64,000 bases of DNA. Source: Arthrobacter sp. C2 (lineage in GTDB: Bacteria > Actinomycetota > Actinomycetes > Actinomycetales > Micrococcaceae). The stretch lies in NCBI GenBank assembly GCA_024207135.1, contig CP042428.1:2604001-2668000 (forward strand), given 5' to 3'. The translations under genes were made by a program, and so were the position numbers. How positions within the stretch are numbered: the first letter of the stretch is position 1; the number at the start of each line of letters is the position of its first letter. Shown here one piece after another: positions 1 to 64,000 of the stretch. A model generated the notes under the pieces. That model worked only from the letters and a program-made list of their open reading frames with translations, was not told the origin of the DNA and did not search any database.

Positions 1-2
1 TG

Positions 3-152
3 TCGGGCAGCTACCTGATCGCCTGGATCACCACCGCGGTTCTATGCTTCCTCGCCGCGGGAAGCCTGTTCTTCATGCCGGGCTCGCGGAAGTCGGTTGA
101 GGCGGACCCGGAGATCGTCTCCGACGAACTGGATACGTCCCGAGTTGAGTGA
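3..152 (+). CDS. C-terminal end of an MFS transporter (partial, runs off the left edge)
   Basis: The last 49 codons of a protein are open from the window edge to a TGA. They contain one hydrophobic membrane span (about residues 5-26, YLIAWITTAVLCFLAAGSLF) followed by a short charged tail, the usual ending of a 12-span major facilitator. The rest of the gene lies outside the window. The transporter class is inferred from the tail alone and from the aromatic catabolic genes next to it; a substrate cannot be named. Only 53 bp separate it from the convergent gene that follows. Confidence 0.5.
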   Translation, partial: SGSYLIAWITTAVLCFLAAGSLFFMPGSRKSVEADPEIVSDELDTSRVE

Positions 153-205
153 CCACGCGTAAAAAGGGTGGCCCGTGATCGCAGGCCAGCCTTTTTATGT
201 AATCG

Positions 206-1240
206 CTAGTTCTTCAACGCCGCCCGGACCGCGGGCAGGACCTCGGTGGCCAGCAGTTCGATGGAGCGCAGCGTCTGCGCCTGCGACAGGCCGCCGAGCC
301 CGACCTGGGCCAGGAAGCGGGTGTGTCCCAGGATCTCGTGCTCCCAGAGGATCTTCTCCACGATCTCCGCCGGGCTGCCGGCGAACAGTGCACCGCTCGG
401 TGACGCCCAGGATTCGAAGGCCGCCCGGTCCAGGCGGCCGGCCCGGGGCATGTTCTGCCCGATGTAGGAGCTGTAGTGCGGGAAGAACGTGTCCTTGGCA
501 CCCTGGGAGGTTTCCTCGACGTAGAAGTGCGAGGTCACCCCGATCCGCCCGGGCTCCCGGCCCGCTGCCACGGCGGAGCGCCGGTACAGTTCGGCCAGCG
601 GAGCGAAGCGCGGAGGATCGCCAAGGATGGCCAAGTACAGCGGCAGGCCGAGTTTTCCGGCCCGCACCGCTGAAGCGGGGGTTCCGCCCACGGCGGCCCA
701 AATCGGCAGGGATTCTTGGACCGGGCGCGGGAAGACACCCGCGTCGTGCAGCGGCGCGCGGGTGCTGCCGCTCCACGTGACCGGGTTTTCGTCGCGGATC
801 TTCAGCAGCAGCTCAAGTCGGTCATCGAAGTACTCGTCGTAGCGCTGCAGGTCCTGGCCGAAGAGCGGGAAGGATTCCAGGTAGGCGCCGCGGCCCGCGG
901 TGAGCTCGGCCCGCCCGGAGCTGATCAAATCAAGCGTCGCGAAGTCCTCGAACACGCGCACCGGGTCGGCGCTGGAGAGCACCGTGACGGTGCTGGTCAG
1001 GCGAATGTTCTTGGTTTGCGCGGCTGCGGCCGCCAGCACGACCGGCGGTGAGGAGACGGCGAAGTCCTCGCGGTGGTGCTCCCCCACGCCAAAGACGTCG
1101 AGTCCTGCCTCGTCGGCCACCCGCGCCCATTCGAGGATGTCGCGCATGCGGGTTGCTGCGTCGATCGGCGTGCCGGCGGCGTCGCGGGTGAGCTCGCCGA
1201 AGGTGAAGATCCCGATCTCGAACGGGTTGGCGGCACTCAT
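206..1240 (-). CDS. LLM-class flavin-dependent oxidoreductase
   Basis: A 344-aa protein of the luciferase-like monooxygenase superfamily. The N-terminal strand FEIGIFTFGEL, the GVGEHH segment and the TSTVTVLSSADPVRVFEDFATLD block followed by GRAELTAGRG are typical of F420- or FMN-dependent TIM-barrel enzymes. Members oxidise small organic molecules using reduced flavin from a partner. The start codon overlaps the stop of the upstream hydrolase by 4 bp (ATGA), so the two are translationally coupled. The substrate is unknown. Its place beside the FAH and acetoacetyl-CoA synthetase operon suggests a role in the same catabolic route, which is inference. Confidence 0.85.
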   Translation of the reverse strand: MSAANPFEIGIFTFGELTRDAAGTPIDAATRMRDILEWARVADEAGLDVFGVGEHHREDFAVSSPPVVLAAAAAQTKNIRLTSTVTVLSSADPVRVFEDFATLDLISSGRAELTAGRGAYLESFPLFGQDLQRYDEYFDDRLELLLKIRDENPVTWSGSTRAPLHDAGVFPRPVQESLPIWAAVGGTPASAVRAGKLGLPLYLAILGDPPRFAPLAELYRRSAVAAGREPGRIGVTSHFYVEETSQGAKDTFFPHYSSYIGQNMPRAGRLDRAAFESWASPSGALFAGSPAEIVEKILWEHEILGHTRFLAQVGLGGLSQAQTLRSIELLATEVLPAVRAALKN

Positions 1241-1887
1241 GCGCCGGAGACCACCTCGGCGCCGAGGTGGGCGGTGATGAAGTCGCGGACGTCGTCGAGC
1301 TCGGCGGCGTTGATGCCGTGGGCCAGTCCCGGGTAGACCTTCTCGATGAGCGAGGAATGGGCCGGCAGGAATTCGGTGGTGCGGGCGATCGCGACCGGGG
1401 CAATGACCCGGTCCTCGGCGCCGCGGCCCCAGAAGACCGCCGGAAGGTTTTCGCGCAGCGACTCGTCGCCGGGCTGGGTGGCACCGAGGACGAATCCACC
1501 CAGGATCACCGGGGCGATCACGCGCTCGGGGCGGGTGCGCAGCAGCTGGCTGGCCATCAGGCCGCCTTGGGAGAACCCGACGGGAATGATGCGGGTGGCC
1601 GGGTCGACGTTTTGTTCAATCCAGGCCCAGATGGCGGCGGTTGCCGCCTCAACCGGTGCCGCATCCGGGACGCCGGGGGTGGTGATCTCGAACCAGGCGG
1701 CCCCGCCGTTGCCCAGTTCGAGCGGTGCGCGCAGCGATGCCCACGGCAGGTCCAGGCCGAGGGCCGGGGCCAGAGAGCTGAGGTCTTGTTCGTTGGAGCC
1801 GAAACCGTGCAGGAAGAGCACGACCGCGTCACGCACCTCGGTGGTGGTCCAGCCGGTCGAGCGTACGTCGCGCAGTGTGGTGGTCAT
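1237..1887 (-). CDS. Alpha/beta hydrolase of the phospholipase/carboxylesterase (COG0400) family
   Basis: A serine hydrolase of about 216 aa. The nucleophile elbow GFSQGG, an HGFGSNEQD oxyanion segment and a C-terminal GLAHGI carrying the catalytic His are visible. An upstream in-frame ATG exists, but the ATG at 1887 has AAGGAG 8-9 nt before it, so the shorter form is chosen. It is the first gene of a two-gene unit with the LLM oxidoreductase. Related small esterases (for example MhqD of Bacillus) are co-regulated with quinone-handling enzymes; a similar role here is inference. Confidence 0.85.
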   Translation of the reverse strand: MTTTLRDVRSTGWTTTEVRDAVVLFLHGFGSNEQDLSSLAPALGLDLPWASLRAPLELGNGGAAWFEITTPGVPDAAPVEAATAAIWAWIEQNVDPATRIIPVGFSQGGLMASQLLRTRPERVIAPVILGGFVLGATQPGDESLRENLPAVFWGRGAEDRVIAPVAIARTTEFLPAHSSLIEKVYPGLAHGINAAELDDVRDFITAHLGAEVVSGA

Positions 1888-1943
1888 GGGTGGATCGGCT
1901 CCTTGGACAGGGGTGGGCGGGAGAGGGTGGTGCTCTGCCTTCA

Positions 1944-1976
1944 ACGATACACGAATTACTTTAATCTTCAAGCAAT
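1944..1976. promoter_or_regulatory. Putative operators before the hydrolase-LLM unit
   Basis: The intergenic stretch (1888-2095) is AT-rich compared with its surroundings. It holds ACGATAC at 1944-1950, a degenerate copy of the element found at the other Region A promoters. Overlapping its right end is a 22-bp imperfect palindrome at 1955-1976 (ATTACTTT ... AAGCAAT, 16 of 22 positions symmetric), resembling MarR-type sites. Both are proposals from pattern only. Confidence 0.35.
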
Positions 1977-2095
1977 TAATGCGGGTTGACGGTCAGATTA
2001 ATTTCACCCGGCAGTCGTGCCGCTGCTGCCATTGGTCCCCGCAACCCCCCCGCCATCAAACGCGGGAGCGGTTGAAACAGTAGCCCCCCCCACGT

Positions 2096-2139
2096 CACCA
2101 GGGACCGGTGAACCGACAACGGTTCACCGGTCCCTGGTG
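2096..2139 (-). terminator. Strong hairpin after the acetoacetyl-CoA synthetase gene
   Basis: A perfect 19-bp stem (arms 2096-2114 and 2121-2139) with a 6-nt loop lies 31 bp beyond the stop of the gene ending at 2170. No T-run is obvious, but stems of this strength without a T-run are common terminators in high-GC actinomycetes. Confidence 0.75.
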
Positions 2140-2169
2140 CGCGGCTCACCAACTTTGCCGCGGGCCCGC

Positions 2170-4140
2170 TTACGGCGAGACCGCCTGCCGGTCGCTGGCG
2201 AAGCGGGCATACTCCTTCAGCAACTCCGGATCATCCACCGAGCCGAGGTCCGCGACGGTGTCCATCGCGGCCCCCTGCAGCAGCCGCTTGACCGGGACCT
2301 CCAGCTTCTTGCCGGTGCGGGTGTGCGGGATGCCGCGCATGAAGACCATCTCGTCAGGAAGGTATCGGACGGAGAGATGTTCGCGGATGGCCCGGGTGAT
2401 CGCCGTGCGGCCCGATTCCTCCCCGACACCCTCGGCCAGCTGGACGAACAGCGGCATGTAGTATTCGGTGCCCAGTTCCGCGCCGACCACCAGGGCCTCG
2501 GCGACCTCCGGCAGCGCCTCGACAACGGCGTAGATGTCGGCCGACCCGAGCCGCAGTCCGTTGCGGTTCAACGTTGAGTCGGAGCGTCCGTGGATCAGGA
2601 TCCCGCTGCTCGTGAACTCGATGAAGTCCCCGTGCCGCCACACCCCCGGATACGTCGCGAAATAGCTCTCGTGATAGCGGCTGCCGTCATCTCCCCAGAA
2701 GCTCAGCGGCATCGAGGGCATGGAGGCCGTCACCACGAGTTCGCCCTTGCCGCGGGTCGGGTTACCCTCCTCGTCCCACGATTCCACCCGCACACCAAGG
2801 GCCGGGGCCTGGATGTAGCCGACGCGCACCGGCAGCGTCGGGGATCCACCCACGAAGATGGAGGCGATGTCCGTGCCCCCGCTCATGGAAGCCAGCCAGA
2901 TGTCGCCCACGTTGCCGTAGACCCAGCGATAGCCGTCGGCCGAGAGCGGGGAGCCGGTGACCTGGAGTGACTTCAGCGCACCCAGGTCGTGGTCGCGCAT
3001 CGGCACCAGCGCGGCCTTGGCGCAGGAGTGGACGAATCCCGCGCCCACGCCAAGCACCGCCACGGACTCGGCGGCGGCGATCTGCCACACCCGGTCCAGC
3101 GACGGGAAGGTGGGATTCCCGTCGACCAGCACCGCCGTCGCTCCCACGCCCAGTGCCGAGACAATCGCGTTCCACAGCACCCAGCTGGTGGAGGCGACGT
3201 TGAGGTAGCGCTCCCCGGGACGCAGGTCGGAGTGGATCAGCAGCATCTTCATTTCCTCGAGCAGCGCACCGCCGTGTCCGTGCACGATGCCCTTGGGGAT
3301 CCCCGTGGTTCCCGAGGAGAACAGTACCCACAGCGGATGGCTGAACTCGACGTCCGCGAAGGCCAGCTCGGCCGGCTCAGCCACGGCCCGCTCCCAGTCC
3401 ACGGCCGGAGCCGCGGTGGCAATGCCCGGGGTCGAGGTGTGTCGCCGGACCCAGATGACGTGCTCGACGGTGGGAAGCTGGGCGAAAATCTCCTCCAGTT
3501 CCGCGCGGCGGTCCCTGTCCTTGCCCCCGAGCATGTAGCCCGGCGCGGCGATGACGACCTTGGGGTCGAGCTGGGCGAAGCGCGAGATGATCGCCCCCGG
3601 GCCGAACTCCGGGGCGCAGACCGACCAGATCGCACCGATCGAGGCGGCGGCCAGCAACCCGGTGACCGCCTCGGCCACGTTGGGCAGGATGGCCGCAACG
3701 CGGTCCCCCGCCACCACGCCGCGGGCCCGAAGGTGGGCCGCGAGCGCAGCCACCTCCTGGCGCAGCTCCTCGAAGGAGACCTCCTCGCGCTTCCCGTCCT
3801 CACTGATGCCGATGAGCGCGGTCCCCTCGTGGCCCTGCAACAGGTGCCGGGCGAAGTTCAGCGTGCGCCCCGGGAACCAGCGCGTGTGCGGCATCGGATC
3901 CGCGCTGCACACCGGGCCGGCGGTCCCGCCGAATTCGACTCCGGCAAAACCGGCGAAGTGTTCCCAGAACCGCTCGGGCTCATCCACGCTCCACTGCCAC
4001 AGCTCGTCGTAGCCGGTGCCGACGTCGATGCCCCGCTCCCCAAGGAAATCGGCGAAGCGGCCCACGCCGGTGCCGGCAAGCTCCTGCGGTTCGGGCCGCC
4101 AGATGACCTCGCCGTCGGCGGCGAGCGCGTCGGTGATCAT
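2170..4140 (-). CDS. Acetoacetate--CoA ligase (acetoacetyl-CoA synthetase)
   Basis: A 656-aa ANL-superfamily adenylate-forming ligase. It has the N-terminal ACAS-type segment with RWFPGRTLNFA near residue 88, the P-loop LFSSGTTGIPKG at about 273-284, SMSGGTDIA, and the late GRSDSTLNRNGLRLGSADIY and GKKLEVPVKRLL motifs. Length and the FVGGSPTLPVRVGYIQAPALG region fit acetoacetyl-CoA synthetases rather than acetate ligases. It activates acetoacetate with ATP and CoA in the cytosol. Upstream in the same operon is a fumarylacetoacetase-like hydrolase, whose family can release acetoacetate, and a thiolase lies at 25.5 kb, so the three may form the lower end of a pathway. A second ligase of this type is at 44.6 kb. 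Confidence 0.88.
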   Translation of the reverse strand: MITDALAADGEVIWRPEPQELAGTGVGRFADFLGERGIDVGTGYDELWQWSVDEPERFWEHFAGFAGVEFGGTAGPVCSADPMPHTRWFPGRTLNFARHLLQGHEGTALIGISEDGKREEVSFEELRQEVAALAAHLRARGVVAGDRVAAILPNVAEAVTGLLAAASIGAIWSVCAPEFGPGAIISRFAQLDPKVVIAAPGYMLGGKDRDRRAELEEIFAQLPTVEHVIWVRRHTSTPGIATAAPAVDWERAVAEPAELAFADVEFSHPLWVLFSSGTTGIPKGIVHGHGGALLEEMKMLLIHSDLRPGERYLNVASTSWVLWNAIVSALGVGATAVLVDGNPTFPSLDRVWQIAAAESVAVLGVGAGFVHSCAKAALVPMRDHDLGALKSLQVTGSPLSADGYRWVYGNVGDIWLASMSGGTDIASIFVGGSPTLPVRVGYIQAPALGVRVESWDEEGNPTRGKGELVVTASMPSMPLSFWGDDGSRYHESYFATYPGVWRHGDFIEFTSSGILIHGRSDSTLNRNGLRLGSADIYAVVEALPEVAEALVVGAELGTEYYMPLFVQLAEGVGEESGRTAITRAIREHLSVRYLPDEMVFMRGIPHTRTGKKLEVPVKRLLQGAAMDTVADLGSVDDPELLKEYARFASDRQAVSP

Positions 4141-4745
4141 GCGCTCTCCAGGGGGCGGGAGGCCTCCCGGCGCCGCTGCGCGATCTGGGCCGCGCTGAGC
4201 GGTTCGGTGCCGATCAACACGAACAGGACCCGGGCGGTGGTGTCGGTGCGGTTGGACCAGGCGTGGCTGGTGGCCCGCTGCACCGCCACGTCGCCGGCGC
4301 GCATGGTCGCCTCGCCCTCGTCAACCAGCAGCGTGATCTCGCCCTCGAGCACCACGGCGTAGTCCAGCGAGTCGGTGCGGTGGAACCAGAAGTGCTTGGA
4401 GCCGCTGTGCTCGGCGCCCGCCTCGGCAGCCTCGTGGCCGTCGAGCTCGTTGAAGATCACCGAGCCGGCCTCGTCCGGGTACACGGAATCCGGCGGGAAA
4501 TCGGCGATGCGCATGATGGTCTGGCCGGGGGCGGGGAAGCTGGGAATCTGTGCCTCGGCGGAAGCCGGGTCCACGTCGGTGACATGGTCGATCCCCCCGG
4601 CCTCGGTCAGCCAGGGCACGGTGGCCCCGAAACCCGGGATCATGTCCGAGGACCAGTGGTTGGGGGCCGCGCCGTCCGAGAGGATGATGGCGCGTCCCGC
4701 ATCGTCGTGACCGGTGACGATGCGGCGGACCGGGGGCCGGGTCAT
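4137..4745 (-). CDS. Cupin-domain protein
   Basis: About 202 aa. The cupin barrel is in the C-terminal half: KHFWFHRTDSLDYAVVLEGE gives the His-rich first motif and GDVAVQRATSHAW the second, suggesting a mononuclear metal site. The start at 4745 shares one base with the stop of the upstream FAH gene (TAATG), and the 3' end overlaps the ligase start by 4 bp, so it is the middle gene of a tight three-gene operon. Whether it is a dioxygenase, an isomerase or a sensor cannot be decided from sequence. The length is short for a gentisate or homogentisate dioxygenase. Confidence 0.8.
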   Translation of the reverse strand: MTRPPVRRIVTGHDDAGRAIILSDGAAPNHWSSDMIPGFGATVPWLTEAGGIDHVTDVDPASAEAQIPSFPAPGQTIMRIADFPPDSVYPDEAGSVIFNELDGHEAAEAGAEHSGSKHFWFHRTDSLDYAVVLEGEITLLVDEGEATMRAGDVAVQRATSHAWSNRTDTTARVLFVLIGTEPLSAAQIAQRRREASRPLESA

Positions 4746-5761
4746 TACGCCACCCATTCTTCGTGCGGGTACGTGCGGGGCTCGGGCCACCAAGGCGCTT
4801 TCTGGCGCTCGGCGGAGATCGGGGTGCGCAGCGTGCCAACGCCCTCGAGTTCCAGCTCAATGACGTCGCCGGGCTTGAGGAACTTGCCGATTTCAACGCC
4901 GGCGCCGAAGCCCATGGTGCCCGAGCCGATGAGGTCGCCCGGCTGCAGGCGGTCGGAGATCGAGACGTAGGCCAGCAGCTCGGCGGGGGTGTAGACGAAA
5001 TCCTCGACCTTGGTTTCCGAGAGCACCTCGCCGTTGACGCGAACCTGGCCGCGCAGGCCCTCGACGGAGTCGATTTCGTCCATCGTGGTGACCCAGGGGC
5101 CGATGCCGTAGCCGAAGTCCTTGCACTTCTGCGGGCCCATGCCGATGGCCATTTCGGCGCCCTGGATGTCGCGGGCGCTGAAGTCGTTGAAGACGGTGAT
5201 GCCGAAGAGGTGGTCAAGCGACGTTTCAGGGGTCAGGTTGCTGCCGGATTTGCCCACCACGTAGCCGACCTCGAGTTCCCAGTCGAGGGCCTCGGTGAAG
5301 TCGGGGTAGGGCAGTTCCTGGTTGTGCCCGTAGGACATGGCGGTGGTGCCCTTGAAGTAGCCCGGGCGCTCGTAGATGGAGCGTGCCGGCTGGGCCTTGG
5401 CGACGATGCGGTGGAAGTTCTGGATGTGCTGCTCGAAGGTCAGCCCGTCGCGGATCACCGGGGAGTCGACCGCCGCGCGCCAGGAAACCTCGTCGATTCC
5501 GTAGGAGGCGTCATCGGCTGCGGCCAGTGCGTCGTGGGCGGCATCCAGGAAGATGGAGCCCCCGCCGATTCCGGCTGCCAGGCTTCCGGGAAGCACAGCC
5601 AAGGCCACGGCACGGGCGCGGTCCGGTTCGGCGGCCTTGCGCTGCAGCGTCAGCGCGTAGGCGCGGGCGAGGTCGATGACCCGGCCCTGCTCGGGCTGGG
5701 CCGCCACCAGGCGGATCTGTTCGCCGTCGGGCGTGGGGACTGCAATTCTACCGAGTTTCAT
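4745..5761 (-). CDS. Fumarylacetoacetate hydrolase (FAH) family protein
   Basis: A 338-aa FAH-fold enzyme. Metal ligands are visible in DWELEVGYVVG (E162 and E164) and FNDFSARDIQ (D193), with GSGTMGFG and KPGDVIELELEGVGTL near the end. The N-terminal region matches two-domain fumarylacetoacetases more than single-domain hydratases. It hydrolyses C-C bonds in acyl-pyruvates or acylacetoacetates. AAGGAA precedes the ATG by about 8 nt. It leads the FAH-cupin-ligase operon and carries an ACGATACG operator just upstream of the start (5788-5804). Confidence 0.87.
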   Translation of the reverse strand: MKLGRIAVPTPDGEQIRLVAAQPEQGRVIDLARAYALTLQRKAAEPDRARAVALAVLPGSLAAGIGGGSIFLDAAHDALAAADDASYGIDEVSWRAAVDSPVIRDGLTFEQHIQNFHRIVAKAQPARSIYERPGYFKGTTAMSYGHNQELPYPDFTEALDWELEVGYVVGKSGSNLTPETSLDHLFGITVFNDFSARDIQGAEMAIGMGPQKCKDFGYGIGPWVTTMDEIDSVEGLRGQVRVNGEVLSETKVEDFVYTPAELLAYVSISDRLQPGDLIGSGTMGFGAGVEIGKFLKPGDVIELELEGVGTLRTPISAERQKAPWWPEPRTYPHEEWVA

Positions 5762-5783
5762 GGGGGTTCCTTCAAGTCAAATT

Positions 5784-5807
5784 CATACGATACGTACAGT
5801 ATCGCAT
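5784..5807. promoter_or_regulatory. Palindromic operator, ACGATACG family, before the FAH operon
   Basis: CGATAC (5788-5793), a 5-nt spacer and GTATCG (5799-5804) form an exact inverted repeat 27-43 bp upstream of the FAH start codon. The same core occurs at eight or more other promoters between 2 and 28 kb. The remaining bases up to the LysR stop (5976) show nothing else convincing. Confidence 0.6.
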
Positions 5808-5975
5808 TGATGTGACGGAGATGGCAAGGGCCATAGGTAGTGCCATAACAAGGCAGGGGCGTCCGGCGTGCCGGCGAAGCCACTTGATGCAGGCGGCGGG
5901 TCCAGTGCGGTGTTCGGCCTTGGCCCCACGCCGGCGCGCCTCATGGGAGGAGTCGGCGGAGCGCGGCCCCCGATC

Positions 5976-6890
5976 TTAGTGAGGTTCGGCGGCTTCCAGG
6001 ACCTGGACGGCATAGTCCAGGACCGCCTGGGCCCGCTTGCTGGGCCTGGCGCCGGTGGGCCAGATGGCCACCACCGAGGTGACGCCGCTGCGCGGGCGCA
6101 GCGGCCGCGTGACGAGTGGGCGCCCCTCGCTGGAGACAGGGATCTGGTGGGGACGCGACATCAGCAGGCTGTAGCCCAGCCCGCGCCCCACCAGTGCCCT
6201 GACCAGGTCGATCTGCGGGACCACGGCGCCGATGCGCGGATTGAGCTCGCGCTGGGAAAACATCAGCTGGGTGTAGCCGGTGCTCGGAGCGGTGTCGAGC
6301 ATGATCAGGGGCAGCCGGGCGAGGTCGGCCAGGTCGACGTCGACCTGCCGGGCCAGCGGGTTGCTGTCGGCAAGAACCGCCATCACCTCAGTTTCATAGA
6401 CGACGCTGCGCTGCAGTCCGGGGGGCAGACCGATGTCATAGACGATCGCCAGGTCGAGCGAGCCTTCGTCCAATGCGGCCAGCAGTTCGGTGTGGTCTCC
6501 CACCACAATGCCGATCTCGACCTCGGGATGCAGGCGCCCCATGCCCTCGAGGACCTCCGGCAGGACGTTGCTGGCCAGGCCGGTGTAGCACCCCAGGGCC
6601 ACCGGGCCGCGCAGTTCCCCGCGGACTTCCGCCAGCTCCCCGACGAGGGTGTCGGTGGAGCGCAGGATTTCCCGGGCCCGGGCCGCGAAGTGCCGACCGG
6701 TCGGGGTCAGGTTCATTCCCCGGGCCTTGCGGCGCACGCACAGCTGCTCGCCGACCGCCGCTTCGAGCTCGGTCAAGGCATGGGACAGTGCCGATTCGGA
6801 AACGTGCAGTGCCTTGGCAGCCGAACCGAGCGTCGGGTGGTCGGGCAAGACTGAGAAAAGTTCGAGTTGCCGCAAGGTGAACCGGGCCAC
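5976..6890 (-). CDS. LysR-family transcriptional regulator
   Basis: 304 aa. The N-terminal winged helix-turn-helix (about residues 3-60: FTLRQLELFSVL, SAAKALHVSESALSHAL, LTPTGRHF) is followed by the periplasmic-binding-like effector domain (from about residue 90). It is transcribed away from the P450 gene at 6990 across a 99-bp gap, the classic arrangement of a LysR activator and its target. An aromatic substrate or intermediate of the P450 is the likely coinducer, by inference. Confidence 0.9.
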   Translation of the reverse strand: MARFTLRQLELFSVLPDHPTLGSAAKALHVSESALSHALTELEAAVGEQLCVRRKARGMNLTPTGRHFAARAREILRSTDTLVGELAEVRGELRGPVALGCYTGLASNVLPEVLEGMGRLHPEVEIGIVVGDHTELLAALDEGSLDLAIVYDIGLPPGLQRSVVYETEVMAVLADSNPLARQVDVDLADLARLPLIMLDTAPSTGYTQLMFSQRELNPRIGAVVPQIDLVRALVGRGLGYSLLMSRPHQIPVSSEGRPLVTRPLRPRSGVTSVVAIWPTGARPSKRAQAVLDYAVQVLEAAEPH

Positions 6891-6897
6891 GTTAATT

Positions 6898-6985
6898 CCT
6901 AAACAATCGAAGAAGTATCGCTAATATTCGCAGTTTACTGCAAGAACTTTTGCCGTGAGACTGGGGCAACGACCATTGAGGAGGA
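6898..6985. promoter_or_regulatory. Divergent LysR/P450 control region
   Basis: The gap between the LysR and P450 starts is AT-rich. It holds GCAGT-tt-ACTGC (6930-6941) next to AATATT, a possible LysR-type box. No ACGATACG element occurs here, which sets this block apart from the rest of Region A. GAGGAG at about 6978 is the P450 ribosome site. Confidence 0.5.
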
Positions 6986-6989
6986 CCCG

Positions 6990-8270
6990 ATGTCCAGTAG
7001 CACTGCCAAATGCCCATACAGCGGCACCCAGGCGGCCGGCACCGCCGCCGCCGTCCCCGTCCCGCAGCCGCTGCGCTCCCCGGGCGGGGTGTCCGAGGCA
7101 CCGGTTGCCCACTGGCTGGATGTCGAAGGTCTCGCCGCGGATCCCTACGCCGCCTATGCCCGGCTTCGCGCGGAATCCCCGGTGGCGTGGGTCCCGAAGC
7201 TGAACAAATTCCTGGTGACCAGCTATGGCGGATGCCACGGAATTGAGCAGGACCAGGAAACCTTCAGCGCCAACGTCTCCGGTTCCACGATGAACCGCGC
7301 GATCGGTGCCCAGCCAATGCTGCGCAAGGACGACCCCGAACACGCCATCGACCGCGCGCCGATCAATCCGGTGCTCCGCCCCAAATCGATCAAGGAGGCC
7401 TGGGCGCCGGTCTTTGCGCGCAACGCCGAGACATACCTGGACGCGCTCGAAGACAAGGGACCCGGGCACGCGGACCTGAACACCGACTATGCCGCCCCGC
7501 TGGCCTCGAAGAACCTCATCGACCTGCTCGGATTGCTCGACGCCGACGTAGACCAGGTCCGCCGCTGGTCCCACGACTTCATTGCCGGCATGGGCAATGT
7601 CCTGGACGACCCCGGCATCTGGGCGCGCTGCGACGCCTCCACGGCCGATGCCGACGCCCTTTTGGCCGAACTCATTCCGTTCTATCGCAAGAACCCCGAT
7701 GCCTCCCTGGTTTCCGCCCTGGCCAACAGCGGGCTGCCCGTGGAGGACGTCGCAGCCAACACCAAGCTTGCGATCTCCGGCGGCCTGAATGAACCCCAGC
7801 ACATGGTCACCAACATGGTGTGGGCGCTGAGCCGCCATCCGGCCCAGCGCGAGGCGGTGCTGGCCGACCCCGCGCTGTGGGCGGCGGCATTCGACGAGAC
7901 GGTGCGCTGGCAATCCCCCATCGGGATGTACCCGCGCCAGGCCACGCGCGACACCGTGCTGGAGGGCGTCGCCATCCCCGCAGGCGCCGGCATCGGCGTC
8001 GTGGTCGCCTCGGCCAACCGGGACCAATCCTGGTTCGGGCCGGGCGCGGAGGACTTCGACATCCACCGGCCCAAGCGCCCCCACCTGGCCTTCGGCGCTG
8101 GGGTCCATCTCTGTGCCGGACACTGGGCCGCCAAGAGCGCCATCGGCCAAATCGCCGTGCCCAAGGCCTACGAGCGCTTCGGTTCGCTGCGCGTGGATGA
8201 ACAGCGTGCCGAAAGCTGGGGCGGATGGGTATTCCGCGGCCTGTCATCCCTGCCCGTCACCTGGAACTAA
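6990..8270 (+). CDS. Cytochrome P450 with an atypical I-helix
   Basis: 426 aa. The haem loop HLAFGAGVHLCAG gives Cys375 as thiolate ligand, and ETVR (303-306) is the ExxR pair. The I-helix reads GGLNEPQ (264-270), so the usual acid-Thr pair for oxygen activation is replaced by N-E-P. From memory, P450s that O-demethylate small aromatics (the GcoA group) and the EthB group share this feature; this cannot be checked here. It is followed 26 bp later by a ferredoxin and then its reductase, making a complete class I electron chain. A small aromatic or ether substrate is likely. Confidence 0.88.
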   Translation: MSSSTAKCPYSGTQAAGTAAAVPVPQPLRSPGGVSEAPVAHWLDVEGLAADPYAAYARLRAESPVAWVPKLNKFLVTSYGGCHGIEQDQETFSANVSGSTMNRAIGAQPMLRKDDPEHAIDRAPINPVLRPKSIKEAWAPVFARNAETYLDALEDKGPGHADLNTDYAAPLASKNLIDLLGLLDADVDQVRRWSHDFIAGMGNVLDDPGIWARCDASTADADALLAELIPFYRKNPDASLVSALANSGLPVEDVAANTKLAISGGLNEPQHMVTNMVWALSRHPAQREAVLADPALWAAAFDETVRWQSPIGMYPRQATRDTVLEGVAIPAGAGIGVVVASANRDQSWFGPGAEDFDIHRPKRPHLAFGAGVHLCAGHWAAKSAIGQIAVPKAYERFGSLRVDEQRAESWGGWVFRGLSSLPVTWN

Positions 8271-8296
8271 AAAATCACACCGAACGAGGAGCCACC

Positions 8297-8620
8297 ATGC
8301 CGACCATCACCTTCACCCAGCCCGACGGGTCCGAGCAAGTCCTCCAGGTTGCCGACGGCACCACGCTGATGCGCGCCGCGGTCTCCAACGGGGTCGACGG
8401 AATCGTCGGCGAATGCGGCGGGCAGGCCATGTGCGCCACCTGCCACGTCTACGTCCGCCCGGAATATGCCCGGTCCCTGCCCGAAATCACCGAAGACGAA
8501 GACGAAATGCTTGACTGCACCACGGCCGCGCGCACCGACGCCTCGCGCCTGGGCTGCCAGGTTGCCGTCGGCCCGACGTTGGGCGCCATCGTCGTCGACG
8601 TGCCCGCGGACCAGGTCTAG
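8297..8620 (+). CDS. [2Fe-2S] ferredoxin, partner of the P450
   Basis: 107 aa. The cluster ligands are C40, C46, C49 (CGGQAMCATC) and C87 (RLGCQV), the adrenodoxin/putidaredoxin spacing. An upstream in-frame ATG lies inside the P450 gene; the start at 8297 is preferred because GAGGAG stands 7 nt before it. It passes electrons from the reductase encoded 3 bp downstream to the P450. Confidence 0.93.
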   Translation: MPTITFTQPDGSEQVLQVADGTTLMRAAVSNGVDGIVGECGGQAMCATCHVYVRPEYARSLPEITEDEDEMLDCTTAARTDASRLGCQVAVGPTLGAIVVDVPADQV

Positions 8621-8623
8621 GAC

Positions 8624-9886
8624 ATGGCCATGGATGCGGGCGTCGTCATCGTGGGCGGCGGGCAGGCTGGGCTCCAGAGCGCTGATTCGCTGCGCAGCGC
8701 GGGGTACGGCGGGAAAATCACCGTCGTCGCCGGGGAGCCGGAACTGCCCTACCAGCGCCCGCCGCTGTCCAAGGACTTCCTGGCACCGGGCACGGAAGCA
8801 TCGCCGTTGCCGCTGCGCGGCGAGGCCTTTTTCACAGACAAGGACATCTTGCTGCTGCGTGGGATTGCCGCCACGGCCATCGACCGCCCCTGCCGCAACG
8901 TGTCGTTGGACGACGGGACCACCCTCGACTACGGGCACCTGGTCCTGGCCACCGGCACCCGAAACCGGACCCTGGATTGCGCCGGGGCCAGACTTGCCGG
9001 GATCCATTACCTGCGCACCCTGGCCGACGCCCGGGCACTGCATGCGGCGCTGCCCGCCGCACGGAACGTGGTGGTGATCGGCGCCGGATTCATCGGCCTC
9101 GAATTTGCCGCCGCAGCCCGCGCCCGCGGATGCAACACCACCGTCCTGGAATTCGCGCCGCGCCCCATGGGCAGGGCGCTGACCCCGGTGATGGGCGACT
9201 GGTTCGCCGGCGCCCACGCGCGCCTGGGCATCGGGCTGAAACTCTCCGAGGGCATCGAACGCTTCGAGGCCGGGCCCGATGGCCGCGTGGCCGTCGCGGT
9301 GTCCACCACCGGGGCACGCCACCTGGCCGACCTCGTCGTGGTGGGGATCGGCGTGCTGCCCAACGACGAGCTGGCCGCCGTGGCCGGGCTGGAAACCGGA
9401 AACGGTATCCGTGTGGATGGGTGTTTGCGCACCTCGGACCCTGCCATCCTGGCGGTCGGGGACTGCGCCAATTTCCCCCACCCCCGCAGCGGTGAACGCA
9501 TCCGGCTCGAATCGGTGCAGAACGCCACCGACCAGGCCCGCCATGCCGCGCGCACCATCATGGCGGGCGCGGCCGAAAGACCCGAGGCAGCCCCGTACGC
9601 GGAACTACCCTGGTTCTGGTCCACCCAGGGCCCGTACCGCCTGCAGATGGCGGGGCTGGCGAATCCGGGGGACGATACCCTGGTGCTGGGGGATCCGGCG
9701 GCCGCGAAGTTTTCCGTGCTGTGCTTCCGTGACGGATTGCTGGCGGCGGTCGAGTCGGTGAACCTGCCGGCCGACCACCTGGCCGCCCGCAAGCTCCTGG
9801 CAGGCTCCGCCCGGATCTCCCGCCTCGAGGCAAGCGCGCAGGGGTTCACGCTCAAGGCGGCGGCCAGGGCCATGGCTCCTGTGTAG
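8624..9886 (+). CDS. FAD-dependent ferredoxin--NAD(P)+ reductase
   Basis: 420 aa of the putidaredoxin/rubredoxin reductase family. The FAD motif VIVGGGQAGLQSA is at the N-terminus, RPPLSK follows, the NAD(P) motif VIGAGFIGLEFA is near residue 150, and AVGDCANF is the second FAD contact. It is the last gene of the P450-ferredoxin-reductase unit and should feed the ferredoxin immediately upstream. A bidirectional hairpin follows the stop. Confidence 0.93.
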   Translation: MAMDAGVVIVGGGQAGLQSADSLRSAGYGGKITVVAGEPELPYQRPPLSKDFLAPGTEASPLPLRGEAFFTDKDILLLRGIAATAIDRPCRNVSLDDGTTLDYGHLVLATGTRNRTLDCAGARLAGIHYLRTLADARALHAALPAARNVVVIGAGFIGLEFAAAARARGCNTTVLEFAPRPMGRALTPVMGDWFAGAHARLGIGLKLSEGIERFEAGPDGRVAVAVSTTGARHLADLVVVGIGVLPNDELAAVAGLETGNGIRVDGCLRTSDPAILAVGDCANFPHPRSGERIRLESVQNATDQARHAARTIMAGAAERPEAAPYAELPWFWSTQGPYRLQMAGLANPGDDTLVLGDPAAAKFSVLCFRDGLLAAVESVNLPADHLAARKLLAGSARISRLEASAQGFTLKAAARAMAPV

Positions 9887-9909
9887 TTCCTTCTCGCCGC
9901 AACAAGATA

Positions 9910-9958
9910 GATGCCTGGAGGTCCGGGTCGAATTCATCGACCCGGACCTCCAGGCATC
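9910..9958. terminator. Bidirectional terminator between convergent operons
   Basis: A perfect 21-bp stem (9910-9930 and 9938-9958) with a 7-nt loop sits between the ferredoxin reductase stop (9886) and the convergent stop at 9999. It can serve both strands. Confidence 0.85.
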
Positions 9959-9998
9959 CTGGCTTTGGAAATGAATCGCCGACGCCGGGGTTGCCGCC

Positions 9999-10850
9999 TC
10001 AGCCGCCGAGCGACGCCGAGCCGGTCATGGCCCTTCGCAGCGGCTCGGCATCGCAAAGCCCCTTCAGGGACATGCCCTCCGGAAGCATGCCCAGGCCGCT
10101 GCGGATCCGCGTCAGCAACTCCAGCCCGCGGTGGTCAACCTCCAGGGTGCGGCCCCGGGCGGCCCAGGCGCTTGCCGCCGCACCCTGGTAGCCGCAGCGC
10201 TCGAGCAACTCGATGCCCCCGGAATCGTTCATCGCCTCCCCCGCCGCAACCCCGCGCGCCAGGGCACCGAGGTAGCCTTGCAGCTCCCCGGATTCCAGCA
10301 CCTCTGCACGCACCACCAGTCCCTGGCCGGGAAGTTCGGGCAGCAGCGCATTGACATCCGCCAACTGCCTGAACCCTGCCTTCTCGGCCAGCTTGTCGAA
10401 GGGCGGGCCCAGCAGGGTCGCATCCGCGCGTCCGTCCACCAGCGCTTCGAGCCGCTCGCGCACGCCCCCGACGACCACGTAGTCGACCTCGACTCTGGCC
10501 TCTCCCAGCAGATGCTTGGCCAGCAGCGCAAACCCGTTGTCCGGTGCGTCAACCGCGAACCGGCACCCGGCCAGCTCCGCCAAGGTTTCCACGTTTCCGC
10601 CTGCATGGATGCCCAGCTGAGTGGTCGCCTCGACCTGCGCCACCAGGCGCAGCGGCGCCCCGGCGCGGGTCCACTCGAAGAGGTTGTCGATGGCCGTGAC
10701 CACCACGTCCTGTTCCCCGGCCAGCAGGGCACGGAGCTGCTCCTTGCTGGAGGTGGTGCGCGTGGGCACCACCTCCAGCTCCCGCAGGAAGCCGAGCTCG
10801 GAGGCCAGCAGGTAGGAAACCGGCGGAACGAAGTGGCTCTGGCGCAGCAT
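9999..10850 (-). CDS. THI5/NMT1-like periplasmic-binding-fold protein lacking a signal peptide
   Basis: About 283 aa with the fold of SsuA/THI5 binding proteins (SSKEQLRALLAGEQDVVVTAIDN, GCRFAVDAPDNGFALL, DGRADATLLGPP). It begins directly in the mature domain (MLRQSHFVPPVSY), with no signal sequence or lipobox, and no ABC permease lies beside it. It is probably cytoplasmic, either an enzyme using this fold or a ligand carrier. The ATG at 10850 shares one base with the stop of the upstream FAH gene; a GTG at 10853 would give one extra residue. It is the last gene of the hydroxylase-dioxygenase-FAH operon. Confidence 0.7.
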   Translation of the reverse strand: MLRQSHFVPPVSYLLASELGFLRELEVVPTRTTSSKEQLRALLAGEQDVVVTAIDNLFEWTRAGAPLRLVAQVEATTQLGIHAGGNVETLAELAGCRFAVDAPDNGFALLAKHLLGEARVEVDYVVVGGVRERLEALVDGRADATLLGPPFDKLAEKAGFRQLADVNALLPELPGQGLVVRAEVLESGELQGYLGALARGVAAGEAMNDSGGIELLERCGYQGAAASAWAARGRTLEVDHRGLELLTRIRSGLGMLPEGMSLKGLCDAEPLRRAMTGSASLGG

Positions 10851-11881
10851 CACGCGACGCTGCCTCCGGCCGCGGCGAGCGCGACGGGGCGGTCCGCGTA
10901 CCAGGGAGGCAGCTGCCCGGAAGGCCCGCGCACCGGCGAGCGCTGGGTCCCCAGCCCGGAGATCGATGCCTCCATCACGTCGCCGTCGCGCAGGAACCTG
11001 CCCCAGTGCGATCCGTTGCCCGCCGGCGACCCGGTGATCAGCACGTCCCCGGGCTGCAGCACGGCAACCGAGGAGGCGTAGGCGATCAGGCTCGGGATGT
11101 CGAAGAGCAGGTCGTCAACCAGGGCGTCCTGCATCATCTGGCCGTTGAGGCTCAGCCGGATCCGCAACTTCGACAGATCGGGCACGAACCGCCGGGGCAC
11201 GACGTACGGGCCGACGGGGAAGAACGTGGGCTGGTTCTTGGAGCGGAACCAGTCGGTGCCCATCATCGCGATGTCGGTGCGCGGCACCAGCGCGCGCGAA
11301 GTGACGTCGTTGACGATGGTGTAGCCGGCCACGTGGTCCATGGCATCGGCGGCCGAGACCCGATGCGCGCGCCGGCCGATGACCACCCCGAGCTCGAGTT
11401 CCCAGTCAATGTCCCCGCCCACGTCGGGCAATTGCACGTCGTCGTAGGCCCCGCACACCGCGGAGGGAATCCCGGTCCAGATGTACGGGTCCCCGGTGCG
11501 GCCGCGCTCGTCGATTTCCGCCGCGGCGTCGGCCGCGAGCTGCCGCGCATCGGCCCCCTCGGTGCCGAGCTTGTGGGCCACGCTCATCTGGATGACGTGT
11601 TCGCGGTAGTTTGCCCCGGCGGCGATGATGGTGCCCACCGGTTGCACCGGGGGCAGCACCCCCAGCCCCGCCAACCGGCGGGACCCGGCCGCGGCCGGAT
11701 CGATGGTGCCGATTTTCTCCAGGTGGGCATCCCAGTCGGCGAACAAGTCCCCGATGCGGGTGATGCCCGGCAGCACGGTGCGCAGGTCGACGACGGTGTC
11801 GCCGAAGACGGCGCCCGGGAACTGCTCCCCGGCGTCCTCGAAGGAGCCGAGCTTGAATTCGTTGTTGCTGGTGTCTTTCAT
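10850..11881 (-). CDS. FAH-family hydrolase/isomerase, second copy
   Basis: About 343 aa, FAH fold: DWELELGVVIGRRAH supplies the Glu ligands, NDVTSRALVPRTD the Asp, and GDVLITGSPAGNG the loop near the end. The IAAGANYREHVIQM segment is typical of the 2-keto-4-pentenoate hydratase/homoprotocatechuate isomerase branch. GGAGG precedes the ATG at 11881; the upstream ATG at 11899 lacks a site. It lies directly after an extradiol dioxygenase, so hydrolysing or decarboxylating the ring-cleavage product is the natural role. Confidence 0.85.
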   Translation of the reverse strand: MKDTSNNEFKLGSFEDAGEQFPGAVFGDTVVDLRTVLPGITRIGDLFADWDAHLEKIGTIDPAAAGSRRLAGLGVLPPVQPVGTIIAAGANYREHVIQMSVAHKLGTEGADARQLAADAAAEIDERGRTGDPYIWTGIPSAVCGAYDDVQLPDVGGDIDWELELGVVIGRRAHRVSAADAMDHVAGYTIVNDVTSRALVPRTDIAMMGTDWFRSKNQPTFFPVGPYVVPRRFVPDLSKLRIRLSLNGQMMQDALVDDLLFDIPSLIAYASSVAVLQPGDVLITGSPAGNGSHWGRFLRDGDVMEASISGLGTQRSPVRGPSGQLPPWYADRPVALAAAGGSVA

Positions 11882-11912
11882 GGATCCTCCAAAGGCCACT
11901 GTCGGTCGCCGC

Positions 11913-12851
11913 CTAGACCGGCGGCGGGACGAACAGGCCCTTGTCCTTGTCGTTGAACATTTCCTTGGCGATGAACTCGTCCATGTCCCCGCCGGTGCCC
12001 CATTGGTCCGAGGTCAGCGGATCCTGGGTGTCGTAGATGCTGGGGTGCCAGGTGTCTTCGTCGACCGAATCAAGCTCGGTGGTGAATTCCATGGTGTTGC
12101 CGTTGGGATCGTGGAAGTAGGTGAAGGTGTTGTCCCCGGCGCTGTGGCGTCCCGGGCCCCAGATCTTCTTGAAGCCCGAGCGCAGCAGCCTGCCGCTGCC
12201 GCGCATGTATTCGTCGATGCCGCGCAGCTCGAAGGAGGCGTGCTGCAGCGAGGCGTGCGGGCCGCGGGCAATCGCGATCGAGTGGTGCTGGGCGTTGCAG
12301 CGCAGGAAGTAGAACAGGTCCCCCATGTGCGGGTGGTTCAGGGTGTCCGAGAGCCGGAAGCCCAGGGTCTGCTCGTACCAGGCGAGCATTTTCTCCGGCT
12401 CCGGGGAGTTGAGCACCACGTGGGACAGGCGCACCGGGATGGACTCGCGTTCCTCGATCTTGCGGTGCTTGCGCACCTCGACGTCCGAGGAGACCTCGAC
12501 GGTGCGTCCCTCCAGGTCGAAGAAGCGGAAGCCGTAGCCCCCGCCCAGGGTCTTGAGGTCGTCGGGCTCGCCGATGAGCTTCACGTTCTTCGCGATGAGG
12601 TCCGAGGCGAGCTGGTCCACCGAGGCCTTGTCCGCGGCGCCGAAGGCGACCAGGTCCAGGCGTTTTTCGTCGGCCTCGCGCACGCGGACCGAGTACTGTT
12701 CCGGGGAGCCCTCGGCGGCGAAGTAGGTGACCCCGCCGTCGTCCTCCATCTGGGTCAAGCCCCAGTGGTTCTTGTAGAAGTCGACCTGCTTCTTGTAGTC
12801 GGGCACCGCGATGTCGAAGTGCCTCAGGTGTGTGATCGGGCTGAAGGCCAT
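11913..12851 (-). CDS. Extradiol (meta-cleavage) dioxygenase, VOC family
   Basis: 312 aa made of two vicinal-oxygen-chelate modules. Iron ligands sit in the second module: H144 (RLSHVVLNS), H204 (LQHASFEL) and E255 (GNTMEFTTE), matching the 2-His-1-carboxylate order and spacing of BphC-type enzymes. It cleaves a catecholic ring next to the diol. AGGAGA lies before the ATG. It follows the flavin hydroxylase by 57 bp and precedes the FAH-family enzyme, giving hydroxylate, cleave, hydrolyse in gene order. The precise catechol cannot be named. Confidence 0.9.
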   Translation of the reverse strand: MAFSPITHLRHFDIAVPDYKKQVDFYKNHWGLTQMEDDGGVTYFAAEGSPEQYSVRVREADEKRLDLVAFGAADKASVDQLASDLIAKNVKLIGEPDDLKTLGGGYGFRFFDLEGRTVEVSSDVEVRKHRKIEERESIPVRLSHVVLNSPEPEKMLAWYEQTLGFRLSDTLNHPHMGDLFYFLRCNAQHHSIAIARGPHASLQHASFELRGIDEYMRGSGRLLRSGFKKIWGPGRHSAGDNTFTYFHDPNGNTMEFTTELDSVDEDTWHPSIYDTQDPLTSDQWGTGGDMDEFIAKEMFNDKDKGLFVPPPV

Positions 12852-12908
12852 GATTCTCTCCTGTAAATCTGTTGATCCGGGTGGATGCGGGGTCTGGCGA
12901 CGGGTGGT

Positions 12909-14414
12909 CTAAAGGTGTGCCGGCACGTCGCGGCCGGCCTGTGGGAGGGCTGCCACGAGCCGTTCGAAATCCTCCGGGGTCTCCCCCAGGCCCAGGATGT
13001 AGCGGTCCGGGCGGATGATGGCAATCTTGGCGCCGGCGGCCTCCAGGATTTGGCCGACCTTGGCCGGGTCGAACAGGATCACGACGTCGTCGTTGTCCTC
13101 GAGCCGCTCGCGCAGTGCGGCAGGAAGGGCGGAGTAGAGCTCGTGGGTGGTTGCCACCAGGAAGCGGGAGCCGACCATGTCATCGAGGCGCACCCCGTCG
13201 GCGAGGATCGGCTGGATGCCTAGGCGGCCGGCGCGTTCGTCGGTGCCGCCCTCGTGCAGGCCCGGTCCCAGTGGGGGCGCCACGGGTGCCGATGCAGCGG
13301 GGTTCGCCCGGATGAAGGCATCTCGCTGCCTGGCAACATCGGCATCGGTGGTCTGCAGGAAGCCGGCGGCGTTGGCAGCCTGTTCCACCCAGAACCGTGC
13401 ATGTGGCAGTCGCTCGGACTCGTAGGTGTCAAGGAGGCTGCCATCCGCTGCACCGCGCTTGACGGCGTCCAGCTTCCACACCAGGTTGGCCACATCGCGC
13501 ATGCCGGCACACAGTCCCTGTCCAAAGAGCGGCGGCGCCTGGTGCGCGGCATCGCCTGCCAGGAAGATGTTCCCGGCACGCCATTGTTGGGAGATGCGCC
13601 CGCGGAAGGTGTACGTAGCCAGCCGGTCCGCGGTGAACTTGTCGGCCGGAAGCACCCCGTGGCTGAGGCGTTCGAGGCCCGCCGGGGTCGTGATTTCCTC
13701 GGGGTCGTCCCCCGGCATGAGCATGAATTCCATGCGTACGCGTTTGCCGGGGAGCCGGATCCACAGGGCGGGCCTGGTGTGGTGGCCCAGGAAGATCATG
13801 TCGGAGGACAATCCCGGGCTGTCTTCAAGGATCCCGTCGGCGACCAGCCATTGTGCATCCTCGCCGATCTTCTCGGTCTCGATGTTTAGCGCCTTGCGGC
13901 TCTGGGAACGGGCTCCGTCGGCAGCAATGGCCCAACGGGCACGGATGAGGGATTCCTCGCCGTCCGCGTTTTGCACCGCGACCTCGACGCCTTCGCCGAC
14001 ATTGCGCACCGAGAGCACCGTCATGCCGCGGCGCAGCTCGACGCCGGGAAGTTCCTCGACGACCTCCTGCAGCAGGACTTCAATGTCAGGCTGGTGGAAA
14101 GTAAGGTCGTCGTGCCAACCCTGGGTCCCGAGCCGGCCCGTGGGCACCGAGATGAGGACCTCGTGCTCCTCGTTCTCAATGTGCATCGAGGCCATCGGCA
14201 AGGTTGCCTTGGCGAAGCGCTCGGCGACCCCCAAGGACTGGAGGGTACGGAAGGTCTCGCCATCGAAGTGCACGGCGCGTGCGGTCGGCCAGGGCTGGAT
14301 CTCGCGCTCCACGCCAATGGCACTCAAGCCGGCGCGGCCCAGCAACGCCAGGGCGGTGACCCCGACGGGTCCGCCACCGACAACCACTACGTCCACATCA
14401 ATGACGTTTGCCAT
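12909..14414 (-). CDS. FAD-dependent aromatic hydroxylase (PheA/TfdB, MhpA-like)
   Basis: 501 aa class A flavoprotein monooxygenase. VVVVGGGPVGVTALALLGRAG binds ADP, ARWAIAADGARS is the DG motif, and GNIFLAGDAAHQAPPLFGQG is the second FAD/NAD(P)H motif, followed by a thioredoxin-like C-terminal domain as in phenol and 3-(3-hydroxyphenyl)propionate hydroxylases. It puts a hydroxyl on a phenolic ring to make the catechol for the extradiol enzyme next door. GAGGGAG precedes the start. An ACGATACG-type operator lies 16-36 bp upstream. Confidence 0.9.
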   Translation of the reverse strand: MANVIDVDVVVVGGGPVGVTALALLGRAGLSAIGVEREIQPWPTARAVHFDGETFRTLQSLGVAERFAKATLPMASMHIENEEHEVLISVPTGRLGTQGWHDDLTFHQPDIEVLLQEVVEELPGVELRRGMTVLSVRNVGEGVEVAVQNADGEESLIRARWAIAADGARSQSRKALNIETEKIGEDAQWLVADGILEDSPGLSSDMIFLGHHTRPALWIRLPGKRVRMEFMLMPGDDPEEITTPAGLERLSHGVLPADKFTADRLATYTFRGRISQQWRAGNIFLAGDAAHQAPPLFGQGLCAGMRDVANLVWKLDAVKRGAADGSLLDTYESERLPHARFWVEQAANAAGFLQTTDADVARQRDAFIRANPAASAPVAPPLGPGLHEGGTDERAGRLGIQPILADGVRLDDMVGSRFLVATTHELYSALPAALRERLEDNDDVVILFDPAKVGQILEAAGAKIAIIRPDRYILGLGETPEDFERLVAALPQAGRDVPAHL

Positions 14415-14430
14415 TTCGCTCCCTCAAGTT

Positions 14431-14450
14431 CAGTACGTATCGTTTCGAAT
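14431..14450. promoter_or_regulatory. Operator, ACGATACG family, before the aromatic hydroxylase operon
   Basis: CGTATCGT at 14436-14443, continued by TTCGAAT, lies in the 109-bp gap between the aldehyde dehydrogenase stop and the hydroxylase start. The reverse complement reads ATTCGAAACGATACGTACTG, matching the core at the other Region A promoters. Confidence 0.55.
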
Positions 14451-14523
14451 AAATGTAACACCCGTCACGCTTGGTGCGCAAGGGGCCTGGATAGGCCCCG
14501 AGTGCGCTCCGGGCGTTGGAGCC

Positions 14524-15900
14524 TCAGGCCTTCCAAACGGTCTTGAGGTTGCAGAATTCCCGGATGCCGTCGGCGGCGAGCTCGCGCCCGAAACCGGAGC
14601 GCTTGATCCCGCCGAATGGCAGCTCCTGGTAGGAAACCGTCATGCCATTGATGAACACCGCACCGGCATCAAGGCCGGCGGTGAACCAGGCTTCCTCCTC
14701 GGCATCATTGGTCCAGACCGCACTGGAAAGCCCGAAAGTGGTCTGGTTGGCGATGCGCAAGGCGTCCTCGCGGTCGGTAGCGCGGTACAGCGAGGCAACC
14801 GGGCCAAAGGTCTCTTCCTGGATGATGCGCATCTGATCGGTGAGGCCGGCGAGCACCGTGGGGGCGTAAAAGAAACCCGGGCCCTCCGGGGCCGTCCCGC
14901 CGGTAAGCACCTGGGCACCCAGGGCGCGGGCATCCTCAACAAGTTCGGCCAGCTCGTCACGTCCGGACGCGGTGGCCAGCGGCCCCACCTGGGTCTCGGG
15001 GTCCAGCGGATCCCCGACCACCAGCTCCGACATCAGCTTCGCGAATTCGGCGGCAAATGCGTCATAAACCTCGGCGTGAACGATGAATCGCTTCCCGGCG
15101 ATGCAGGACTGGCCGTTGTTGCTGATCCGCGCGCGCACGGCCGTCGCGGCGGCGGCGGCGAGGTCGGCCGAGGGCATGACGATGAACGGGTCGGAGCCGC
15201 CCAGTTCCAGCACCGACTTCTTCACGTGGTCGGCGGCAATGGAGGCCACCGAGCGGCCGGCCGGCTCGGAGCCCGTGAGGGTCACCGCCTTGACGCGGGG
15301 GTCGGACAAAACTGCGGCAACCTCGGAGCCGCCGATCAGCAGCGTGCGGAAGGAACCCGCCGGGAAGCCGGCTTGCTCAAAGAGCGTGTCAAGGAAAAGC
15401 GCAGCCTGGGGGACGTTGGAGGCATGCTTGAGTAGCCCGGAATTGCCGGCCATGAGCGCCGGGGCGGCAAAGCGGATGACCTGCCAGAGCGGGTAGTTCC
15501 ATGGCATGACGGCCAGGACGGTGCCCAGCGGCTCATAGCGGGTCCAGGCGTTGCTCGCGCCCACGGACTCCGGGTCGGCCAGCGGGGCATCGGCCAGGAA
15601 CCCCTCGGCCTGTGCGGCATAGAAGCGCATGGCCTTGACACACTTGTGCACCTCGGCGACCGATTGGGCGATGGGCTTGCCCATCTCGACGGTGATCAAT
15701 TCACCAAGGCCCTCGGCCTGGGCTTCCAGGGCGTCTGCCGCAGCGAGCATCCATGCCGCGCGCTGGGCAAAGGTGGTGCCGCGCAGCAAGCGCGCCGCCT
15801 CGGCGGCTTGGGCAATGCGGTCCTGAACCTCCTGGGGCGAGTGCGGCTCGATGATCATTTCGGTCGAACCGGTGGTCGGGTTGATGGTTGCAATTGCCAT
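14524..15900 (-). CDS. NAD(P)+-dependent aldehyde dehydrogenase (succinate-semialdehyde type)
   Basis: 458 aa. General base E232 (VLELGGSDP), nucleophile C266 (NNGQSCIAGKR), the VMPWNYPLWQ and TLTGSEPAGR segments and the C-terminal PFGGIKRSGFGRE are all intact. Length and the INPTTG start fit the GabD/SSADH group. It oxidises a semialdehyde produced in this pathway, possibly after ring cleavage and aldol splitting. It diverges from the cyclodeaminase-like gene at 16045, with a shared operator in between. Confidence 0.88.
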   Translation of the reverse strand: MAIATINPTTGSTEMIIEPHSPQEVQDRIAQAAEAARLLRGTTFAQRAAWMLAAADALEAQAEGLGELITVEMGKPIAQSVAEVHKCVKAMRFYAAQAEGFLADAPLADPESVGASNAWTRYEPLGTVLAVMPWNYPLWQVIRFAAPALMAGNSGLLKHASNVPQAALFLDTLFEQAGFPAGSFRTLLIGGSEVAAVLSDPRVKAVTLTGSEPAGRSVASIAADHVKKSVLELGGSDPFIVMPSADLAAAAATAVRARISNNGQSCIAGKRFIVHAEVYDAFAAEFAKLMSELVVGDPLDPETQVGPLATASGRDELAELVEDARALGAQVLTGGTAPEGPGFFYAPTVLAGLTDQMRIIQEETFGPVASLYRATDREDALRIANQTTFGLSSAVWTNDAEEEAWFTAGLDAGAVFINGMTVSYQELPFGGIKRSGFGRELAADGIREFCNLKTVWKA

Positions 15901-15947
15901 GGGTGGGATCCTTTTCTTCAGGCGTGTTCTCTGTCACGACTATATAG

Positions 15948-15962
15948 GATACGATTCGTATC
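15948..15962. promoter_or_regulatory. Perfect operator palindrome in a divergent promoter
   Basis: GATACGA-t-TCGTATC: two exact 7-bp arms with a single central base, between the ALDH start (15900) and the cyclodeaminase-like start (16045). It is the most symmetric member of the family and could control both directions. Confidence 0.65.
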
Positions 15963-16044
15963 GGACACCATTTGGTTCCACCGAATGAATCCACCTCCAC
16001 CCGCAGCCCGTGGACCGGCTGCCCGAACACCAAGGAGTGCCATC

Positions 16045-17058
16045 GTGAGCACCAATGGCGAGCTGCCGACGAACCTTCCCCTCTTCCTCACCGACGCCGA
16101 CGTGGCCAACCTTTCGGACTGGTCCGGAGCGATCGAAGCCATTCGCGCCGCCTACAAGGCCCCCGGCGACGAGGCCGGGACCCCGGGGCGGATCTTCGCC
16201 CAGACACAGCGGGAATGGTTGCGGATCATGCCCTCCGTGCCGCCCAGCGGACAACTGTTCGGCGCCAAGTCGATCGCCGGGTCCTTCGCCGACGGCCTGC
16301 GCGTCAGCTACCTGATTTCCCTTTTCGACAAGGACACCGCGGATTTGGTGGCGCTGGTTGATGGGAACCGCGTCACCGGCCTGCGCACCGCCGCGACCAC
16401 CGCGGTGGGCACCTCCACGATCGTGCCGCAACGGCCGCTGACCGTGGGCGTGATCGGCTCCGGCTTCGAGGCCCGTTCCCACCTGACAGCCTTTTCGCAC
16501 GTGTTGGAGTTCGCCGAAATCCGCGTGTTCAGCCCAACCCCCGCCAACCGCGAGGCCTTTGCCGCCGAATTCGACGGCACATTCGGGGCCCCCGCACGGG
16601 CAGTCGACTCGGCCCGCGAGGCCGCCGAGGGCGCGGATCTCATCCTGTGCGCAGCACGCTCCCGCGATGAATCCCCCACGCTGCAGGCCGACTGGGTCTC
16701 GGAGAACGCCGCTGTGGTGTCGATCGGATCCACGACAGCAGCCCAGCGCGAGCTGCCCGCCGAACTCATCGCCCGCGCAGCGGTGGTCGTGGTGGATTCC
16801 CGTGACGAGGTCGTCAACGACAGCGGGGACATGATCGCCGCCCGCGCGCACGGCGTCGATGTCGATTCGATCGTTGTCACGCTCAATGCCGTCCTGTCCG
16901 GCGAAACCGAGATCGATTCGGCGCACGGGATCAGGATCTACAAGTCAACAGGCTCCGGCCTGCAGGACATCGTGGTTGCCGAGATGCTCGTTGACCGCGC
17001 CCGCGCCGAGGGCATCGGCACCGTCCTGCCCGTCGGCATCGTCACCAGCCGCAAATAA
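16045..17058 (+). CDS. Ornithine cyclodeaminase/mu-crystallin family protein
   Basis: 337 aa from a GTG with AAGGAG 7 nt upstream; the open frame extends far upstream but without a better start. The NAD-binding motif VGVIGSGFEARSHLTAF, the FGAKSIAG lysine region and TGLRTAATTAVGTS mark the family, which includes ketimine and pyrroline-carboxylate reductases and alanine dehydrogenases as well as cyclodeaminases. It lies 28 bp before a DapA-family aldolase and likely acts with it on a keto or imino acid. The actual substrate is unknown. Confidence 0.82.
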   Translation: MSTNGELPTNLPLFLTDADVANLSDWSGAIEAIRAAYKAPGDEAGTPGRIFAQTQREWLRIMPSVPPSGQLFGAKSIAGSFADGLRVSYLISLFDKDTADLVALVDGNRVTGLRTAATTAVGTSTIVPQRPLTVGVIGSGFEARSHLTAFSHVLEFAEIRVFSPTPANREAFAAEFDGTFGAPARAVDSAREAAEGADLILCAARSRDESPTLQADWVSENAAVVSIGSTTAAQRELPAELIARAAVVVVDSRDEVVNDSGDMIAARAHGVDVDSIVVTLNAVLSGETEIDSAHGIRIYKSTGSGLQDIVVAEMLVDRARAEGIGTVLPVGIVTSRK

Positions 17059-17086
17059 CACCTCACAGACACCTTAGGAGAACACC

Positions 17087-18106
17087 ATGGTGGAATACAC
17101 CAAATCCGAAGCCCGCGCCTGGGCCAAGGAGAACTTCACCGGCACCGTCGCGGTGACGCACCCATCCTTCACCCCCGATTTTTCGGGCATCAACGAGAAC
17201 GCGATCCGCCACGACATCCTGCTGCTCAAGGAACGCGGCTACGCCGGTTCGCTGATCATCGCCGAAGCAAACGTCACCCCGGAGGAGAACGCCCGGATCA
17301 CGGCCGTGGCCCGCGAGGCCGCAGGGCCGGATTTCGGGCTCTTCTTCCACGCCATCTTCGGCACCCTGGAGGAGAACATCCACGCGGCAAACCTGGCCGC
17401 CAAGGCCGGAGCCGACCGCGCCCTGCTCGCCTACCCGTCCTCGTTCTGGCCGACCTCCTACGACGAGGTCTTCGACTACACCAAGCGCTTCACCGACGAA
17501 ACCGACCTGGCCACCATGCTGTTCCCGCTTCCCGCCTGGGGCTTTGAGCGCATCCACCCCGCGGGCATGAGCGTTGACTTTGTGCGTCGCGTGCTGGATG
17601 CGATGCCGAGCATCGTCGCCATCAAGGCCGAGCAGGGCTACCCGGGCATCCCGGGCGTCATGGAGATGTACCACCACTTCCGCGACGAAGTGGTGATTTC
17701 CTGCCCCATCGAGGCCGAGATCATCCCGCTCATGTCGGTCCTGGACGTCCAGTTCTCCGGCACCGCCAACACCAACTGGATGGGAGATTACTACCCCAAG
17801 GCCTTCGAGCTTGCACGCACCGGCAAGTGGGAAGAAGCGATGGAGCGCTACTGGGAGGTCCAGCCGGCCCGCGCCGCCAACATCGCCGTGTCTTCCACCT
17901 CCACCCCGGGCACCAGCTCCATCAACCGCACCCAGTGGAAGTACCAGGAATGGCTCTCCGGCTTCAACGGCGGCGCCTTGCGCCCGCCTGCCGTCAGGCT
18001 GCCGGACCGCTTCATGAAGCAGCTGCGCGCCAGCCTGGAAGCCTCGGGGCTTCCGGTCACCGACTCCCCTGATTCCGAATTCCTGCGCGGGCGCGTCAGC
18101 GCCTAA
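17087..18106 (+). CDS. Dihydrodipicolinate synthase (DapA)-family aldolase/lyase
   Basis: 339 aa TIM-barrel class I aldolase. K180 in VAIKAEQG is the Schiff-base lysine. The protein is some 40 residues longer than true DapA, and its C-terminal part (KYQEWLSGFNGGALRPPAVR) resembles the long hydratase-aldolases of aromatic pathways such as NahE and PhdJ. Family-level assignment is firm; the hydratase-aldolase subgroup is inference. AGGAGAA precedes the ATG. It would release pyruvate plus an aldehyde, and an aldehyde dehydrogenase is encoded nearby. Confidence 0.82.
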   Translation: MVEYTKSEARAWAKENFTGTVAVTHPSFTPDFSGINENAIRHDILLLKERGYAGSLIIAEANVTPEENARITAVAREAAGPDFGLFFHAIFGTLEENIHAANLAAKAGADRALLAYPSSFWPTSYDEVFDYTKRFTDETDLATMLFPLPAWGFERIHPAGMSVDFVRRVLDAMPSIVAIKAEQGYPGIPGVMEMYHHFRDEVVISCPIEAEIIPLMSVLDVQFSGTANTNWMGDYYPKAFELARTGKWEEAMERYWEVQPARAANIAVSSTSTPGTSSINRTQWKYQEWLSGFNGGALRPPAVRLPDRFMKQLRASLEASGLPVTDSPDSEFLRGRVSA

Positions 18107-18135
18107 TCCATCGACCCTGCCGCGTCGCGGCATCC

Positions 18136-18188
18136 GGAAGCCCCCGGGAAGATCGAACCGATCCGGTTCGATCTTCCCGGGGGCTTCC
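18136..18188 (+). terminator. Very long terminator hairpin
   Basis: A perfect 25-bp stem (18136-18160 and 18164-18188) with a 3-nt loop starts 30 bp after the aldolase stop. Confidence 0.85.
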
Positions 18189-18382
18189 ATCGTGTGCCTA
18201 CCGGCGGCGGGAAACCTCGGTCCAGAACCCCGGACGGCCCCCTCGAAGCGAGGAGGCGGACGGGATGCCGCGGCACCGGACGGATGGAGCCGGGCACCTG
18301 CCCGGACGGGCGGTCAAGATTCAGCGAGATGTCGCGCGTGGCCGCTGCGGGCGCATCGCCCGCCTCTCGAAGGCATAACCGA

Positions 18383-18444
18383 CGAAGGGCCCCGCCCGAG
18401 GGATGGTTGCCTTGTCGACACCATCCTCCGAACGAGGCCCTTCG
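18383..18444 (-). terminator. Probable terminator of the ABC binding-protein gene
   Basis: Arms CGAAGGGCC (18383-) and GGCCCTTCG (-18444) pair, and inside them GGATGGT and ACCATCC pair, giving a bulged hairpin 41 bp past the stop of the minus-strand gene at 18485. The rest of the 378-bp gap (18107-18484) shows no coding signal. Confidence 0.6.
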
Positions 18445-18484
18445 GCTTGCAACAAGTCCGTTGCATCGCGAACCGGTCAGGAAA

Positions 18485-19744
18485 CTACTGGCCCGGGTTC
18501 GCGAAGAAGTTGTTGAGGCGCTCGGTGGGCAGGTAGTCCTCCGGTGCGCCGGCCAGGTCGGTCAGGTCGCTGGCATCCCAGGAGGGATCCGCAATATCGG
18601 CGAGGTTCTCCCGGTTGACGATCACCGACGGCTCAACGATCTGGTTGACCTTCGGCCCCTCGCCCTTCAGGATGCGCAGGGCCACATCAACCACCGCCTC
18701 CCCGGTGCGCACCGAGGGGGTCGTGGTGCCGAAGTAGGGGTAATCGGCATTGGCCAGGGCCCAGGACGAGAACCCATGGCTGGAACCGTCATCGGCGATC
18801 GGCGGTACCTCCATGCCCGATTCCTCGAAGGCGTTGCGGATGCCCACGCCCATGGTTCCCGCCTGCAGCACGGCGTCAACGCCGGCCGGGTTGGTTGCCA
18901 AGAACTTCTGGACCTCCGCCTGGGCCGTGGCCGGCTGGAAGAATCCGGTGACCGATCCCGCGACCTTGATGTCCGGGCAGTTTTCCAGGACGGCGTCGAT
19001 GCCCAGGGTTGCAAAGGTGGAGACCGGGATCCCCGGGATGCCATCGACGCGCAGGACGTTGCCCTTGCCCCCGATGGCCCCGACGGTTCCCGCGGTGACC
19101 TGGGCGATGGCGAGCGGGGTGTTGCGCGTGACGCTCACGGCGTATTCGGAATCGATCGGCACCTGGGCGGCAACCAGCGGGATGCCAGCGGCATGGGCAG
19201 CCTTGGCCAGGTCAACCGAGGGCTCCGGGGCAATGGCGGTGTAGATGATGACGTCGGGCTTCAGCGAGAGGGCCTCGTTGAACTGCTGGAGCTGAAGCGG
19301 GACGTTGGAGGGATCGTCCGGGGCGAATTCGCCGACAATCTCGACACCCTCGGCCTTCAGGGTCTTGCGGATCGACTCCGACATCGAGGCGATGAAGGGG
19401 CTGGCCGGCGGCATGCCCACGATGGCTGCCGTGAAACCTTCGGTCTTCTTCGACTTGAACTCCGACCATGCAGATTTGCGGATCTCGTACGGGTAGAGGT
19501 CGTATCCCGCGGAGATCTCCTTCGGGAAGCCGGCCAACAGTCCGCTGGGATCCTTGGCCGTGCCCGTGGGCACGGCCCCGCAGGTTCCCGCCGCCGCGGA
19601 GGCCGACGGGGCAGCAGCGGTAGCGCCGGAAGCGGCGGGCTCCGCCGGTGCCGATGCCGCACAGCCGCTCAGGACAAGCGCGCCGGCGCCCAGGATCGCG
19701 GTGCCGAACGTGGTGAAACGGGGGAAAGAGGAGGTTTTCTTCAT
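18485..19744 (-). CDS. Substrate-binding lipoprotein of a sugar-type ABC transporter
   Basis: 419 aa. A signal peptide (residues 1-27) ends in the lipobox LVLSGC with Cys28 as lipid anchor, followed by an Ala/Ser/Pro-rich linker and a type I periplasmic-binding domain (about 100-400: GFTAAIVGMP, PDVIIYTAIAPEPS, DAVLQAGTMGVGIRNAF). It captures ligand at the outer face of the membrane for the ATPase and permeases encoded divergently at 19.9-23.4 kb. The family includes ribose and autoinducer-2 binders, but the setting suggests a catabolic substrate of Region A. Confidence 0.88.
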   Translation of the reverse strand: MKKTSSFPRFTTFGTAILGAGALVLSGCAASAPAEPAASGATAAAPSASAAAGTCGAVPTGTAKDPSGLLAGFPKEISAGYDLYPYEIRKSAWSEFKSKKTEGFTAAIVGMPPASPFIASMSESIRKTLKAEGVEIVGEFAPDDPSNVPLQLQQFNEALSLKPDVIIYTAIAPEPSVDLAKAAHAAGIPLVAAQVPIDSEYAVSVTRNTPLAIAQVTAGTVGAIGGKGNVLRVDGIPGIPVSTFATLGIDAVLENCPDIKVAGSVTGFFQPATAQAEVQKFLATNPAGVDAVLQAGTMGVGIRNAFEESGMEVPPIADDGSSHGFSSWALANADYPYFGTTTPSVRTGEAVVDVALRILKGEGPKVNQIVEPSVIVNRENLADIADPSWDASDLTDLAGAPEDYLPTERLNNFFANPGQ

Positions 19745-19766
19745 GGTCTAGCTCCTTGCCGAGTGA

Positions 19767-19827
19767 ACGATTCGTATCGTATTGAATCAGAGTAACCATA
19801 TGCGGTACGATTCGTCTAGTTTCGAAT
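19767..19827. promoter_or_regulatory. Two operators in the divergent ABC-transporter promoter
   Basis: ACGATTCGTATCGT (19767-19780, 12 of 14 positions symmetric) lies close to the binding-protein start. A second site, TACGATTCGT (19806-19815) with the wider palindrome ATTCG-N8-CGAAT (19810-19827), lies towards the ATPase gene. One site per direction fits joint repression of both halves of the transporter. Confidence 0.6.
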
Positions 19828-19869
19828 GAGATCCACGCCACTTAACTCGCATTTCCTAGGAGATCCTCC

Positions 19870-21378
19870 GTGAACAACCAACCCACCGGCCTGGTGCTCT
19901 CCGGGGTGAGCAAGCGCTTCGGGGCCACGCGCGCCCTCATCGACGGGGACCTGCATCTGCGCCCCGGCGAGATCCACACCCTGTTGGGTGAGAACGGCTC
20001 AGGCAAGAGCACACTTGTGAAGATCATGGGCGGGGTCCACCGCCCCGACTCGGGAACCGTAACGCTGGACGGCGTTCCCGTGGCCAGCCGCTCCCCGCGG
20101 GCGGCGATGGACCTGGGGATCGCCACGGTGTTCCAGGAGGTCCTCACCGCCGGCAGCCAATCCGTTCTCGAGAACGTCTGGCTCGGATCCCACGGGATCT
20201 TTCGCCGTGCCATGCCCCGGGCCGAGCAGCGCACCATTGCCCGCGAGGTGCTCACCAGGATTGCCGGGGACATGCCGCTGGATCTTCCGGCCGGCCAACT
20301 TTCCCTGTCCGAGCGCCAGTCCCTCTGCATAGCCCGGGCCCTGGTCCGCAAGCCCAAGGTGCTGATCCTCGACGAGTCGACAGCTTCCCTGGATGTCGGC
20401 TCGCGCGATCGGCTCTTCGTCGAGATGCGCCGGCTTGCGGCCGAGGGAACAGCCATCCTGTTCATTTCGCACCGCATGGACGAGGTCGCGGAAATCTCGG
20501 ACCGCGTCACCGTGCTGCGCTCCGGAAGAACCGTCTCCGCCGTGGAACGTGCCGAACTCTCCATTGACCGGCTGATCACGGACATGACCGGAAACCCCGA
20601 CCACGACGCAACCCGGCGACAGCCCCACGAGCCAGGGGAGAAAATCCTCCAAGGCACCGCGCTCGGCTTGGCCGCCGGCTCCGCCCCCATCGACTTCGAG
20701 TTGCGGTCCGGGGAAATCGTGGGCCTGGCGGGGCTCGAGGGCCACGGGCAGGACCTGTTCATCAAGCGCCTGGCCGGCCTCGCCCCCGGGCCAGGACGCG
20801 TCGAACGCGTCCTGGCCCGGGGGCCGGAGGAAGTGTCCGAGCGCAACGGCAACACCCTGGGTGTCGCCTACCTGCCGCGCGAACGCCGCGGAGAATCGCT
20901 CTTCGAGTCCATGTCGATCCGCGAGAACTTTGCGCTTCCCACCCTGCACATGCACCGCCGCGCCGGGCTGCTGGACTCCGCCAGCATCGCGAAGCGGTTC
21001 GAGGCCTTCGCCCACCTGCTTTCCCTGCGCTTCGGCACCGCACACGATGCCATTTCCACGCTATCGGGCGGAAACCAACAAAAGGTCCTGCTGGCGCGCT
21101 GGCTGGCCACCGATCCGCAGGTCCTGTTGCTCAACGACCCCACCCGCGGGGTGGACATCGGAACCAAGCGGGAGATCTACGCCATCCTGGACCGGCTCAG
21201 CGCCACGGGCATGGGCATCGTGGTGCTCTCAAGCGAGGTCGACGAGCTGGTGGACCTCGCCGACAGGGTCTTGGTTTTCCGCGACCAGGCGGTCTTCGCC
21301 GAAATCGCCCACTCGGGGCTCAGCACCGAGTCCGTCGTTGCCGCCTACTTCGGCCAGAAATCAGAGGTGCTCTCATGA
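19870..21378 (+). CDS. Sugar-type ABC transporter, ATP-binding protein with two nucleotide-binding domains
   Basis: 502 aa, RbsA/XylG type. The first domain has Walker A GENGSGKST, signature LSLSERQ and Walker B KVLILDEST. The second has a degenerate Walker A (GLEGHGQDL) but an intact LSGGNQQKV signature and LLLNDPTRGVDIGTK. This asymmetry is normal for the family. Translation starts at a GTG with TAGGAG about 8 nt before it. Its stop overlaps the first permease by 4 bp. Confidence 0.92.
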   Translation: MNNQPTGLVLSGVSKRFGATRALIDGDLHLRPGEIHTLLGENGSGKSTLVKIMGGVHRPDSGTVTLDGVPVASRSPRAAMDLGIATVFQEVLTAGSQSVLENVWLGSHGIFRRAMPRAEQRTIAREVLTRIAGDMPLDLPAGQLSLSERQSLCIARALVRKPKVLILDESTASLDVGSRDRLFVEMRRLAAEGTAILFISHRMDEVAEISDRVTVLRSGRTVSAVERAELSIDRLITDMTGNPDHDATRRQPHEPGEKILQGTALGLAAGSAPIDFELRSGEIVGLAGLEGHGQDLFIKRLAGLAPGPGRVERVLARGPEEVSERNGNTLGVAYLPRERRGESLFESMSIRENFALPTLHMHRRAGLLDSASIAKRFEAFAHLLSLRFGTAHDAISTLSGGNQQKVLLARWLATDPQVLLLNDPTRGVDIGTKREIYAILDRLSATGMGIVVLSSEVDELVDLADRVLVFRDQAVFAEIAHSGLSTESVVAAYFGQKSEVLS

Positions 21379-22334
21379 ATCGTGTACTGACCCTGTTCCA
21401 GCGCTGGCCCTTCGCCTTCGCCCTGCTGCTCGCATTGGTGCTGCTGGTGCTGAACCTGGCCATCTCGCCGTCCTTCCTTTCCCCCGCACGGCTGCCGGGC
21501 ACCCTGGCCACGCTGGCTCCTTTCGTCCTGGTGGGATTCGCCTCGACGCCCTCGCTCCTGGCCGGAGGAATCGACATCTCCGTCGGCCCGTTGGCCACGT
21601 TCATCAACTGCTTCTTCGTTGCCGTGCTCATTCCCGCGGGCCTGGGCGATTGGCAGCTGGCTGCGCCCATTGTCCTGGCCGTTGCCGCCGGGGTCGGCGC
21701 GCTGAACGGAATCCTCATCGCCGTGGTGCGACTGCACCCGGTCGTCGCCACCACCGGCATGTTGTTCCTGCTCGTGGGCCTGTCGCTGACCATCGCCCAA
21801 AATCCGGTGGCCGCACCGGACAACTGGACCGAGGTCTTTGCAGGCGGCGTCGGCTTCCTCCCGGGCGCCCTTATCACCATCGGTGCCGCCGGGCTCCTCT
21901 GGTTCTCCCTGCGCCGCACCGCCTTTGTCAGCAACCTGTTGGCCACCGGCGAAAGCGATGTCTCCGCCTACGGATCCGGGGTGAACGTCATGGCGGTCCG
22001 CATCCTGGCGTACACGCTCGGCGGCTTGTTCGCCGGCATCGCCGGGATCGCGCTGACGGCCATCGTCCAGTCCTCGCAGTCCTCCCTGGCCACCACCTAT
22101 GCCCTGCTGGGCCTCGCCGCCGCGGTCCTGGGCGGAACTTCCCTGGCCGGCGGGCGCGGCGGCCTGCTCGGCGCCCTCTTCGGGGCCGTGTCCATCTACC
22201 TGCTGCAACAACTGCTCACCGCCTCCGGCGTGGCACCCAGCCTGATCCAATTTGCCTATGGCGCGGTCCTTGTCGTCGGTGTCGTGCTCGGCGCGACGCT
22301 GCTGGCACCCCGCCTGAAAAGGAGCGCATCATGA
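21375..22334 (+). CDS. Sugar-type ABC transporter permease 1
   Basis: 319 aa, strongly hydrophobic, with about eight to nine membrane spans. The GGIDISVGPLATFINCFF segment is the conserved RbsC/XylH signature. It overlaps both the ATPase gene and the second permease by 4 bp (ATGA), so the three are translated together. With permease 2 it forms the heterodimeric channel. Confidence 0.9.
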   Translation: MNRVLTLFQRWPFAFALLLALVLLVLNLAISPSFLSPARLPGTLATLAPFVLVGFASTPSLLAGGIDISVGPLATFINCFFVAVLIPAGLGDWQLAAPIVLAVAAGVGALNGILIAVVRLHPVVATTGMLFLLVGLSLTIAQNPVAAPDNWTEVFAGGVGFLPGALITIGAAGLLWFSLRRTAFVSNLLATGESDVSAYGSGVNVMAVRILAYTLGGLFAGIAGIALTAIVQSSQSSLATTYALLGLAAAVLGGTSLAGGRGGLLGALFGAVSIYLLQQLLTASGVAPSLIQFAYGAVLVVGVVLGATLLAPRLKRSAS

Positions 22335-23353
22335 CCAGCGAAACCCTCTCCCCCGCCCCCGCACCCGCGGTCCGCATCAGCCGGCCGTGGGCCAGGTTCA
22401 GGGCCTGGGCCCTCGAGGTTCCCCTGCTGCAGGTCCTGGTGGTGCTTGCTCTGGCGGCCTGGCTGGTGACCGCCATCCCGGCCATCGCCAACCCGAGGTC
22501 CGTTACCTCCATCCTGGTCATCACCTCGCTGTTGGCCCTGGCGGCAATGGGACAGACGCTCGTGGTGATCCTGGGCGGACTGGACCTGGCCGCGCCGGGC
22601 TACATCCTCTTCGGTGCCTTCATGGCCGCAAACGTCGCGGGCAAGCTTGCCGTGCCGCCGGCCGTTGCAGTGCTGGGCACGGTCCTGGTCTGCGGCGGCA
22701 TCGGCGCGCTCATCGGCTGGATCTGCCACCGCTTCAGCGTCCAGCCGCTGGTCGTGACGCTGGGCACCGGCGCGGCGTTGACCGGCGCGACACTGTTCCT
22801 CGCCGACGGGGACTACTCCTCCGCCCCGCCGCAAGCGCTGCGCTCCCTGGCAAGCCTGCGGGGAACCACCTTCGGCATGCCGTTTCCGCCCATCATCATG
22901 ATCGTGTTGCTCTGCGGGGTGGGCATGTGGATCTTCCTCAACCGCACCGCTGCAGGACGCCGTTTCCACGCCACGGGCGTCAACTTCCGGGCCGCCCGGC
23001 TGACAAGGATCCGCACCTCAGTGGTGTGGACCCTGGTCTTCGCCGCCTCCGGCGCCCTGGCCGGGATCGCCGGCATCTTCATTGCCGCCTATGGCTCGGG
23101 TTGGTCGCAGACCATCGGTGAACCGTATCTGTTCTCCGGGCTGGCCGCCGTCCTGGTCGGCGGCACCATCTTCGGGTCGATCCGCGGCAGCTACACCCGG
23201 ACGCTGCTCGGTGCGCTCACCCTCACCCTGCTGTCCACGATCATCGTGAGCAACGGGCTGTCCGAGGCGCAAAGCCGAATCATCTTCGGGATCATCATCC
23301 TGGCGGTGGTCTCCCTCTACGGGCGCGAGCGCCACGTCCGCGACAGGTTCTAG
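22331..23353 (+). CDS. Sugar-type ABC transporter permease 2
   Basis: 340 aa from the ATG at 22331; a much longer open frame upstream is only the shadow of the ATPase and first permease genes. After a cytoplasmic N-terminal tail there are about nine spans; ILGGLDLAAPGYILFGAFMA is the family signature. It completes the importer. Confidence 0.9.
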   Translation: MTSETLSPAPAPAVRISRPWARFRAWALEVPLLQVLVVLALAAWLVTAIPAIANPRSVTSILVITSLLALAAMGQTLVVILGGLDLAAPGYILFGAFMAANVAGKLAVPPAVAVLGTVLVCGGIGALIGWICHRFSVQPLVVTLGTGAALTGATLFLADGDYSSAPPQALRSLASLRGTTFGMPFPPIIMIVLLCGVGMWIFLNRTAAGRRFHATGVNFRAARLTRIRTSVVWTLVFAASGALAGIAGIFIAAYGSGWSQTIGEPYLFSGLAAVLVGGTIFGSIRGSYTRTLLGALTLTLLSTIIVSNGLSEAQSRIIFGIIILAVVSLYGRERHVRDRF

Positions 23354-23555
23354 GTTCCGGGCCGGGCTTGCTCAACAGCGCGGACGCTTGCCGGAATGTT
23401 CACCCAAGTCAGCGGATAACCCACCTGACGCCACATCGGCTGGGCGAGGACGGGGTAGGGTGCGGTTTCAATCGGGTCGCAGCCGCGACGGGGTCCCGGA
23501 AACCCGCCCGTGGCACAAATTGTTATCCCGAACCCATAGGCAACCCAGCGCCAAC

Positions 23556-23580
23556 ACGATACGATACGATACGACTCGAA
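23556..23580. promoter_or_regulatory. Triple overlapping operator core before the OYE-like gene
   Basis: ACGATACG occurs three times in steps of 5 bp (23556-23563, 23561-23568, 23566-23573), followed by ACTCGAAT. It lies 61-85 bp before the start at 23641, in a 287-bp gap with no other clear feature. The tandem form is unique in the window. Confidence 0.6.
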
Positions 23581-23640
23581 TTTAATAATGGATGAACGAT
23601 TTCATCGTGGTTCCATTGAAAATCCATCCAAGGAGAACAA

Positions 23641-24960
23641 ATGCCCGCCGAGACCTCCACCGTCGCCGAGGTGCTGTCCAGCCCTTGGAAAATCGACGGA
23701 CTGAGAATCAAGAACCGCTATGTGCTCAGCCCCATGGCAGTGCTCCAGCCCACCAAGGACGGCCACCCCAGCGACCAGACGATCGCGTTCCTCACCACGC
23801 GCGCGCGCGGCGGCGCCGGCCTCCTGATCATCGGTGGCACCGTTGCCACCGAGCGCGGAAACCAGGAAGCACCGTTCCAGCCACTGATGCGCTTCGACGA
23901 CGACAAATTCATTCCGGGCCTGAAGCGCATGGTGGATGCCGTGCACGAACACGATGTCCCCATTTTTGCCCAGATCTTCCCGAGCTTCGGCGCCATGGGC
24001 GTACCCGGCGAGGGCAGGACAACTCGTGCGGCAAGCCCCAAGCCTGTCCGCATGGCAGCACCGCGCCTGCCGCACGGCCTCTACATTCCGGGCGGGCGCA
24101 CCAACCCGACTCCGGATGAGATCACCAAGGACGAGATCCTCGAGGTCCAAAACTCCACTGTTGCCTCGGTGCTCCGGGCCAAGGCCGCCGGATTCGACGG
24201 AGTCGAGCTCGGTGCGCACATGCGCTACCTCTACTCCTCCTTCCTCTCGCCGCGCACCAACTGGAGGACCGACGAATACGGCGGCAGCGCCGAAAACCGC
24301 GCACGCATTCTCGTGGACACGATTCGGGCCATTCGCGCCGAGGTCGGCACCGACTACCCGGTGGGCCTGCGCATGAGCGTCAACGACCACCTCCCCGACG
24401 GCCAGGGGCCCGAGGGGTTCGCGGAGGTTGCGTCGATCATCAACAAGGAAGGTCTCGGATACATCGCCCTGAGCGATGCAAACTACGAGTCGATGGACAA
24501 CAATGTCACCTCCGAGTCCGGTGCAATCATCGAGCATGGAGAGCCCCAGGCATTCCGTGCCGCCATGCCCCACGTCCCCCTGCTGCTCAGCAGCACCTAC
24601 AACCCGCGGCAGAGCGCGGACGCCATCACCGCCGGGTTCGCCGACGGAATCATGCTCGCACGACAGCTGCTGGCCGACCCGGATTTCCCCAACAAGGTGC
24701 TCCAGGGTCGCCAGAATGAGATCAACTGGTGCGACCACGACAACTCATGCCTGCGCCGGCTGATCCTCAACGTACCGGTACGCTGCCACAAGAATCCGGC
24801 CATGGGGCGCGAAGCGGTTCTCGCCGGTGCCAAGGAACCCGTATCCATCATGCTCAAGCGTCCGGTGGAGAGCCTGCTCATCGCAGCGACCGGCTCCACC
24901 GTCCTGATGGGCATTGCCGACAAGCTGGCGACCGCCGGCTCGAAGGCAGCCAAGAGCTGA
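23641..24960 (+). CDS. NADH:flavin oxidoreductase/Old Yellow Enzyme-like protein with altered active site
   Basis: 439 aa. The FMN-binding TIM barrel of the 2,4-dienoyl-CoA-reductase branch is clear (WKIDGLRIKNRYVLSPM at 16-32, FLSPRTNWRTDEYGGSAENR at about 200-220, GFADGIMLARQLLADPDF). Where relatives carry a HxxH catalytic pair in a VEIHGAHGYL-like segment, this protein reads VELGAHMRYL, so the pair is not conserved. A Cys cluster near residue 361-380 (WCDHDNSCLRR then VRCHK) may hold an Fe-S cluster with unusual spacing. The long C-terminal FAD/NAD domain of dienoyl-CoA reductases is missing. AAGGAG precedes the ATG. Confidence 0.82.
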   Translation: MPAETSTVAEVLSSPWKIDGLRIKNRYVLSPMAVLQPTKDGHPSDQTIAFLTTRARGGAGLLIIGGTVATERGNQEAPFQPLMRFDDDKFIPGLKRMVDAVHEHDVPIFAQIFPSFGAMGVPGEGRTTRAASPKPVRMAAPRLPHGLYIPGGRTNPTPDEITKDEILEVQNSTVASVLRAKAAGFDGVELGAHMRYLYSSFLSPRTNWRTDEYGGSAENRARILVDTIRAIRAEVGTDYPVGLRMSVNDHLPDGQGPEGFAEVASIINKEGLGYIALSDANYESMDNNVTSESGAIIEHGEPQAFRAAMPHVPLLLSSTYNPRQSADAITAGFADGIMLARQLLADPDFPNKVLQGRQNEINWCDHDNSCLRRLILNVPVRCHKNPAMGREAVLAGAKEPVSIMLKRPVESLLIAATGSTVLMGIADKLATAGSKAAKS

Positions 24961-24967
24961 CACCAGT

Positions 24968-25010
24968 GCCACGCCGGGTCTCCTCCGTTCCTGAGGAGAC
25001 CCGGCGTGGC
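24968..25010. terminator. Terminator hairpin 1 between convergent genes
   Basis: A perfect 18-bp stem (24968-24985 and 24993-25010) with a 7-nt loop starts 8 bp after the OYE-like stop. Confidence 0.8.
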
Positions 25011-25022
25011 GATCGTGACAAG

Positions 25023-25068
25023 ATGCGTGTGCGCCCGGACTCCAAGCGGAGTCCGGGCGCACACGCAT
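25023..25068. terminator. Terminator hairpin 2, T-run on the plus strand
   Basis: A perfect 21-bp stem (25023-25043 and 25048-25068) with a 4-nt loop, followed by TTCTGGTCTATTT. It lies 32 bp past the stop of the minus-strand thioesterase. Two independent hairpins back to back insulate the convergent operons. Confidence 0.8.
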
Positions 25069-25100
25069 TCTGGTCTATTTAATTGCGGCTGTTTCGAAAG

Positions 25101-25517
25101 TCATTGGCCGGCCGGGCGCAGCGCCCTGCCGGTCCCGCGGTAGATGGCCACGGTCCGCTCCCCCGCGCGCACCATCACATCAACAATCATCCGACGGCCC
25201 TCATGGAAGCTGACCTCGGCGGTGGCCACCAGTTCGTCGGCGATGTGGGCCGGTGAAATATAGGAGATGGATGCCTCGGCCGTCGCGATTCCGGCGCCGA
25301 AGGTATTGGCGGCCATGGCGAACGCGGTGTCCGCCAGCGCAAAGACCAACCCGCCATGGGCAATCCCGTGCCCGTTGGCCATCTCCGGGGTCACCGTCAG
25401 GATCGCCGTGGCTCGTCCCTCGCTGGCGCTCAGTACCTGGATTCCGAGGCCCTCCAAGGCCCTGTCGGCTGCCAGCATCGAGCGGGCCGGGTCGGCAATA
25501 AGTGTTGACGGGTTCAT
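25101..25517 (-). CDS. PaaI-type hotdog-fold acyl-CoA thioesterase
   Basis: 138 aa single hotdog domain. [20 protein letters not shown] (about 48-67) is the PaaI signature with the catalytic Asp. PaaI removes CoA from stalled aromatic acyl-CoAs in phenylacetate breakdown. The start overlaps the thiolase stop by 4 bp, so it is probably a rescue enzyme for the CoA steps of this pathway. Confidence 0.87.
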
Positions 25518-26734
25518 GAGATCCTCTCCACGACCATTGCCATGCCCTGGCCGCCGCCCACACAGAGCGTGGCCAGGCCGAGGGAGCCGTCGGTGGTTTG
25601 CAGGCCATTGATGAGCGTTCCGACCAGTCGCGCGCCTGTGGCACCGAAGGGGTGGCCCAGGGCGATCGCCCCGCCGAAGGGGTTCACCTTTTCCGGGTCG
25701 GCACCGAGCTTCCGGACCACGGGCACCACCTGGGCCGCAAAGGCCTCATTCAGTTCGATGATGTCGATGTCGCCAATGGACAGACCCAAACGCGCCAGCA
25801 GGCGGGTGGATGCCTCCACCGGACCCAGGCCCATGATTTCCGGCGAGAGTCCGCTCGCGGCACTGCCCAGGATGCGGGCCAGCGGCTTCAATCCCAGTTC
25901 GCCCGCACGCTTGGCGCTCATCATCACCAGGGCCGATGCGCCATCATTGAGCGGGCTGGCGTTGCCCGCGGTCACGGTTCCGGATTCGTGAAACACCGGC
26001 TTGAGGCCGGAAAGCGCCTCCAACGTGGTTCCCGGGCGCGGGCCGTCATCGGAGCCCACCACGAGGCCGGAAGCCGTGGTCACCGGCACGATCTCTCGGG
26101 CAAAGTACCCGGAGCCGATCGCCTGTTCCGCCCGGAGCTGGGACTCGAGCGCCCATTCGTCCTGGTCCCGGCGCGTGGTGCCGGTTTGGCGGGCTACGAA
26201 CTCGGCGGTTTTGCCCATGGAGAGGGACACATCGGGAAGCTGCCCGGCTTCGCGGGGGTCAACCCACTGCTGTTCGGATTCGAACACCTCATCGGCATGT
26301 CGTGCCGCGGCAGCAAAGGCGGGGTGCGGGGACTCGAGCATCGGAGGTGTGGAGCTGGTCGATTCGACGCCCGCGACCAGGAATGCTTCCCCGTCGCCGG
26401 CCTTCACCGCTTGGGCCGCCATCGCGGTGGCCTGCAACGAGGAGGCGCAAAAGCGGTTGACCGTGACAGCCGGGACACTGTCCATTCCCCCCAACACCAT
26501 GACACGACGCCCGATATTGTCGCCTTGGGCACCTTGCGGGACCGCACAGCCCATGTAGGCGTCGGCAAACTCGGTGTGCTCCAGCTGCGGAATGCTCGCA
26601 AGCGCGCCACGGATGGCAGCCAATGCCAGGTCTTCGGGGCGTTCGGTGGCCAGCGATCCCTTGCGGGCCCGGCCGATCGGCGTCCTGCGGTAGGCGACGA
26701 TGACCGCGTCGTTCGGCGCGAGGGCGGTGTTCAC
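25514..26734 (-). CDS. Thiolase (acetyl-CoA acetyltransferase/3-oxoadipyl-CoA thiolase type)
   Basis: 406 aa with all thiolase marks: nucleophile C96 ([10 protein letters not shown]), [17 protein letters not shown] with the base His, and [11 protein letters not shown] with the second Cys. It begins at a GTG with AAAGGA 8-9 nt upstream. It splits a 3-ketoacyl-CoA, yielding acetyl-CoA; acetoacetyl-CoA from the synthetase at 2.2 kb is one possible substrate. Operator sequences lie about 140 bp upstream. Confidence 0.9.
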
Positions 26735-26872
26735 GATGATGGTTCCTTTCGTTGTCGACGTCCCCGCCTATCGGACAGGCTCCGCGGACAGGAAAAGAAT
26801 GAGGATTAGCACTGAGCAGCCAGGTGCACAACCGGCACTGCGGGTTTACTCATCCAACGTCACCTCGAATAT

Positions 26873-26890
26873 ATACGAACCGTATCGTAT
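26873..26890. promoter_or_regulatory. Operator before the thiolase-thioesterase unit
   Basis: ATACGA (26873-26878), 6 nt, TCGTAT (26885-26890): an exact inverted repeat that includes CGTATCGT (26881-26888). The rest of the 352-bp gap 26735-27086 (thiolase start to TetR stop) shows no gene. It could also hold the 3' end of the TetR transcript. Confidence 0.55.
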
Positions 26891-27086
26891 TGCACAAGGG
26901 TCATGCGCAACCGGAGCCGCCCCGACGGGCACCTGAAGCACGGGATCAAGGTTGACCGGGCTGGAAAAGCACGCTAGCCTCGTCGCGCGGATACTCGACC
27001 CGGCGCAATTCTTCCCCAGGATTGCAGGGCCAAGCCCCTGGCCTCGGGACCCGTGGAGCATTATAGATCCCGAGAAATTCCAGGAA

Positions 27087-27668
27087 TCACTTTCCGGCCG
27101 CGAGCCCCTCAAGTGCCGTCTGCATGATGGCACCGGTGACCTTGGCATCCAGGGTGCCGGACTGGAACAACAGCCGGAAGTAGATGGGCGCGTAGAGCAA
27201 TTCCGTGACTACCCGCGAATCGAGACCCTCGCGCATCGACCCTTCACTGATGGCCCGCTCAACCAAAGATTCAACGACCAGCGCTCGCGGGGTCCAGAAA
27301 TGCTTCTTGAACTCGGCCATGGTGGCCTCGTCCTGCTGGCACTCGCCAATAAGTTGGGCAACAAGCCGGCCCTCGCTACCCGCATAGACCTCTGCAAGCG
27401 ATGCCATGTGCTCGCGGAGCGCTTCGATCGCGGAAACATCCTCGCGCACCGGAGTGCGTGCGACGTGGTTGTCCAGGAACGTGTCGATCACCACGGCAAC
27501 CTTGCTCGACCACCACCTGTAGATGGTGGTCTTGCTGACGCCCGCTTCGCGGGCAATGCGCTCAATGGAGAGCTTCTGCACCGTAAATCCGTCCGACCCC
27601 GAGCCATCGAGCAACTTCATCGTTGCTTCCAAAACCGCCCGCCGACTGTCTTCGCTTCTAATTGCCAT
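27087..27668 (-). CDS. TetR-family repressor, likely local regulator of Region A
   Basis: 193 aa. The N-terminal DNA-binding domain (about 8-58) contains the HTH IERIAREAGVSKTTIYRWW; the C-terminal helical part is the ligand pocket and dimer interface. Sites of the ACGATACG family lie before it, before the divergent AraC gene, and before most operons from 2 to 27 kb. That a TetR dimer binds such 15-20 bp palindromes is family knowledge; that this protein is the one binding them is inference. Confidence 0.88.
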   Translation of the reverse strand: MAIRSEDSRRAVLEATMKLLDGSGSDGFTVQKLSIERIAREAGVSKTTIYRWWSSKVAVVIDTFLDNHVARTPVREDVSAIEALREHMASLAEVYAGSEGRLVAQLIGECQQDEATMAEFKKHFWTPRALVVESLVERAISEGSMREGLDSRVVTELLYAPIYFRLLFQSGTLDAKVTGAIMQTALEGLAAGK

Positions 27669-27696
27669 GCGTCAAACAATACGTGCCAAATCATCC

Positions 27697-27721
27697 AATA
27701 CGAAACGTACACGATCGTTTC
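27697..27721. promoter_or_regulatory. Operator before the TetR gene
   Basis: CAATACGAAACG followed by an 8-nt-spaced inverted repeat GAAACG (27702-27707) and CGTTTC (27716-27721), with the self-complementary ACGATCGT at 27711-27718. It lies 29-53 bp upstream of the TetR start, a typical autoregulatory position. Confidence 0.55.
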
Positions 27722-27963
27722 TGGGCAATTCTGCACCAGGGCATCGTGGGGCGGTCGTCACTGGCGGGTCAGCAAGTGCGTCCCACCCGACGAACACTGG
27801 AACAATCACACTCCGAGCGGGTCGAAGGCAATAAGTGCCCAACAGCCGCGGGAGGCATCCCCGAGGCGTCACGCCCAGAGTCGTGGCCTTGGGACTCTTG
27901 CCCGAGGCTCGTCGGCGGGATGACGTGACATCTTTGCATTGCACTGTGATGCGCCTTACACTC

Positions 27964-27990
27964 AATACGAAACGGATCGGTTCTTATTGG
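27964..27990. promoter_or_regulatory. Operator before the leader ORF and AraC gene
   Basis: A 27-bp imperfect palindrome running from CAATACGAA to TTCTTATTG (20 of 27 positions symmetric). It shares CAATACGAAACG with the TetR-gene site and ends 8 bp before the start of the short ORF at 27999. The remaining 27722-27963 shows nothing definite. Confidence 0.5.
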
Positions 27991-27998
27991 GAGGCATC

Positions 27999-28151
27999 GT
28001 GTCTGCATTTTTTGCCCCGGAGGTCGTGGAAGCAAAAAACCCAGCGAAGGCACTCGCGGTGGGCTCGGTTAGCGCCCACCGTTCCTTGCTTCGCGCGCAC
28101 CTGCCGGCCCCGCGGAACTCCCACCGAGCCTGCTTCGAGTTGGACCAATGA
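27999..28151 (+). CDS. Short 50-codon ORF coupled to the AraC gene
   Basis: A GTG with GGGAGG about 5 nt before it opens a 50-codon frame whose TGA overlaps the ATG of the AraC gene (ATGA). The AraC gene itself has only a weak ribosome site, so translation may depend on this leader. The product (VSAFFAPEVVEAKNPAKAL...) has no recognised domain. It could be a small protein or just a coupling leader. Confidence 0.4.
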   Translation: MSAFFAPEVVEAKNPAKALAVGSVSAHRSLLRAHLPAPRNSHRACFELDQ

Positions 28152-29083
28152 CTTCCGTGCTCGACACCCGGACGGTTCCCGCTGCCGACCGCCGGGACTA
28201 CTGGTCCGCAGGGATCGCCGAACGCTTCTTTCCGATGGAGGTCGAATCGGTCGGGGCCTCTTCCTTCGAGGCCCGCCTGGCCGGGGGCCAGATGGGACAG
28301 GTCGGGGTCCAGTCCATCCAAGGACTTGCACACCGGGTGGCGCGGACGCAACGGATGATCGCCACCGCCGATCCCGAGTGCATCCTGCTTTATTTAATGG
28401 CCAAGGGCGAGATCCAGATCGAGCAGGACGAGCGCAGCTGTGCCCTTCGCCCTGGCGACATTGCTTGCCAGGATACGTCGCGGCCTTCCACTTTTGAGGG
28501 GCGGGAGGGCTTCGAGGTGCTCGTCTTCAGCATTCCCAAAATGTTCATCGGGGCGCCGGCCGAGGGCATTGCCCGGCGTTCGGCGACTCGGGTGGAAACA
28601 GGTCGCGGACGGCTCACCGGTCCGGCAATTCCATTCCTCGCGCAGCTCGCCCGGACCACCACAATCGGCGGCGGGTTCTCGGGTCCTGACGGCGAAGCCG
28701 CGGCGGACATGATGTTGCCCCTGCTGCGGAGCATGTATGCCACACAAGAGACTGCCGATCCGCGCTCCCGCCCTGCGGCACTGCTCGCTCGCATGCAGCG
28801 GTACGCGATGGAGAACCTGCACGACCCGGAACTCGGACCCGAGTCAATCGCACAGGCCCACTATGTCTCAACGCGCTATGTGCACAAGATCTTTGCATCC
28901 TCCGGCACCGCGGTGTCATCCTGGATCCGCGAACGCCGATTTGAAGGTGCCGTGAACGAGTTGCGCCGATCCCCGGAAACGACGATCGCGACCGTCGCGA
29001 CGAGGTGGGGATACCGACATCCGGCGAGCTTCAGCCGGGCGTTCCGCGAGGTCCACGGTTGCGCTCCGCGCGATGCACGGTAG
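28148..29083 (+). CDS. AraC-family regulator (NphR/FeaR-like layout)
   Basis: 311 aa. An N-terminal AraC-binding-like domain (YWSAGIAERFFPMEV, LYLMAKGEIQIEQDERSCAL, GDIACQDTSRP) is followed by two C-terminal HTHs (about 215-310: PESIAQAHYVSTRYVHKIF and ATVATRWGYRHPASFSRAFR). Proteins of this layout activate genes for phenolic and aromatic amine oxidation. It points towards the vanillyl-alcohol-oxidase-type gene at 29150, whose promoter carries a large palindrome, and is a candidate to act there. Confidence 0.88.
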   Translation: MTSVLDTRTVPAADRRDYWSAGIAERFFPMEVESVGASSFEARLAGGQMGQVGVQSIQGLAHRVARTQRMIATADPECILLYLMAKGEIQIEQDERSCALRPGDIACQDTSRPSTFEGREGFEVLVFSIPKMFIGAPAEGIARRSATRVETGRGRLTGPAIPFLAQLARTTTIGGGFSGPDGEAAADMMLPLLRSMYATQETADPRSRPAALLARMQRYAMENLHDPELGPESIAQAHYVSTRYVHKIFASSGTAVSSWIRERRFEGAVNELRRSPETTIATVATRWGYRHPASFSRAFREVHGCAPRDAR

Positions 29084-29102
29084 CTGCCACTATCGGCATA
29101 AA

Positions 29103-29132
29103 GCTCCCCGCCCAGTTGAAGGGGCGGGGAGC
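29103..29132. terminator. Bidirectional terminator
   Basis: An 11-bp GC stem (29103-29113 and 29122-29132) with an 8-nt loop between the convergent AraC and flavoprotein stops. A short TTCT follows on the plus strand. Confidence 0.8.
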
Positions 29133-29149
29133 CTTCTAGCCTGACGCGA

Positions 29150-30766
29150 TCACACCTGCTGCGGGAAGCCGGCCTCGCGCAGCCGGGTACCCCAGATCCC
29201 CGACTTGCCCGGGGCAATGATCCCGTTCGGGTCAAGGGTGTCCTTGATCTGCTCATTGAAGCGGCGCAGCGCGTGGTCGTTGAAGCCGAACTGCTCGGCC
29301 GCCAGGTCCATGAAGGACAGGTGCGCCCGGTACTCGCCGTAGCCGCGCTTGCCGGCCTCGGCCACCATGCGCTTGGCCAGGGCGTACGCATTGGCGACCT
29401 GTTCGGGGTTCTTCGTGTCGAAGGCGATTACGTTGATGAACGTGGTGGACCGCGCATTGATCGGAAGCATGCCTCCGAGGAAATCGAGGCCCGCCTCGGC
29501 GCACATTTCCCTCATCATCTTCTGGGCGGCGATCGCGTTCTTGCCGGTGAGCGGGATGACCGGCGAGAAGTCGACGTGGCCGCCTTCCTCGCCGCCGGAC
29601 CAGCCCGCCATCTTGTACAGGTCCTGGCTCGGCACCCCGATCTGCACCCGCTCGTGCGGGTTGGGCAGCGTCTCCCACGCCTCTTTCCCGTGCTTCTGGC
29701 CCACCAGGTCCACGGAAGGGATCTGCAGGAAGCGCGCCTCAAGCTTGGCGAAGTTGTGGTCGACCACTGCTTCGTCGCCGTAGAGCGCGAAGCGCATCAT
29801 CCAGCGGCCAAGGCCCATCTCCTTGGCGATCTTGTCGATGACCTCCTCCGGCATCGGGCCCTCGCCGGTGTACCACTCGGCGCGCGTGGTGAGCATCGAG
29901 GCCATGCACAGCGTGTTGGACAGCTGCGGGCGCATGTCGATGGTGCCGTCGAGCATGAGCTCGCGCAGCGCATCGACCACCGCAGGCATCTGCTCCTCGT
30001 CCCAGACGCGCAGCCACAGCGGCATGTACGTCTCGGGCTTTGGCATGAGCCAGTAGCCCATCTTGGTGACGATGCCGTAGTTGGACTGCATGAACATCTC
30101 GGTGGAGGTCGGGCCCAGGCCCCGCTTGTACAGCGGCCAGGTCGGGTTGTTGTCCATGGCGCCGGAGCCGGTGCGCATCAGGTCCCCGTTCGGCAGCACC
30201 ACCTCGAACCCGCAGTGCGAGGCCTGATCGATCGAGTACGGCATGTAGGTCAGGCCGTGTTCCAGGGTGTTGGAGACGACGCCTCCCCATCCGATGTCCA
30301 CGATGGAGGCCACCAGGTTGTGCCCGCCGGCCTCGATCGCATCATGCAGGTCGTACCAGCTCACCCCCGGCTCCACGATCGCGTAGCCGAGTTCCTCGTT
30401 GATCTCCAGGACCTTGTTCATCTCGCGGAAGGAAAGCATCACCGATCCGCGGACCTGCGGCGCCGCCCCGCCGTAGCCATTGTTCTTGCCGCGGCCGATG
30501 GGCCAGAGCGGAACGCGGTACTGGTTGGCGATCCGCACGATCGCTTGGACGTCCTCGGTGCTGCGGGGGCTGACGACACCGGAGGGAACATTCGTGGCGG
30601 TTCCCGGAACCTGGAAGGGGTCCTGGAAGTCTTCAAGGGATGCGGCATCGGTGGCCACATTCTCGGCGCCGATGGCCTCGGCGAACGCGGCGAAGGCCGC
30701 CTCGAGGTCGTCCTCGGTGACGCCGGGAGGGAGCGGGCGGGTCGAGGTCGCGGATGTGTTGCTCAT
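29150..30766 (-). CDS. Vanillyl-alcohol oxidase/4-cresol dehydrogenase-type flavoprotein (eugenol-oxidase-like)
   Basis: 538 aa. The PCMH-type FAD domain is N-terminal (PLWPIGRGKNNGYGGAAPQV near 92-111, AIVEPGVSWYDLHDAIE, IGWGGVVSNTLEHG), and the substrate cap domain follows, with PNGIIAPGKSGIW at the end. Length and motifs fit the VAO/EugO group, which oxidises para-substituted phenols such as eugenol, vanillyl alcohol and 4-alkylphenols through quinone methides. The covalent FAD residue cannot be assigned with certainty. AGGAGAT precedes the ATG. It can feed phenolic alcohols, aldehydes or ketones into the clusters downstream. Confidence 0.9.
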   Translation of the reverse strand: MSNTSATSTRPLPPGVTEDDLEAAFAAFAEAIGAENVATDAASLEDFQDPFQVPGTATNVPSGVVSPRSTEDVQAIVRIANQYRVPLWPIGRGKNNGYGGAAPQVRGSVMLSFREMNKVLEINEELGYAIVEPGVSWYDLHDAIEAGGHNLVASIVDIGWGGVVSNTLEHGLTYMPYSIDQASHCGFEVVLPNGDLMRTGSGAMDNNPTWPLYKRGLGPTSTEMFMQSNYGIVTKMGYWLMPKPETYMPLWLRVWDEEQMPAVVDALRELMLDGTIDMRPQLSNTLCMASMLTTRAEWYTGEGPMPEEVIDKIAKEMGLGRWMMRFALYGDEAVVDHNFAKLEARFLQIPSVDLVGQKHGKEAWETLPNPHERVQIGVPSQDLYKMAGWSGGEEGGHVDFSPVIPLTGKNAIAAQKMMREMCAEAGLDFLGGMLPINARSTTFINVIAFDTKNPEQVANAYALAKRMVAEAGKRGYGEYRAHLSFMDLAAEQFGFNDHALRRFNEQIKDTLDPNGIIAPGKSGIWGTRLREAGFPQQV

Positions 30767-30852
30767 CTTGTCTTATCTCCTACGTGCTGCGGTGTGGGTG
30801 TGGTGCGTGTCACCCATCGTGCGCGACTTTGTCTCCGCATTCGATAGCCACG

Positions 30853-30904
30853 GGGCGATGGTGCAGTTCGTGCACAGAAGTGTGCGCGAACTGCACCGTC
30901 GCCC
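30853..30904. promoter_or_regulatory. Large palindrome in the flavoprotein/SDR divergent promoter
   Basis: Arms 30853-30876 and 30881-30904 pair over 24 bp with two mismatches and a 4-nt loop. Each arm itself contains a GTGCA/TGCAC-like inverted repeat around AGTTCG. It lies between divergent starts (30766 and 30984), so an operator for a dimer of dimers is more likely than a terminator. The AraC product at 28.1 kb is a candidate binder. Confidence 0.6.
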
Positions 30905-30983
30905 GGCCGAGGTCTCCTCCCCACTGCCTGGTGTGGTTGCATGGGGCCACTGGGATAAGACGAAATTGAATGGAGAAGGAACC

Positions 30984-31760
30984 ATGGCTGGTGGCCGCCT
31001 TGAAGGAAAAGTTGTCCTGTTGACTGGCATTGGAGGCGGCATGGGCCGGGAGACCGCCCGCTTGTTCGCGTCCCAGGGAGCAACGCTCGTCGGCTGCGAT
31101 CTCGACGCCGCCGGGGCCGCGGAAACAGTGAGGCTCATCGAGGCCGAGGGTGGATCGATCGATTCAAGTGCGCCGGTGGACCTGGGCAATCGGGAGGAGA
31201 TCGACGCCTGGGTTGAGCGCGCGGTGGAACGCCACGGTCGCATCGACGTGCTCTACAACAACGCCAGCAAGCCCAAATTCGCACCGTTCGCACAGATGAG
31301 CGGGGCGGATTACCGCTTCACCATCCAGAACGAGTTGGACCTGGTCTGGCACGCCTGCCAGGCGGCCTGGCCGCACCTGGCCAAGGTTGGCGGGGCCATC
31401 GTGAACATCGGCTCCGTCGCCGGGGTCCAGGGCGCCCGGGCACTGCCGCAGGCAGCCCACGCTGCGGCCAAGGGGGCGGTCATCGCCCTGACCCGGCAAC
31501 TCGCCGCAGAAGGCGTGGCCGCCGGGGTCCGGGTCAACTGCGTGAGCCCCGGGGTCATGGCAACCCCGCCGGTGCTGGCCATGTTTGAGGAGTTCGGCGA
31601 GAACGCACCCGTCGCACCGATCCTCGAGCGCACGATCGACGGAAAGCCCGGGGATCCGCTGGCCGTTGCCTACGCAGGTCTTTACCTCGCCTCCGACGAG
31701 GCCAAATGGGTTACCGGATCCCACCTCGTCGTGGACGGCGGGGCGCACGCGGTGATGTAG
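30984..31760 (+). CDS. Short-chain dehydrogenase/reductase with His in place of the catalytic Tyr
   Basis: 258 aa classical-SDR fold. The cofactor loop TGIGGGMGRETA, the acidic CDLDA stretch favouring NAD(H), YNNASKP, the NIGSVAG serine and the end VTGSHLVVDGGAHAVM are present. The YxxxK motif reads HAAAK in QAAHAAAKGA, so the usual proton-donor Tyr is missing. GAAGGA precedes the ATG. A near-identical but broken copy lies at 59804. The shared His shows this is a lineage trait, not an error. It may act on phenolic alcohols from the divergent flavoprotein, by inference. Confidence 0.82.
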   Translation: MAGGRLEGKVVLLTGIGGGMGRETARLFASQGATLVGCDLDAAGAAETVRLIEAEGGSIDSSAPVDLGNREEIDAWVERAVERHGRIDVLYNNASKPKFAPFAQMSGADYRFTIQNELDLVWHACQAAWPHLAKVGGAIVNIGSVAGVQGARALPQAAHAAAKGAVIALTRQLAAEGVAAGVRVNCVSPGVMATPPVLAMFEEFGENAPVAPILERTIDGKPGDPLAVAYAGLYLASDEAKWVTGSHLVVDGGAHAVM

Positions 31761-31948
31761 CTGCTCTCGGCTGCCAATGTGCCGTATCCGCACACCTGGG
31801 CAGAATGAAGACCAACTCCCTGCGTGCGCAAATTCTTCACCCGGCAGCTGCCGAGCCCTGCACCGCGTCCGACTTCTCGTCCATTGGAAGAATCTATGGC
31901 AGTCGCCAGGAGCCGGAGACCGCGCATGCGGTGTCCGGCACCTGGCGA

Positions 31949-33136
31949 TTACCTGCCGATGTCGATGACGTCCAAGTCGCGCCCGACGACCATTCGCCCC
32001 TTGAATCCCTCGGCACAGGCGGCCCACACCGACTCGGGCTGGATCACCGGGACCAGGTGGGAAAGCACCAGGGTGTCCACGTTGGCCTGGGCCGCAATCG
32101 ATCCGACCTCCGTCTTCAGCGTATGCGCCTGCACGAGGTGCTGGTAGAGGCCTTCCTCCGCCTCGCTTCGCGGGACGGGGAACAGCTTCGCGGCCCAGTC
32201 CTCGTCGATCACCTCGTGCACCAGCACGTCCGCATTCCTGGCCAGGCGCACCAGGTTCGGGCACTTGGCCGTGTCGCCGGAGAACACCACGGATCCGTCG
32301 TCGGTGTCGAAGCGGTAGGCCAGCGCGGGGAACACGGGAGCGTGGTTCACCAGCGTCGCGGAGACCTTCACCCGCTCGTCCTCATAGAAGGTGAACGGTT
32401 TCATGGCCGGCGCCGGAGTGCCGTTGGGATCGCCCAGGTACCGCTCCGGGACCGGGACATCCTTGGCCTCCCACAGCTGGGTCGGCACCGGCTTCCGGTT
32501 GTCGAAGATCCTGTCGTTGAGGTCCGTGGCAAACAGCTGCATCATCAGCTCGCCCATTTCCCGGGTGCCGGGTGTCGGGTTCCCGGGGCTGACCGGGGAT
32601 GGTAAGGGGCCCGTGCCGAACAGCGGGGGAAGAGCCCCGCGGTTGCCCGGTCCCCAGACGGGGATCTTCTTCACGCTCTGCAGACCGTTGTAGAGCCCGT
32701 TGACCAACACGTTGTTCAGATCCACCACATGGTCCGAATGCAGGTGGGTCAGAAAAATCCCCGCCAGGGCGTCGAGCGGCCCGTCCAGTGCCGTATTGCT
32801 TTCGGGTCCCAGGTTGGCCTTATGCAGTTGGCTGAGGACCCCGTGACCGGCGTCAATCAGGTAGTACCTGTCCCCGACGACCAAGGCGGACGCAATTCCC
32901 GCTGTCTCATTGCCGGGAAAGATTGCAGGCCCGCCGGCGGTCCCCAGCAACACCAGCCTGGTCCTGGAGCCACGGGACTTCGGGGGTCCGAACTTGCGGC
33001 GGGCTTTGCCCGCGCCACTGGCTTCGGCCGGGGCAGCGGCACCCAGCGCAAGGCCGGCCGCACCAAGCCCCAGGCCAGCCATCAGGCGGCGGCGGCCGAT
33101 CCCGGAGCGCATTTCGGTGGGCAGGTCAACACACAT
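31949..33136 (-). CDS. Tat-exported metallo-beta-lactamase-fold hydrolase
   Basis: About 395 aa. A twin-arginine signal (GIGRRRLMAGLGLGAAGLAL, near residues 12-31) precedes the MBL domain, where FLTHLHSDHVVDL is the HxHxDH zinc motif, VVFSGDTAKCPN a further ligand and LVLSHLVP the last His. The start at 33136 has AAAGGA 6 nt away; the longer open frame lacks a signal at its N-terminus. Exported MBL hydrolases act on lactones, phosphoesters or sulfoesters; the substrate is unknown. A cytoplasmic homologue is at 62625. The 315-bp gap upstream (33137-33451) shows no gene or clear motif. Confidence 0.85.
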   Translation of the reverse strand: MCVDLPTEMRSGIGRRRLMAGLGLGAAGLALGAAAPAEASGAGKARRKFGPPKSRGSRTRLVLLGTAGGPAIFPGNETAGIASALVVGDRYYLIDAGHGVLSQLHKANLGPESNTALDGPLDALAGIFLTHLHSDHVVDLNNVLVNGLYNGLQSVKKIPVWGPGNRGALPPLFGTGPLPSPVSPGNPTPGTREMGELMMQLFATDLNDRIFDNRKPVPTQLWEAKDVPVPERYLGDPNGTPAPAMKPFTFYEDERVKVSATLVNHAPVFPALAYRFDTDDGSVVFSGDTAKCPNLVRLARNADVLVHEVIDEDWAAKLFPVPRSEAEEGLYQHLVQAHTLKTEVGSIAAQANVDTLVLSHLVPVIQPESVWAACAEGFKGRMVVGRDLDVIDIGR

Positions 33137-33451
33137 GGGCATTCCTTTGATTGGAGGATTGAGTCGCAAGGGCGTCGTTGGTATGACATTCAGCGAGAAC
33201 TGGTGGATTGACCGCACGATGCGGAAGGATGCCGTGGCCGGCGCGTTGCAATGCTGGTTTGCCGGGTTCGCCGTTACATCGGTGGCTTGAGTTGACCCTG
33301 TCCCTGAGGAGAACTCGGCCGTCCGAAGAAAATGCTTGCAGCAAGGAATCAAGGCCTGGATCCGCAGCAAGCGGGGCGGCGAAGGTAGCCGATTCGCCCC
33401 CGTCTCCAACCACGGCAGAAATAGTTCTTGCTCCCCGGCCGAGAATCCCGG

Positions 33452-34345
33452 TCACGTCTTGTCCAGTCCCAGCACCCGCACCGCGTTGTCCTTGAGGATC
33501 AGCGGGCGGACCTCGTCCTTCAGCGGCAGCTGCGCGAAGGCGCGAAGCCACTTCTCCGGGGTGATCAGCGGGTAGTCGGTCCCGAAGAGCACCTTGGTGG
33601 AGAGCACGTTGTTGCTCATCTTCACCAGCGACTCCGGGAAGTACTTCGGGCTCCAGCCCGAGAGGTCGATGAAAACGTTGGCCTTGTGCGTGGCGATCGA
33701 GTTGGCCTCGTCCTGCCAGGGCACCGAGGGGTGCGCCATGATGATCGTCAGGTTCGGGAAGTCCGCGGCCACATCGTCAAGCAGCAGCGGGTTGGAATAG
33801 CGCAGCTTGATGCCGCGCCCGCCGGGAAGCCCGGCGCCCATCCCGTTCTGCCCGGTGTGGAAGATGCACGGCAGGCCGATCTCCTCAAGGGCCGCCCACA
33901 GCGGGTGGAACTCCTGGCTTGAGGGGTCAAAGCCCTGCAGCGAGGGGTGGAACTTGAAGCCGCGCACCCCGAGCTGCTCCGCCTGGCGGCGCGCCTCGGT
34001 GATCGCGCCCGGGCCGGTGCGCGGGTCCACCGAGCCGAAGGGGATCAGCACGTCGTTGTGCCGCGCGGCCCCGGCGACCAAGTCGTCGATGGAGTTCGGC
34101 GCGTGGCCCAGCGCGGTGCGCGCGTCCACGGTGAACAGCACCGCGGCCATCTTCGCCTCGCGGTAGACCTGCGCAATGCGGTCCACCGAGGGGGTGCGCT
34201 CCGCGGACTTGAAGTACGCGGCGGAGGCCTCGAAGAGGTCCTCGGGCATGGCCTTGTGCCCGTGCCCGTCGACCTCGAGGTGCACGTGCATGTCGATTGC
34301 GGTGACCGCGTCGAGATCGATCCTGGACTCGTAGCGAACACTCAT
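33452..34345 (-). CDS. Amidohydrolase (amidohydrolase_2 family)
   Basis: About 297 aa TIM-barrel metal enzyme: DMHVHLE is the HxH metal motif, RGFKFHPSLQGFDP, CIFHTGQN and IIMAHPSVPW carry further His residues, and FGTDYPL the catalytic Asp. The family includes decarboxylases such as gamma-resorcylate and ACMS decarboxylase. The chosen start (34345) has GGAGA 13 nt upstream; ATGs at 34381 and 34384 are alternatives. It is last in the alkylphenol operon, 51 bp after the ALDH, in the place where creB would stand by gene order. That equivalence is not certain. Confidence 0.8.
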   Translation of the reverse strand: MSVRYESRIDLDAVTAIDMHVHLEVDGHGHKAMPEDLFEASAAYFKSAERTPSVDRIAQVYREAKMAAVLFTVDARTALGHAPNSIDDLVAGAARHNDVLIPFGSVDPRTGPGAITEARRQAEQLGVRGFKFHPSLQGFDPSSQEFHPLWAALEEIGLPCIFHTGQNGMGAGLPGGRGIKLRYSNPLLLDDVAADFPNLTIIMAHPSVPWQDEANSIATHKANVFIDLSGWSPKYFPESLVKMSNNVLSTKVLFGTDYPLITPEKWLRAFAQLPLKDEVRPLILKDNAVRVLGLDKT

Positions 34346-34396
34346 ATTTGCCGTGTCACTTTCTCCGTGATTGTTGGGCATCATCTTGCCACGCCG

Positions 34397-35938
34397 TCAG
34401 CCAGCGATCTTGCGGTGGATCGACTTAAAGCTGAGGTACGCGCCAAGTCCCTCGATGCCGTATTCCACGCCCAAGCCGGAATCGTGCCGGCCACCGAACG
34501 GCGCGGCATGGTTGGACCCGAAGAAATTGATTCCCACCGATCCGGAGTCCACCCGCTTCGCGACCTCCAACGCGTGGGTCTCGTCGGCCCCGAAGACCAG
34601 GCCGCCGAGTCCGAACTCGGTGTTGTTGGCCAGGGCCACCGCCTCGTCGGCGGAACCGCCCGAATCGTCGTACTTCAGGATCGAGATGACGGGACCGAAG
34701 ATTTCCTCTTTGGAAATCCGCATGTCCCTGGTGACATCGGCGAAGACCGTCGGTCGGATGAACGCTCCGTTCTCGAGCCCGGGCCCCAATGAACCTCCGT
34801 CGACTGCTGCACCGCCCGCCACGGCCCGGGCACCCTCTGCGTGGGCCGATTCGATGTACTCCATCACCGTGTCGTATTGGGCCCGGTGCGCCACCGGGCC
34901 GAAGACCGTCGACTCGTCCAGCGGGTCTCCCTGCCTGCCGGCGGAGATCGTTTCGCCGACCATCCGAACCACTTCCTCGTACCTGGAGGCCGGGGCGATG
35001 ATGCGGGTGGAGATGTAGCAGGTCTGGCCGGTGTTGCGCATGCAGGAGCGCACCAGCACCGAGGCCATGGCCTCCAGGTCGGCATCCGGCAGCACGATCG
35101 CCGAGGACTTGCCGCCCAGCTCCAGGGTCACCGGGCGCAGCAGCTCGCCGCAGGCCGCGGCGATCTTCCGGCCAACCGGCGTCGAACCGGTGAACGCGAT
35201 CTTGTCGATCCCGGGATGGCGCACCAGCGCATCGCCCAGGCGGCCAGGGCCGGTCAGCAGGTTCACCACGCCGGCCGGGACGCCTGCCGCGTGCACCGCA
35301 TCAATGATGAAGCGCAAGGACAGCGGGGTGGGCGAGGCAGGCTTGATGACCACCGTGCAGCCGGCGAGCAGGGCCGGGGCCAGCTTGATGACCACGAGGT
35401 TGATGGGGAAGTTCCAGGGCGCAATCAGCCCGCACACGCCGACGGGGTCCCGCTGAACCACGGACTCGGCGCCGCCGGCCGGGAAGGCGCGGATGTCGTC
35501 CGAATCCAGCCAACCCGCCAGCGAGGCGAAATAGCGGAAAATGCCCGCCGCATTGGCTGCGGCCCCGCGCGTCTCGGTGATGGGAGAGCCGTTCTCCCGC
35601 GTATTGGTCAGCGCCAGGACTTCGGCCCTGACCTCGATTTCCTCCGCAATCCGCAGCAGGTACGCGGCGCGTTCGGCTGCAGAGAGACCACCCCAGCCGG
35701 CCAACGCCTGCCGGGCGGAGGCAACGGCATCATCCAACTCCCCGGCGGTGGCAGCCGGGACAGAGCCCCATTGCTCGCCGGTGGCCGGGTCGGTGACCGG
35801 GTTCCGGGTGGCGTCGGCGGCCACGTGCCAGGACCCGTCGACGTAGAAGTCATCCACATGTGCGTACGGAAGATCGAGCGCCGCTCGACGGGTGCGCGCA
35901 TCCTGGCTCGCCTCGGTACCAGCAGCAGCGGGGCTCAC
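34397..35938 (-). CDS. creC: Aldehyde dehydrogenase of the alkylphenol cluster
   Basis: 513 aa from a GTG that overlaps the upstream HD gene stop by 4 bp (GTGA). VTLELGGKSS carries the general base, NTGQTCYISTR the nucleophilic Cys, and LIAPWNFPINL and AFTGSTPVGR the cofactor contacts; the FDV-like end FGGRHDSGLG is intact. In the cre pathway of Corynebacterium, as recalled, CreC oxidises the 4-hydroxybenzaldehyde-level intermediate (free or phosphorylated) to the acid. The symbol rests on matching family and position in the C-to-J gene order. Confidence 0.8.
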   Translation of the reverse strand: MSPAAAGTEASQDARTRRAALDLPYAHVDDFYVDGSWHVAADATRNPVTDPATGEQWGSVPAATAGELDDAVASARQALAGWGGLSAAERAAYLLRIAEEIEVRAEVLALTNTRENGSPITETRGAAANAAGIFRYFASLAGWLDSDDIRAFPAGGAESVVQRDPVGVCGLIAPWNFPINLVVIKLAPALLAGCTVVIKPASPTPLSLRFIIDAVHAAGVPAGVVNLLTGPGRLGDALVRHPGIDKIAFTGSTPVGRKIAAACGELLRPVTLELGGKSSAIVLPDADLEAMASVLVRSCMRNTGQTCYISTRIIAPASRYEEVVRMVGETISAGRQGDPLDESTVFGPVAHRAQYDTVMEYIESAHAEGARAVAGGAAVDGGSLGPGLENGAFIRPTVFADVTRDMRISKEEIFGPVISILKYDDSGGSADEAVALANNTEFGLGGLVFGADETHALEVAKRVDSGSVGINFFGSNHAAPFGGRHDSGLGVEYGIEGLGAYLSFKSIHRKIAG

Positions 35939-36705
35939 CGGATCACCTCGGTGCGCAGCAGGGCATTGTTCCGCTCGATATCGGCCCGGGCCATGGCGAC
36001 ACCTGCCGCGCTGATAAGTTCGGGAACGATCTCTGCATCGAGCCTGGCCATGTAGCTGGACGCGTCGGTGCCGAACCATTCCATCGACATGGCGATCCCG
36101 GCCTGGTCGAAGCGCCAGAGCCTGTCGGAGTCCCGGACCAGGGCATCCTCGAGGCTGAAGGCAGCCTTCCGGGTGTCGTGGCCGTCGATGATCTCGCAGA
36201 CCCGTTCAACGAAGGACTCGTCATAGCCGAGACCCGGCAGCACCCGGCGGGCCACCTTCATGCCCTCCACCTCGTGCTCGAACCGGATAACGGCCTGGCG
36301 CCAGTCGCCGCTTCCGCGAAATCCTTCCGAGACGATGCGTGACTGATCCACGTGCGCCCACCCGGTGTCGTGCAGGATTGTCGCAACCATGACCAGTTCG
36401 CGGTCCGCCTCCGGATGGGCGTCGCACAGGCGCGCGGCGAAGGCAGCCACGATCGGCAGGTGCAGGTCATTGGCACGCGAGCGAGTCTCAGGGATGATTG
36501 CCCTCCACAACTCGTCGTGGCCGGTGGAGGGGGTGGTGGCGATCGGGTCGGTGTTCACCTTCCCCTGTGCGGGGATGGGCCGTGTCGGGTAGGCATCGGC
36601 GAAGGCGAGCGCGCGCGGATCGCGGGCGTGCGTTTCCTGCTCGACGGACATGCGGGAGGTGATTTCCTCGGGCAGGTCCCTGGGCAAAGTCTCGGTGTTG
36701 CTCAT
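35935..36705 (-). CDS. creD: HD-domain phosphohydrolase
   Basis: 256 aa. The HD motif is H112-D113 in ATILHDTGWAHVD; an upstream His (H82, NDLHLPIVAAF), EHEVEGMKVARRV and the late RDSDRLWRF Asp complete the metal site. HD enzymes hydrolyse phosphate esters. In the cre scheme CreD removes the phosphate from the oxidised aryl phosphate, releasing 4-hydroxybenzoate-type products. It overlaps both the ferredoxin reductase gene and the ALDH by 4 bp. Confidence 0.82.
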   Translation of the reverse strand: MSNTETLPRDLPEEITSRMSVEQETHARDPRALAFADAYPTRPIPAQGKVNTDPIATTPSTGHDELWRAIIPETRSRANDLHLPIVAAFAARLCDAHPEADRELVMVATILHDTGWAHVDQSRIVSEGFRGSGDWRQAVIRFEHEVEGMKVARRVLPGLGYDESFVERVCEIIDGHDTRKAAFSLEDALVRDSDRLWRFDQAGIAMSMEWFGTDASSYMARLDAEIVPELISAAGVAMARADIERNNALLRTEVIR

Positions 36706-38003
36706 GCTGTGACCTCCAGGTCCACGGTGATTGATTTCAGCGAAACCGACACATCGGCCGCCAGGTCCGCGGGGATGTTCTGGTTCTTTCCCAGGGCGGT
36801 CCGCACGGCCATGAAGTCCAGGGGCGTATTGACGCAGTCGGCGGCAATGATCTGTTCGCCGCGGTAGTAGAGCACCGAGAATTTTCCCTTCTCCGTATCA
36901 TGGCGGACCACGGTGGAGTCGTAGCCAAGAGTGAGTCCGGCGATCTGCAGCTTCAGGTCGGCCTGGTTGGACCAGAACCACGGAATGCCTGCATATTCCT
37001 CTTGGCGCCCGGTCAGCGAATAGGCGGCGATCTTGGCATGCTCGATCGCGTTGTTCACGCTTTCGAGGCGGATGCGTTCGCCTTCGGGTGCGCCCGGCAA
37101 CGGGTTGGGCATGTTCGCCACATCCCCGACGACGATGGTGGTCCCGTCGGAGGCGAGGGCGTGCTTGTCCACCACCACTCCGTTGTCGATCTCCAGTCCC
37201 ATCTGCTCGGCGAGTTCCGTATTCGGGACGACCCCGATGCCGATGAGGACCAATTGGGCCTTGACCACGGAACCGTCCTCCAGCTGGACGCCGGCGACCT
37301 TTCCGTTTCCGTTGTCCACGAAGCCGGTCATGCGGGAGTCTAGCTGGATGTCGATGCCGCGTTTGCGGTGGGATTGCAGGAAGTATTCGGAGGTCTCTTC
37401 CCCGACGGCGCGGCCTACCAGACGCGGCCCGTATTCAAGCACCGTGACGTTCTTGCCCAGCCCGTGCAGGGAGCAGGCGGCCTCCAGGCCGATGAATCCC
37501 CCACCAATGACCACCGCATCCTGGAAGTCGCCCAGTCGCGCCTTGAGTGCAAGGGCATCGTCGGCGCTGCGGAGGTAGACCACCCCGTCAAGGTCGGCGC
37601 CCGGGATTTCGATTTTCCGGGCGCGCGCCCCCACGGCCAGGGCCACCCGGCGGAACGGGTATTCGGTGCCGTCCGAGGCGACGGCGACGCCGGAGCCGTC
37701 TTGACGGTTCTCGCCGTCGGTGCCCTTGCGGACCTCTTGGATCCGGGCACCCTTGACAAGCTCGATGTTGTGTTCGTCCCAGTACTCCTGGGACCGGAAG
37801 ATGAGGTTTTCCTTGTCCACCTTGTCCTGGAGGAACTCCTTGGACAGGGCCGGACGCTGGTAGGGGCGGTGGTTTTCCTCGCCCAGCAGGGTGATGTGTT
37901 CGCCGAAGCCGGTGCCGCGCAGCGAGATGGCCAATTGCACGCCGGCCTGGCTCGCGCCGATGATCAACAGTCCCGTTTCGCTCCGGGTTCTCGGGGTACT
38001 CAT
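36702..38003 (-). CDS. creE: FAD-dependent ferredoxin reductase of the alkylphenol P450
   Basis: 433 aa. GLLIIGASQAGVQLAISLR is the FAD motif, RPALSKEFLQ follows, VIGGGFIGLEAA the NAD(P)H motif and VVGDVANMPNP the second FAD contact. Same family as the reductase at 8.6 kb but clearly a different gene. It should reduce the ferredoxin encoded 91 bp upstream for the P450 at 42.3 kb. Confidence 0.88.
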   Translation of the reverse strand: MSTPRTRSETGLLIIGASQAGVQLAISLRGTGFGEHITLLGEENHRPYQRPALSKEFLQDKVDKENLIFRSQEYWDEHNIELVKGARIQEVRKGTDGENRQDGSGVAVASDGTEYPFRRVALAVGARARKIEIPGADLDGVVYLRSADDALALKARLGDFQDAVVIGGGFIGLEAACSLHGLGKNVTVLEYGPRLVGRAVGEETSEYFLQSHRKRGIDIQLDSRMTGFVDNGNGKVAGVQLEDGSVVKAQLVLIGIGVVPNTELAEQMGLEIDNGVVVDKHALASDGTTIVVGDVANMPNPLPGAPEGERIRLESVNNAIEHAKIAAYSLTGRQEEYAGIPWFWSNQADLKLQIAGLTLGYDSTVVRHDTEKGKFSVLYYRGEQIIAADCVNTPLDFMAVRTALGKNQNIPADLAADVSVSLKSITVDLEVTA

Positions 38004-38094
38004 GTCTCGCTCCTGGATCGGGTCGGCCGGTCGGCCGGGGCTGGTGTTGGTGGCGGGCCGCGGCCAGGCGACGCCTGGCTGCGGTCCGGGTGCG

Positions 38095-38415
38095 TTAGGT
38101 CTGCGTCTCGGGGGTGGTGACGTACAGGTCCATGTCCTCGGTCACCTTGATCTGGCAAGAGAGCCGTGAGTTCTCCTCGCGGTCCACGGACGTTCCGTAG
38201 AGCATCTCGTCTTCCATCTCTTCCATCTCCGGCAGCTCGCCCAGCTGGTCCTCGCGGACGAAGACGTGGCAGGTGGCGCAGGAGAGGGAGCCGCCGCATT
38301 CGGCGACGATCCCGTCCACGCCGTTTCGCACGGCGGTCTCCATGACGGAGTCCCCGGTCTTGGCGTTGATGTCGACGGTCTTTCCGTCGTGGTCCGTGTA
38401 GTGAATGACCGGCAT
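38095..38415 (-). CDS. creF: [2Fe-2S] ferredoxin of the alkylphenol P450
   Basis: 106 aa. Ligands C40, C46 and C49 (CGGSLSCATC) and C87 (RLSCQI) match the P450-type ferredoxin pattern and spacing exactly. GAGGA lies before the ATG. It carries electrons from the reductase to the P450. Confidence 0.9.
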   Translation of the reverse strand: MPVIHYTDHDGKTVDINAKTGDSVMETAVRNGVDGIVAECGGSLSCATCHVFVREDQLGELPEMEEMEDEMLYGTSVDREENSRLSCQIKVTEDMDLYVTTPETQT

Positions 38416-38464
38416 GTGGTCCTCCTCGAAGTTGTGGCTGGCTGGCGCTGTTAAGGTGCCGGGA

Positions 38465-39229
38465 CTAGATGAACTGGCGTCCGCCGTCCACCACGAGCGT
38501 TTGGCCCGTGATGTAGCCGGCGCCGCGGGACGCCAGGAACAGTGCCGCCCCGACCATGTCCTCGGGCTGGCTGGCCCGCTTGATTGACCCGCGGTCCACG
38601 CCGTAGGTCTCGGCGTTGTCCATGTGGCCGTAGCTGGCCTCGGTCAGGGTGAAGCCGGGAGCCAACGCATTGACGGTGATGTTCCGGGCGCCGAGTTCCT
38701 TGGCAAGCACGCGGGAGAGCGCCACCACCCCGCCCTTGGACGCCACGTAGTGGGCCCATTCGGCGGAGCCGGAGAAGATCGTCGCGCTTGCAAGGTTCAC
38801 CACGCGCCCACCGTCGGGCAGATACGGGCTGGCGGCCCGCGTCACCAGCCAGGGCCCCTTGAGGTTGACGCCCATGACCAGGTCCCACTCGTCCGGGTCG
38901 ATCTGCTCGAAGGGGGAACGCTTGATGGTCGCGTAGATGGCGGCGTTGTTGACCACCACATCGATGCTTCCGTTCCCGAACTCCGCGACTCCGGCCGCAA
39001 GTTCGGTGACGGAGGCCAGGTCCGTGACATCGACCTTGAAGGCGCGGGCGTCGGCCCCGGTTCCGCGGATGGCCTCGGCCGTGGCCTGGGCCCCGTCGAA
39101 GTTGATGTCGGCGATGGCCACCCGGTCCCCCGCTGCGGCAAAGCCTTCGGCAATGGCCCTGCCCAGGCCACCTGCGGCACCGGTGACCAGGACGGTGCGC
39201 GGGGGCTGGGGCATAGTCGACTCAGGCAT
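38465..39229 (-). CDS. creG: Short-chain alcohol dehydrogenase of the alkylphenol cluster
   Basis: 254 aa. VLVTGAAGGLGRAIAEG and IADINFDG bind NAD, VVNNAAIY is the NAG motif, and the catalytic Tyr-Lys pair is in HYVASKGG. The start at 39229 has GAGGAG about 10 nt upstream and lies within the end of the kinase subunit gene (8-bp overlap). CreG-type enzymes oxidise the benzylic alcohol made by the P450. On an ethyl side chain the same step would give a ketone, which matters for the link to the neighbouring cluster. Confidence 0.85.
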   Translation of the reverse strand: MPESTMPQPPRTVLVTGAAGGLGRAIAEGFAAAGDRVAIADINFDGAQATAEAIRGTGADARAFKVDVTDLASVTELAAGVAEFGNGSIDVVVNNAAIYATIKRSPFEQIDPDEWDLVMGVNLKGPWLVTRAASPYLPDGGRVVNLASATIFSGSAEWAHYVASKGGVVALSRVLAKELGARNITVNALAPGFTLTEASYGHMDNAETYGVDRGSIKRASQPEDMVGAALFLASRGAGYITGQTLVVDGGRQFI

Positions 39230-41129
39230 GGGTCGGGCTCTCCTCGGGGGTTGCATGCTCGTGGTGGCTGTGGGCGCCGGGGCCCTGAACCAGGACCGCG
39301 GCGTTCTCGCCGTCAAGGATCAACACGGTGCCCTTGTTGCCGTCCACGCGCAAGCGCTGCCCGGTCTTGATGGTGGTGGAGGCACTTCCGGTGCCGGTGA
39401 CGGCCGGCAGCCCGTACTCGCGGCAGACGATGGCCGCGTGGCTCATCATCCCGCCGATGTCCGTGACGGTGGCCTTGATCTTGCCGAAGATCGGGCCCCA
39501 GGACGGGGCGGTGACCGGGGCGACGAGAATCTCGTCCTGCCGGATCTCGGCCAGGTCGTCGGCGTCCATGATGACACGGGCCACACCCTCGACGATGCCC
39601 GGGGAAGCGGCCATGCCCTTGAGCACGCCCTCGGAACCGTCCTCGCCCACACCCAACCAGGACTCCACCTGTTCGGTGGTGATGCCCCAAAGCATCCGGG
39701 TGAACGGTTCGGTGATCGCCTGCGGCGGGGTGTTCAGCGCCGGGGCCGGGCGGGCGGATTTCAGCGCGTCCACCAAAGCGGTGCGTTCGGCGATGATTTC
39801 CGGCCAGATGTGCGTACCCGTGGGACCTTCCGGGTTGCCGACGCCCCAGGAGGATACGAGGTCGAAGAGCACGTCGCGAACCTCGTTGCGGCCCAGGTAC
39901 AGCAGGTCGTCCTCGTTTTCCCAGAAGCCGTAGCCGTGCAGCATGCGGGAAAGCTGGCGGATCTTGCGCCAGAAGACGCCCATGGTCCAGTGTTCGATGT
40001 AGAAATTGTGGTTTTCCACGTACGGGTAGGCAGTTGCGGCCAGCCCTAGCTTGGCATTGAAGGTTGCAAGTGTTTCGCCCTCCAGCAATTCGCGGTATTC
40101 CTCGACAATCCGATCCTTCTCGGCGATCAGTTCCGCCTTGGGACGCATGATCGTCTGTCCCTGCTCGATCCGGCCGATGTAGTCGGCGATGTACCCCAGC
40201 GGGATGTTGAGGTATTCGTTCCAGTACTTGTCATGCCCGTAGAAGCCGTTGCCCACGGTGAAGTTGAACCACGGGTCCTGGGCCTCGGCCCAGCGGCCCA
40301 TCCAGCGCTGCCCGCCATGGGCGGCAGCGATCGCGGCCAGGGTGCCCTCGACGTCGTCGGTGTTGCCGAAGTGGGATTGAAGGCCCAATTCAACTGCCAG
40401 CGTGGCGAGGTCCTTGAGTTCGTCATCCGGGCGGAACAGTTCCATGTCCACGCCCTGGACCATCATGGCGATCGACTGGTCGGGGATGTCCGGGAAAATT
40501 TCCTTGCAGTAGTTGAAGAAGTCCAGGTAGGCGATGTAGCCCAGATTCAGGAACTCGAAGTGGTACTGCCAGTTCTGGTAGCAGAGCTGGATCAGCCGGT
40601 CGTAGTTTTCCAGCAGCACCTCGGAGCCGTCCTTCCCCTTGCCGGAGAGGATGTCTTCCATGGGGACCATGTCCGGCAGCGGGTTGAACTGAAGGGATTC
40701 CATTTCATCGATGGTGCCCAGGACCTTGGTCTTCCACTGGGTCAGCAGGGAGTCCCAGTTCTGGAAGTAGTGCCCGACGCGGGCCTGGAACTCGGGCACG
40801 CGGGCGGCGATCTGGTCCTCGGGGACCGGAAGCGGGGAAAAGTACAGGTAGCCCAGGTGGATGCGGAAGTCGATCCCGTTGGCCGTGGGGATCATCAGGT
40901 GCCGGGCGTTGTACTGCCCCAGGCACTTCGAGGCGAACTCGGTGCCGACGGTCTCGAACGGCTTGAAAACGGTGGGCCAGTGCTGCGAATCGCAGAACCA
41001 GAACTTCTCGTCCTCCACGGCCTTGAGCTTGTCCTGGAAGACGAGGTAATAGGGATAGAGCTTTTCCCAGCCTTCGGCTCCGGCGGGAACCGGCAGCTCG
41101 GAGGGCTTCGGGAAGGACTTCTTGATCAT
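39222..41129 (-). CDS. creH: Phenol-phosphorylating kinase, phosphohistidine/catalytic subunit (PEP-synthase C-terminal-like)
   Basis: 635 aa. The N-terminal 500 residues are the subfamily-specific substrate region (WEKLYPYYLVFQDKL, YVENHNFYIEHW). The mobile phosphohistidine domain follows with catalytic H564 in DIGGMMSHAAIVCREYGLPA. This is the split PEP-synthase design of phenylphosphate synthase and of CreHI, in which ATP phosphorylates the His and phosphate then passes to the phenolic OH, giving an aryl phosphate, AMP and Pi. A His-rich tail (GAHSHHEHATPEE) is an oddity absent from the paralogue at 52.2 kb. The ATP-grasp subunit gene lies 67 bp upstream. Confidence 0.87.
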   Translation of the reverse strand: MIKKSFPKPSELPVPAGAEGWEKLYPYYLVFQDKLKAVEDEKFWFCDSQHWPTVFKPFETVGTEFASKCLGQYNARHLMIPTANGIDFRIHLGYLYFSPLPVPEDQIAARVPEFQARVGHYFQNWDSLLTQWKTKVLGTIDEMESLQFNPLPDMVPMEDILSGKGKDGSEVLLENYDRLIQLCYQNWQYHFEFLNLGYIAYLDFFNYCKEIFPDIPDQSIAMMVQGVDMELFRPDDELKDLATLAVELGLQSHFGNTDDVEGTLAAIAAAHGGQRWMGRWAEAQDPWFNFTVGNGFYGHDKYWNEYLNIPLGYIADYIGRIEQGQTIMRPKAELIAEKDRIVEEYRELLEGETLATFNAKLGLAATAYPYVENHNFYIEHWTMGVFWRKIRQLSRMLHGYGFWENEDDLLYLGRNEVRDVLFDLVSSWGVGNPEGPTGTHIWPEIIAERTALVDALKSARPAPALNTPPQAITEPFTRMLWGITTEQVESWLGVGEDGSEGVLKGMAASPGIVEGVARVIMDADDLAEIRQDEILVAPVTAPSWGPIFGKIKATVTDIGGMMSHAAIVCREYGLPAVTGTGSASTTIKTGQRLRVDGNKGTVLILDGENAAVLVQGPGAHSHHEHATPEESPTHA

Positions 41130-41196
41130 GGTTGCTCCAACTGGGGTGGGGACCGGCCCAAGCCGGTCTTGCGAGTGGCTGGTGGGTGGCCCGGAA

Positions 41197-42315
41197 TTAC
41201 TTCCCGGGTCCCATCAATGAACTGGTGATCGAGCTGAGATCGAAGCCGGTGGCCGGCGTGGTCGTTTTGCCTTCCTGCGTCGGGGTTCCTGGAGCGGCCG
41301 ACTTTTGGCCTGAGGTTCCGTGCGAGTGCACCGTTTCGGGGCGGGACTGCAGCAACAGCAGGTTTTCGCCGTCCGGCAGGTCTGCGTCCAGGGCCCACTC
41401 GATGTCCTGCGGGCATTTGTAGTGCTTTTCGGCGCGCTTGGCCATCTGCGCCACTGCCCTGAGCTCGTCGTCGGTCAGGGACCGGATTTCGGCCCGTTCG
41501 GCAGGCACTTCGCGTTCGATGAGGGCGCCCGAGACCGCATCGGGAACGAGTTCCGCATGCTTGTCCCCGATGTATTCGGAAACCACCTGGAGGGTGACCT
41601 TGTCGAGCATGATGTTGTCCGGGGTGACCAGGCCGGAGACGACCATCTCGCCGACGCCCCAGGAGGAGTCGATGGTGATCTTTGACCTGTCACCGCTGGC
41701 CGGGTTCATGGTGATGGCAACCCCTGCCACGCGGGCGTTGACCATCTTCTGGATGACCACCGCCATCGAAAGTCCCGCATTGGGGATGTTGTTCTTCAGG
41801 CGGTAGATGATGGCCCGCGCGGTGTAGAGCGAGGCCCAGCATTTGCGGATGTGCTCGGTGACCGCCGGCAAGCCCGTCAGCCACAGGTAGGTGTCCTGCT
41901 GGCCGGCGAAGGAGGCATCGGGCAGGTCTTCTGCTGTGGCGGAGGACCGCACCGCAACGGGAACCTCTGCACCGCACTGCTCCATGAGGGCGGCGTAGGC
42001 CTGGACCACGGCAGTGCGGACCAAGGCGGGGACGGGGCGGCTGCACAAGTCCTCGCGGATGGCCGCGGCGACCCGGTCCACCTCTGTCATGTTGTCGGCA
42101 TCGATGTCCGCCAACAGCGTGGCGATTTCCTGGGCGATGCCGGCTTCTTCCACGAACGCGTCAAAGGACGCGGTGGTGACCACGAATCCCGGGGGCACAG
42201 GCATCCCGACAGCCGTCATGGATACCAGCGAGGCACCCTTGCCGCCGAGGGTCTCGAGTTCCGGGGCGCGGGGTTCGTCGAAGGCCTGGATGTAGGGGTT
42301 CAGTTCGGGTGACAT
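41197..42315 (-). CDS. creI: Phenol-phosphorylating kinase, ATP-grasp subunit (PEP-synthase N-terminal-like)
   Basis: 372 aa, the pyruvate-phosphate-dikinase ATP-binding domain on its own: TLGGKGASLVSMTAVGMPVPPGFV at the start, VAVRSSATAEDLPDASFAGQQ the phosphate loop, MVNARVAGVAITMNP and GDRSKITIDSSWGVGEMVV, and the final QDIEWALDADLP and LLLQSRPETVHS. It has no phosphohistidine or PEP-binding domain, so it must work with the product of the next gene. Together they form the two-subunit kinase that starts alkylphenol degradation. Confidence 0.87.
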   Translation of the reverse strand: MSPELNPYIQAFDEPRAPELETLGGKGASLVSMTAVGMPVPPGFVVTTASFDAFVEEAGIAQEIATLLADIDADNMTEVDRVAAAIREDLCSRPVPALVRTAVVQAYAALMEQCGAEVPVAVRSSATAEDLPDASFAGQQDTYLWLTGLPAVTEHIRKCWASLYTARAIIYRLKNNIPNAGLSMAVVIQKMVNARVAGVAITMNPASGDRSKITIDSSWGVGEMVVSGLVTPDNIMLDKVTLQVVSEYIGDKHAELVPDAVSGALIEREVPAERAEIRSLTDDELRAVAQMAKRAEKHYKCPQDIEWALDADLPDGENLLLLQSRPETVHSHGTSGQKSAAPGTPTQEGKTTTPATGFDLSSITSSLMGPGK

Positions 42316-42332
42316 GGTGTTTCCCGTTCGAT

Positions 42333-43628
42333 TCAGGCGTTCCAGGTGACCGGGACGGTCTCCGGGACGCGGAAGGAAAGATTTTCACGGAAGGGGATCT
42401 CGGCGCCTTCGGCCACCCGCAAGGAGGGAACCATTCTCAGGGCTTCCTCGAGGCAGATCCTTGCCTGCAGCTTGGCGAGCATGTTGCCCAGGCAGTAGTG
42501 GATGCCGAACCCGAAGGAGAGGTGCTCGCGGGCGTTGGGCCGGGCGATGTCGAATTCTTCGCCGCCTTCGAAGCGATCTTCGTCCCGGTTGGCTGAGCCC
42601 TGAAGGAGCAGGATGCCCTCGCCCTTCTTGATTTTCTGGCCGGCGATCTCGGCGTCCCGGGTGGCCAGGCGGCGCCAGGCGACAATGGATCCGGCGTAGC
42701 GCAGGACCTCGTCGATGGCACCGGGGATCTTCTTCGGATCCTCGGCCAGTGCTTCCCACTGGTCACGGTGGGTCGGGAGAATGCGGAAGCAGTTGGCAAT
42801 CAGCGTGGTGGTGGTCTCGTGGCCGGCGAAGAGCAGCGAGTAGAGCAGCGAGGAGATCTCGTGGTCGGAGATCTCCGCCCCCTCGGCCTGGGCCCTGACG
42901 ATGTCGGCGGTGAGGTTGTCGCCGCCGTTTTCCTTGGCCTCAGCCACGAGTCGTTGGCACTCCTGCCAGTACTCCACGAGGTTGTGGGCATGTGGCACCT
43001 GCTCCTCGTCGCTGAGGTTGCCCCAGGTCATGGCCGCCCGGGAATCACTCCAGCGCTTGTAGGTGTCCAGCATCGACAGGTCCGCGCCAATGAGTGTGAG
43101 GATGGTGATGGTCGGGATCTCGTAGGCAAGATCCCTGAACATGTCCCCCCTGTGCTCCTCGCGGGCCAGCATGGCCTCCAGCCGGGAGACCACGTTTTCG
43201 CGGATGAACGGCTCCAGCACCTTGTAACGACGCGGGGTGAACGCCTTTTGGGCGATGGCGCGGATGCGGGTGTGCTCCGGGGGGATGCGTGCCGAGAGGC
43301 CGGAGTAGGCGGTGAAGCCGCCCTCCTCCATGATCTTCTTGGCCTGGGGACCGCGTTCGCGGATTGGGGCCTGGGCATTCTGGGAAGAAAAGGTCTCCCA
43401 GTCATCGAATACGGCCTTGGCGTCGTCATACCGGGCGACGACCCACAGGTTGGTCCGCTCGTCGAAAAAGATCGGGGCCTCGCGACGCAGTTCGGCGTAT
43501 GCCGGGAAAGGGTTCTTCTGGTCGAAGGGCTGGTAGCCGTGGTGATCCGCGGTGTCCGCCGCCTCGCCGTGCCCATGGGGGCATTTGCCTTCTGCTGCTG
43601 CGGTGGTGCTGGTTGACTCGCTGGTCAT
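42333..43628 (-). CDS. creJ: Cytochrome P450 acting on phosphorylated alkylphenols
   Basis: 431 aa from the ATG with AGGAGA 7 nt upstream; the open frame beyond it is not coding. The I-helix LLFAGHETTTT has the normal acid-Thr pair, EVLRYAG is the ExxR, and LSFGFGIHYCLG gives haem ligand C379. In Corynebacterium CreJ hydroxylates the methyl group of 4-cresyl phosphate using CreE and CreF. First gene of the operon; an IclR-type box and a long inverted repeat lie upstream. It is not closely similar to the P450 at 7 kb. Confidence 0.88.
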   Translation of the reverse strand: MTSESTSTTAAAEGKCPHGHGEAADTADHHGYQPFDQKNPFPAYAELRREAPIFFDERTNLWVVARYDDAKAVFDDWETFSSQNAQAPIRERGPQAKKIMEEGGFTAYSGLSARIPPEHTRIRAIAQKAFTPRRYKVLEPFIRENVVSRLEAMLAREEHRGDMFRDLAYEIPTITILTLIGADLSMLDTYKRWSDSRAAMTWGNLSDEEQVPHAHNLVEYWQECQRLVAEAKENGGDNLTADIVRAQAEGAEISDHEISSLLYSLLFAGHETTTTLIANCFRILPTHRDQWEALAEDPKKIPGAIDEVLRYAGSIVAWRRLATRDAEIAGQKIKKGEGILLLQGSANRDEDRFEGGEEFDIARPNAREHLSFGFGIHYCLGNMLAKLQARICLEEALRMVPSLRVAEGAEIPFRENLSFRVPETVPVTWNA

Positions 43629-43701
43629 GTCGTCTCCTGTCCGTGGCCGCCGGTGCCTTCGCGCTGTGCGCTTTGGTCTTTCCGTGGCCTTCGTGCAAAC
43701 T

Positions 43702-43759
43702 GTGAGGTGGATCACTCGATGGGCTTGACAACCATCGTAGGCCGGGTGATCCACCTCAC
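43702..43759. promoter_or_regulatory. Long inverted repeat upstream of the alkylphenol operon
   Basis: GTGAGGTGGATCAC (43702-43715) and its exact reverse complement (43746-43759) are 30 bp apart. Each arm is itself nearly symmetric (GTGGATCAC). Centre spacing of 44 bp is about four helical turns, which suits two bound dimers in contact. A terminator for the IclR gene ending at 43813 is the alternative, but the 30-nt loop argues against it. Confidence 0.5.
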
Positions 43760-43768
43760 GCCATCGGA

Positions 43769-43786
43769 TTTTTCACTCAGTGGAAA
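43769..43786. promoter_or_regulatory. IclR-type box, alkylphenol operon copy
   Basis: TTTTTCACTCAGTGGAAA: an imperfect palindrome with TTTC-N-CTCAGTG-GAAA symmetry. It matches the site at 54231-54248 in 16 of 18 positions. Both stand before kinase-led operons, next to IclR genes. Confidence 0.6.
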
Positions 43787-43812
43787 CCACTTGTTTCGGA
43801 CGTTTCCCCGCT

Positions 43813-44631
43813 TCACGAACCGGCGGACTCGGTGTCCTTCGGCGGGTCGCCGTGGTGGGCCTTGATCAACGTCTCCAACGGGATGCGCGCGGTGGCGGCC
43901 TCAAGCCTGGAGCTGACGGCCTTGAGCACCGGAAGGTGCTTGGTCATGGTCTCGGAGCGTTCGGCCGGCACCACGATTCCCAGCGCGGCCCCGATCCGCC
44001 CGGTGTGGAAGACCGGAACGGCGATCGAACAGGTCCCCGGACTCTGCTCGCCATGGGTCGTGGCATAACCGCGGGCTCGGGTCAGGTCCAGCTCGGCCGC
44101 CAGTTCCCGGGCGCCGGTGATGGTCCGGTCGGTCGCACGCTGCAGATCCAGGCCCAGATAGGCGGTGCGGACCCAGGGCTCTTCGTAGGCGAGCAGGACC
44201 TTGCCGACGGCGGTGGTGTGCATGGGCAGGCGCCCGCCCGTGCCGGCGGATTGCGGGACCCGGCGGCTGTCGTAGACACGCTCGATGTAGAGGACCTCAT
44301 TGCCGTCCCTGATCGCGATGTGGGAGGTCTCCCGCGACAGGGAAAACACGTCCTGGACAAAGGGCTTGGCGGTGTCCCGCAACTGACGCCCGACATTCTG
44401 GGCCAGTTCCCAGATCCGCAGTCCCAGCTGGTACCGGCCGTTGGACGTCCGGGAGATCAGCTGCCACTCGGTGAGCTCGCCGACCAGGCGGTGGGCGGTA
44501 CTGACCGGGATGCCAGCGATCGCGGCAATCTCGGTCAGCGCCAGGGGACGGCGTTCGGATTCGAACGCCGTCAACACGGACAGGACCTTGTCCGTGACCG
44601 AACGACCCGCTTCGCGGCTTCCCCCAGCCAT
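43813..44631 (-). CDS. IclR-family regulator
   Basis: 272 aa from an ATG with AGGAGG about 7 nt upstream; a longer frame starts inside the ligase gene. The N-terminal winged HTH (LTEIAAIAGIPVSTAHRLVGEL) is followed by the IclR effector domain (HTTAVGKVLLAYEEP, RARGYATTHGEQSPG). It lies only 11 bp after the ligase gene, so it is cotranscribed as last gene of the carboxylase operon, and just upstream of the P450 operon promoter. It may regulate either operon or both through the shared 18-bp box. Confidence 0.88.
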   Translation of the reverse strand: MAGGSREAGRSVTDKVLSVLTAFESERRPLALTEIAAIAGIPVSTAHRLVGELTEWQLISRTSNGRYQLGLRIWELAQNVGRQLRDTAKPFVQDVFSLSRETSHIAIRDGNEVLYIERVYDSRRVPQSAGTGGRLPMHTTAVGKVLLAYEEPWVRTAYLGLDLQRATDRTITGARELAAELDLTRARGYATTHGEQSPGTCSIAVPVFHTGRIGAALGIVVPAERSETMTKHLPVLKAVSSRLEAATARIPLETLIKAHHGDPPKDTESAGS

Positions 44632-44642
44632 CGAGGCGCCTC

Positions 44643-46670
44643 CTATTTCCCTGCGGCGATCAATGATCGATACCCCGACGCCTGCCCGATGAACCATTCA
44701 AGGCTATCGGGATTGGCCAGGGATCCGAGGTTGATGACATCGTCCGGGTCGTGGCCCAGGAAAAGCCGCTTGATGGGGATCTCGATCTTCTTCCCGGCAT
44801 GCGTCACCGGCAGGGCAGGTGCCTGGATCACCGCATCGGGCACATGGCGGGCGCTGGTCACCGACCTGATCGTCTTTCCGATGCGCTCGGACAGCTCCGG
44901 CCCCAGCGTGGCGTCGTCCTTGAGCACGACAAACAGCGGCATGTAGTATCCGCCGCCGGACTCCTCGACGCCGATGACCAGGGAATCGGCCACCTCCGGA
45001 ACCTGTTGCACCGCGGCGTAGATGTCCGCGCTTCCCAGGCGCACGCCTGCCCTGTTGAGGGTGGCGTCGGAGCGGCCATGGACCACGAAACCGCCCCAGG
45101 GCGACTGCGTGATCCAGTCGCCCTGGGTCCAGGCGCCGGGGAATTTCTCGAAATAGGAACGCCGGTAGCGGGAGCCGTCGGTGTCGTTCCAGAACCCCAC
45201 GGGCATCGACGGCATGGGGCGGGAAACCACGAGCTCGCCGACCTCGCCGACGGCCGGCTCTCCAGCCTCGTTCCAGGCCTGGACGGCCACCCCGAGCAAT
45301 GGTCCCTGCAGGTACCCCAGGTACACCGGATCCAGCGGGTTGGATCCGATGAATCCGGAGCAGATGTCCGTGCCCCCGGTGTCGGATCCCAGGTGCACGT
45401 CGGCCTTGACCTCGTCGTGCACCCATTGCCAGGTGGTTTCCGGCAGCGGTGACCCGGTGGAGAGGATGGCCCGGAGCCTGGACAGGTCCCAGTCCCGACC
45501 CGGGTGGGTCTCGGCCTTTTGCGCCAGGGCCAGGTAGGCGGCCCCGGTGGCAAACATGGTGGCTCCGTTGGTCGCGAGGATCTGGAATTGCCTATCCGCG
45601 CGCCCGTAGGTGGGCGACCCTGCGTAGGTGATCACCGAGGCCCCGACCATCAGGTTGTTCACCAGGGTGTTCCACACCATCCAGGACGTGTTGGCCGCGA
45701 CGTAATAGAGGTCGCCCGGGCCCATGTCCTGGTTGAGCCCGCAGCCCTTCGAGGCCTCCAGGGTCATGCCGCCATGGCCGTGGATGATGCCCTTCGGGGC
45801 CCCGGTGGTTCCGGAGGAGAACAGGATCCACAGCGGGTGGCCGAACGGCACCCGGAGGAATTCCGGTTCAACTGCGGTGCCGGTCAGCTGTGCGAAGTCC
45901 CCGTGTTCGAAGGCCACGTCGCCGGCGGCCAGGTCCGGGTTCAGTTTCTTCACCAGGATCGTGTGCCGAACGCTGGGCAGCCCGGCGCGGACTTCGGCGA
46001 GGTGTTCCAGGCGGTCGAATTCCTTGCCGTTGAAACGGTAGCCGTCCGCCCCGATGAGGACCGTCGGCTCCAGCTGCGCCAGCCGGTCCAGGGTGGCCTG
46101 GGCGGAAAGGTCCGGGGAGTTGATGGTCCATACCGCACCGATGGAGGCCGCGGCGAGCAGGCCGATGATCGCCTCGGGGATGTTGGGAAGCACCGCGGCG
46201 ACGCGGTCCCCGGGACCCACGCCGAGATCGCGCAGGTGCTTGGCCAGGGCGCCCACGCGCCCGGCGAGCTGGGACCAGCTGATGTCCCGCCGGGAGTCGT
46301 CCTCGCCCACCTCAAGGATTGCCGGGGCATCGCGCAATTGCGGGTCCTTGGCATGGCGCAGGAGGTTCTCGGCGAAGTTCAACCGCGCGTTGGGGTACCA
46401 CACGGCTCCCGGCATCCTTTCCTCCGCGAGCGCCGGGCCCTCGAAGCCTTCCCCGAGGATGCCGAAGTATTCCCGCACGCCGTCCCAGAAGTCGGAAAGC
46501 TCGGTGACCGACCAATTCCAGATATCCCGGTAGTCATTGAGGGACACCTCGTGCCTGGCCTCGACCCAGCGCATGAAGTCACTCAGCCGGGCATTTCGAA
46601 CCTGCTCGGGCGCGGGGTGCCAGGTGACGGCAGGTCGCTGGGCCATCGATGCTGCGTTTGCGGTGCTCAC
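44643..46670 (-). CDS. Acetoacetyl-CoA-synthetase-like ligase of the carboxylase operon
   Basis: 675 aa from a GTG overlapping the phosphatase stop by 4 bp with GAGGAG just before it. FSSGTTGAPKGIIHGHGG is the P-loop, SDTGGTDICSGF and GRSDATLNRAGVRLGSADIY the later ANL motifs. It is a distant paralogue of the ligase at 2.2 kb. In this operon the dephosphorylated product would be an aroylacetate (a beta-keto acid), so CoA activation of that acid before thiolytic or hydrolytic cleavage is the likely role. This is inference from context and from the beta-keto-acid preference of the family. Confidence 0.85.
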   Translation of the reverse strand: MSTANAASMAQRPAVTWHPAPEQVRNARLSDFMRWVEARHEVSLNDYRDIWNWSVTELSDFWDGVREYFGILGEGFEGPALAEERMPGAVWYPNARLNFAENLLRHAKDPQLRDAPAILEVGEDDSRRDISWSQLAGRVGALAKHLRDLGVGPGDRVAAVLPNIPEAIIGLLAAASIGAVWTINSPDLSAQATLDRLAQLEPTVLIGADGYRFNGKEFDRLEHLAEVRAGLPSVRHTILVKKLNPDLAAGDVAFEHGDFAQLTGTAVEPEFLRVPFGHPLWILFSSGTTGAPKGIIHGHGGMTLEASKGCGLNQDMGPGDLYYVAANTSWMVWNTLVNNLMVGASVITYAGSPTYGRADRQFQILATNGATMFATGAAYLALAQKAETHPGRDWDLSRLRAILSTGSPLPETTWQWVHDEVKADVHLGSDTGGTDICSGFIGSNPLDPVYLGYLQGPLLGVAVQAWNEAGEPAVGEVGELVVSRPMPSMPVGFWNDTDGSRYRRSYFEKFPGAWTQGDWITQSPWGGFVVHGRSDATLNRAGVRLGSADIYAAVQQVPEVADSLVIGVEESGGGYYMPLFVVLKDDATLGPELSERIGKTIRSVTSARHVPDAVIQAPALPVTHAGKKIEIPIKRLFLGHDPDDVINLGSLANPDSLEWFIGQASGYRSLIAAGK

Positions 46671-47629
46671 GGGGTCTCCTCGTCGGTGGGTGCGGGCATC
46701 GGAGCCCCATGTTCCTGCAGCAATGCTGCCAATTCCTCGAGCGAGTCGAGGATGAGATCCGGGGTTTGCTCGACGCCGGCTTCGCCTGCATCCTCGCGGG
46801 AGTTGGTGCCGGTGGTCATCAGGACCCCCAGGGCCCCATGTGCCCGGGCCATTCCGGCCTCCATCCGCAGGTCGTCGCCGACCACTAGTATTTCTTCGGG
46901 CTGTGCGCCGGTCCGGGAGCAAATGGCACCAAAGGCCTCCGCGGAGGGCTTGCCCAGGACCTTGTAGGGCCTGCCCGTCACGTGTGTCAGCCCCGCGGCG
47001 ATGAATCCGGAGACCCCGACGTTGAGGCGTTCATGGGAGGCAAAGGTCGGCGCAGCCGAGGTGGTGTAGAGCTCGGCGCCGGCCAGCACCGCCTCCGCTG
47101 CTGCCACGATCTTCTCCCGGCCGAACTCGATGTCCCAGCCGACCACCACGGCGGCCACCTCTCCGGCGCGGCCGGCGAGCGCCTGGTCCTGATCCACCAT
47201 CTGGACCCCGCGCGCCGCGAAGGGCTCGGTGACGCCCTCGCCGCCGAAGACCATGACGCGTCCGCCGGGATAGCGGGTGGCCATGGTCTCGGCCGCGACC
47301 ACGGCGGGAGTCATGACCTGGTCATCGCGCACCTCCAGTCCGAGTTCGCGCAGGGTGGTGGCGATCGCGGAGGGGGTCTGGAAAGAGCCGTTGGTGAAGC
47401 AGACGAAGTTCCGTCCGGTGGCCCGCACCGCTTCGAGGGCTTCGAGGGCACCGGGCAGGACCGTGCCGCCGTAGCCGCTGGGCTGATCGGCCAGCAGCAG
47501 GCAGCCGTCGATGTCGAACATCACCCCGTGGACCCGGGCCAGGCGCTTGGCCAGCTCCGGGGCCACCGCGGCGCCGGTGCGGGCCGGGTTTCCCGGGGCC
47601 TTGGTTCCTGTCGTGGTTCTGGTGCTCAT
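46667..47629 (-). CDS. hpeD: HAD-superfamily phosphatase (NagD/IIA type)
   Basis: 320 aa. Nucleophile D39 and acid D41 in MFDIDGCLLL, motif II CFTNGS, the Lys in GKPSAEAF and the metal Asp pair in VVGDDLRMEAGMARA are all present, with the cap between motifs II and III as in p-nitrophenylphosphatases. It overlaps the carboxylase gene and the ligase gene by 4 bp each. In the Hpe pathway HpeD removes the phosphate from the carboxylated aryl phosphate; family and position fit. Confidence 0.83.
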   Translation of the reverse strand: MSTRTTTGTKAPGNPARTGAAVAPELAKRLARVHGVMFDIDGCLLLADQPSGYGGTVLPGALEALEAVRATGRNFVCFTNGSFQTPSAIATTLRELGLEVRDDQVMTPAVVAAETMATRYPGGRVMVFGGEGVTEPFAARGVQMVDQDQALAGRAGEVAAVVVGWDIEFGREKIVAAAEAVLAGAELYTTSAAPTFASHERLNVGVSGFIAAGLTHVTGRPYKVLGKPSAEAFGAICSRTGAQPEEILVVGDDLRMEAGMARAHGALGVLMTTGTNSREDAGEAGVEQTPDLILDSLEELAALLQEHGAPMPAPTDEETP

Positions 47630-49212
47630 GTTGTTCCCCCGGGGGATTGTGGGTTGCCCGCGTCGTTGCGGCGTTGCAGCCTCAGGTGCTGGTTGCCGCG
47701 GCGGATATCCAGCGACTTCCAGTTCGGCAGGGTGTTGACCGCGCGGATCGCATCGCCCAGGTTCAGCACCGGGCCGGCGGCTGCGGCGCGCTTGCCCGCT
47801 GGTTCCCACGCGGGAGCCGGGCCCGCGGCGCGCACGGCGTCAAGCAGGTCCGGGGCCATGACCAGGCGCAGGAGCAGCTCCTCGTCCGCGACGTCGCGGC
47901 CGAGCTTGCGCTGCTGGTCGGCGCGCAGTTCCTCGAGCGGGCGGTCGTGGGCGGGGTCCATCTTCAGTTCCCTGGCCCGGGGCAAGGCGTTGACCCTTGC
48001 GCGGATCGACGGGTCGATCTCGCCGACCGGCGTGCCGAAGTGCCCCAGCACGAACCTGACGACCTCGTCGGGGATGCGGCTGTAGCGTTCCTGCCCGGAC
48101 TTGGCGGCCAGCACGTTCATCAATGCCTGGCTGCCGACGAACTGGCTGAACGGGGTCACCATGATCGGGTACCCGAGTTCGGCGCGCACCGTCCCGGTCT
48201 CGGCGATCACCGCGGGCAGGTCGTCCTCGATCCGCAATTCCTTTAGTTGCCGTTTCAGGGTGCCCATCATGCCGCCGGGGACCTGGTGGGCGTGGGGCGA
48301 CAGGTCAAAGGGCATGGTTTGGCCGGCGGGCAGCTGCTGCGCTTCGGCGATCCGGGCGATGGTTGCCGCGGCGCGCTCGACGGCGGCGCGGTCCGCCGCA
48401 TAGGGGATGCCCAGGGCGTCGAGGTTGTCCATGACCGAGAGCATCTCGGGCTGGGCGGTGCCGTTGGCCAGTGCCCCGATACCGGTGTGCAGCACGTCCA
48501 CGCCCAGTTGCGCGGCGAGCATGTAGACCTGCGGTGCCTCCCCGGTGGTGCAGTGGCTGTGCAGTTCCAGCGTCTTGCCCACCACCACCTCGCGCAGCGC
48601 CGGGATCAGGTGCCCGGTGCGCTCATAGGTCAGCAGTCCGCCGGGGTCCTTGAGGTAGACCGCGTCGATGTTCGAGTCCTTGGCGAACGCGCGGGCCGCT
48701 TCCACATAGGTGTCGTCGGTGTGCAGGGGCGATTCGGTGAACGTCGTGGCTGCCACGACGTGGGTGATGCCCTCTTCCTTGGCCCACCTGGCGATGGTGC
48801 GCACCGCGTCGACGTCGTTCATCGGATCGGCGATCTGCAGCCGTGCCAGTCCGTGCTTGGCCATCAAGCGCAAGGAGAGGCGCATGACGGTCTCCGAGGC
48901 GCGGTCCCAGGACATGAAACGCATGCCCGTGGTGATGGCCGAGAGCGGCGTGCGTCCGGTCACCGCATGCATGCGCGAAATCCGCTCCCACGGATCCTCG
49001 AGGTGGGTCTTGGAACCCATCAGCAGGTTGGTGGAACTGGTGAAGTCGATGGCTTCCAGGCCGATCAGGGCCAGGTCCTCACCCACGGCCTCGACCATGC
49101 CCGTGGTCAGGCCGGTGGCCCCCCACAGCGACTGGTTGCCGTCCCGCAGCGAGGTGTCGACGAAGCGAACCGGCGCCCGGCCGGTGGAATCGGTGCTCGG
49201 TTGTTCAGTCAT
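47626..49212 (-). CDS. Biotin-dependent carboxylase, carboxyltransferase subunit (pyruvate-carboxylase-like)
   Basis: 528 aa HMGL-like TIM barrel: VDTSLRDGNQSLWG, LKDPGGLLT with the carbamylated-Lys position, LELHSHCTTG metal His pair and GYPIMVTPFSQFVGSQA. Most relatives carboxylate pyruvate or decarboxylate oxaloacetate. Here the subunit sits with separate biotin carboxylase and carrier genes in a kinase-led operon, the layout of HpeCBA, which carboxylates the methyl group of 4-phosphoacetophenones. The exact letter (A, B or C) cannot be assigned from sequence. Confidence 0.85.
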   Translation of the reverse strand: MTEQPSTDSTGRAPVRFVDTSLRDGNQSLWGATGLTTGMVEAVGEDLALIGLEAIDFTSSTNLLMGSKTHLEDPWERISRMHAVTGRTPLSAITTGMRFMSWDRASETVMRLSLRLMAKHGLARLQIADPMNDVDAVRTIARWAKEEGITHVVAATTFTESPLHTDDTYVEAARAFAKDSNIDAVYLKDPGGLLTYERTGHLIPALREVVVGKTLELHSHCTTGEAPQVYMLAAQLGVDVLHTGIGALANGTAQPEMLSVMDNLDALGIPYAADRAAVERAAATIARIAEAQQLPAGQTMPFDLSPHAHQVPGGMMGTLKRQLKELRIEDDLPAVIAETGTVRAELGYPIMVTPFSQFVGSQALMNVLAAKSGQERYSRIPDEVVRFVLGHFGTPVGEIDPSIRARVNALPRARELKMDPAHDRPLEELRADQQRKLGRDVADEELLLRLVMAPDLLDAVRAAGPAPAWEPAGKRAAAAGPVLNLGDAIRAVNTLPNWKSLDIRRGNQHLRLQRRNDAGNPQSPGGTT

Positions 49213-50617
49213 CTGGCTGCGTCCTATCCTTCAAGTGGGTCTCCCACACGGGCCCGAACCACGTGGTGGGCATGGAACCGGCGCGGAAGTCCGGATGGTT
49301 CAAGACAAATTCGTGCATCGGCAGCGTGGTTTTCACCCCGTCGATGCGGGTGCGCGCCACGGCCGAGGCGAGCGCCTGAACCGCCGCCTCGCGGTTGTGT
49401 GCCCGCACGATGAGCTTGCCCATCAGGCTGTCGTAGAACGGCGGGAACGAGTAGTCATCCCGCAGGTGGGTGTCCACCCTGATCCCGGGCCCGCGCGGCC
49501 AGGTGACGGTGTTGATGTGCCCGGGTGACGGGCGGAAGTCCAGCAGCGGGTCCTCGGCGTTGATGCGGACCTCGATCGCCGTGGTCGGTGGCACCGGCGG
49601 GACCTCGGGCAGTTCCGGGTCCATCCCCAGGGCCAGGCGCAGCTGGGCTGCCACCAAATCGACACCGAATGCTTCTTCGGTGACCGGGTGCTCGACCTGG
49701 ATGCGGGCGTTGACCTCGAGGAAGATCACGTCCTCCGATTGGGTGTCGACCATGAACTCGACGGTGCCCGCCCCGCGGTAGCGCAATTCGCGGACCAACG
49801 CGCGGGAGGAGTCGTGCAGGATCTTGCGGCGTTCGGCGGAGAGTCCGGGGGCCGGGCATTCCTCGACCAGCTTCTGGTGGCGGCGCTGCACCGAGCAATC
49901 GCGGTCGCCGAAGATCAACGCGTTGCCTTCCCCGTCCCCGAACACCTGCACCTCCACGTGGCGGGCTGCGGCGTAGTAGCGCTCGAGGTAGAGTTCGCCG
50001 TTGCCAAAGGCCGCGATGGCCTCGGCCGCGGCCTGCGGGGCCAGAGACACCAGGGACTCGGCGTCGGGGGCCAGGCGGATGCCGCGCCCCCCTCCCCCGT
50101 AGACGGCCTTGACCAGCAACGGATAGCCCACCTCGGCACCCAGGGAGCGCAGCTGCTCCGCGTTATGGGGGTCGGCAACGGGTGCCGCCACGGCCACCGG
50201 GGTTCCCGCCGCAACTGCCACCTTGCGGGCGCTGGACTTGTCGCCCACTGCCCGCAGCGTCTCGGCGCGCGGGCCGGCGAAGGCGATGCCTTCTGCTTCC
50301 AGCAGTTCGGTGAGCTCGGGCTGTTCGCTGAGAAATCCGTAACCCGGGTGGACCACGTCCGCTCCGACCTGGATCGCTGCCTGCGCGATCAGTTCGGGAC
50401 GCAGGTAGGACTGCGATGCCTGGGCGGGGCCGATGACAACGACCTGGTCGGCGAGCGCTGCCCCCAGGGAATTGCGGTCGGCCGCGCTGACCGCAAGCAC
50501 GGCGCGTGCCCCGATGCGGTGGGCGGCCTCGATGACGCGCACGGCGATCTCACCGCGGTTTGCCACCAGCACGGTGGGGATGGCGGCCGGTTTCGCGCCG
50601 CCCTGCTGCTGGCTCAT
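49205..50617 (-). CDS. Biotin carboxylase subunit
   Basis: 470 aa ATP-grasp enzyme of the AccC type: VLVANRGEIAVRVIEAAHR at the N-terminus, KAVYGGGGRGIRL the ATP loop, FGDRDCSVQRRHQKLVEECPAP and EVNARIQVEHPVTE the catalytic blocks. It makes carboxybiotin on the carrier protein from ATP and bicarbonate. It overlaps the carboxyltransferase gene by 8 bp and the carrier by 4 bp. Housekeeping acetyl-CoA carboxylase use cannot be ruled out but is unlikely given the operon. Confidence 0.9.
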   Translation of the reverse strand: MSQQQGGAKPAAIPTVLVANRGEIAVRVIEAAHRIGARAVLAVSAADRNSLGAALADQVVVIGPAQASQSYLRPELIAQAAIQVGADVVHPGYGFLSEQPELTELLEAEGIAFAGPRAETLRAVGDKSSARKVAVAAGTPVAVAAPVADPHNAEQLRSLGAEVGYPLLVKAVYGGGGRGIRLAPDAESLVSLAPQAAAEAIAAFGNGELYLERYYAAARHVEVQVFGDGEGNALIFGDRDCSVQRRHQKLVEECPAPGLSAERRKILHDSSRALVRELRYRGAGTVEFMVDTQSEDVIFLEVNARIQVEHPVTEEAFGVDLVAAQLRLALGMDPELPEVPPVPPTTAIEVRINAEDPLLDFRPSPGHINTVTWPRGPGIRVDTHLRDDYSFPPFYDSLMGKLIVRAHNREAAVQALASAVARTRIDGVKTTLPMHEFVLNHPDFRAGSMPTTWFGPVWETHLKDRTQPDD

Positions 50618-51138
50618 GAGGCCTCCGGGGCAATGAACAGCAGGTCCTGTCCGTATTCCACTGCCTCGGCGTCCTTCGCCGCGATGGCGGAGACGGTTCC
50701 GGCAACCCCTGCATGGACCGGGTTCATCAGCTTCATGACCTCGATGATGCCGATGACCGAATCGGCTGTGACGGTGTCTCCCACTGAGACAAACGGCGCT
50801 TCACCAGGGGCAGGGCTACGGAAGAAGATTCCCAGCATCGGGGATGTCACGGCTGTGCCCTGGGGCGCCGCGGGCGCTGCCGGAGCTGCCGGAGTTGCCG
50901 GAGTTGCCGGCGCGGATGGTTCCGGCTGCACCAACGCCGCCGGCGCGGGCGCGGGTTGCACAGCTGCGGCCGGGGCAACGGGAACAGGCTGCGCGGCCGC
51001 CTCGACGGGCAGATCGCCGCGGGACATGCGCACGGAGATGCCGTCGTAGTCGACTGCGACATTGTCGAAGTCGGAACCGTCGAGTTCGGTGATCAGTTGC
51101 ACCAGGTCGTCCCAGGAGGGACGGGAGTTCTCTGCCAT
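50614..51138 (-). CDS. Biotin carboxyl carrier protein
   Basis: 174 aa. A short N-terminal domain, a long Ala/Pro hinge (about 47-92) and the biotinyl domain with K136 in IIEVMKLMNPV, the biotinylation site. The hinge swings biotin between the carboxylase and the carboxyltransferase. It sits 2 bp after the kinase ATP-grasp gene, so kinase and carboxylase are expressed together. No biotin ligase is in the window; the host must supply it. Confidence 0.92.
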   Translation of the reverse strand: MAENSRPSWDDLVQLITELDGSDFDNVAVDYDGISVRMSRGDLPVEAAAQPVPVAPAAAVQPAPAPAALVQPEPSAPATPATPAAPAAPAAPQGTAVTSPMLGIFFRSPAPGEAPFVSVGDTVTADSVIGIIEVMKLMNPVHAGVAGTVSAIAAKDAEAVEYGQDLLFIAPEAS

Positions 51139-51140
51139 GA

Positions 51141-52250
51141 TTAGGATCCTTTCGAAGCCGATGAGATGAAGCCCAGCAGCGCGGATGCCGCGGACTTGTC
51201 TTTCGTGCGGGCGTTGTGTTCTTCCTTGCGTTTTTTCCAGTTCGTCTCGGGGCGCGATTGCAGGAGCATGATTTGGCTGGTGCCATCCGCATGCCGTTCA
51301 AGTGCCCATTCGATGTCTTGGGGTTGTCCGTAGTGCTTTTCGACGTCGATGGCGATCCGTGCCAGCTGGAGCACTTCTTCCTCGCTCAGGCATGCCCGGC
51401 TGCGGCGTTCGGCATCCACCTCGCGCAGTTCAATGCCGTTGGAGCCGGCGTTGGGGACGTATTCCTGGGCTTTCTCGGCGATCCGCGTTTCCTTGATGAC
51501 CGGGCCGATCTTGGAGAGCCAGTATTCATCCGGGGTCACTTCGCCGGAGACCACCGACTGGCCCAGTCCGTAGCTGGCATTGATGGCGACCACGGAGCGG
51601 TCCCCGGAAATGGGGCTGACCGTGAAGGTCACCCCGGCGACGTCGGCAGCGGCCATCAGTTGGATGGCCACCGAGATGCGCGATGAGGCTGCGCCCTCGG
51701 CTGCGTCCATGGTGGACCGGTAGGAGATGGCCTGCGGGGTGTAGAGGCTGGCCCAGCATTCGCGGATCTTCTCGAGCACCGTTTCGGCGCCGCTGACCCA
51801 CAGGAAGGTTTCCTGCTGGCCGGCGAAGCTGGCGGCATCTCCGTCCTCGTCGGTGGCCGATGAGCGGACGGCCACGGGGATCATTGCGGCGTCCGGCCCG
51901 GTGAGGCCGCGCCGAGCGGCAGTCTGGGCCGCCAAGGCGTTGTAGCCCTCGGTGATTTCCCGTTCCATGTCCTGGGGCATTGGATGGTGCAGGATCAGCT
52001 CGATGGCCTTCTCGTGGGCCCGCTGGAGTTCCTGGGGGCCGGCGTCCTGCATTCCCTGGACCAGGTCCTGCAGCCGTGAGCGAAGGCCGGAGCCATCGCG
52101 AAAGTCCTCGAAGGCGTCGACGGTGACGGCAAAGCCGTCCGGGACGGGGAGCCCTGCTCCGACCATTTCGCCGAGGCTGGCACACTTGCCGCCCACCGTT
52201 TCGCGGTCGCCGGCCCGCAATTCGGCAAAGGGACGTACGTAGCGTGGCAT
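51141..52250 (-). CDS. hpeI: Hydroxyacetophenone kinase, ATP-grasp subunit (PEP-synthase N-terminal-like)
   Basis: 369 aa, paralogue of the subunit at 41.2 kb: VGGKCASLGEMVGAGLPVPDGF, VAVRSSATDEDGDAASFAGQQ, GDRSVVAINASYGLGQSVV and QDIEWALERHADGTSQIML. The ATG shares one base with the stop of the partner subunit gene (TGATG). It phosphorylates the His of the partner with ATP; the partner then phosphorylates the 4-OH of the ketone. The symbol follows HpeHI of Rhodococcus rhodochrous by family and operon content. Confidence 0.85.
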   Translation of the reverse strand: MPRYVRPFAELRAGDRETVGGKCASLGEMVGAGLPVPDGFAVTVDAFEDFRDGSGLRSRLQDLVQGMQDAGPQELQRAHEKAIELILHHPMPQDMEREITEGYNALAAQTAARRGLTGPDAAMIPVAVRSSATDEDGDAASFAGQQETFLWVSGAETVLEKIRECWASLYTPQAISYRSTMDAAEGAASSRISVAIQLMAAADVAGVTFTVSPISGDRSVVAINASYGLGQSVVSGEVTPDEYWLSKIGPVIKETRIAEKAQEYVPNAGSNGIELREVDAERRSRACLSEEEVLQLARIAIDVEKHYGQPQDIEWALERHADGTSQIMLLQSRPETNWKKRKEEHNARTKDKSAASALLGFISSASKGS

Positions 52251-54106
52251 CAGTTCTCTTCCTCCAGAATGGTGACGGTGCCGGCGTCGCCGTCGACGCG
52301 GATCAGCTGGCCAGTTTTGATGGTTGAGGTGCCGAAGCCGACTCCGACGACGGCGGGCAACCCGTATTCGCGCGAGACGATCGCCGCGTGGCACATGATG
52401 CCGCCAATGTCCGAGACTGAGCCGCGGATGCGGCCGAACACGGGTGTCCAGCTGGGGCTCGTGACCGGGGCGACGAGGATTTCCCCGTCCTGGACCGTAT
52501 CCAACTCGTCGGGCCGCATGACCACGCGGGCCCGTCCCTCGGCCACACCGGGCGAGCCGGCGAAGCCGGTCAGGACCTTGGAATCACCCTCGCCCGCCTG
52601 GGCGGCGAGCCACCTGTCAACGGTTTCGGGGGTGATGCCCCAGAGCATAATGGTCAGCGGCTCGTTGACCTCGCCCGGGACCGGGCCGAGTGCCGGCGGT
52701 GGGGACCAGGCACTGAGTGCACGGTAGATCTCGCGGCGGCGGGCAATGATGGGCGGCCAGTGGAAGCCGCCCTGCGGGGTGCCACCTGCGCCCCATGCCA
52801 TCTGCAGGTCGTAGATCGCTTCCTCGACCTCTGCGCGGCGCAGGAAGAAAATGTCTTCGATGTCGTTCCAGAAGCCCCATTCAACGAACTTGGCGCTGAA
52901 TTCCCGCACCTTGTTCCAGAATCCGGTGAGGAACCAGTGCTCGACATAGAAGTTGTGGTTTTCGACGTAGGGGAACACCGTGCGTGCCAACCCGAGGGTC
53001 TCGTCGAAGGCCTCCCGGTCATCCTCGTCCAGCAACTCGCGGTAGTTTGCGGTGATCTCGTCGCGTTCAGCCTGGAGCTTGTCCAGGGGGCGGGTGAGGT
53101 CGTTGCCGGCACGGAGCTGGTCGATGTAGTCTCCGATGCCCTGCAGCGGCAGCGCCATGTCATCGACCCAGCTCCGGTGGGAGTGGTACATGCCCGATCC
53201 GTTGGAGAAGTTGAACCAGGGATCCTTGGCCGTATCGAGGGCGGCGAGCCAGGCCAGACCCGCCTCATCGGTGAGGTTCGCCCGCAGCTCGTCCTCGGAA
53301 GAGCAGGCCTTCACCGCGTCGGAAACGCCAAGTTCCTCGGCCTTGCGGGCCAGGTTGCGCAACTCGTCATCGGGACGGAACAGCAGGACATCGATGCCGG
53401 AGACCATGCGTGAGATGGTCTGGTCGCCGATTTCCGGGAAGTGCCCCTTGCACAGCGTGAGGAATTGCAGGTAGGCGGCGTAACCAAGATTCAGGAATTC
53501 GGAATGCAAGGTCCAGATCTGGTCCCCTGCTTCAAGCAGTCGGTGGTATCCGGCCAGCAGCAGGTTTCCCTGTGTGGGGCCCCGGTCCTCGGTGACCCTT
53601 TCAAGGGCTTCGAACTCGCTGAGTTCCGGGACCTCGATCTCATAAACGCCCTTGATGGCGTCCGTGACGCGGGTTTCCCACTCATCGTAGAGGGCGTCCC
53701 AGTTCTTGAAGTAGTAGCCGGCACGCTGGGCAAATTCTCCGGCACGCCGGGCTTGTGTCTCTTCGTCCGGGGAGTCCAGCGCGGACATGTAGGTGTACCC
53801 GTTGATGACGCGAACATCCAGGCCCAAGGCCGGTGGCAGGGCGAAGACCCGGGTATTTGTCACGCCGGTTCCGGTGAACGACCCGTCGATGACGGCGTGG
53901 TCGAAGGGGTAGGAGACTTCGGGGAAGTGCAGTGAGTTGCGGAACCAGGTCCTCTTCGAATCCTCGTCACGACGGGCCTCGAGAAAACGGTTGTGGTAGG
54001 AGTACATATCCTCCCAGCCTTCGGCGCCCTCGGGTGTCTCGATGTCGTACGGGTCTGGAAAGCTTGCTTTGAGAGCGGACAATTGATCCGTTGCATGGCT
54101 TGGCAT
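52250..54106 (-). CDS. hpeH: Hydroxyacetophenone kinase, phosphohistidine/catalytic subunit (PEP-synthase C-terminal-like)
   Basis: 618 aa from the ATG with AAGGAG 7 nt upstream. Same architecture as the subunit at 39.2 kb: a long specificity region (WEDMYSYHNRFLEARRDE, YVENHNFYVEHWFLTGFWNK) then the phosphohistidine domain with H573 in DIGGIMCHAAIVSREYGLPA. The residue before the His is Cys here and Ser in the other copy. First gene of the ten-kilobase carboxylase operon, with the IclR-type box at 54231 in its promoter. Confidence 0.86.
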   Translation of the reverse strand: MPSHATDQLSALKASFPDPYDIETPEGAEGWEDMYSYHNRFLEARRDEDSKRTWFRNSLHFPEVSYPFDHAVIDGSFTGTGVTNTRVFALPPALGLDVRVINGYTYMSALDSPDEETQARRAGEFAQRAGYYFKNWDALYDEWETRVTDAIKGVYEIEVPELSEFEALERVTEDRGPTQGNLLLAGYHRLLEAGDQIWTLHSEFLNLGYAAYLQFLTLCKGHFPEIGDQTISRMVSGIDVLLFRPDDELRNLARKAEELGVSDAVKACSSEDELRANLTDEAGLAWLAALDTAKDPWFNFSNGSGMYHSHRSWVDDMALPLQGIGDYIDQLRAGNDLTRPLDKLQAERDEITANYRELLDEDDREAFDETLGLARTVFPYVENHNFYVEHWFLTGFWNKVREFSAKFVEWGFWNDIEDIFFLRRAEVEEAIYDLQMAWGAGGTPQGGFHWPPIIARRREIYRALSAWSPPPALGPVPGEVNEPLTIMLWGITPETVDRWLAAQAGEGDSKVLTGFAGSPGVAEGRARVVMRPDELDTVQDGEILVAPVTSPSWTPVFGRIRGSVSDIGGIMCHAAIVSREYGLPAVVGVGFGTSTIKTGQLIRVDGDAGTVTILEEEN

Positions 54107-54209
54107 GAGGAGCTCCTTGGATTCGGAATGGAACCGGCACCGCTCGGCTGGATGGCTGGCCGAGGGGCTGACTCGCTTGACTGGGGCGTACCATCGAGCA
54201 TGCCTCACA

Positions 54210-54248
54210 GTGACCAGCGTCACCACCTTGTTTTTCATTCAGTGAAAA
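54210..54248. promoter_or_regulatory. IclR-type box and GTGAC palindrome in the kinase/IclR divergent promoter
   Basis: TTTTTCATTCAGTGAAAA (54231-54248) is a nearly perfect palindrome matching the box at 43769-43786 in 16 of 18 positions. Beside it GTGAC-N4-GTCAC (54210-54223) is a second inverted repeat. The 175-bp gap separates the carboxylase operon (minus) from two IclR genes (plus). Confidence 0.6.
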
Positions 54249-54281
54249 GGGAACATTGAAGGAACACATGAAAGGAACGCC

Positions 54282-55130
54282 ATGACGCGAAATCCGATGC
54301 TGTCTGCGCGTAGCGCCGAGCCAGCGGCCCCGAAGCCGGAAAGCGACCAGGAATCGGGCACTAACCCGGCACCCGCGGCCACTGGTGTCGAGGAAACCCA
54401 CCCGGTCCCGCTGGCGGTGAAGTCTGTTGCAGAGCGCGTCTTCATGGTGCTGTTGTCCTTTGACCCCCGCCACCGCGCGATGACCCAGTCCGAGATCTCC
54501 CGCCGAGTGGGCCTGCCCGTGGCCACGGTGCACCGGTTGCTGCACAAGCTCGAATCCATGGGAGCCGTCGAACGCGCAGCAGACGGCCGCTACGGCATCG
54601 GCCCCCTGATGTGGCGCATGGGCATCCTCGCCCCGACGCATGACGTGATCGGTCGCGGCGCCCGGCCCCTGCTGATGTCCCTGAGCGCCCGCACCTCCGC
54701 AAACGTCCGGGTTCTTAGCTATTTTGACGAGGCAGCAATGTGTGTCGACGAAATCCTTGCCGTCTCAATGTCGGCCGACAGCGGACTGGGGGAAATGCAC
54801 CCTCTGCACACTTCGGCGGGAGGAATCGCGATTGCCGCCCAACTGTCCCCCGACAAGCGGCAGAAGCTGAGACTGACCCGGGCGGTCTTCAACAGGCTCG
54901 AGCAGCGGGTCTCCGACGCGGGCGAGCGCCGCCATGTCCATCTTGCGGAGGAGGGATTCGGCGAACTTGCAGTGGCATTGGATGTCACGGATCGACCGCC
55001 GATGTCGATCTCCCTTCGCTACCCGCGTCCGTCCGGAACCGACGGACGCAACGACGCCACGCGATTGGCGGCGCTGCAGGAAACCGCCCGATCGCTCTCG
55101 GGCATACTGAACGAAAGGCTGGCCCCATGA
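54282..55130 (+). CDS. IclR-family regulator 1 of a tandem pair
   Basis: 282 aa. An unstructured, charged N-terminal 45 residues precede the winged HTH (MTQSEISRRVGLPVATVHRLLHKLE, about 66-90) and the IclR effector domain (MHPLHTSAGGIAIAAQL). AGGAAC lies before the ATG. It diverges from the kinase-carboxylase operon and overlaps the next IclR gene by 4 bp. It is the natural local regulator of that operon. Confidence 0.87.
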   Translation: MTRNPMLSARSAEPAAPKPESDQESGTNPAPAATGVEETHPVPLAVKSVAERVFMVLLSFDPRHRAMTQSEISRRVGLPVATVHRLLHKLESMGAVERAADGRYGIGPLMWRMGILAPTHDVIGRGARPLLMSLSARTSANVRVLSYFDEAAMCVDEILAVSMSADSGLGEMHPLHTSAGGIAIAAQLSPDKRQKLRLTRAVFNRLEQRVSDAGERRHVHLAEEGFGELAVALDVTDRPPMSISLRYPRPSGTDGRNDATRLAALQETARSLSGILNERLAP

Positions 55131-55957
55131 CCGAACCACTTGTGGCACCTCCCCCCAAATCGGTCGTGGCACGGGCCCTGCTGATCCTGGGGCAATTCAG
55201 CGTTGCCACACCGGCACTGACCATCAGCGAGCTCTCCCGAAGCACCGGACTGGCGGTGGCCACCGTCTTTCGGCTACTCGGAGAGCTGGAAGCGGGCCAA
55301 TACGTCGAGCGGTCTCCGCGCGGCCGCTACCGTTTGGGGAAGCGACTGTGGGAAATGGGATTGCTGACCCCGCTTCATGCCCGGCTGCGGGAAAGCGCCC
55401 TGCCCTTCCTGCTTAACCTCCAGTACAAGTCCGGCGAGACGGTGCAGTTCGCCATCCCGGACGGCGCTGCCGCACTGTATATCGAAAAGCTGACCAACGA
55501 GGAGTCGGTGCCCCAGCAAAGTCGCATCGGGGCGCGGATCCCGCTGCACGCCACCGGACTGGGCAAGGCCATGCTGGCCTTCAGCAAACCCGAGGTGCTG
55601 GACGAGGTGCTGGCGCAGCCGCTGAAACCCTACACTCCCAACACCTTGGTCGATCCCGACAGCTTCAGGCAGGAACTCCATCAGATCCGGGACCGCGGCT
55701 ATGCCACGAGTTCGGAGGAATACGTCCCCGGATCGATGTCGATTGCGGCGCCGGTGATGGTCGGAGAGTCCGTCCAAGCCGCCGTGGCGCTGGTCAATTA
55801 CCGCCTCGAAGGTGATCTGGAACGATTCTCCGAACCGCTCCTGCACGCCGCGGAAGGCATTGGCCGGCGACTGAGGGACATGGAAGGCCTGGATTTCCCG
55901 AGTTTGCATGCGCCGGAGAACGGCATTCCGGAAGGAAATGCAACAGCCCAAGGCTGA
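55127..55957 (+). CDS. IclR-family regulator 2 of a tandem pair
   Basis: 276 aa beginning at the ATGA overlap with the first IclR gene; the open frame extends upstream but only as a shadow. HTH LTISELSRSTGLAVATVFRLL (about 35-55) and effector domain (HATGLGKAMLAFSKPEVLDE, IRDRGYATSSEEYVPGSMS) are complete. It is as different from its neighbour as from the IclR at 43.8 kb. Two overlapping IclR genes could form heterodimers or sense different intermediates. Confidence 0.87.
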   Translation: MTEPLVAPPPKSVVARALLILGQFSVATPALTISELSRSTGLAVATVFRLLGELEAGQYVERSPRGRYRLGKRLWEMGLLTPLHARLRESALPFLLNLQYKSGETVQFAIPDGAAALYIEKLTNEESVPQQSRIGARIPLHATGLGKAMLAFSKPEVLDEVLAQPLKPYTPNTLVDPDSFRQELHQIRDRGYATSSEEYVPGSMSIAAPVMVGESVQAAVALVNYRLEGDLERFSEPLLHAAEGIGRRLRDMEGLDFPSLHAPENGIPEGNATAQG

Positions 55958-56066
55958 TCCCGGGGATCTTCCTCCGCGATATCCCGGCTCCCGCCCATCC
56001 AATGAAACCGATATCGGGTCAACGGCGGCAAGCCTTGCCCAACACACGAAGAAAGCAGGAAATGAC

Positions 56067-56813
56067 ATGTTGCTCAAAGGTAAAGTTGCCCTGGTCACCG
56101 GAGCGGCTGCTGGCCTGGGCCGAGCCATTGCCGAGTCCTACGCCCGGGAAGGCGCCTCGGTCATGGTGACGGACATCAACGCGGAAGGCGCCGCTGCCGT
56201 GGCAGCCGCGATCACCGAATCCGGCGGCACCGCGACCAGCGCCCGGTTGGACACGACGGACCCGCAACAGCATATGGATCTGGTGGCTCGAATTGAGAGC
56301 ACATTCGGGCGCCTCGACATTGCGGCCAACAATGCCGGCATCACGATCCCGGCTCGGCCCACGGCCGACCTGTCTCTCGAAGACTGGGAGCGGGTGCGCA
56401 GCGTGGATCTTGACGGAGTTTTTTACGGAGTCCGGGCGCAGATCCCGGCGATGCAGCGCGCCGGCGGCGGCGTCATCCTCACGACCTCAAGCATTGCCGG
56501 ACAGCGCGGCCTGTGGGGAATGCTGCCCTATTCCGCGGCCAAGCATGGTGTGATCGGCATGATGAAAACCATCGCCTGGGAGTATGGCACCGAAGGCATT
56601 CGCGCGCTGGCCGTGGGCCCGGCGTTCATCAAGACCGGGCTGGAAGACAACATGCCCGAAGACGTCCGTGCCCAGCTTCCGGGCATGCACGCGCTTGGCC
56701 GGATGGGTGAACCACGCGAGGTGGGCGACACTTTCGCCTGGCTCAGCAGTGACCAGGCCAGCTTCCTGACCGGTTCGTATATTCCCGTCGACGGCGGCTA
56801 CCTGGCCCGCTAG
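56067..56813 (+). CDS. Short-chain dehydrogenase/reductase
   Basis: 248 aa. VALVTGAAAGLGRAIAESYA, VTDINAEG (Asp favouring NAD), ANNAGI, TTSSIAG with the Ser, and catalytic Tyr-Lys in YSAAKHG; the end FLTGSYIPVDGGYL is typical. AGGA is 6 nt before the ATG. It lies 109 bp after the IclR pair in the same direction and could oxidise a phenolic alcohol to a ketone for the carboxylase pathway. The substrate is inferred only from place. Confidence 0.85.
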   Translation: MLLKGKVALVTGAAAGLGRAIAESYAREGASVMVTDINAEGAAAVAAAITESGGTATSARLDTTDPQQHMDLVARIESTFGRLDIAANNAGITIPARPTADLSLEDWERVRSVDLDGVFYGVRAQIPAMQRAGGGVILTTSSIAGQRGLWGMLPYSAAKHGVIGMMKTIAWEYGTEGIRALAVGPAFIKTGLEDNMPEDVRAQLPGMHALGRMGEPREVGDTFAWLSSDQASFLTGSYIPVDGGYLAR

Positions 56814-56829
56814 CTCGTCCCCCAAGCAC

Positions 56830-56870
56830 GGCCTGCCGCTTCCCGCCATCAGCGCGGGAAATGGCAGGCC
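56830..56870 (+). terminator. Terminator after the SDR gene
   Basis: GGCCTGCC-gc-TTCCCGC pairs with GCGGGAA-at-GGCAGGCC (one internal loop), followed by CCTTTTGG. Confidence 0.75.
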
Positions 56871-57006
56871 ACTCCTTTTGGATGATTCCCTGCTCTTCGT
56901 TGTTCGTGCAGAAACGCGGAGGATCAAAGCCAGACCGGGCGGTTGCTCGTCTCGAGACGGTCGGGCGATTTCCCGTGTGGCTGCGGTGCCGGAATCTTTC
57001 AGCCAG

Positions 57007-57030
57007 CCATGTCCCACCTTCGTGACATGG
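57007..57030. promoter_or_regulatory. Inverted repeat before the DUF6398 gene
   Basis: CCATGT and ACATGG bracket an inner CAC/GTG pair (57007-57030), 93 bp before the GTG start at 57123. It is the only marked structure in 56871-57122. Function unknown. Confidence 0.35.
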
Positions 57031-57122
57031 TCTCGTACGTAGCGCTCAAGCCACCCCGGGCCCGGGCCTGTGTATCGTGTTTGCTGGAGACAGCGACTAA
57101 TCAACACAACGAGGGGACCGGA

Positions 57123-57647
57123 GTGGCAGAGCTGAAGGATCCGAAGATGCCCAAGGAGGTGCTTGACAAGGGCACCGAAGTCATCGGGATCACCGATGAG
57201 TTCTGCCGGGAGCACCTGGACGCCAAGTACGCCCAGCTGTGCCACAACGTGGTCGGCAAGCTCGCGCGCAAGCGGCCCTCCCCGCTGCTGCGCGGGGACC
57301 TGCGGATCTGGGCCAGCGGGGTCATTTACTCGATGGCATCGCAGAACTTCCTGTTCGACAAGTCGCAGCCGATGCACCTGAGCGCGCAGCAATTGGGCGA
57401 GTTGCTTGGCGTCAAGAAGACCACCATGGGCAACAAGGGCAATATCGTGCGCAGCCTGCTGAAGATCGGGATGATGGATCCCGAATTCACGCATCCCGAT
57501 TTGCTGAAGGACAACCCGCTGACCTGGATGCTGCTCGTTGACGGCATGCCGATGGATGTGCGCGGACTCCCGGTCGAGTTCCAGCGCCAGGCGTTCGACA
57601 TGGGCCTGATCCCTTACGTACCCGGCGAGGAGGCCACCGATGGATAG
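57123..57647 (+). CDS. DUF6398-type protein
   Basis: 174 aa from a GTG with GAGGGG a few bases upstream. The sequence is soluble and helical, with ASGVIYSMASQNFLFDKSQ and LGELLGVKKTTMGNKGNIVR; the latter looks like a helix-turn-helix. The name DUF6398 is from memory of similar proteins. No pathway link to the aromatic genes is visible. It overlaps the next gene by 8 bp. Confidence 0.65.
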   Translation: MAELKDPKMPKEVLDKGTEVIGITDEFCREHLDAKYAQLCHNVVGKLARKRPSPLLRGDLRIWASGVIYSMASQNFLFDKSQPMHLSAQQLGELLGVKKTTMGNKGNIVRSLLKIGMMDPEFTHPDLLKDNPLTWMLLVDGMPMDVRGLPVEFQRQAFDMGLIPYVPGEEATDG

Positions 57648-59361
57648 CAATCCACTGGGTCTGCGAGAAATGTTCACCATCTTGGGGCAACGGCTGGAAC
57701 AGCTGAGCCTGCCGGAGCTCCAGCGGGCGCTTCTCACCTATGCGGGCGACGTCCCCGCCGATGAACGACGCACCTTCCTGGACTTCTTCCTGTCCCCCGG
57801 CAACGTCTCCGAGGGGCAAATCCCATCGGCTCAGATTCCCGAGGTTGTCCGGAACCTGACGTGGCCGGTGGAATCCGACCCGCTGCTGACCGACATTGAC
57901 GACTTCGCCCACCGGGTTGAAACAGGTCACTTCTTCCAGGGCTTCGGGTGGGACGACGAGATCTGCGACGAACGCTCCTTTGGCGATGATTCTTGGACGT
58001 ACGAGATGTCTGACTACTTCCACGCAGCGAACGAGGCATTCGCCACGGGCAACCTCGGCCTTGCCAGGGCGGCCTACCGCAAACTCTTCGACACCCTGGA
58101 TCTCGACGACGAGGTTGGAACCTTTTCCGGGCAGGAACCAGCGGTGGTGATGCTCGATGCCAACCTCAACGAGGCCATGAGCCAGTACCTGCGCGCCGTG
58201 TATGAAACCAGCTACCCCGATGAGCATGCCGGCGAACTGCTCAGGCAATGGACCAGGCTTCCGCTGCCGGGTGAGGAACCGAGCCTGCAGGACATCCGCG
58301 ACTGCGCACCGGAGGATCTTCCCGACCTCGACGGCTTCCTGCCGTTGTGGGTCGGTCAGCTGTCCGACGGGGACCGCGGCAACAAGCTGGTCCGCGCGTT
58401 GCTGGTCGAGTCCGCGACCATGTCCGGCGGCCCGAGCGCCCTGGGGGATCTGGCACGGCAGCCCGGCCCGGGCCAGGGCAGTATGTTCCTGGAATGGGTC
58501 CTGGCACTGCGCTCCGCCTCGGAAACAGCCCAGGCCGCGGGTGCCGCGCGTGAGGCGTTGGCCGCGGAGGCGATCGGTTCCTACAGCCGGGCAGCCATCG
58601 CCGAGGAGTTGGCCGAACTCAGCGGGCCGGACGCCGGAGCCGTCCTGGAAGCCAGACGCGTAGCCTGGCGCAGCCGCCCCAGCGAGACCCGCCTGCTGGT
58701 GCTGCACCATGCCGCCGCGCAGCTCGGCGATCCGTCACGGGTCATGGCCGAAGAGCTGGCTTACGCCGATTCCAACCCGCAGTCCGAGCCGTTGGGACGA
58801 TCGTTCTTCAGCTGCCTGTTGCTGCTCTCCGGCGAGCTTCAGCGCGCCACGCGGCTGTTGTCGCTGCCGCCCGCCGAACGCGAGAACGAAGTCTCCGGTT
58901 CAGTTCTCGTGCCCTACCTGCTGGTTTCCGCCTCCAACGCGTTTGCTGGCGGCCAGGAGGCGATCGACTGGGCACACAACTACCTGGAAAAAGTTGATCG
59001 GGGCATCATGATGCTCCGGCGGATCGGGGAACCGGGCCAGGAAGGGTTCCCGACGCTCTCCGAACTGTTCGCGGAACGGATTCGCGCCGAAGCGGCGGAC
59101 CCCGCGGCTTTGGAGTCCCGGCTCGAGGCAGCGCTGGGTCAGCTCGGCCGGGACGTCGATGCAATCGTGTCGGACAAGCGCCGCGGTGAATACCAAAAAG
59201 CTGCCGAATGGCTGGCCGACGGTGCATTGGCGCTGTCGCTGGCCCGCGGGGGCGAAGCCGGTGTGCACTGGTTCCGGGACTGGTCCACCCGCTACCCGCG
59301 GCATGTTGCATTCCGCAGGGAGCTGGAGCGGGCTTGGCCCGGCGCGGCACCGACGAACTAA
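57640..59361 (+). CDS. Large protein of unknown function, partner of the DUF6398 gene
   Basis: 573 aa, not recognised. It is soluble, rich in Ala, Leu and Glu, and reads as a long series of helix pairs (for example NEAFATGNLGLARAAYRKLF and RAAIAEELAELSGPDAGAVL), as in TPR-like or other alpha-solenoid proteins. There is no signal peptide or membrane span. Its start lies inside the upstream gene, so the two are likely translated as a pair. Codon use matches the surroundings. Confidence 0.7.
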   Translation: MDSNPLGLREMFTILGQRLEQLSLPELQRALLTYAGDVPADERRTFLDFFLSPGNVSEGQIPSAQIPEVVRNLTWPVESDPLLTDIDDFAHRVETGHFFQGFGWDDEICDERSFGDDSWTYEMSDYFHAANEAFATGNLGLARAAYRKLFDTLDLDDEVGTFSGQEPAVVMLDANLNEAMSQYLRAVYETSYPDEHAGELLRQWTRLPLPGEEPSLQDIRDCAPEDLPDLDGFLPLWVGQLSDGDRGNKLVRALLVESATMSGGPSALGDLARQPGPGQGSMFLEWVLALRSASETAQAAGAAREALAAEAIGSYSRAAIAEELAELSGPDAGAVLEARRVAWRSRPSETRLLVLHHAAAQLGDPSRVMAEELAYADSNPQSEPLGRSFFSCLLLLSGELQRATRLLSLPPAERENEVSGSVLVPYLLVSASNAFAGGQEAIDWAHNYLEKVDRGIMMLRRIGEPGQEGFPTLSELFAERIRAEAADPAALESRLEAALGQLGRDVDAIVSDKRRGEYQKAAEWLADGALALSLARGGEAGVHWFRDWSTRYPRHVAFRRELERAWPGAAPTN

Positions 59362-59485
59362 AATTTCTTGGTTTCGGCCCGGCCAGCGGCCTCCGGGTGC
59401 GATCATCCGGGAGCCGTGCAAGTACAACGAGGCCGTCTCTCGCTCCAGGGCAAGCCGCAACGCGTGGAGGTGCAGCACTTCAGTT

Positions 59486-59762
59486 TCAGAAGCCGGAGAA
59501 CACCTTGTACGTGTAGTCGCTGCCCCGGCGAAGCGCCTCGACGTAGATCCGCTCGTCGTTCCCACGCATCCCTATGAGCTCGCCGTTGTCCAGAACATAG
59601 GGGTAGCCCGGGATGCCGCGCTCATGCCACGGGGCCAGAGACTCGCCTGCTTCGAAGAGCGACGGGGGTGACATCCGCGGTCAGGTAAGTCTCCAGAGCC
59701 GCTGCGCTGATGGCCTTGAATAGCGGGGTGTAGCCCCGCCGCCTTGCCCGCCGCGACTGCAC
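59486..59762 (-). pseudogene. Frameshifted gene remnant
   Basis: The minus-strand frame GYTPLFKAISAAALETYLTA runs into a run of five C, after which sense continues in another frame (SLFEAGESLAPWHERGIPGY ... YKVFSGF, stop at 59486). Reading four C instead of five joins them into about 92 sensible residues. The parent family is not recognised. The rest of the 442-bp gap between 59361 and 59804 is otherwise empty. Confidence 0.35.
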
Positions 59763-59803
59763 GGGGGGCCAAGCACGTTTACGGGATGAATGGAGAAGGT
59801 AGC

Positions 59804-60580
59804 ATGGTGGGTGGCCGCCTTGAAGAAAAAATAGTTTTGCTCACGGGCATCGGATCCGGCATGGGCCGGGCGACCGCCCGGCTGTTCGCTTCCGAAGGCG
59901 CCACCGTCGTGGGCTGCGACCTCGATGCAGCGGGAGCCGCGGAGACCGTGAGGTTCTTCGAGGCCGAGGGCGGCTCGATCGAGTCAAGCGCGCCAGTGGA
60001 TCTGGGCACCCGCGAAGAGATCGACCGCTGAATCGCCGACGTGATCCAGAGCGACGGCCGCATCGACGTGCGCTACAACAACGCTAGTAAGCCCAAATTC
60101 GCCCCGTTCGCCCAGATGGGCGGCGAGGATTACCGGTTCACCATGCAGAACGAGCTGGACCTGGTCTGTCATGCCTGCCAAGCGCCCTGGCCGCAACTGG
60201 CCAAGATCGGCGGTGCCATCGTGAACATCGGCTCCTTTACGGGAATCCAGGGCGCACGAGCGCTGCCGCAAGCCGCGCATGCGGCAGCGAAAGGTGTTGT
60301 CATTGCCCTGACCCGGCAGCTGACCGCCGAGGGCGTGGCCGTGGGAGTGCGCGTCAATTGTGCGAGCCCCGTGGTCATGGCGATCCCTCCCGTACTAGTG
60401 ATGTTCGAGCAGTGCGGCGAGAACGCACCTGTCGCGCCGGTCCTCAAGCGCACGATCGACGGCAAGCCCGGGGATCCGCTGGCCGTCACGTACGCCGGCC
60501 TCCATCGGGCCTCCGACGAAACCAAATGGGTCACCGGATCCCACCATGTCGCCGACGACGGGGCCCACGCGGTGATGTAG
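59804..60580 (+). pseudogene. SDR pseudogene, copy of the gene at 30984, with one nonsense codon
   Basis: Same length as the intact gene (259 codons) and the same frame throughout, but codon 76 is TGA (60029-60031) where the intact copy has Trp in DAWVERAV. Several conserved positions have also drifted (INCASPVVMAIPP in place of NCVSPGVMATPP; VADDGAHAVM in place of VVDGGAHAVM). The ATGAATGGAGAAGG leader before the start is also conserved. It is a decayed duplicate that no longer makes full-length protein. Confidence 0.85.
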
Positions 60581-60912
60581 CGCCTGGGGCCATATGCATT
60601 CGTCCCTCGCGCACGCGAATGCAATGCGCATTGACCCCTGATTTCGCATCTTGGGTTGGAGGCCATTTCGTTTGGAAGTGCTGGAAGAATTGCTCAGCCT
60701 TCGCAAAGACACAACCAGAGCGCTCGGGGTTGATTCGCGTATGACCACCGTCGGGATCGATACCGGCACGAACCACGGAGAAACCTGGACAGCCAGTGGT
60801 GAGCCCGCGCGAGCAGTTCCGCTGGCCCTTCGCCGCCGAGGAAAAGAGCACCGGTGCGCGACCCAGCCCACAGCCCTGAGGCAAAGTCGGATGCGTTCTA
60901 AAAGACGCTTGG

Positions 60913-60939
60913 CAAGGTTACTTGTGGCAAGTAACCTTG
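60913..60939. promoter_or_regulatory. Perfect inverted repeat at the start of the toxin-like gene
   Basis: Two exact 12-bp arms (60913-60924 and 60928-60939; CAAGGTTACTTG and its complement) with a 3-nt spacer. It sits at the likely 5' end of the toxin-antitoxin-like pair, as an autoregulatory operator would. Upstream, 60581-60912 has no gene that can be supported. Confidence 0.55.
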
Positions 60940-61178
60940 TATATGCGGAGTTTGAGCCGATTATCCTCGACAGTGCTCGCCGGCATGGTGTCTCGGATGG
61001 TGCAATGCTCCACGCGCGCCGTTTCCCTGTCCGGCATTTCGTTCAAAATGACTCGATGACCATGTTCATCGGGCCCGATGAGACGGGCACCCTTGTCGAG
61101 GTAGGGGTGGTGGAATGGCATGGTGTCACCGCCATCGCCCATGCCATGCGTCCGGCCCGATCCAAATATTTGAGGTGA
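60924..61178 (+). CDS. Small toxin-like protein of a putative toxin-antitoxin pair
   Basis: 84 aa if the GTG at 60924 is used; an ATG at 60888 would add 12 residues. The body (DSARRHGVSDGAMLHARRF then MFIGPDETGTLVEVGVV) resembles small BrnT-like or DUF4258-like proteins found next to short HTH partners in actinomycetes. This likeness is from memory of the family and is weak. It lies 6 bp before the next gene. Confidence 0.5.
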   Translation: MASNLVYAEFEPIILDSARRHGVSDGAMLHARRFPVRHFVQNDSMTMFIGPDETGTLVEVGVVEWHGVTAIAHAMRPARSKYLR

Positions 61179-61184
61179 TTCATC

Positions 61185-61457
61185 ATGACTCGACGTTCCA
61201 TCGAAGAAATCAAGGCCCGCGCCGAAGAGCTCGCCAACGCTTTCGAAAACTATGATCCGAAATCTGGTGACCAGGACGCTCCGGTGCCACCGGCGTTGGC
61301 CGTCAAGCTCGCCGCCTGGCGGCGCGACACCGCCGAACATGAACTCGCCGAGGCCGTGCGTGCTGCACGTGAACAGCGGATGTCGTGGCGCGAAGTCGGT
61401 AAAGCGATCGGCACCAGCGGCGAGGCCGCACGCCAACGCTACAGCGCCAGCGCATAA
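61185..61457 (+). CDS. Small HTH antitoxin-like protein
   Basis: 90 aa. An N-terminal helix (SIEEIKARAEELANAFENY), then a C-terminal helix-turn-helix (SWREVGKAIGTSGEAARQRY, about 67-86). AGGTG is upstream of the ATG. Gene order, size and the operator palindrome upstream suit a type II toxin-antitoxin module in which this protein neutralises its neighbour and represses the pair. Confidence 0.6.
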   Translation: MTRRSIEEIKARAEELANAFENYDPKSGDQDAPVPPALAVKLAAWRRDTAEHELAEAVRAAREQRMSWREVGKAIGTSGEAARQRYSASA

Positions 61458-61588
61458 TCCGTCCGCAACGCAGGCATGGCAACCGCTCGTTCGCCATTGC
61501 ATCGGAGCGAATGCGCGGAACCAGAATTCGACGAGACCGCGCCCATTGAAGAGCAGTACTAAAGTCGAGCGCGCTCCTTGAAGCAGCT

Positions 61589-62539
61589 TTACTCGTCAGC
61601 GGCCCAGTGCTGCATGGGATCGGCGATGTCGCCCAATTGGGTCGTGGCAAAGTCGCGCAGCGCGCGGATCTTGGCGTTGCCGAGCGACCCGGACTGGAAA
61701 ACGAGCTGGACGGCATTCTCCGGCAGCTCGTCTGCGATGCGTTTGTAGACCAATTTGTGCCCGTCGTAGGTCTTGTCCCCGCTGGGCCTGCCCATGATCA
61801 CGGTGTACCCCAGGCCGCGGCCCACCACCGAGCGGATCGTCTCGACGTTGCGCAAGCGCCACCGGACATTTGGAGTGAAGCCCGCAGCCTCCGTCATGGC
61901 CATGATCAAATCCGGTGCCGGCTTGAGTCCCAGCAGCACTGCCGGCTCGTCCCCGAGCTCGGCAAAGTAGACCTCCTCGCGATCGGCCAGCCGGTGGTTG
62001 GCCGGAAGCACCAGCTGCAGGCGCACTGCCGCGACCAATGCGCGTTCCAGGTCGGTGTCCACGTGCAACTGGTACATGAAGGCGGCATCCAGTTCTCCTT
62101 GCTGCAGCCGGCGCTGGAGCTCGTCGGAGGAGGCCTCGGACACCAGGACCTCGACCTGCGGGTGATGCTCCGCGAAGTACTCAAGCACCGGCGGCACCAG
62201 CCACGGGGACAGGGTGTCAAAGCAGCCAATCGTCAAGGTGCCGACGAGCTCACCCCGGATGGCGCCGGCCGAGGCCTCGAGCGCCTGGGCGGAGGCAAGC
62301 ACCTGCCTTGCATTCTCGACCAGTTCGCGCCCGGCCACGGTGAGTGCGGCACCCTTGGCCCGCCGGCGAACCAGCAGCTGCACCCCGAGCGTTTTTTCCA
62401 GCGTGCTTAGGGCCACCGATAGCGAGCCTGCCGTCATGTGCAGGCGTTGCGCGGCAGCGGCCAAGGTGCCTTCTTCCGCCACGACAAGGAAGATTTCCAG
62501 CTGGCGCAGGGTCACGGCAAGCAAAGTTGACTCCTTCAA
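61589..62539 (-). CDS. LysR-family transcriptional regulator
   Basis: 316 aa. The HTH (VTLRQLELFLVV, AAAAQRLHMTAGSLSVALSTL) is N-terminal, and the effector domain follows (LVGTLTIGCFDTLSPWLVPP, GRGLGYTVIMGRPSGD). It diverges from the metallo-hydrolase at 62625 across 85 bp, so it probably controls that gene and the MFS transporter after it. It shares the same subgroup look (GRGLGY) as the LysR at 6 kb. Confidence 0.9.
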   Translation of the reverse strand: MKESTLLAVTLRQLEIFLVVAEEGTLAAAAQRLHMTAGSLSVALSTLEKTLGVQLLVRRRAKGAALTVAGRELVENARQVLASAQALEASAGAIRGELVGTLTIGCFDTLSPWLVPPVLEYFAEHHPQVEVLVSEASSDELQRRLQQGELDAAFMYQLHVDTDLERALVAAVRLQLVLPANHRLADREEVYFAELGDEPAVLLGLKPAPDLIMAMTEAAGFTPNVRWRLRNVETIRSVVGRGLGYTVIMGRPSGDKTYDGHKLVYKRIADELPENAVQLVFQSGSLGNAKIRALRDFATTQLGDIADPMQHWAADE

Positions 62540-62624
62540 ACAAGATCAATCATTAGTTTCGATTTTCACAGTATATGTTCTGGGTCATAGTTGACTCCAA
62601 GACCTTCCCCTTTCAGGAGCATTC
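62540..62624. promoter_or_regulatory. Divergent LysR/metallo-hydrolase promoter region
   Basis: AT-rich gap with ATTAGTTTCGATTTTCACAG and TATATG, a fit for a LysR site and a -10 element. AGGAG at about 62614 is the ribosome site of the plus-strand gene. No clean palindrome is seen. Confidence 0.4.
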
Positions 62625-63686
62625 ATGGACCTCTCTCCCCGAGTCATCACCCTTGGCACCGCCGGCGGCCCCCGCTGGTGGGGCGCCCGTTCTGCCGGCA
62701 GGCGGCGCAACGGCATTGCCACCGCTGTCGTCGTCGGCACGGCCGTCTACCTTGTCGACTGCGGCCGCGGGGCCAGCGGCCAGTTCGCCGAGGCCGGGCT
62801 GGACCCGAACCAGTTGCGCGGGATCTTCCTGACCCACCTTCACTCGGACCACACCGTGGACATGGCCGGCATGCTGCTCTTCGGCTGGATGATGACCGGC
62901 CAGCGCCAGGGCGCCCCGGTGCGCATCGTGGGCCCGGGCGACCGCGGCATGCTTCCCCCGGTGAACCAGCACGCGGAAGGCGACGTCAAACCGCTCTTCG
63001 CCGACACCCCGACCGCCGGCACCAAGGACATGGTCGAGCATCTCTTCCGTGCCTATTCGGCGGATTTGACCGACCGCATGCTCGACTCGCTGCGCCCCTC
63101 GCCGTACACGGTGTTCGAGGCCTGCGACATCGCGATCCCCGCGGAGACCGGCTACCATCCGAACGAGAATGCCACCCCCGAGGGCATGGAACCGTTCACG
63201 ATCTACACGGACGAACTGGTCACCGTCACTGCCACACTCGTGGCCCATCCCCCGGTGGCCCCGGCGTTCGCCTTCCGCTTCGACACCGCCGAAGGCTCGG
63301 TCACCATCTCCGGGGACACCGCCCCCTGCGCCAACCTCGTGCGCTTGGCGCGGGACACCGACCTGCTCCTGCACGAGGCCATCGACATGGACTGGGCCGC
63401 CAACTCCTACGCGGACGTCGACGAGGCAACCCGCGCCGCGACCATCGAACACCACCGCAAGTCGCACACCACCCCACGGCAGGCCGGCGAGCTGGCCACC
63501 GCCGCGGGGGCCCGGGCGCTGGCCCTGCACCACCTGGTGCCGGGCAACGCCGAACCCGCCGTCTGGCGGTCCGCCGAGGAGACCTTCGCCGGACCGGTGT
63601 TTGTCCCGGACGACCTCGAGACGATCAGTTTTGCCCGCCCGCGCAACGAAGCGCTTGCGGTCGCCACCAGCACACAGAAGGACTAG
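62625..63686 (+). CDS. Cytoplasmic metallo-beta-lactamase-fold hydrolase
   Basis: 353 aa. FLTHLHSDHTVDMAG is the HxHxDH zinc motif, VTISGDTAPCAN and LALHHLVPGN supply later ligands. It is homologous along its length to the Tat-exported protein at 32 kb (shared GTAGGP start, SGDTA, LLHEAID/VLVHEVID and HLVPG segments) but has no signal peptide. With the MFS gene 5 bp downstream it looks like an uptake-and-hydrolysis unit. The substrate is unknown; lactones or aryl esters are possible. Confidence 0.87.
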   Translation: MDLSPRVITLGTAGGPRWWGARSAGRRRNGIATAVVVGTAVYLVDCGRGASGQFAEAGLDPNQLRGIFLTHLHSDHTVDMAGMLLFGWMMTGQRQGAPVRIVGPGDRGMLPPVNQHAEGDVKPLFADTPTAGTKDMVEHLFRAYSADLTDRMLDSLRPSPYTVFEACDIAIPAETGYHPNENATPEGMEPFTIYTDELVTVTATLVAHPPVAPAFAFRFDTAEGSVTISGDTAPCANLVRLARDTDLLLHEAIDMDWAANSYADVDEATRAATIEHHRKSHTTPRQAGELATAAGARALALHHLVPGNAEPAVWRSAEETFAGPVFVPDDLETISFARPRNEALAVATSTQKD

Positions 63687-63691
63687 GAACC

Positions 63692-64000
63692 ATGTCACAC
63701 GACACCACCACGGCCCCGGCCGTTGCCGAGACGTCGCTGAACACGCCGCACATGCGGCGGATCCTTGCCTCCAGCTTCGTGGGCAGCGCGGTCGAGTACT
63801 ACGATTTCCTGCTCTATGCGACGGCCGCCGCAGTGGTCTTCAACAAGGTCTTCTTCGTCAACCTTGACGCAGGCTGGGCCACCTTCGCTTCCTTCGGCAC
63901 CCTGGCCGCCGGCTACGCAGCACGCCCGATCGGCGGGGCCATCTTCGGGCACTACGGCGACCGCCTGGGCCGCAAGAAGATGCTGATCCTCTCCATGGTG
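63692..64000 (+). CDS. MFS transporter, metabolite:H+ symporter type (partial, runs off the right edge)
   Basis: The first 103 codons are present. RRILASSFVGSAVEYYDFLL opens span 1 and GAIFGHYGDRLGRKKMLI is the loop 2-3 signature of the MHS branch (shikimate, aromatic acid and citrate symporters). AGGA precedes the ATG. It follows the metallo-hydrolase by 5 bp and probably imports its substrate. The rest lies beyond the window. Confidence 0.88.
   Translation, partial: MSHDTTTAPAVAETSLNTPHMRRILASSFVGSAVEYYDFLLYATAAAVVFNKVFFVNLDAGWATFASFGTLAAGYAARPIGGAIFGHYGDRLGRKKMLILSMV

Follow-up and report, generated by a model that had tools for sequence, protein, structure and literature searches.

Adjoining cre- and hpe-like operons in Arthrobacter sp. 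C2 and a possible phosphate-tagged route for 4-ethylphenol

Gene content and layout of the locus

A minus-strand run of 17 genes occupies positions 54106-33452 of the window, the whole 64,000-nucleotide stretch of Arthrobacter sp. C2 DNA that was analyzed (Table 1). The hpe part comes first, in the order hpeHI, biotin carrier, biotin carboxylase, carboxyltransferase, hpeD, and hpeE; it is followed by IclR-P450-creIH-SDR-ferredoxin-reductase-HD-ALDH and then by an amidohydrolase of the HpeF/CouO kind. hpeE and the hpeF-like gene thus flank a whole cre operon, whose IclR-to-ALDH gene order was also found standing alone on two Rhodococcus plasmids. Intergenic gaps across the 17 genes are at most 91 bp, the sole exception being the IclR/P450 gap (184 bp), and do not exceed 2 bp in the hpe part from H to the ligase. 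Further aromatic-type genes are found elsewhere in the window.

A previous sequence-only reading had described two complete split kinases, each leading a minus-strand operon, with the operons lying back to back. Both kinases are intact, and all the companion genes that it listed are present with open reading frames. The operons are, however, arranged head-to-tail, both on the minus strand, and a kinase leads only the hpe part, as the cre part starts with an IclR regulator and the P450.

Table 1 Features of the cre-hpe locus and its neighbors (window coordinates).
Feature	Position	Strand	Support
VAO-family flavoprotein	29150..30766	-	PDB matches: 8s7q group, 4-allylsyringol oxidase, eugenol oxidase, p-cresol methylhydroxylase
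SDR dehydrogenase beside VAO gene	30984..31760	+	adh_short_C2
HpeF/CouO-like amidohydrolase	33452..34384	-	PF04909; ends the run
CreC-like aldehyde dehydrogenase (ALDH)	34397..35938	-	aldehyde dehydrogenase families; 65% to Rhodococcus cre
CreD-like HD phosphohydrolase	35935..36705	-	PF01966
Ferredoxin reductase	36702..38003	-	61% to Rhodococcus cre
2Fe-2S ferredoxin	38095..38415	-	67% to Rhodococcus cre
CreG-like SDR alcohol dehydrogenase	38465..39229	-	SDR families; 69% to Rhodococcus cre
creH-like kinase alpha subunit	39222..41129	-	NF006150, 1251 bits
creI-like kinase beta subunit	41197..42315	-	PPDK_N; 64% to Rhodococcus cre operons
CreJ-like cytochrome P450	42333..43628	-	best PDB matches 5xjn/7ccf/5gwe; heme motif FGFGIHYCLG
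Palindromic operator-like site, cre promoter	43771..43786	-	TTTCCACTGAGTGAAA
IclR regulator of cre cassette	43813..44631	-	11 bp behind hpeE
hpeE-like acyl-CoA ligase (acetoacetate-CoA ligase family)	44643..46670	-	NF002937, 838 bits; 70% to A. macra
hpeD-like HAD-IIA phosphatase	46667..47629	-	HAD-IIA families; 62% to A. macra
Carboxyltransferase subunit	47626..49212	-	PYC_OADA + HMGL-like
Biotin carboxylase subunit	49205..50617	-	best model NF009471, 530 bits, cut-off 686; 74% to A. macra
Biotin carboxyl carrier protein	50614..51138	-	TIGR00531, Biotin_lipoyl; EVMKL biotin site
hpeI-like kinase beta subunit (ATP-grasp)	51141..52250	-	PPDK_N; top PDB match 9goj, 499 bits
hpeH-like kinase alpha subunit (substrate-binding + swivel domain)	52250..54106	-	NCBIfam NF006153, 779 bits
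Palindromic operator-like site, hpe promoter	54233..54248	-	TTTTCACTGAATGAAA
IclR regulator divergent from hpeH	54282..55130	+	weak NCBIfam IclR matches, under cut-off
Second IclR-like regulator	55127..55957	+	ORF read by eye

Assignment of the kinases and their companion genes

The Cre-like and Hpe-like names given in the previous reading are supported: catalytic-site residues, the closest solved structures, and gene order alike separate the two kinases into an Hpe and a Cre type. The P450 scores 728 bits against 5xjn/7ccf/5gwe, which we take to be CreJ structures, and 257 bits against the next entry. The runner-up to 9goj (taken here as GD02 HpeI) reaches only 220 bits with the HpeI-like subunit, and the CreI-like subunit scores only 245 bits against 9goj itself. 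In the HpeH-like protein, a Cys precedes the catalytic His (SDIGGIMCH), fitting the T/SxxGGxxxH rule given for Hpe kinases in a passage of PMC12167813; in the CreH-like protein, this residue is a Ser (TDIGGMMSH), as reported for CreH.

For the carboxyltransferase, biotin carboxylase, and I subunits, the nearest curated models come from PEP synthase, pyruvate carboxylase, and acetyl-CoA carboxylase, but the scores lie well under the cut-offs, which argues against true orthologs of these enzymes. The PEP synthase model ranks best for both I subunits, which reach 331 and 348 bits against the full-length PEP synthase/pyruvate phosphate dikinase cut-off of 598 bits, and the similarity of the H subunits to PEP synthase models is concentrated in their swivel domain. 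Neither the biotin carboxylase nor the carboxyltransferase (best NCBIfam model 254 bits, cut-off 402) attains a pyruvate or acetyl-CoA carboxylase equivalog cut-off; the biotin carrier is the only part of the hpe carboxylase to pass a general model (TIGR00531, 125 versus a cut-off of 115).

The three-part biotin-dependent carboxylase, the HAD phosphatase, and the CoA ligase share an operon with HI, in synteny with Actinomadura macra and Rhodococcus JS3073. With its likely F gene, the window contains the same gene set as the Hpe systems of Rhodococcus rhodochrous GD02 and A. macra NBRC 14102 (hpeHICBADEF), the first six A. macra genes being active in RHA1 according to a passage of PMC13101465. 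Identities to A. macra range from 43 to 78% (78% for H, 64% for the carboxyltransferase), and a second genome of the family (G015) is closer for the carboxyltransferase (74%) and carries the nearest relative of H (85%). In contrast to GD02 and A. macra, the likely F follows the cre operon, not E, and closely resembles a second gene in the same genome.

Every part of the Corynebacterium glutamicum 4-cresol system (CreHI, CreJEF, CreG, CreC, CreD), described in part of PMC9549646 as oxidizing p- and m-alkylphenols, is present in one operon, the C. glutamicum proteins having been compared only via the PDB match. This full set (CreJ-type P450, ferredoxin, reductase, SDR, ALDH, and HD phosphohydrolase) is syntenic with the two Rhodococcus plasmids. 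The HD protein falls in a clade of HD proteins whose genes, in cre operons, sit between those for the reductase and the ALDH, and the nearest relatives of the Cre H subunit (83-85%) are in another genus of the family. Unlike in C. glutamicum, cre is here a second copy, placed between hpeE and the HpeF-like gene, with a palindrome in common with hpe. A third split kinase lies in the other copy, a complete and genus-typical cre operon at C1:2.498-2.508 Mb.

Regulators and promoter palindrome

The hpe and cre promoters of the window carry a near-identical palindrome (TTTTCACTGAATGAAA and TTTCCACTGAGTGAAA, respectively), which is also found at both promoters of the two Aurantimicrobium minutum loci. 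It was not found in the Klenkia and Microbacterium BR1 loci, allowing up to three mismatches. The IclR regulator of the cre cassette is 53% identical to the one at the same pre-P450 place on Rhodococcus plasmids pRB98 and Y14. The IclR regulator divergent from hpeH is 59% identical to its counterpart in G015 and 49% in JS3073, and in both of these a pair of IclR-type genes likewise precedes hpe.

The amidohydrolase at the far end of the run

The amidohydrolase, which the previous reading had left unnamed, is likely HpeF, the last step of the hpe route. CouO was assigned to the amidohydrolase superfamily (PMC4737184, in part). The gene stands 10 kb from hpeE, behind cre, whereas HpeF is expected after hpeE, and its product is 61% identical to that of the gene directly after hpeE in JS3073. 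A near-copy at C1:2844701 (92% protein and 90.9% DNA identity) lies near genes for a CoA-ligase-like protein and an SDR (C1:2.845 Mb), and a gene on an Arthrobacter plasmid encodes a 76% identical protein. An insertion of cre between E and F of an intact hpe operon was not established, as the amidohydrolase is nearer these other copies than JS3073. The duplicated DNA is limited to 897 nt. These findings fit better with a CouO-type gene having been recruited later, at the end of the run.

A possible phosphate-tagged relay

The Cre kinase would phosphorylate a 4-alkylphenol, the P450 with its ferredoxin and reductase would hydroxylate the benzylic carbon of the phosphorylated product, and the SDR would oxidize the resulting alcohol. 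A methyl side chain would proceed through the aldehyde and acid to dephosphorylation (ALDH and HD); an ethyl side chain would halt at the ketone 4-phosphoacetophenone, unusable for the aldehyde dehydrogenase and a substrate of the Hpe carboxylase, which prefers it about tenfold (PMC9618137). After carboxylation by Hpe, HpeD would remove the phosphate, HpeE would form the CoA ester, and the HpeF-like amidohydrolase would split this into 4-hydroxybenzoate and acetyl-CoA. Free 4-hydroxyacetophenone would enter via HpeHI. The block could then be a single, co-regulated pair of phosphate-tag modules feeding 4-hydroxybenzoate, which is the reading that we prefer, at about even odds, and for which we infer the ethyl-chain hand-over, the co-regulation, and the amidohydrolase function alike. 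The genes and their order, the kinase types, the common palindrome, the recurring join, and the single-kinase pattern were observed directly, and the Hpe enzyme activities and the Cre oxidation of p- and m-alkylphenols come from published work. The single-kinase composites described below, the common palindrome, and the far-end HpeF-like gene argue for coupling over the separate pathways of the previous reading.

Several observations count against the relay. The hpe-bearing GD02 can use 4-methylphenol for growth but fails to grow on 4-ethylphenol (PMC9618137, in part), and the palindrome was not found in Klenkia and Microbacterium BR1. Moreover, 4-hydroxyacetophenone could be supplied independently of Cre by the VAO flavoprotein and the SDR (29-31.8 kb), the former as a possible separate source of its precursors and the latter as a possible alcohol-to-ketone step. 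4-Ethylphenol would then be converted via 1-(4-hydroxyphenyl)ethanol to 4-hydroxyacetophenone for HpeHI, the nearby cre genes taking other methylated phenols. The adjacency of the two genes and the PDB matches of the flavoprotein are consistent with this, as is an SDR gene after hpeD in ten of 27 hpe loci (best 80 of 317 relatives). Nevertheless, no VAO match was found in the 20-35 kb scanned at the five relatives where cre and hpe are joined, so this route cannot explain the join generally, and we regard it as very improbable.

The kinase-carboxylase idea is also found in acv of Sphingobium SYK-6 and xcc of Aromatoleum aromaticum EbN1, likened here by description only. In EbN1, xcc serves in the use of ethylphenol, and homologs of hpeHI are clustered (PMC9618137, in part); the passages on acv and xcc do not mention a P450 route that depends on phosphate and is joined to them. 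The anaerobic phenylphosphate synthase PpsAB is a two-part dikinase like HpeHI (a passage of PMC12167813), but its partner carboxylase is not homologous to that of Hpe (a passage of PMC9618137). Our literature search found the modules themselves but not the cre-hpe join, a shared kinase, or this 4-ethylphenol route.

In a passage of PMC12167813, the authors of the HpeHI study call it unclear why such catabolic routes start with phosphorylation. If the phosphate were a tag read by consecutive modules, the reason would become testable: the phosphate would keep the substrate inside the cell and offer it to the P450 and the carboxylase alike. Through the relay, 4-ethylphenol would also be converted aerobically to 4-hydroxybenzoate while avoiding meta-cleavage. 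This would be of use for mixtures derived from lignin, and natural single-kinase operons (e.g., Klenkia) could provide the parts.

Rarity of hpe and recurrence of the join

Hpe is rare, as the previous reading stated: a close carboxyltransferase is present in 2 of 395 family genomes (its own and G015) and 1 of 396 order genomes (its own), both sets being even draws from larger groups. The adjacency to cre, which had been called unusual, is also rare, but it is not unique. Among the 27 other hpe genomes taken from the best 80 of 317 relatives (carboxyltransferase identity of at least 56%), 18 have a Cre-type P450, and in five it lies no more than 20 kb from hpe: Aurantimicrobium minutum Bo1 and Tana7, Microbacterium BR1, Klenkia soli, and Nocardioides CFH 31398. 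About 0.5 linked genomes would be expected under random placement, and linkage requires at least four changes on the carboxyltransferase tree. No carboxyltransferase relatives were found among viral contigs.

Unlike GD02 and A. macra, these five relatives have hpe joined to cre with one kinase each, a whole-genome search yielding a single H kinase in every one (four Cre-type, one Hpe-type). In the 13 P450-bearing genomes without a link seen (same best 80 of 317 relatives), 10 have both kinase types and 3 have one (5/5 versus 3/13, Fisher p = 0.0065). When restricted to the four in which the distance surely exceeds 20 kb, all have both types (p = 0.0079). The ten two-kinase genomes indicate that linkage is not required, and they would suit a plain neighborhood of independent 4-cresol and 4-hydroxyacetophenone/acetovanillone pathways that have no intermediate in common and were gathered into an aromatic catabolism island. 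The different nearest relatives of the two H subunits and the other aromatic-type genes of the window would also fit such an island. The single kinase of all five linked relatives, the palindrome that the hpe and cre promoters have in common in the window as well as in A. minutum, and the repeated linkage changes speak against it, and we consider it unlikely.

Cresol is also a substrate of HpeHI, which phosphorylates it about one quarter as fast as 4-hydroxyacetophenone (PMC12167813, Table 3, in part), so a single kinase could suffice for the two modules. The single-kinase genomes might then reflect only a broad kinase serving both substrates, the P450 product never reaching the carboxylase. 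This seems improbable to us, as it requires an outside source of 4-hydroxyacetophenone and leaves unexplained why the join recurs with the P450, SDR, and redox partners and not with the kinase alone. The five single-kinase relatives suggest that the two routes can combine into a single pathway for phenols of plant origin, 4-ethylphenol among them; because the window keeps both kinases, this argument comes from the relatives. We tentatively propose, at slightly less than even confidence, that Cre and Hpe are halves of one 4-ethylphenol pathway, linked by 4-phosphoacetophenone, in which the phosphate added by a single kinase is kept up to ketone carboxylation and which was assembled repeatedly in actinobacteria. 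All five composites retain the methyl-branch ALDH, so none is specialized for the ketone branch.

A special clade of hpe-linked Cre P450s was rejected, as the window P450 clusters with Micrococcaceae cre P450s in the tree; among linked P450s, only those of Klenkia and Nocardioides make their own clade. No alignment column separated linked from unlinked P450s (random label sets average 0.014), which also counts against the relay.

A more distant hpe-like variant (39-41% carboxyltransferase identity), not counted as the same family, was observed ~12 kb from cre in G209, ~30 kb from it in G158, and at a larger distance on one contig with it in G114, G180, and G141.

Layout of the seventeen-gene run

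The source genome is complete (4.56 Mb), and seventeen genes of the window lie on one strand. The first part of the run encodes the hpe-type kinase subunits H and I, biotin carrier, biotin carboxylase, carboxyltransferase, HAD phosphatase (D) and an acetoacetate-type CoA ligase (E). An IclR regulator, P450, cre-type I and H, SDR, ferredoxin (Fdx), ferredoxin reductase (FdR), HD hydrolase and aldehyde dehydrogenase (ALDH) follow in the middle, and the final gene encodes an amidohydrolase. The IclR gene begins 11 bp past the CoA-ligase gene, and intergenic gaps are at most 91 bp, with the sole exception of 184 bp between the IclR and P450 genes. When positions 33000-46900 were scanned for terminator-like patterns, all seven matches fell on the plus strand and none on the minus; shuffled sequence gives 9.2.

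Positions of the features discussed (window positions unless a contig or locus is named)
Feature	Position	Strand
Window	C1:2604001-2668000	
Seventeen-gene run	54106 to 33452	minus
ATP-grasp subunit (I), hpe part	51141-52250	minus
ATP-grasp subunit (I), cre part	41197-42315	minus
Amidohydrolase gene	33452-34384	minus
Amidohydrolase gene, second copy	C1:2844701-2845606	
Resident cre operon	C1:2497617-2507672 (L006 13617 to L007 3672)	
Lone HD gene of G015	L107 13792-14526	
Further P450, ferredoxin and reductase set	6990-9886	
Dioxygenase, monooxygenase and fumarylacetoacetase-like genes	10850-14414	
SDR-gene repeat	30967-31266 / 59787-60086	
MBL-fold gene repeat	32187-32408 / 63182-63403	

The window also contains a further P450, ferredoxin and reductase set, near which lie glyoxalase/extradiol-type dioxygenase, FAD monooxygenase and fumarylacetoacetase-like genes.

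Identity of the kinases and associated proteins

The sequence-only reading had named the two gene sets Cre-like and Hpe-like, as opposed to true PEP synthase or pyruvate carboxylase orthologues, and this naming is supported. PEP synthase or carboxylase models were the closest curated ones for both I subunits, for biotin carboxylase and for the carboxyltransferase, all below cut-off; the biotin carrier does reach the cut-off of TIGR00531. The top PDB matches of the P450 were 5xjn, 7ccf and 5gwe, which we take to be CreJ structures, at 728 bits (next, 257).

The ATP-grasp subunit of the hpe part best matched 9goj (499 bits; next structure, 220), and that of the cre part showed no clear preference, its two best matches scoring 253 and 245 bits with 9goj second. 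The code 9GOJ appears a single time in the text of PMC12167813, where an HpeI crystal structure is described and the residue preceding the catalytic His is given as Cys in HpeH and Ser in CreH and PpsA. The window H subunits read SDIGGIMCH in the hpe part and TDIGGMMSH in the cre part; the former motif was present in every collected H at least 59% identical to window hpeH (26 rows, 22 distinct loci), and the latter in every one at least 63% identical to window creH (41 rows, 35 distinct loci).

Relatives of the two parts

The closest relative of the hpe part belongs to G015, a genome from another genus of the family (H 84-85% identical). There, a lone CreD-type HD gene immediately follows hpeE, and neither a cre-type P450 nor a cre-type kinase was found in the genome; the HD gene is perhaps the remnant of an earlier cre-hpe join. 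Identities to Actinomadura macra were 78% for H, 62% for I, 43% for the carrier, 74% for biotin carboxylase, 64% for the transferase, 62% for D, 70% for E and 57% for F. As stated in PMC13101465, the first six A. macra hpe genes in Rhodococcus RHA1 converted hydroxyphenylethanones, far slower than those of R. rhodochrous GD02. Table 1 of PMC9618137 places the carboxyltransferase (hpeB) ahead of the biotin carboxylase (hpeA), and the biotin carboxylase gene comes first in A. macra (L128), Rhodococcus JS3073 (L033) and the window; the labels may have been swapped, or the GD02 gene order may be different. A second hpe layout, with an SDR gene after the phosphatase gene, occurs in ten loci (L114-L121, L123, L124; Microbacteriaceae and related, mostly MAGs), with the CoA-ligase gene divergent upstream in seven; the remaining three contigs stop before that point.

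The cre gene order from IclR to ALDH occurs by itself on Rhodococcus plasmids pRB98 and Y14 (L034, L035), adjoining toluene monooxygenase genes, which suggests a route from toluene via p-cresol to 4-hydroxybenzoate. The Arthrobacter genome carries a complete second, resident cre operon ~130 kb from the window copy. This operon is genus-typical. A search of 14 other genomes of the genus gave a single same-length H in six, to which the resident H is 90-97% identical, and an hpe-type H in none. Window creH is 78% identical to the resident copy, compared to 83-85% for creH copies from a different genus of the family.

Recurrence of the cre-hpe join

Two short peptide patterns were used to scan a species-genome collection for the carboxyltransferase, and the 80 best of the 317 relatives detected were retained; among these, 27 loci at least 56% identical (L108-L134) formed the hpe set, and each of their genomes was searched whole with window H and window P450. 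A Cre-type P450 was found in 18 of the 27 and within 20 kb of hpe in five. The carrier, carboxylase, transferase and phosphatase genes are convergent with a full cre operon in Aurantimicrobium minutum Bo1 and Tana7 and divergent from one in Microbacterium BR1. Klenkia soli carries, on one strand, the carrier, carboxylase, transferase, D, E, F, creI, creH, SDR, Fdx, FdR and ALDH genes, with the P450 divergent. Nocardioides CFH 31398 has H, I, the carboxylase genes, D, E and ALDH on one side and IclR, HD, IclR, P450, SDR, Fdx and FdR on the divergent side. With unresolved MAGs scored as unlinked, the linked state requires at least four changes on the carboxyltransferase tree. The five linked genomes seen compare with about 0.5 expected if the genes were placed at random, a contrast that exaggerates the surprise, since catabolic genes cluster anyway.

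In each of the five linked genomes (named strains, completeness not stated) the search gave a single H match, of Hpe type in Nocardioides and of Cre type in the other four. Of the remaining 13 P450-bearing genomes, ten had both kinase types (two with a fragmented cre-type gene) and three, all MAGs, had one (Fisher p 0.0065, ignoring relatedness). A link within 20 kb is ruled out by the contigs in only four of the 13 (G790, G798, G801, G802), and these four all had both types (Fisher p 0.0079 against the linked five, again ignoring relatedness); in the other nine, one of the genes is close to the end of its contig or the length of that contig was not seen. This single-kinase pattern is stronger evidence than the comparison of linkage with random placement.

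A palindrome common to the promoters

The regions upstream of hpeH and the P450 gene carry a common palindrome, the two sites differing at 2 of 16 bases. The search pattern, TTTYCACTGWRTGAAA, was built from both window sites and the JS3073 site and matches perfectly there by construction. When 3 mismatches were permitted, it gave five strand matches in the window (0.5 expected), namely the two promoter sites, each counted on both strands, and one further match. Twenty sequences were scanned at 0-3 mismatches. Apart from the window sites, the palindrome was present in the hpe and cre promoters of both A. minutum loci, in the resident cre promoter, and in the hpe promoters of JS3073, G015, two Cryobacterium, Alpinimonas, A. 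macra, Virgisporangium, Nocardioides and an Acidimicrobiaceae MAG. It was not found at up to 3 mismatches in the Klenkia, Microbacterium BR1 and Sphaerisporangium loci scanned, nor in the two Rhodococcus plasmid cre operons, where 4-mismatch sites are present; the scanned stretch of another genome, G158, ends short of its cre promoter.

A proposed hand-over from Cre to Hpe enzymes

4-Ethylphenol is reportedly among the alkylphenols oxidised by the Cre system. The P450 and then the SDR would convert the ethyl group to a ketone, and the Cre-made ketone would keep its phosphate, so that 4-phosphoacetophenone would be offered to the Hpe carboxylase. That carboxylase is described in PMC9618137 as preferring 4-phosphoacetophenone over 4-phospho-acetovanillone and not using unphosphorylated acetovanillone. 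Because the ketone would thus be its preferred substrate, a hand-over is expected, and we consider the chances about even. Against it count the reported growth of GD02 on 4-methylphenol and not on 4-ethylphenol (PMC9618137), the retention of both kinases in the window, a VAO-family enzyme and SDR in the window that could make the ketone, and the presence of the methyl-branch ALDH in every linked locus. PMC9549646 describes Cre oxidation of p- and m-alkylphenols; a word search of it did not find "ethylphenol".

The Cre and Hpe modules are each already known. The literature searched described no cre-hpe join, no genomes with the Hpe carboxylase but without the Hpe kinase, and no phosphate-tagged 4-ethylphenol route. 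Four more genomes have complete syntenous clusters according to the main text of PMC9618137, which also refers to partial combinations in SI Fig. S5.

The last gene and the lower pathway

The window amidohydrolase belongs to PF04909 (amidohydrolase family) and is 61% identical to the gene immediately behind hpeE in JS3073. GD02 HpeF is listed as 95% identical to CouO (PMC9618137, Table 1), an amidohydrolase superfamily member according to PMC4737184. The second copy in the Arthrobacter genome is 92% identical (DNA 90.9%, over 897 nt only), with a 4-hydroxybenzoate hydroxylase-like gene (387 bits; curated cut-off 539) and a pair of dioxygenase genes within 9 kb. Given the HpeF/CouO kinship and these neighboring genes, the last step and the lower pathway look available, and we infer that the window amidohydrolase acts as HpeF. 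Recruitment of a couO-type gene may have occurred twice, here and in GD02.

Two further genes of the window are repeated as diverged copies about 29-31 kb apart, an SDR gene (79% DNA identity over the repeat), the second copy of which resembles a fragment, and an MBL-fold gene (73%).
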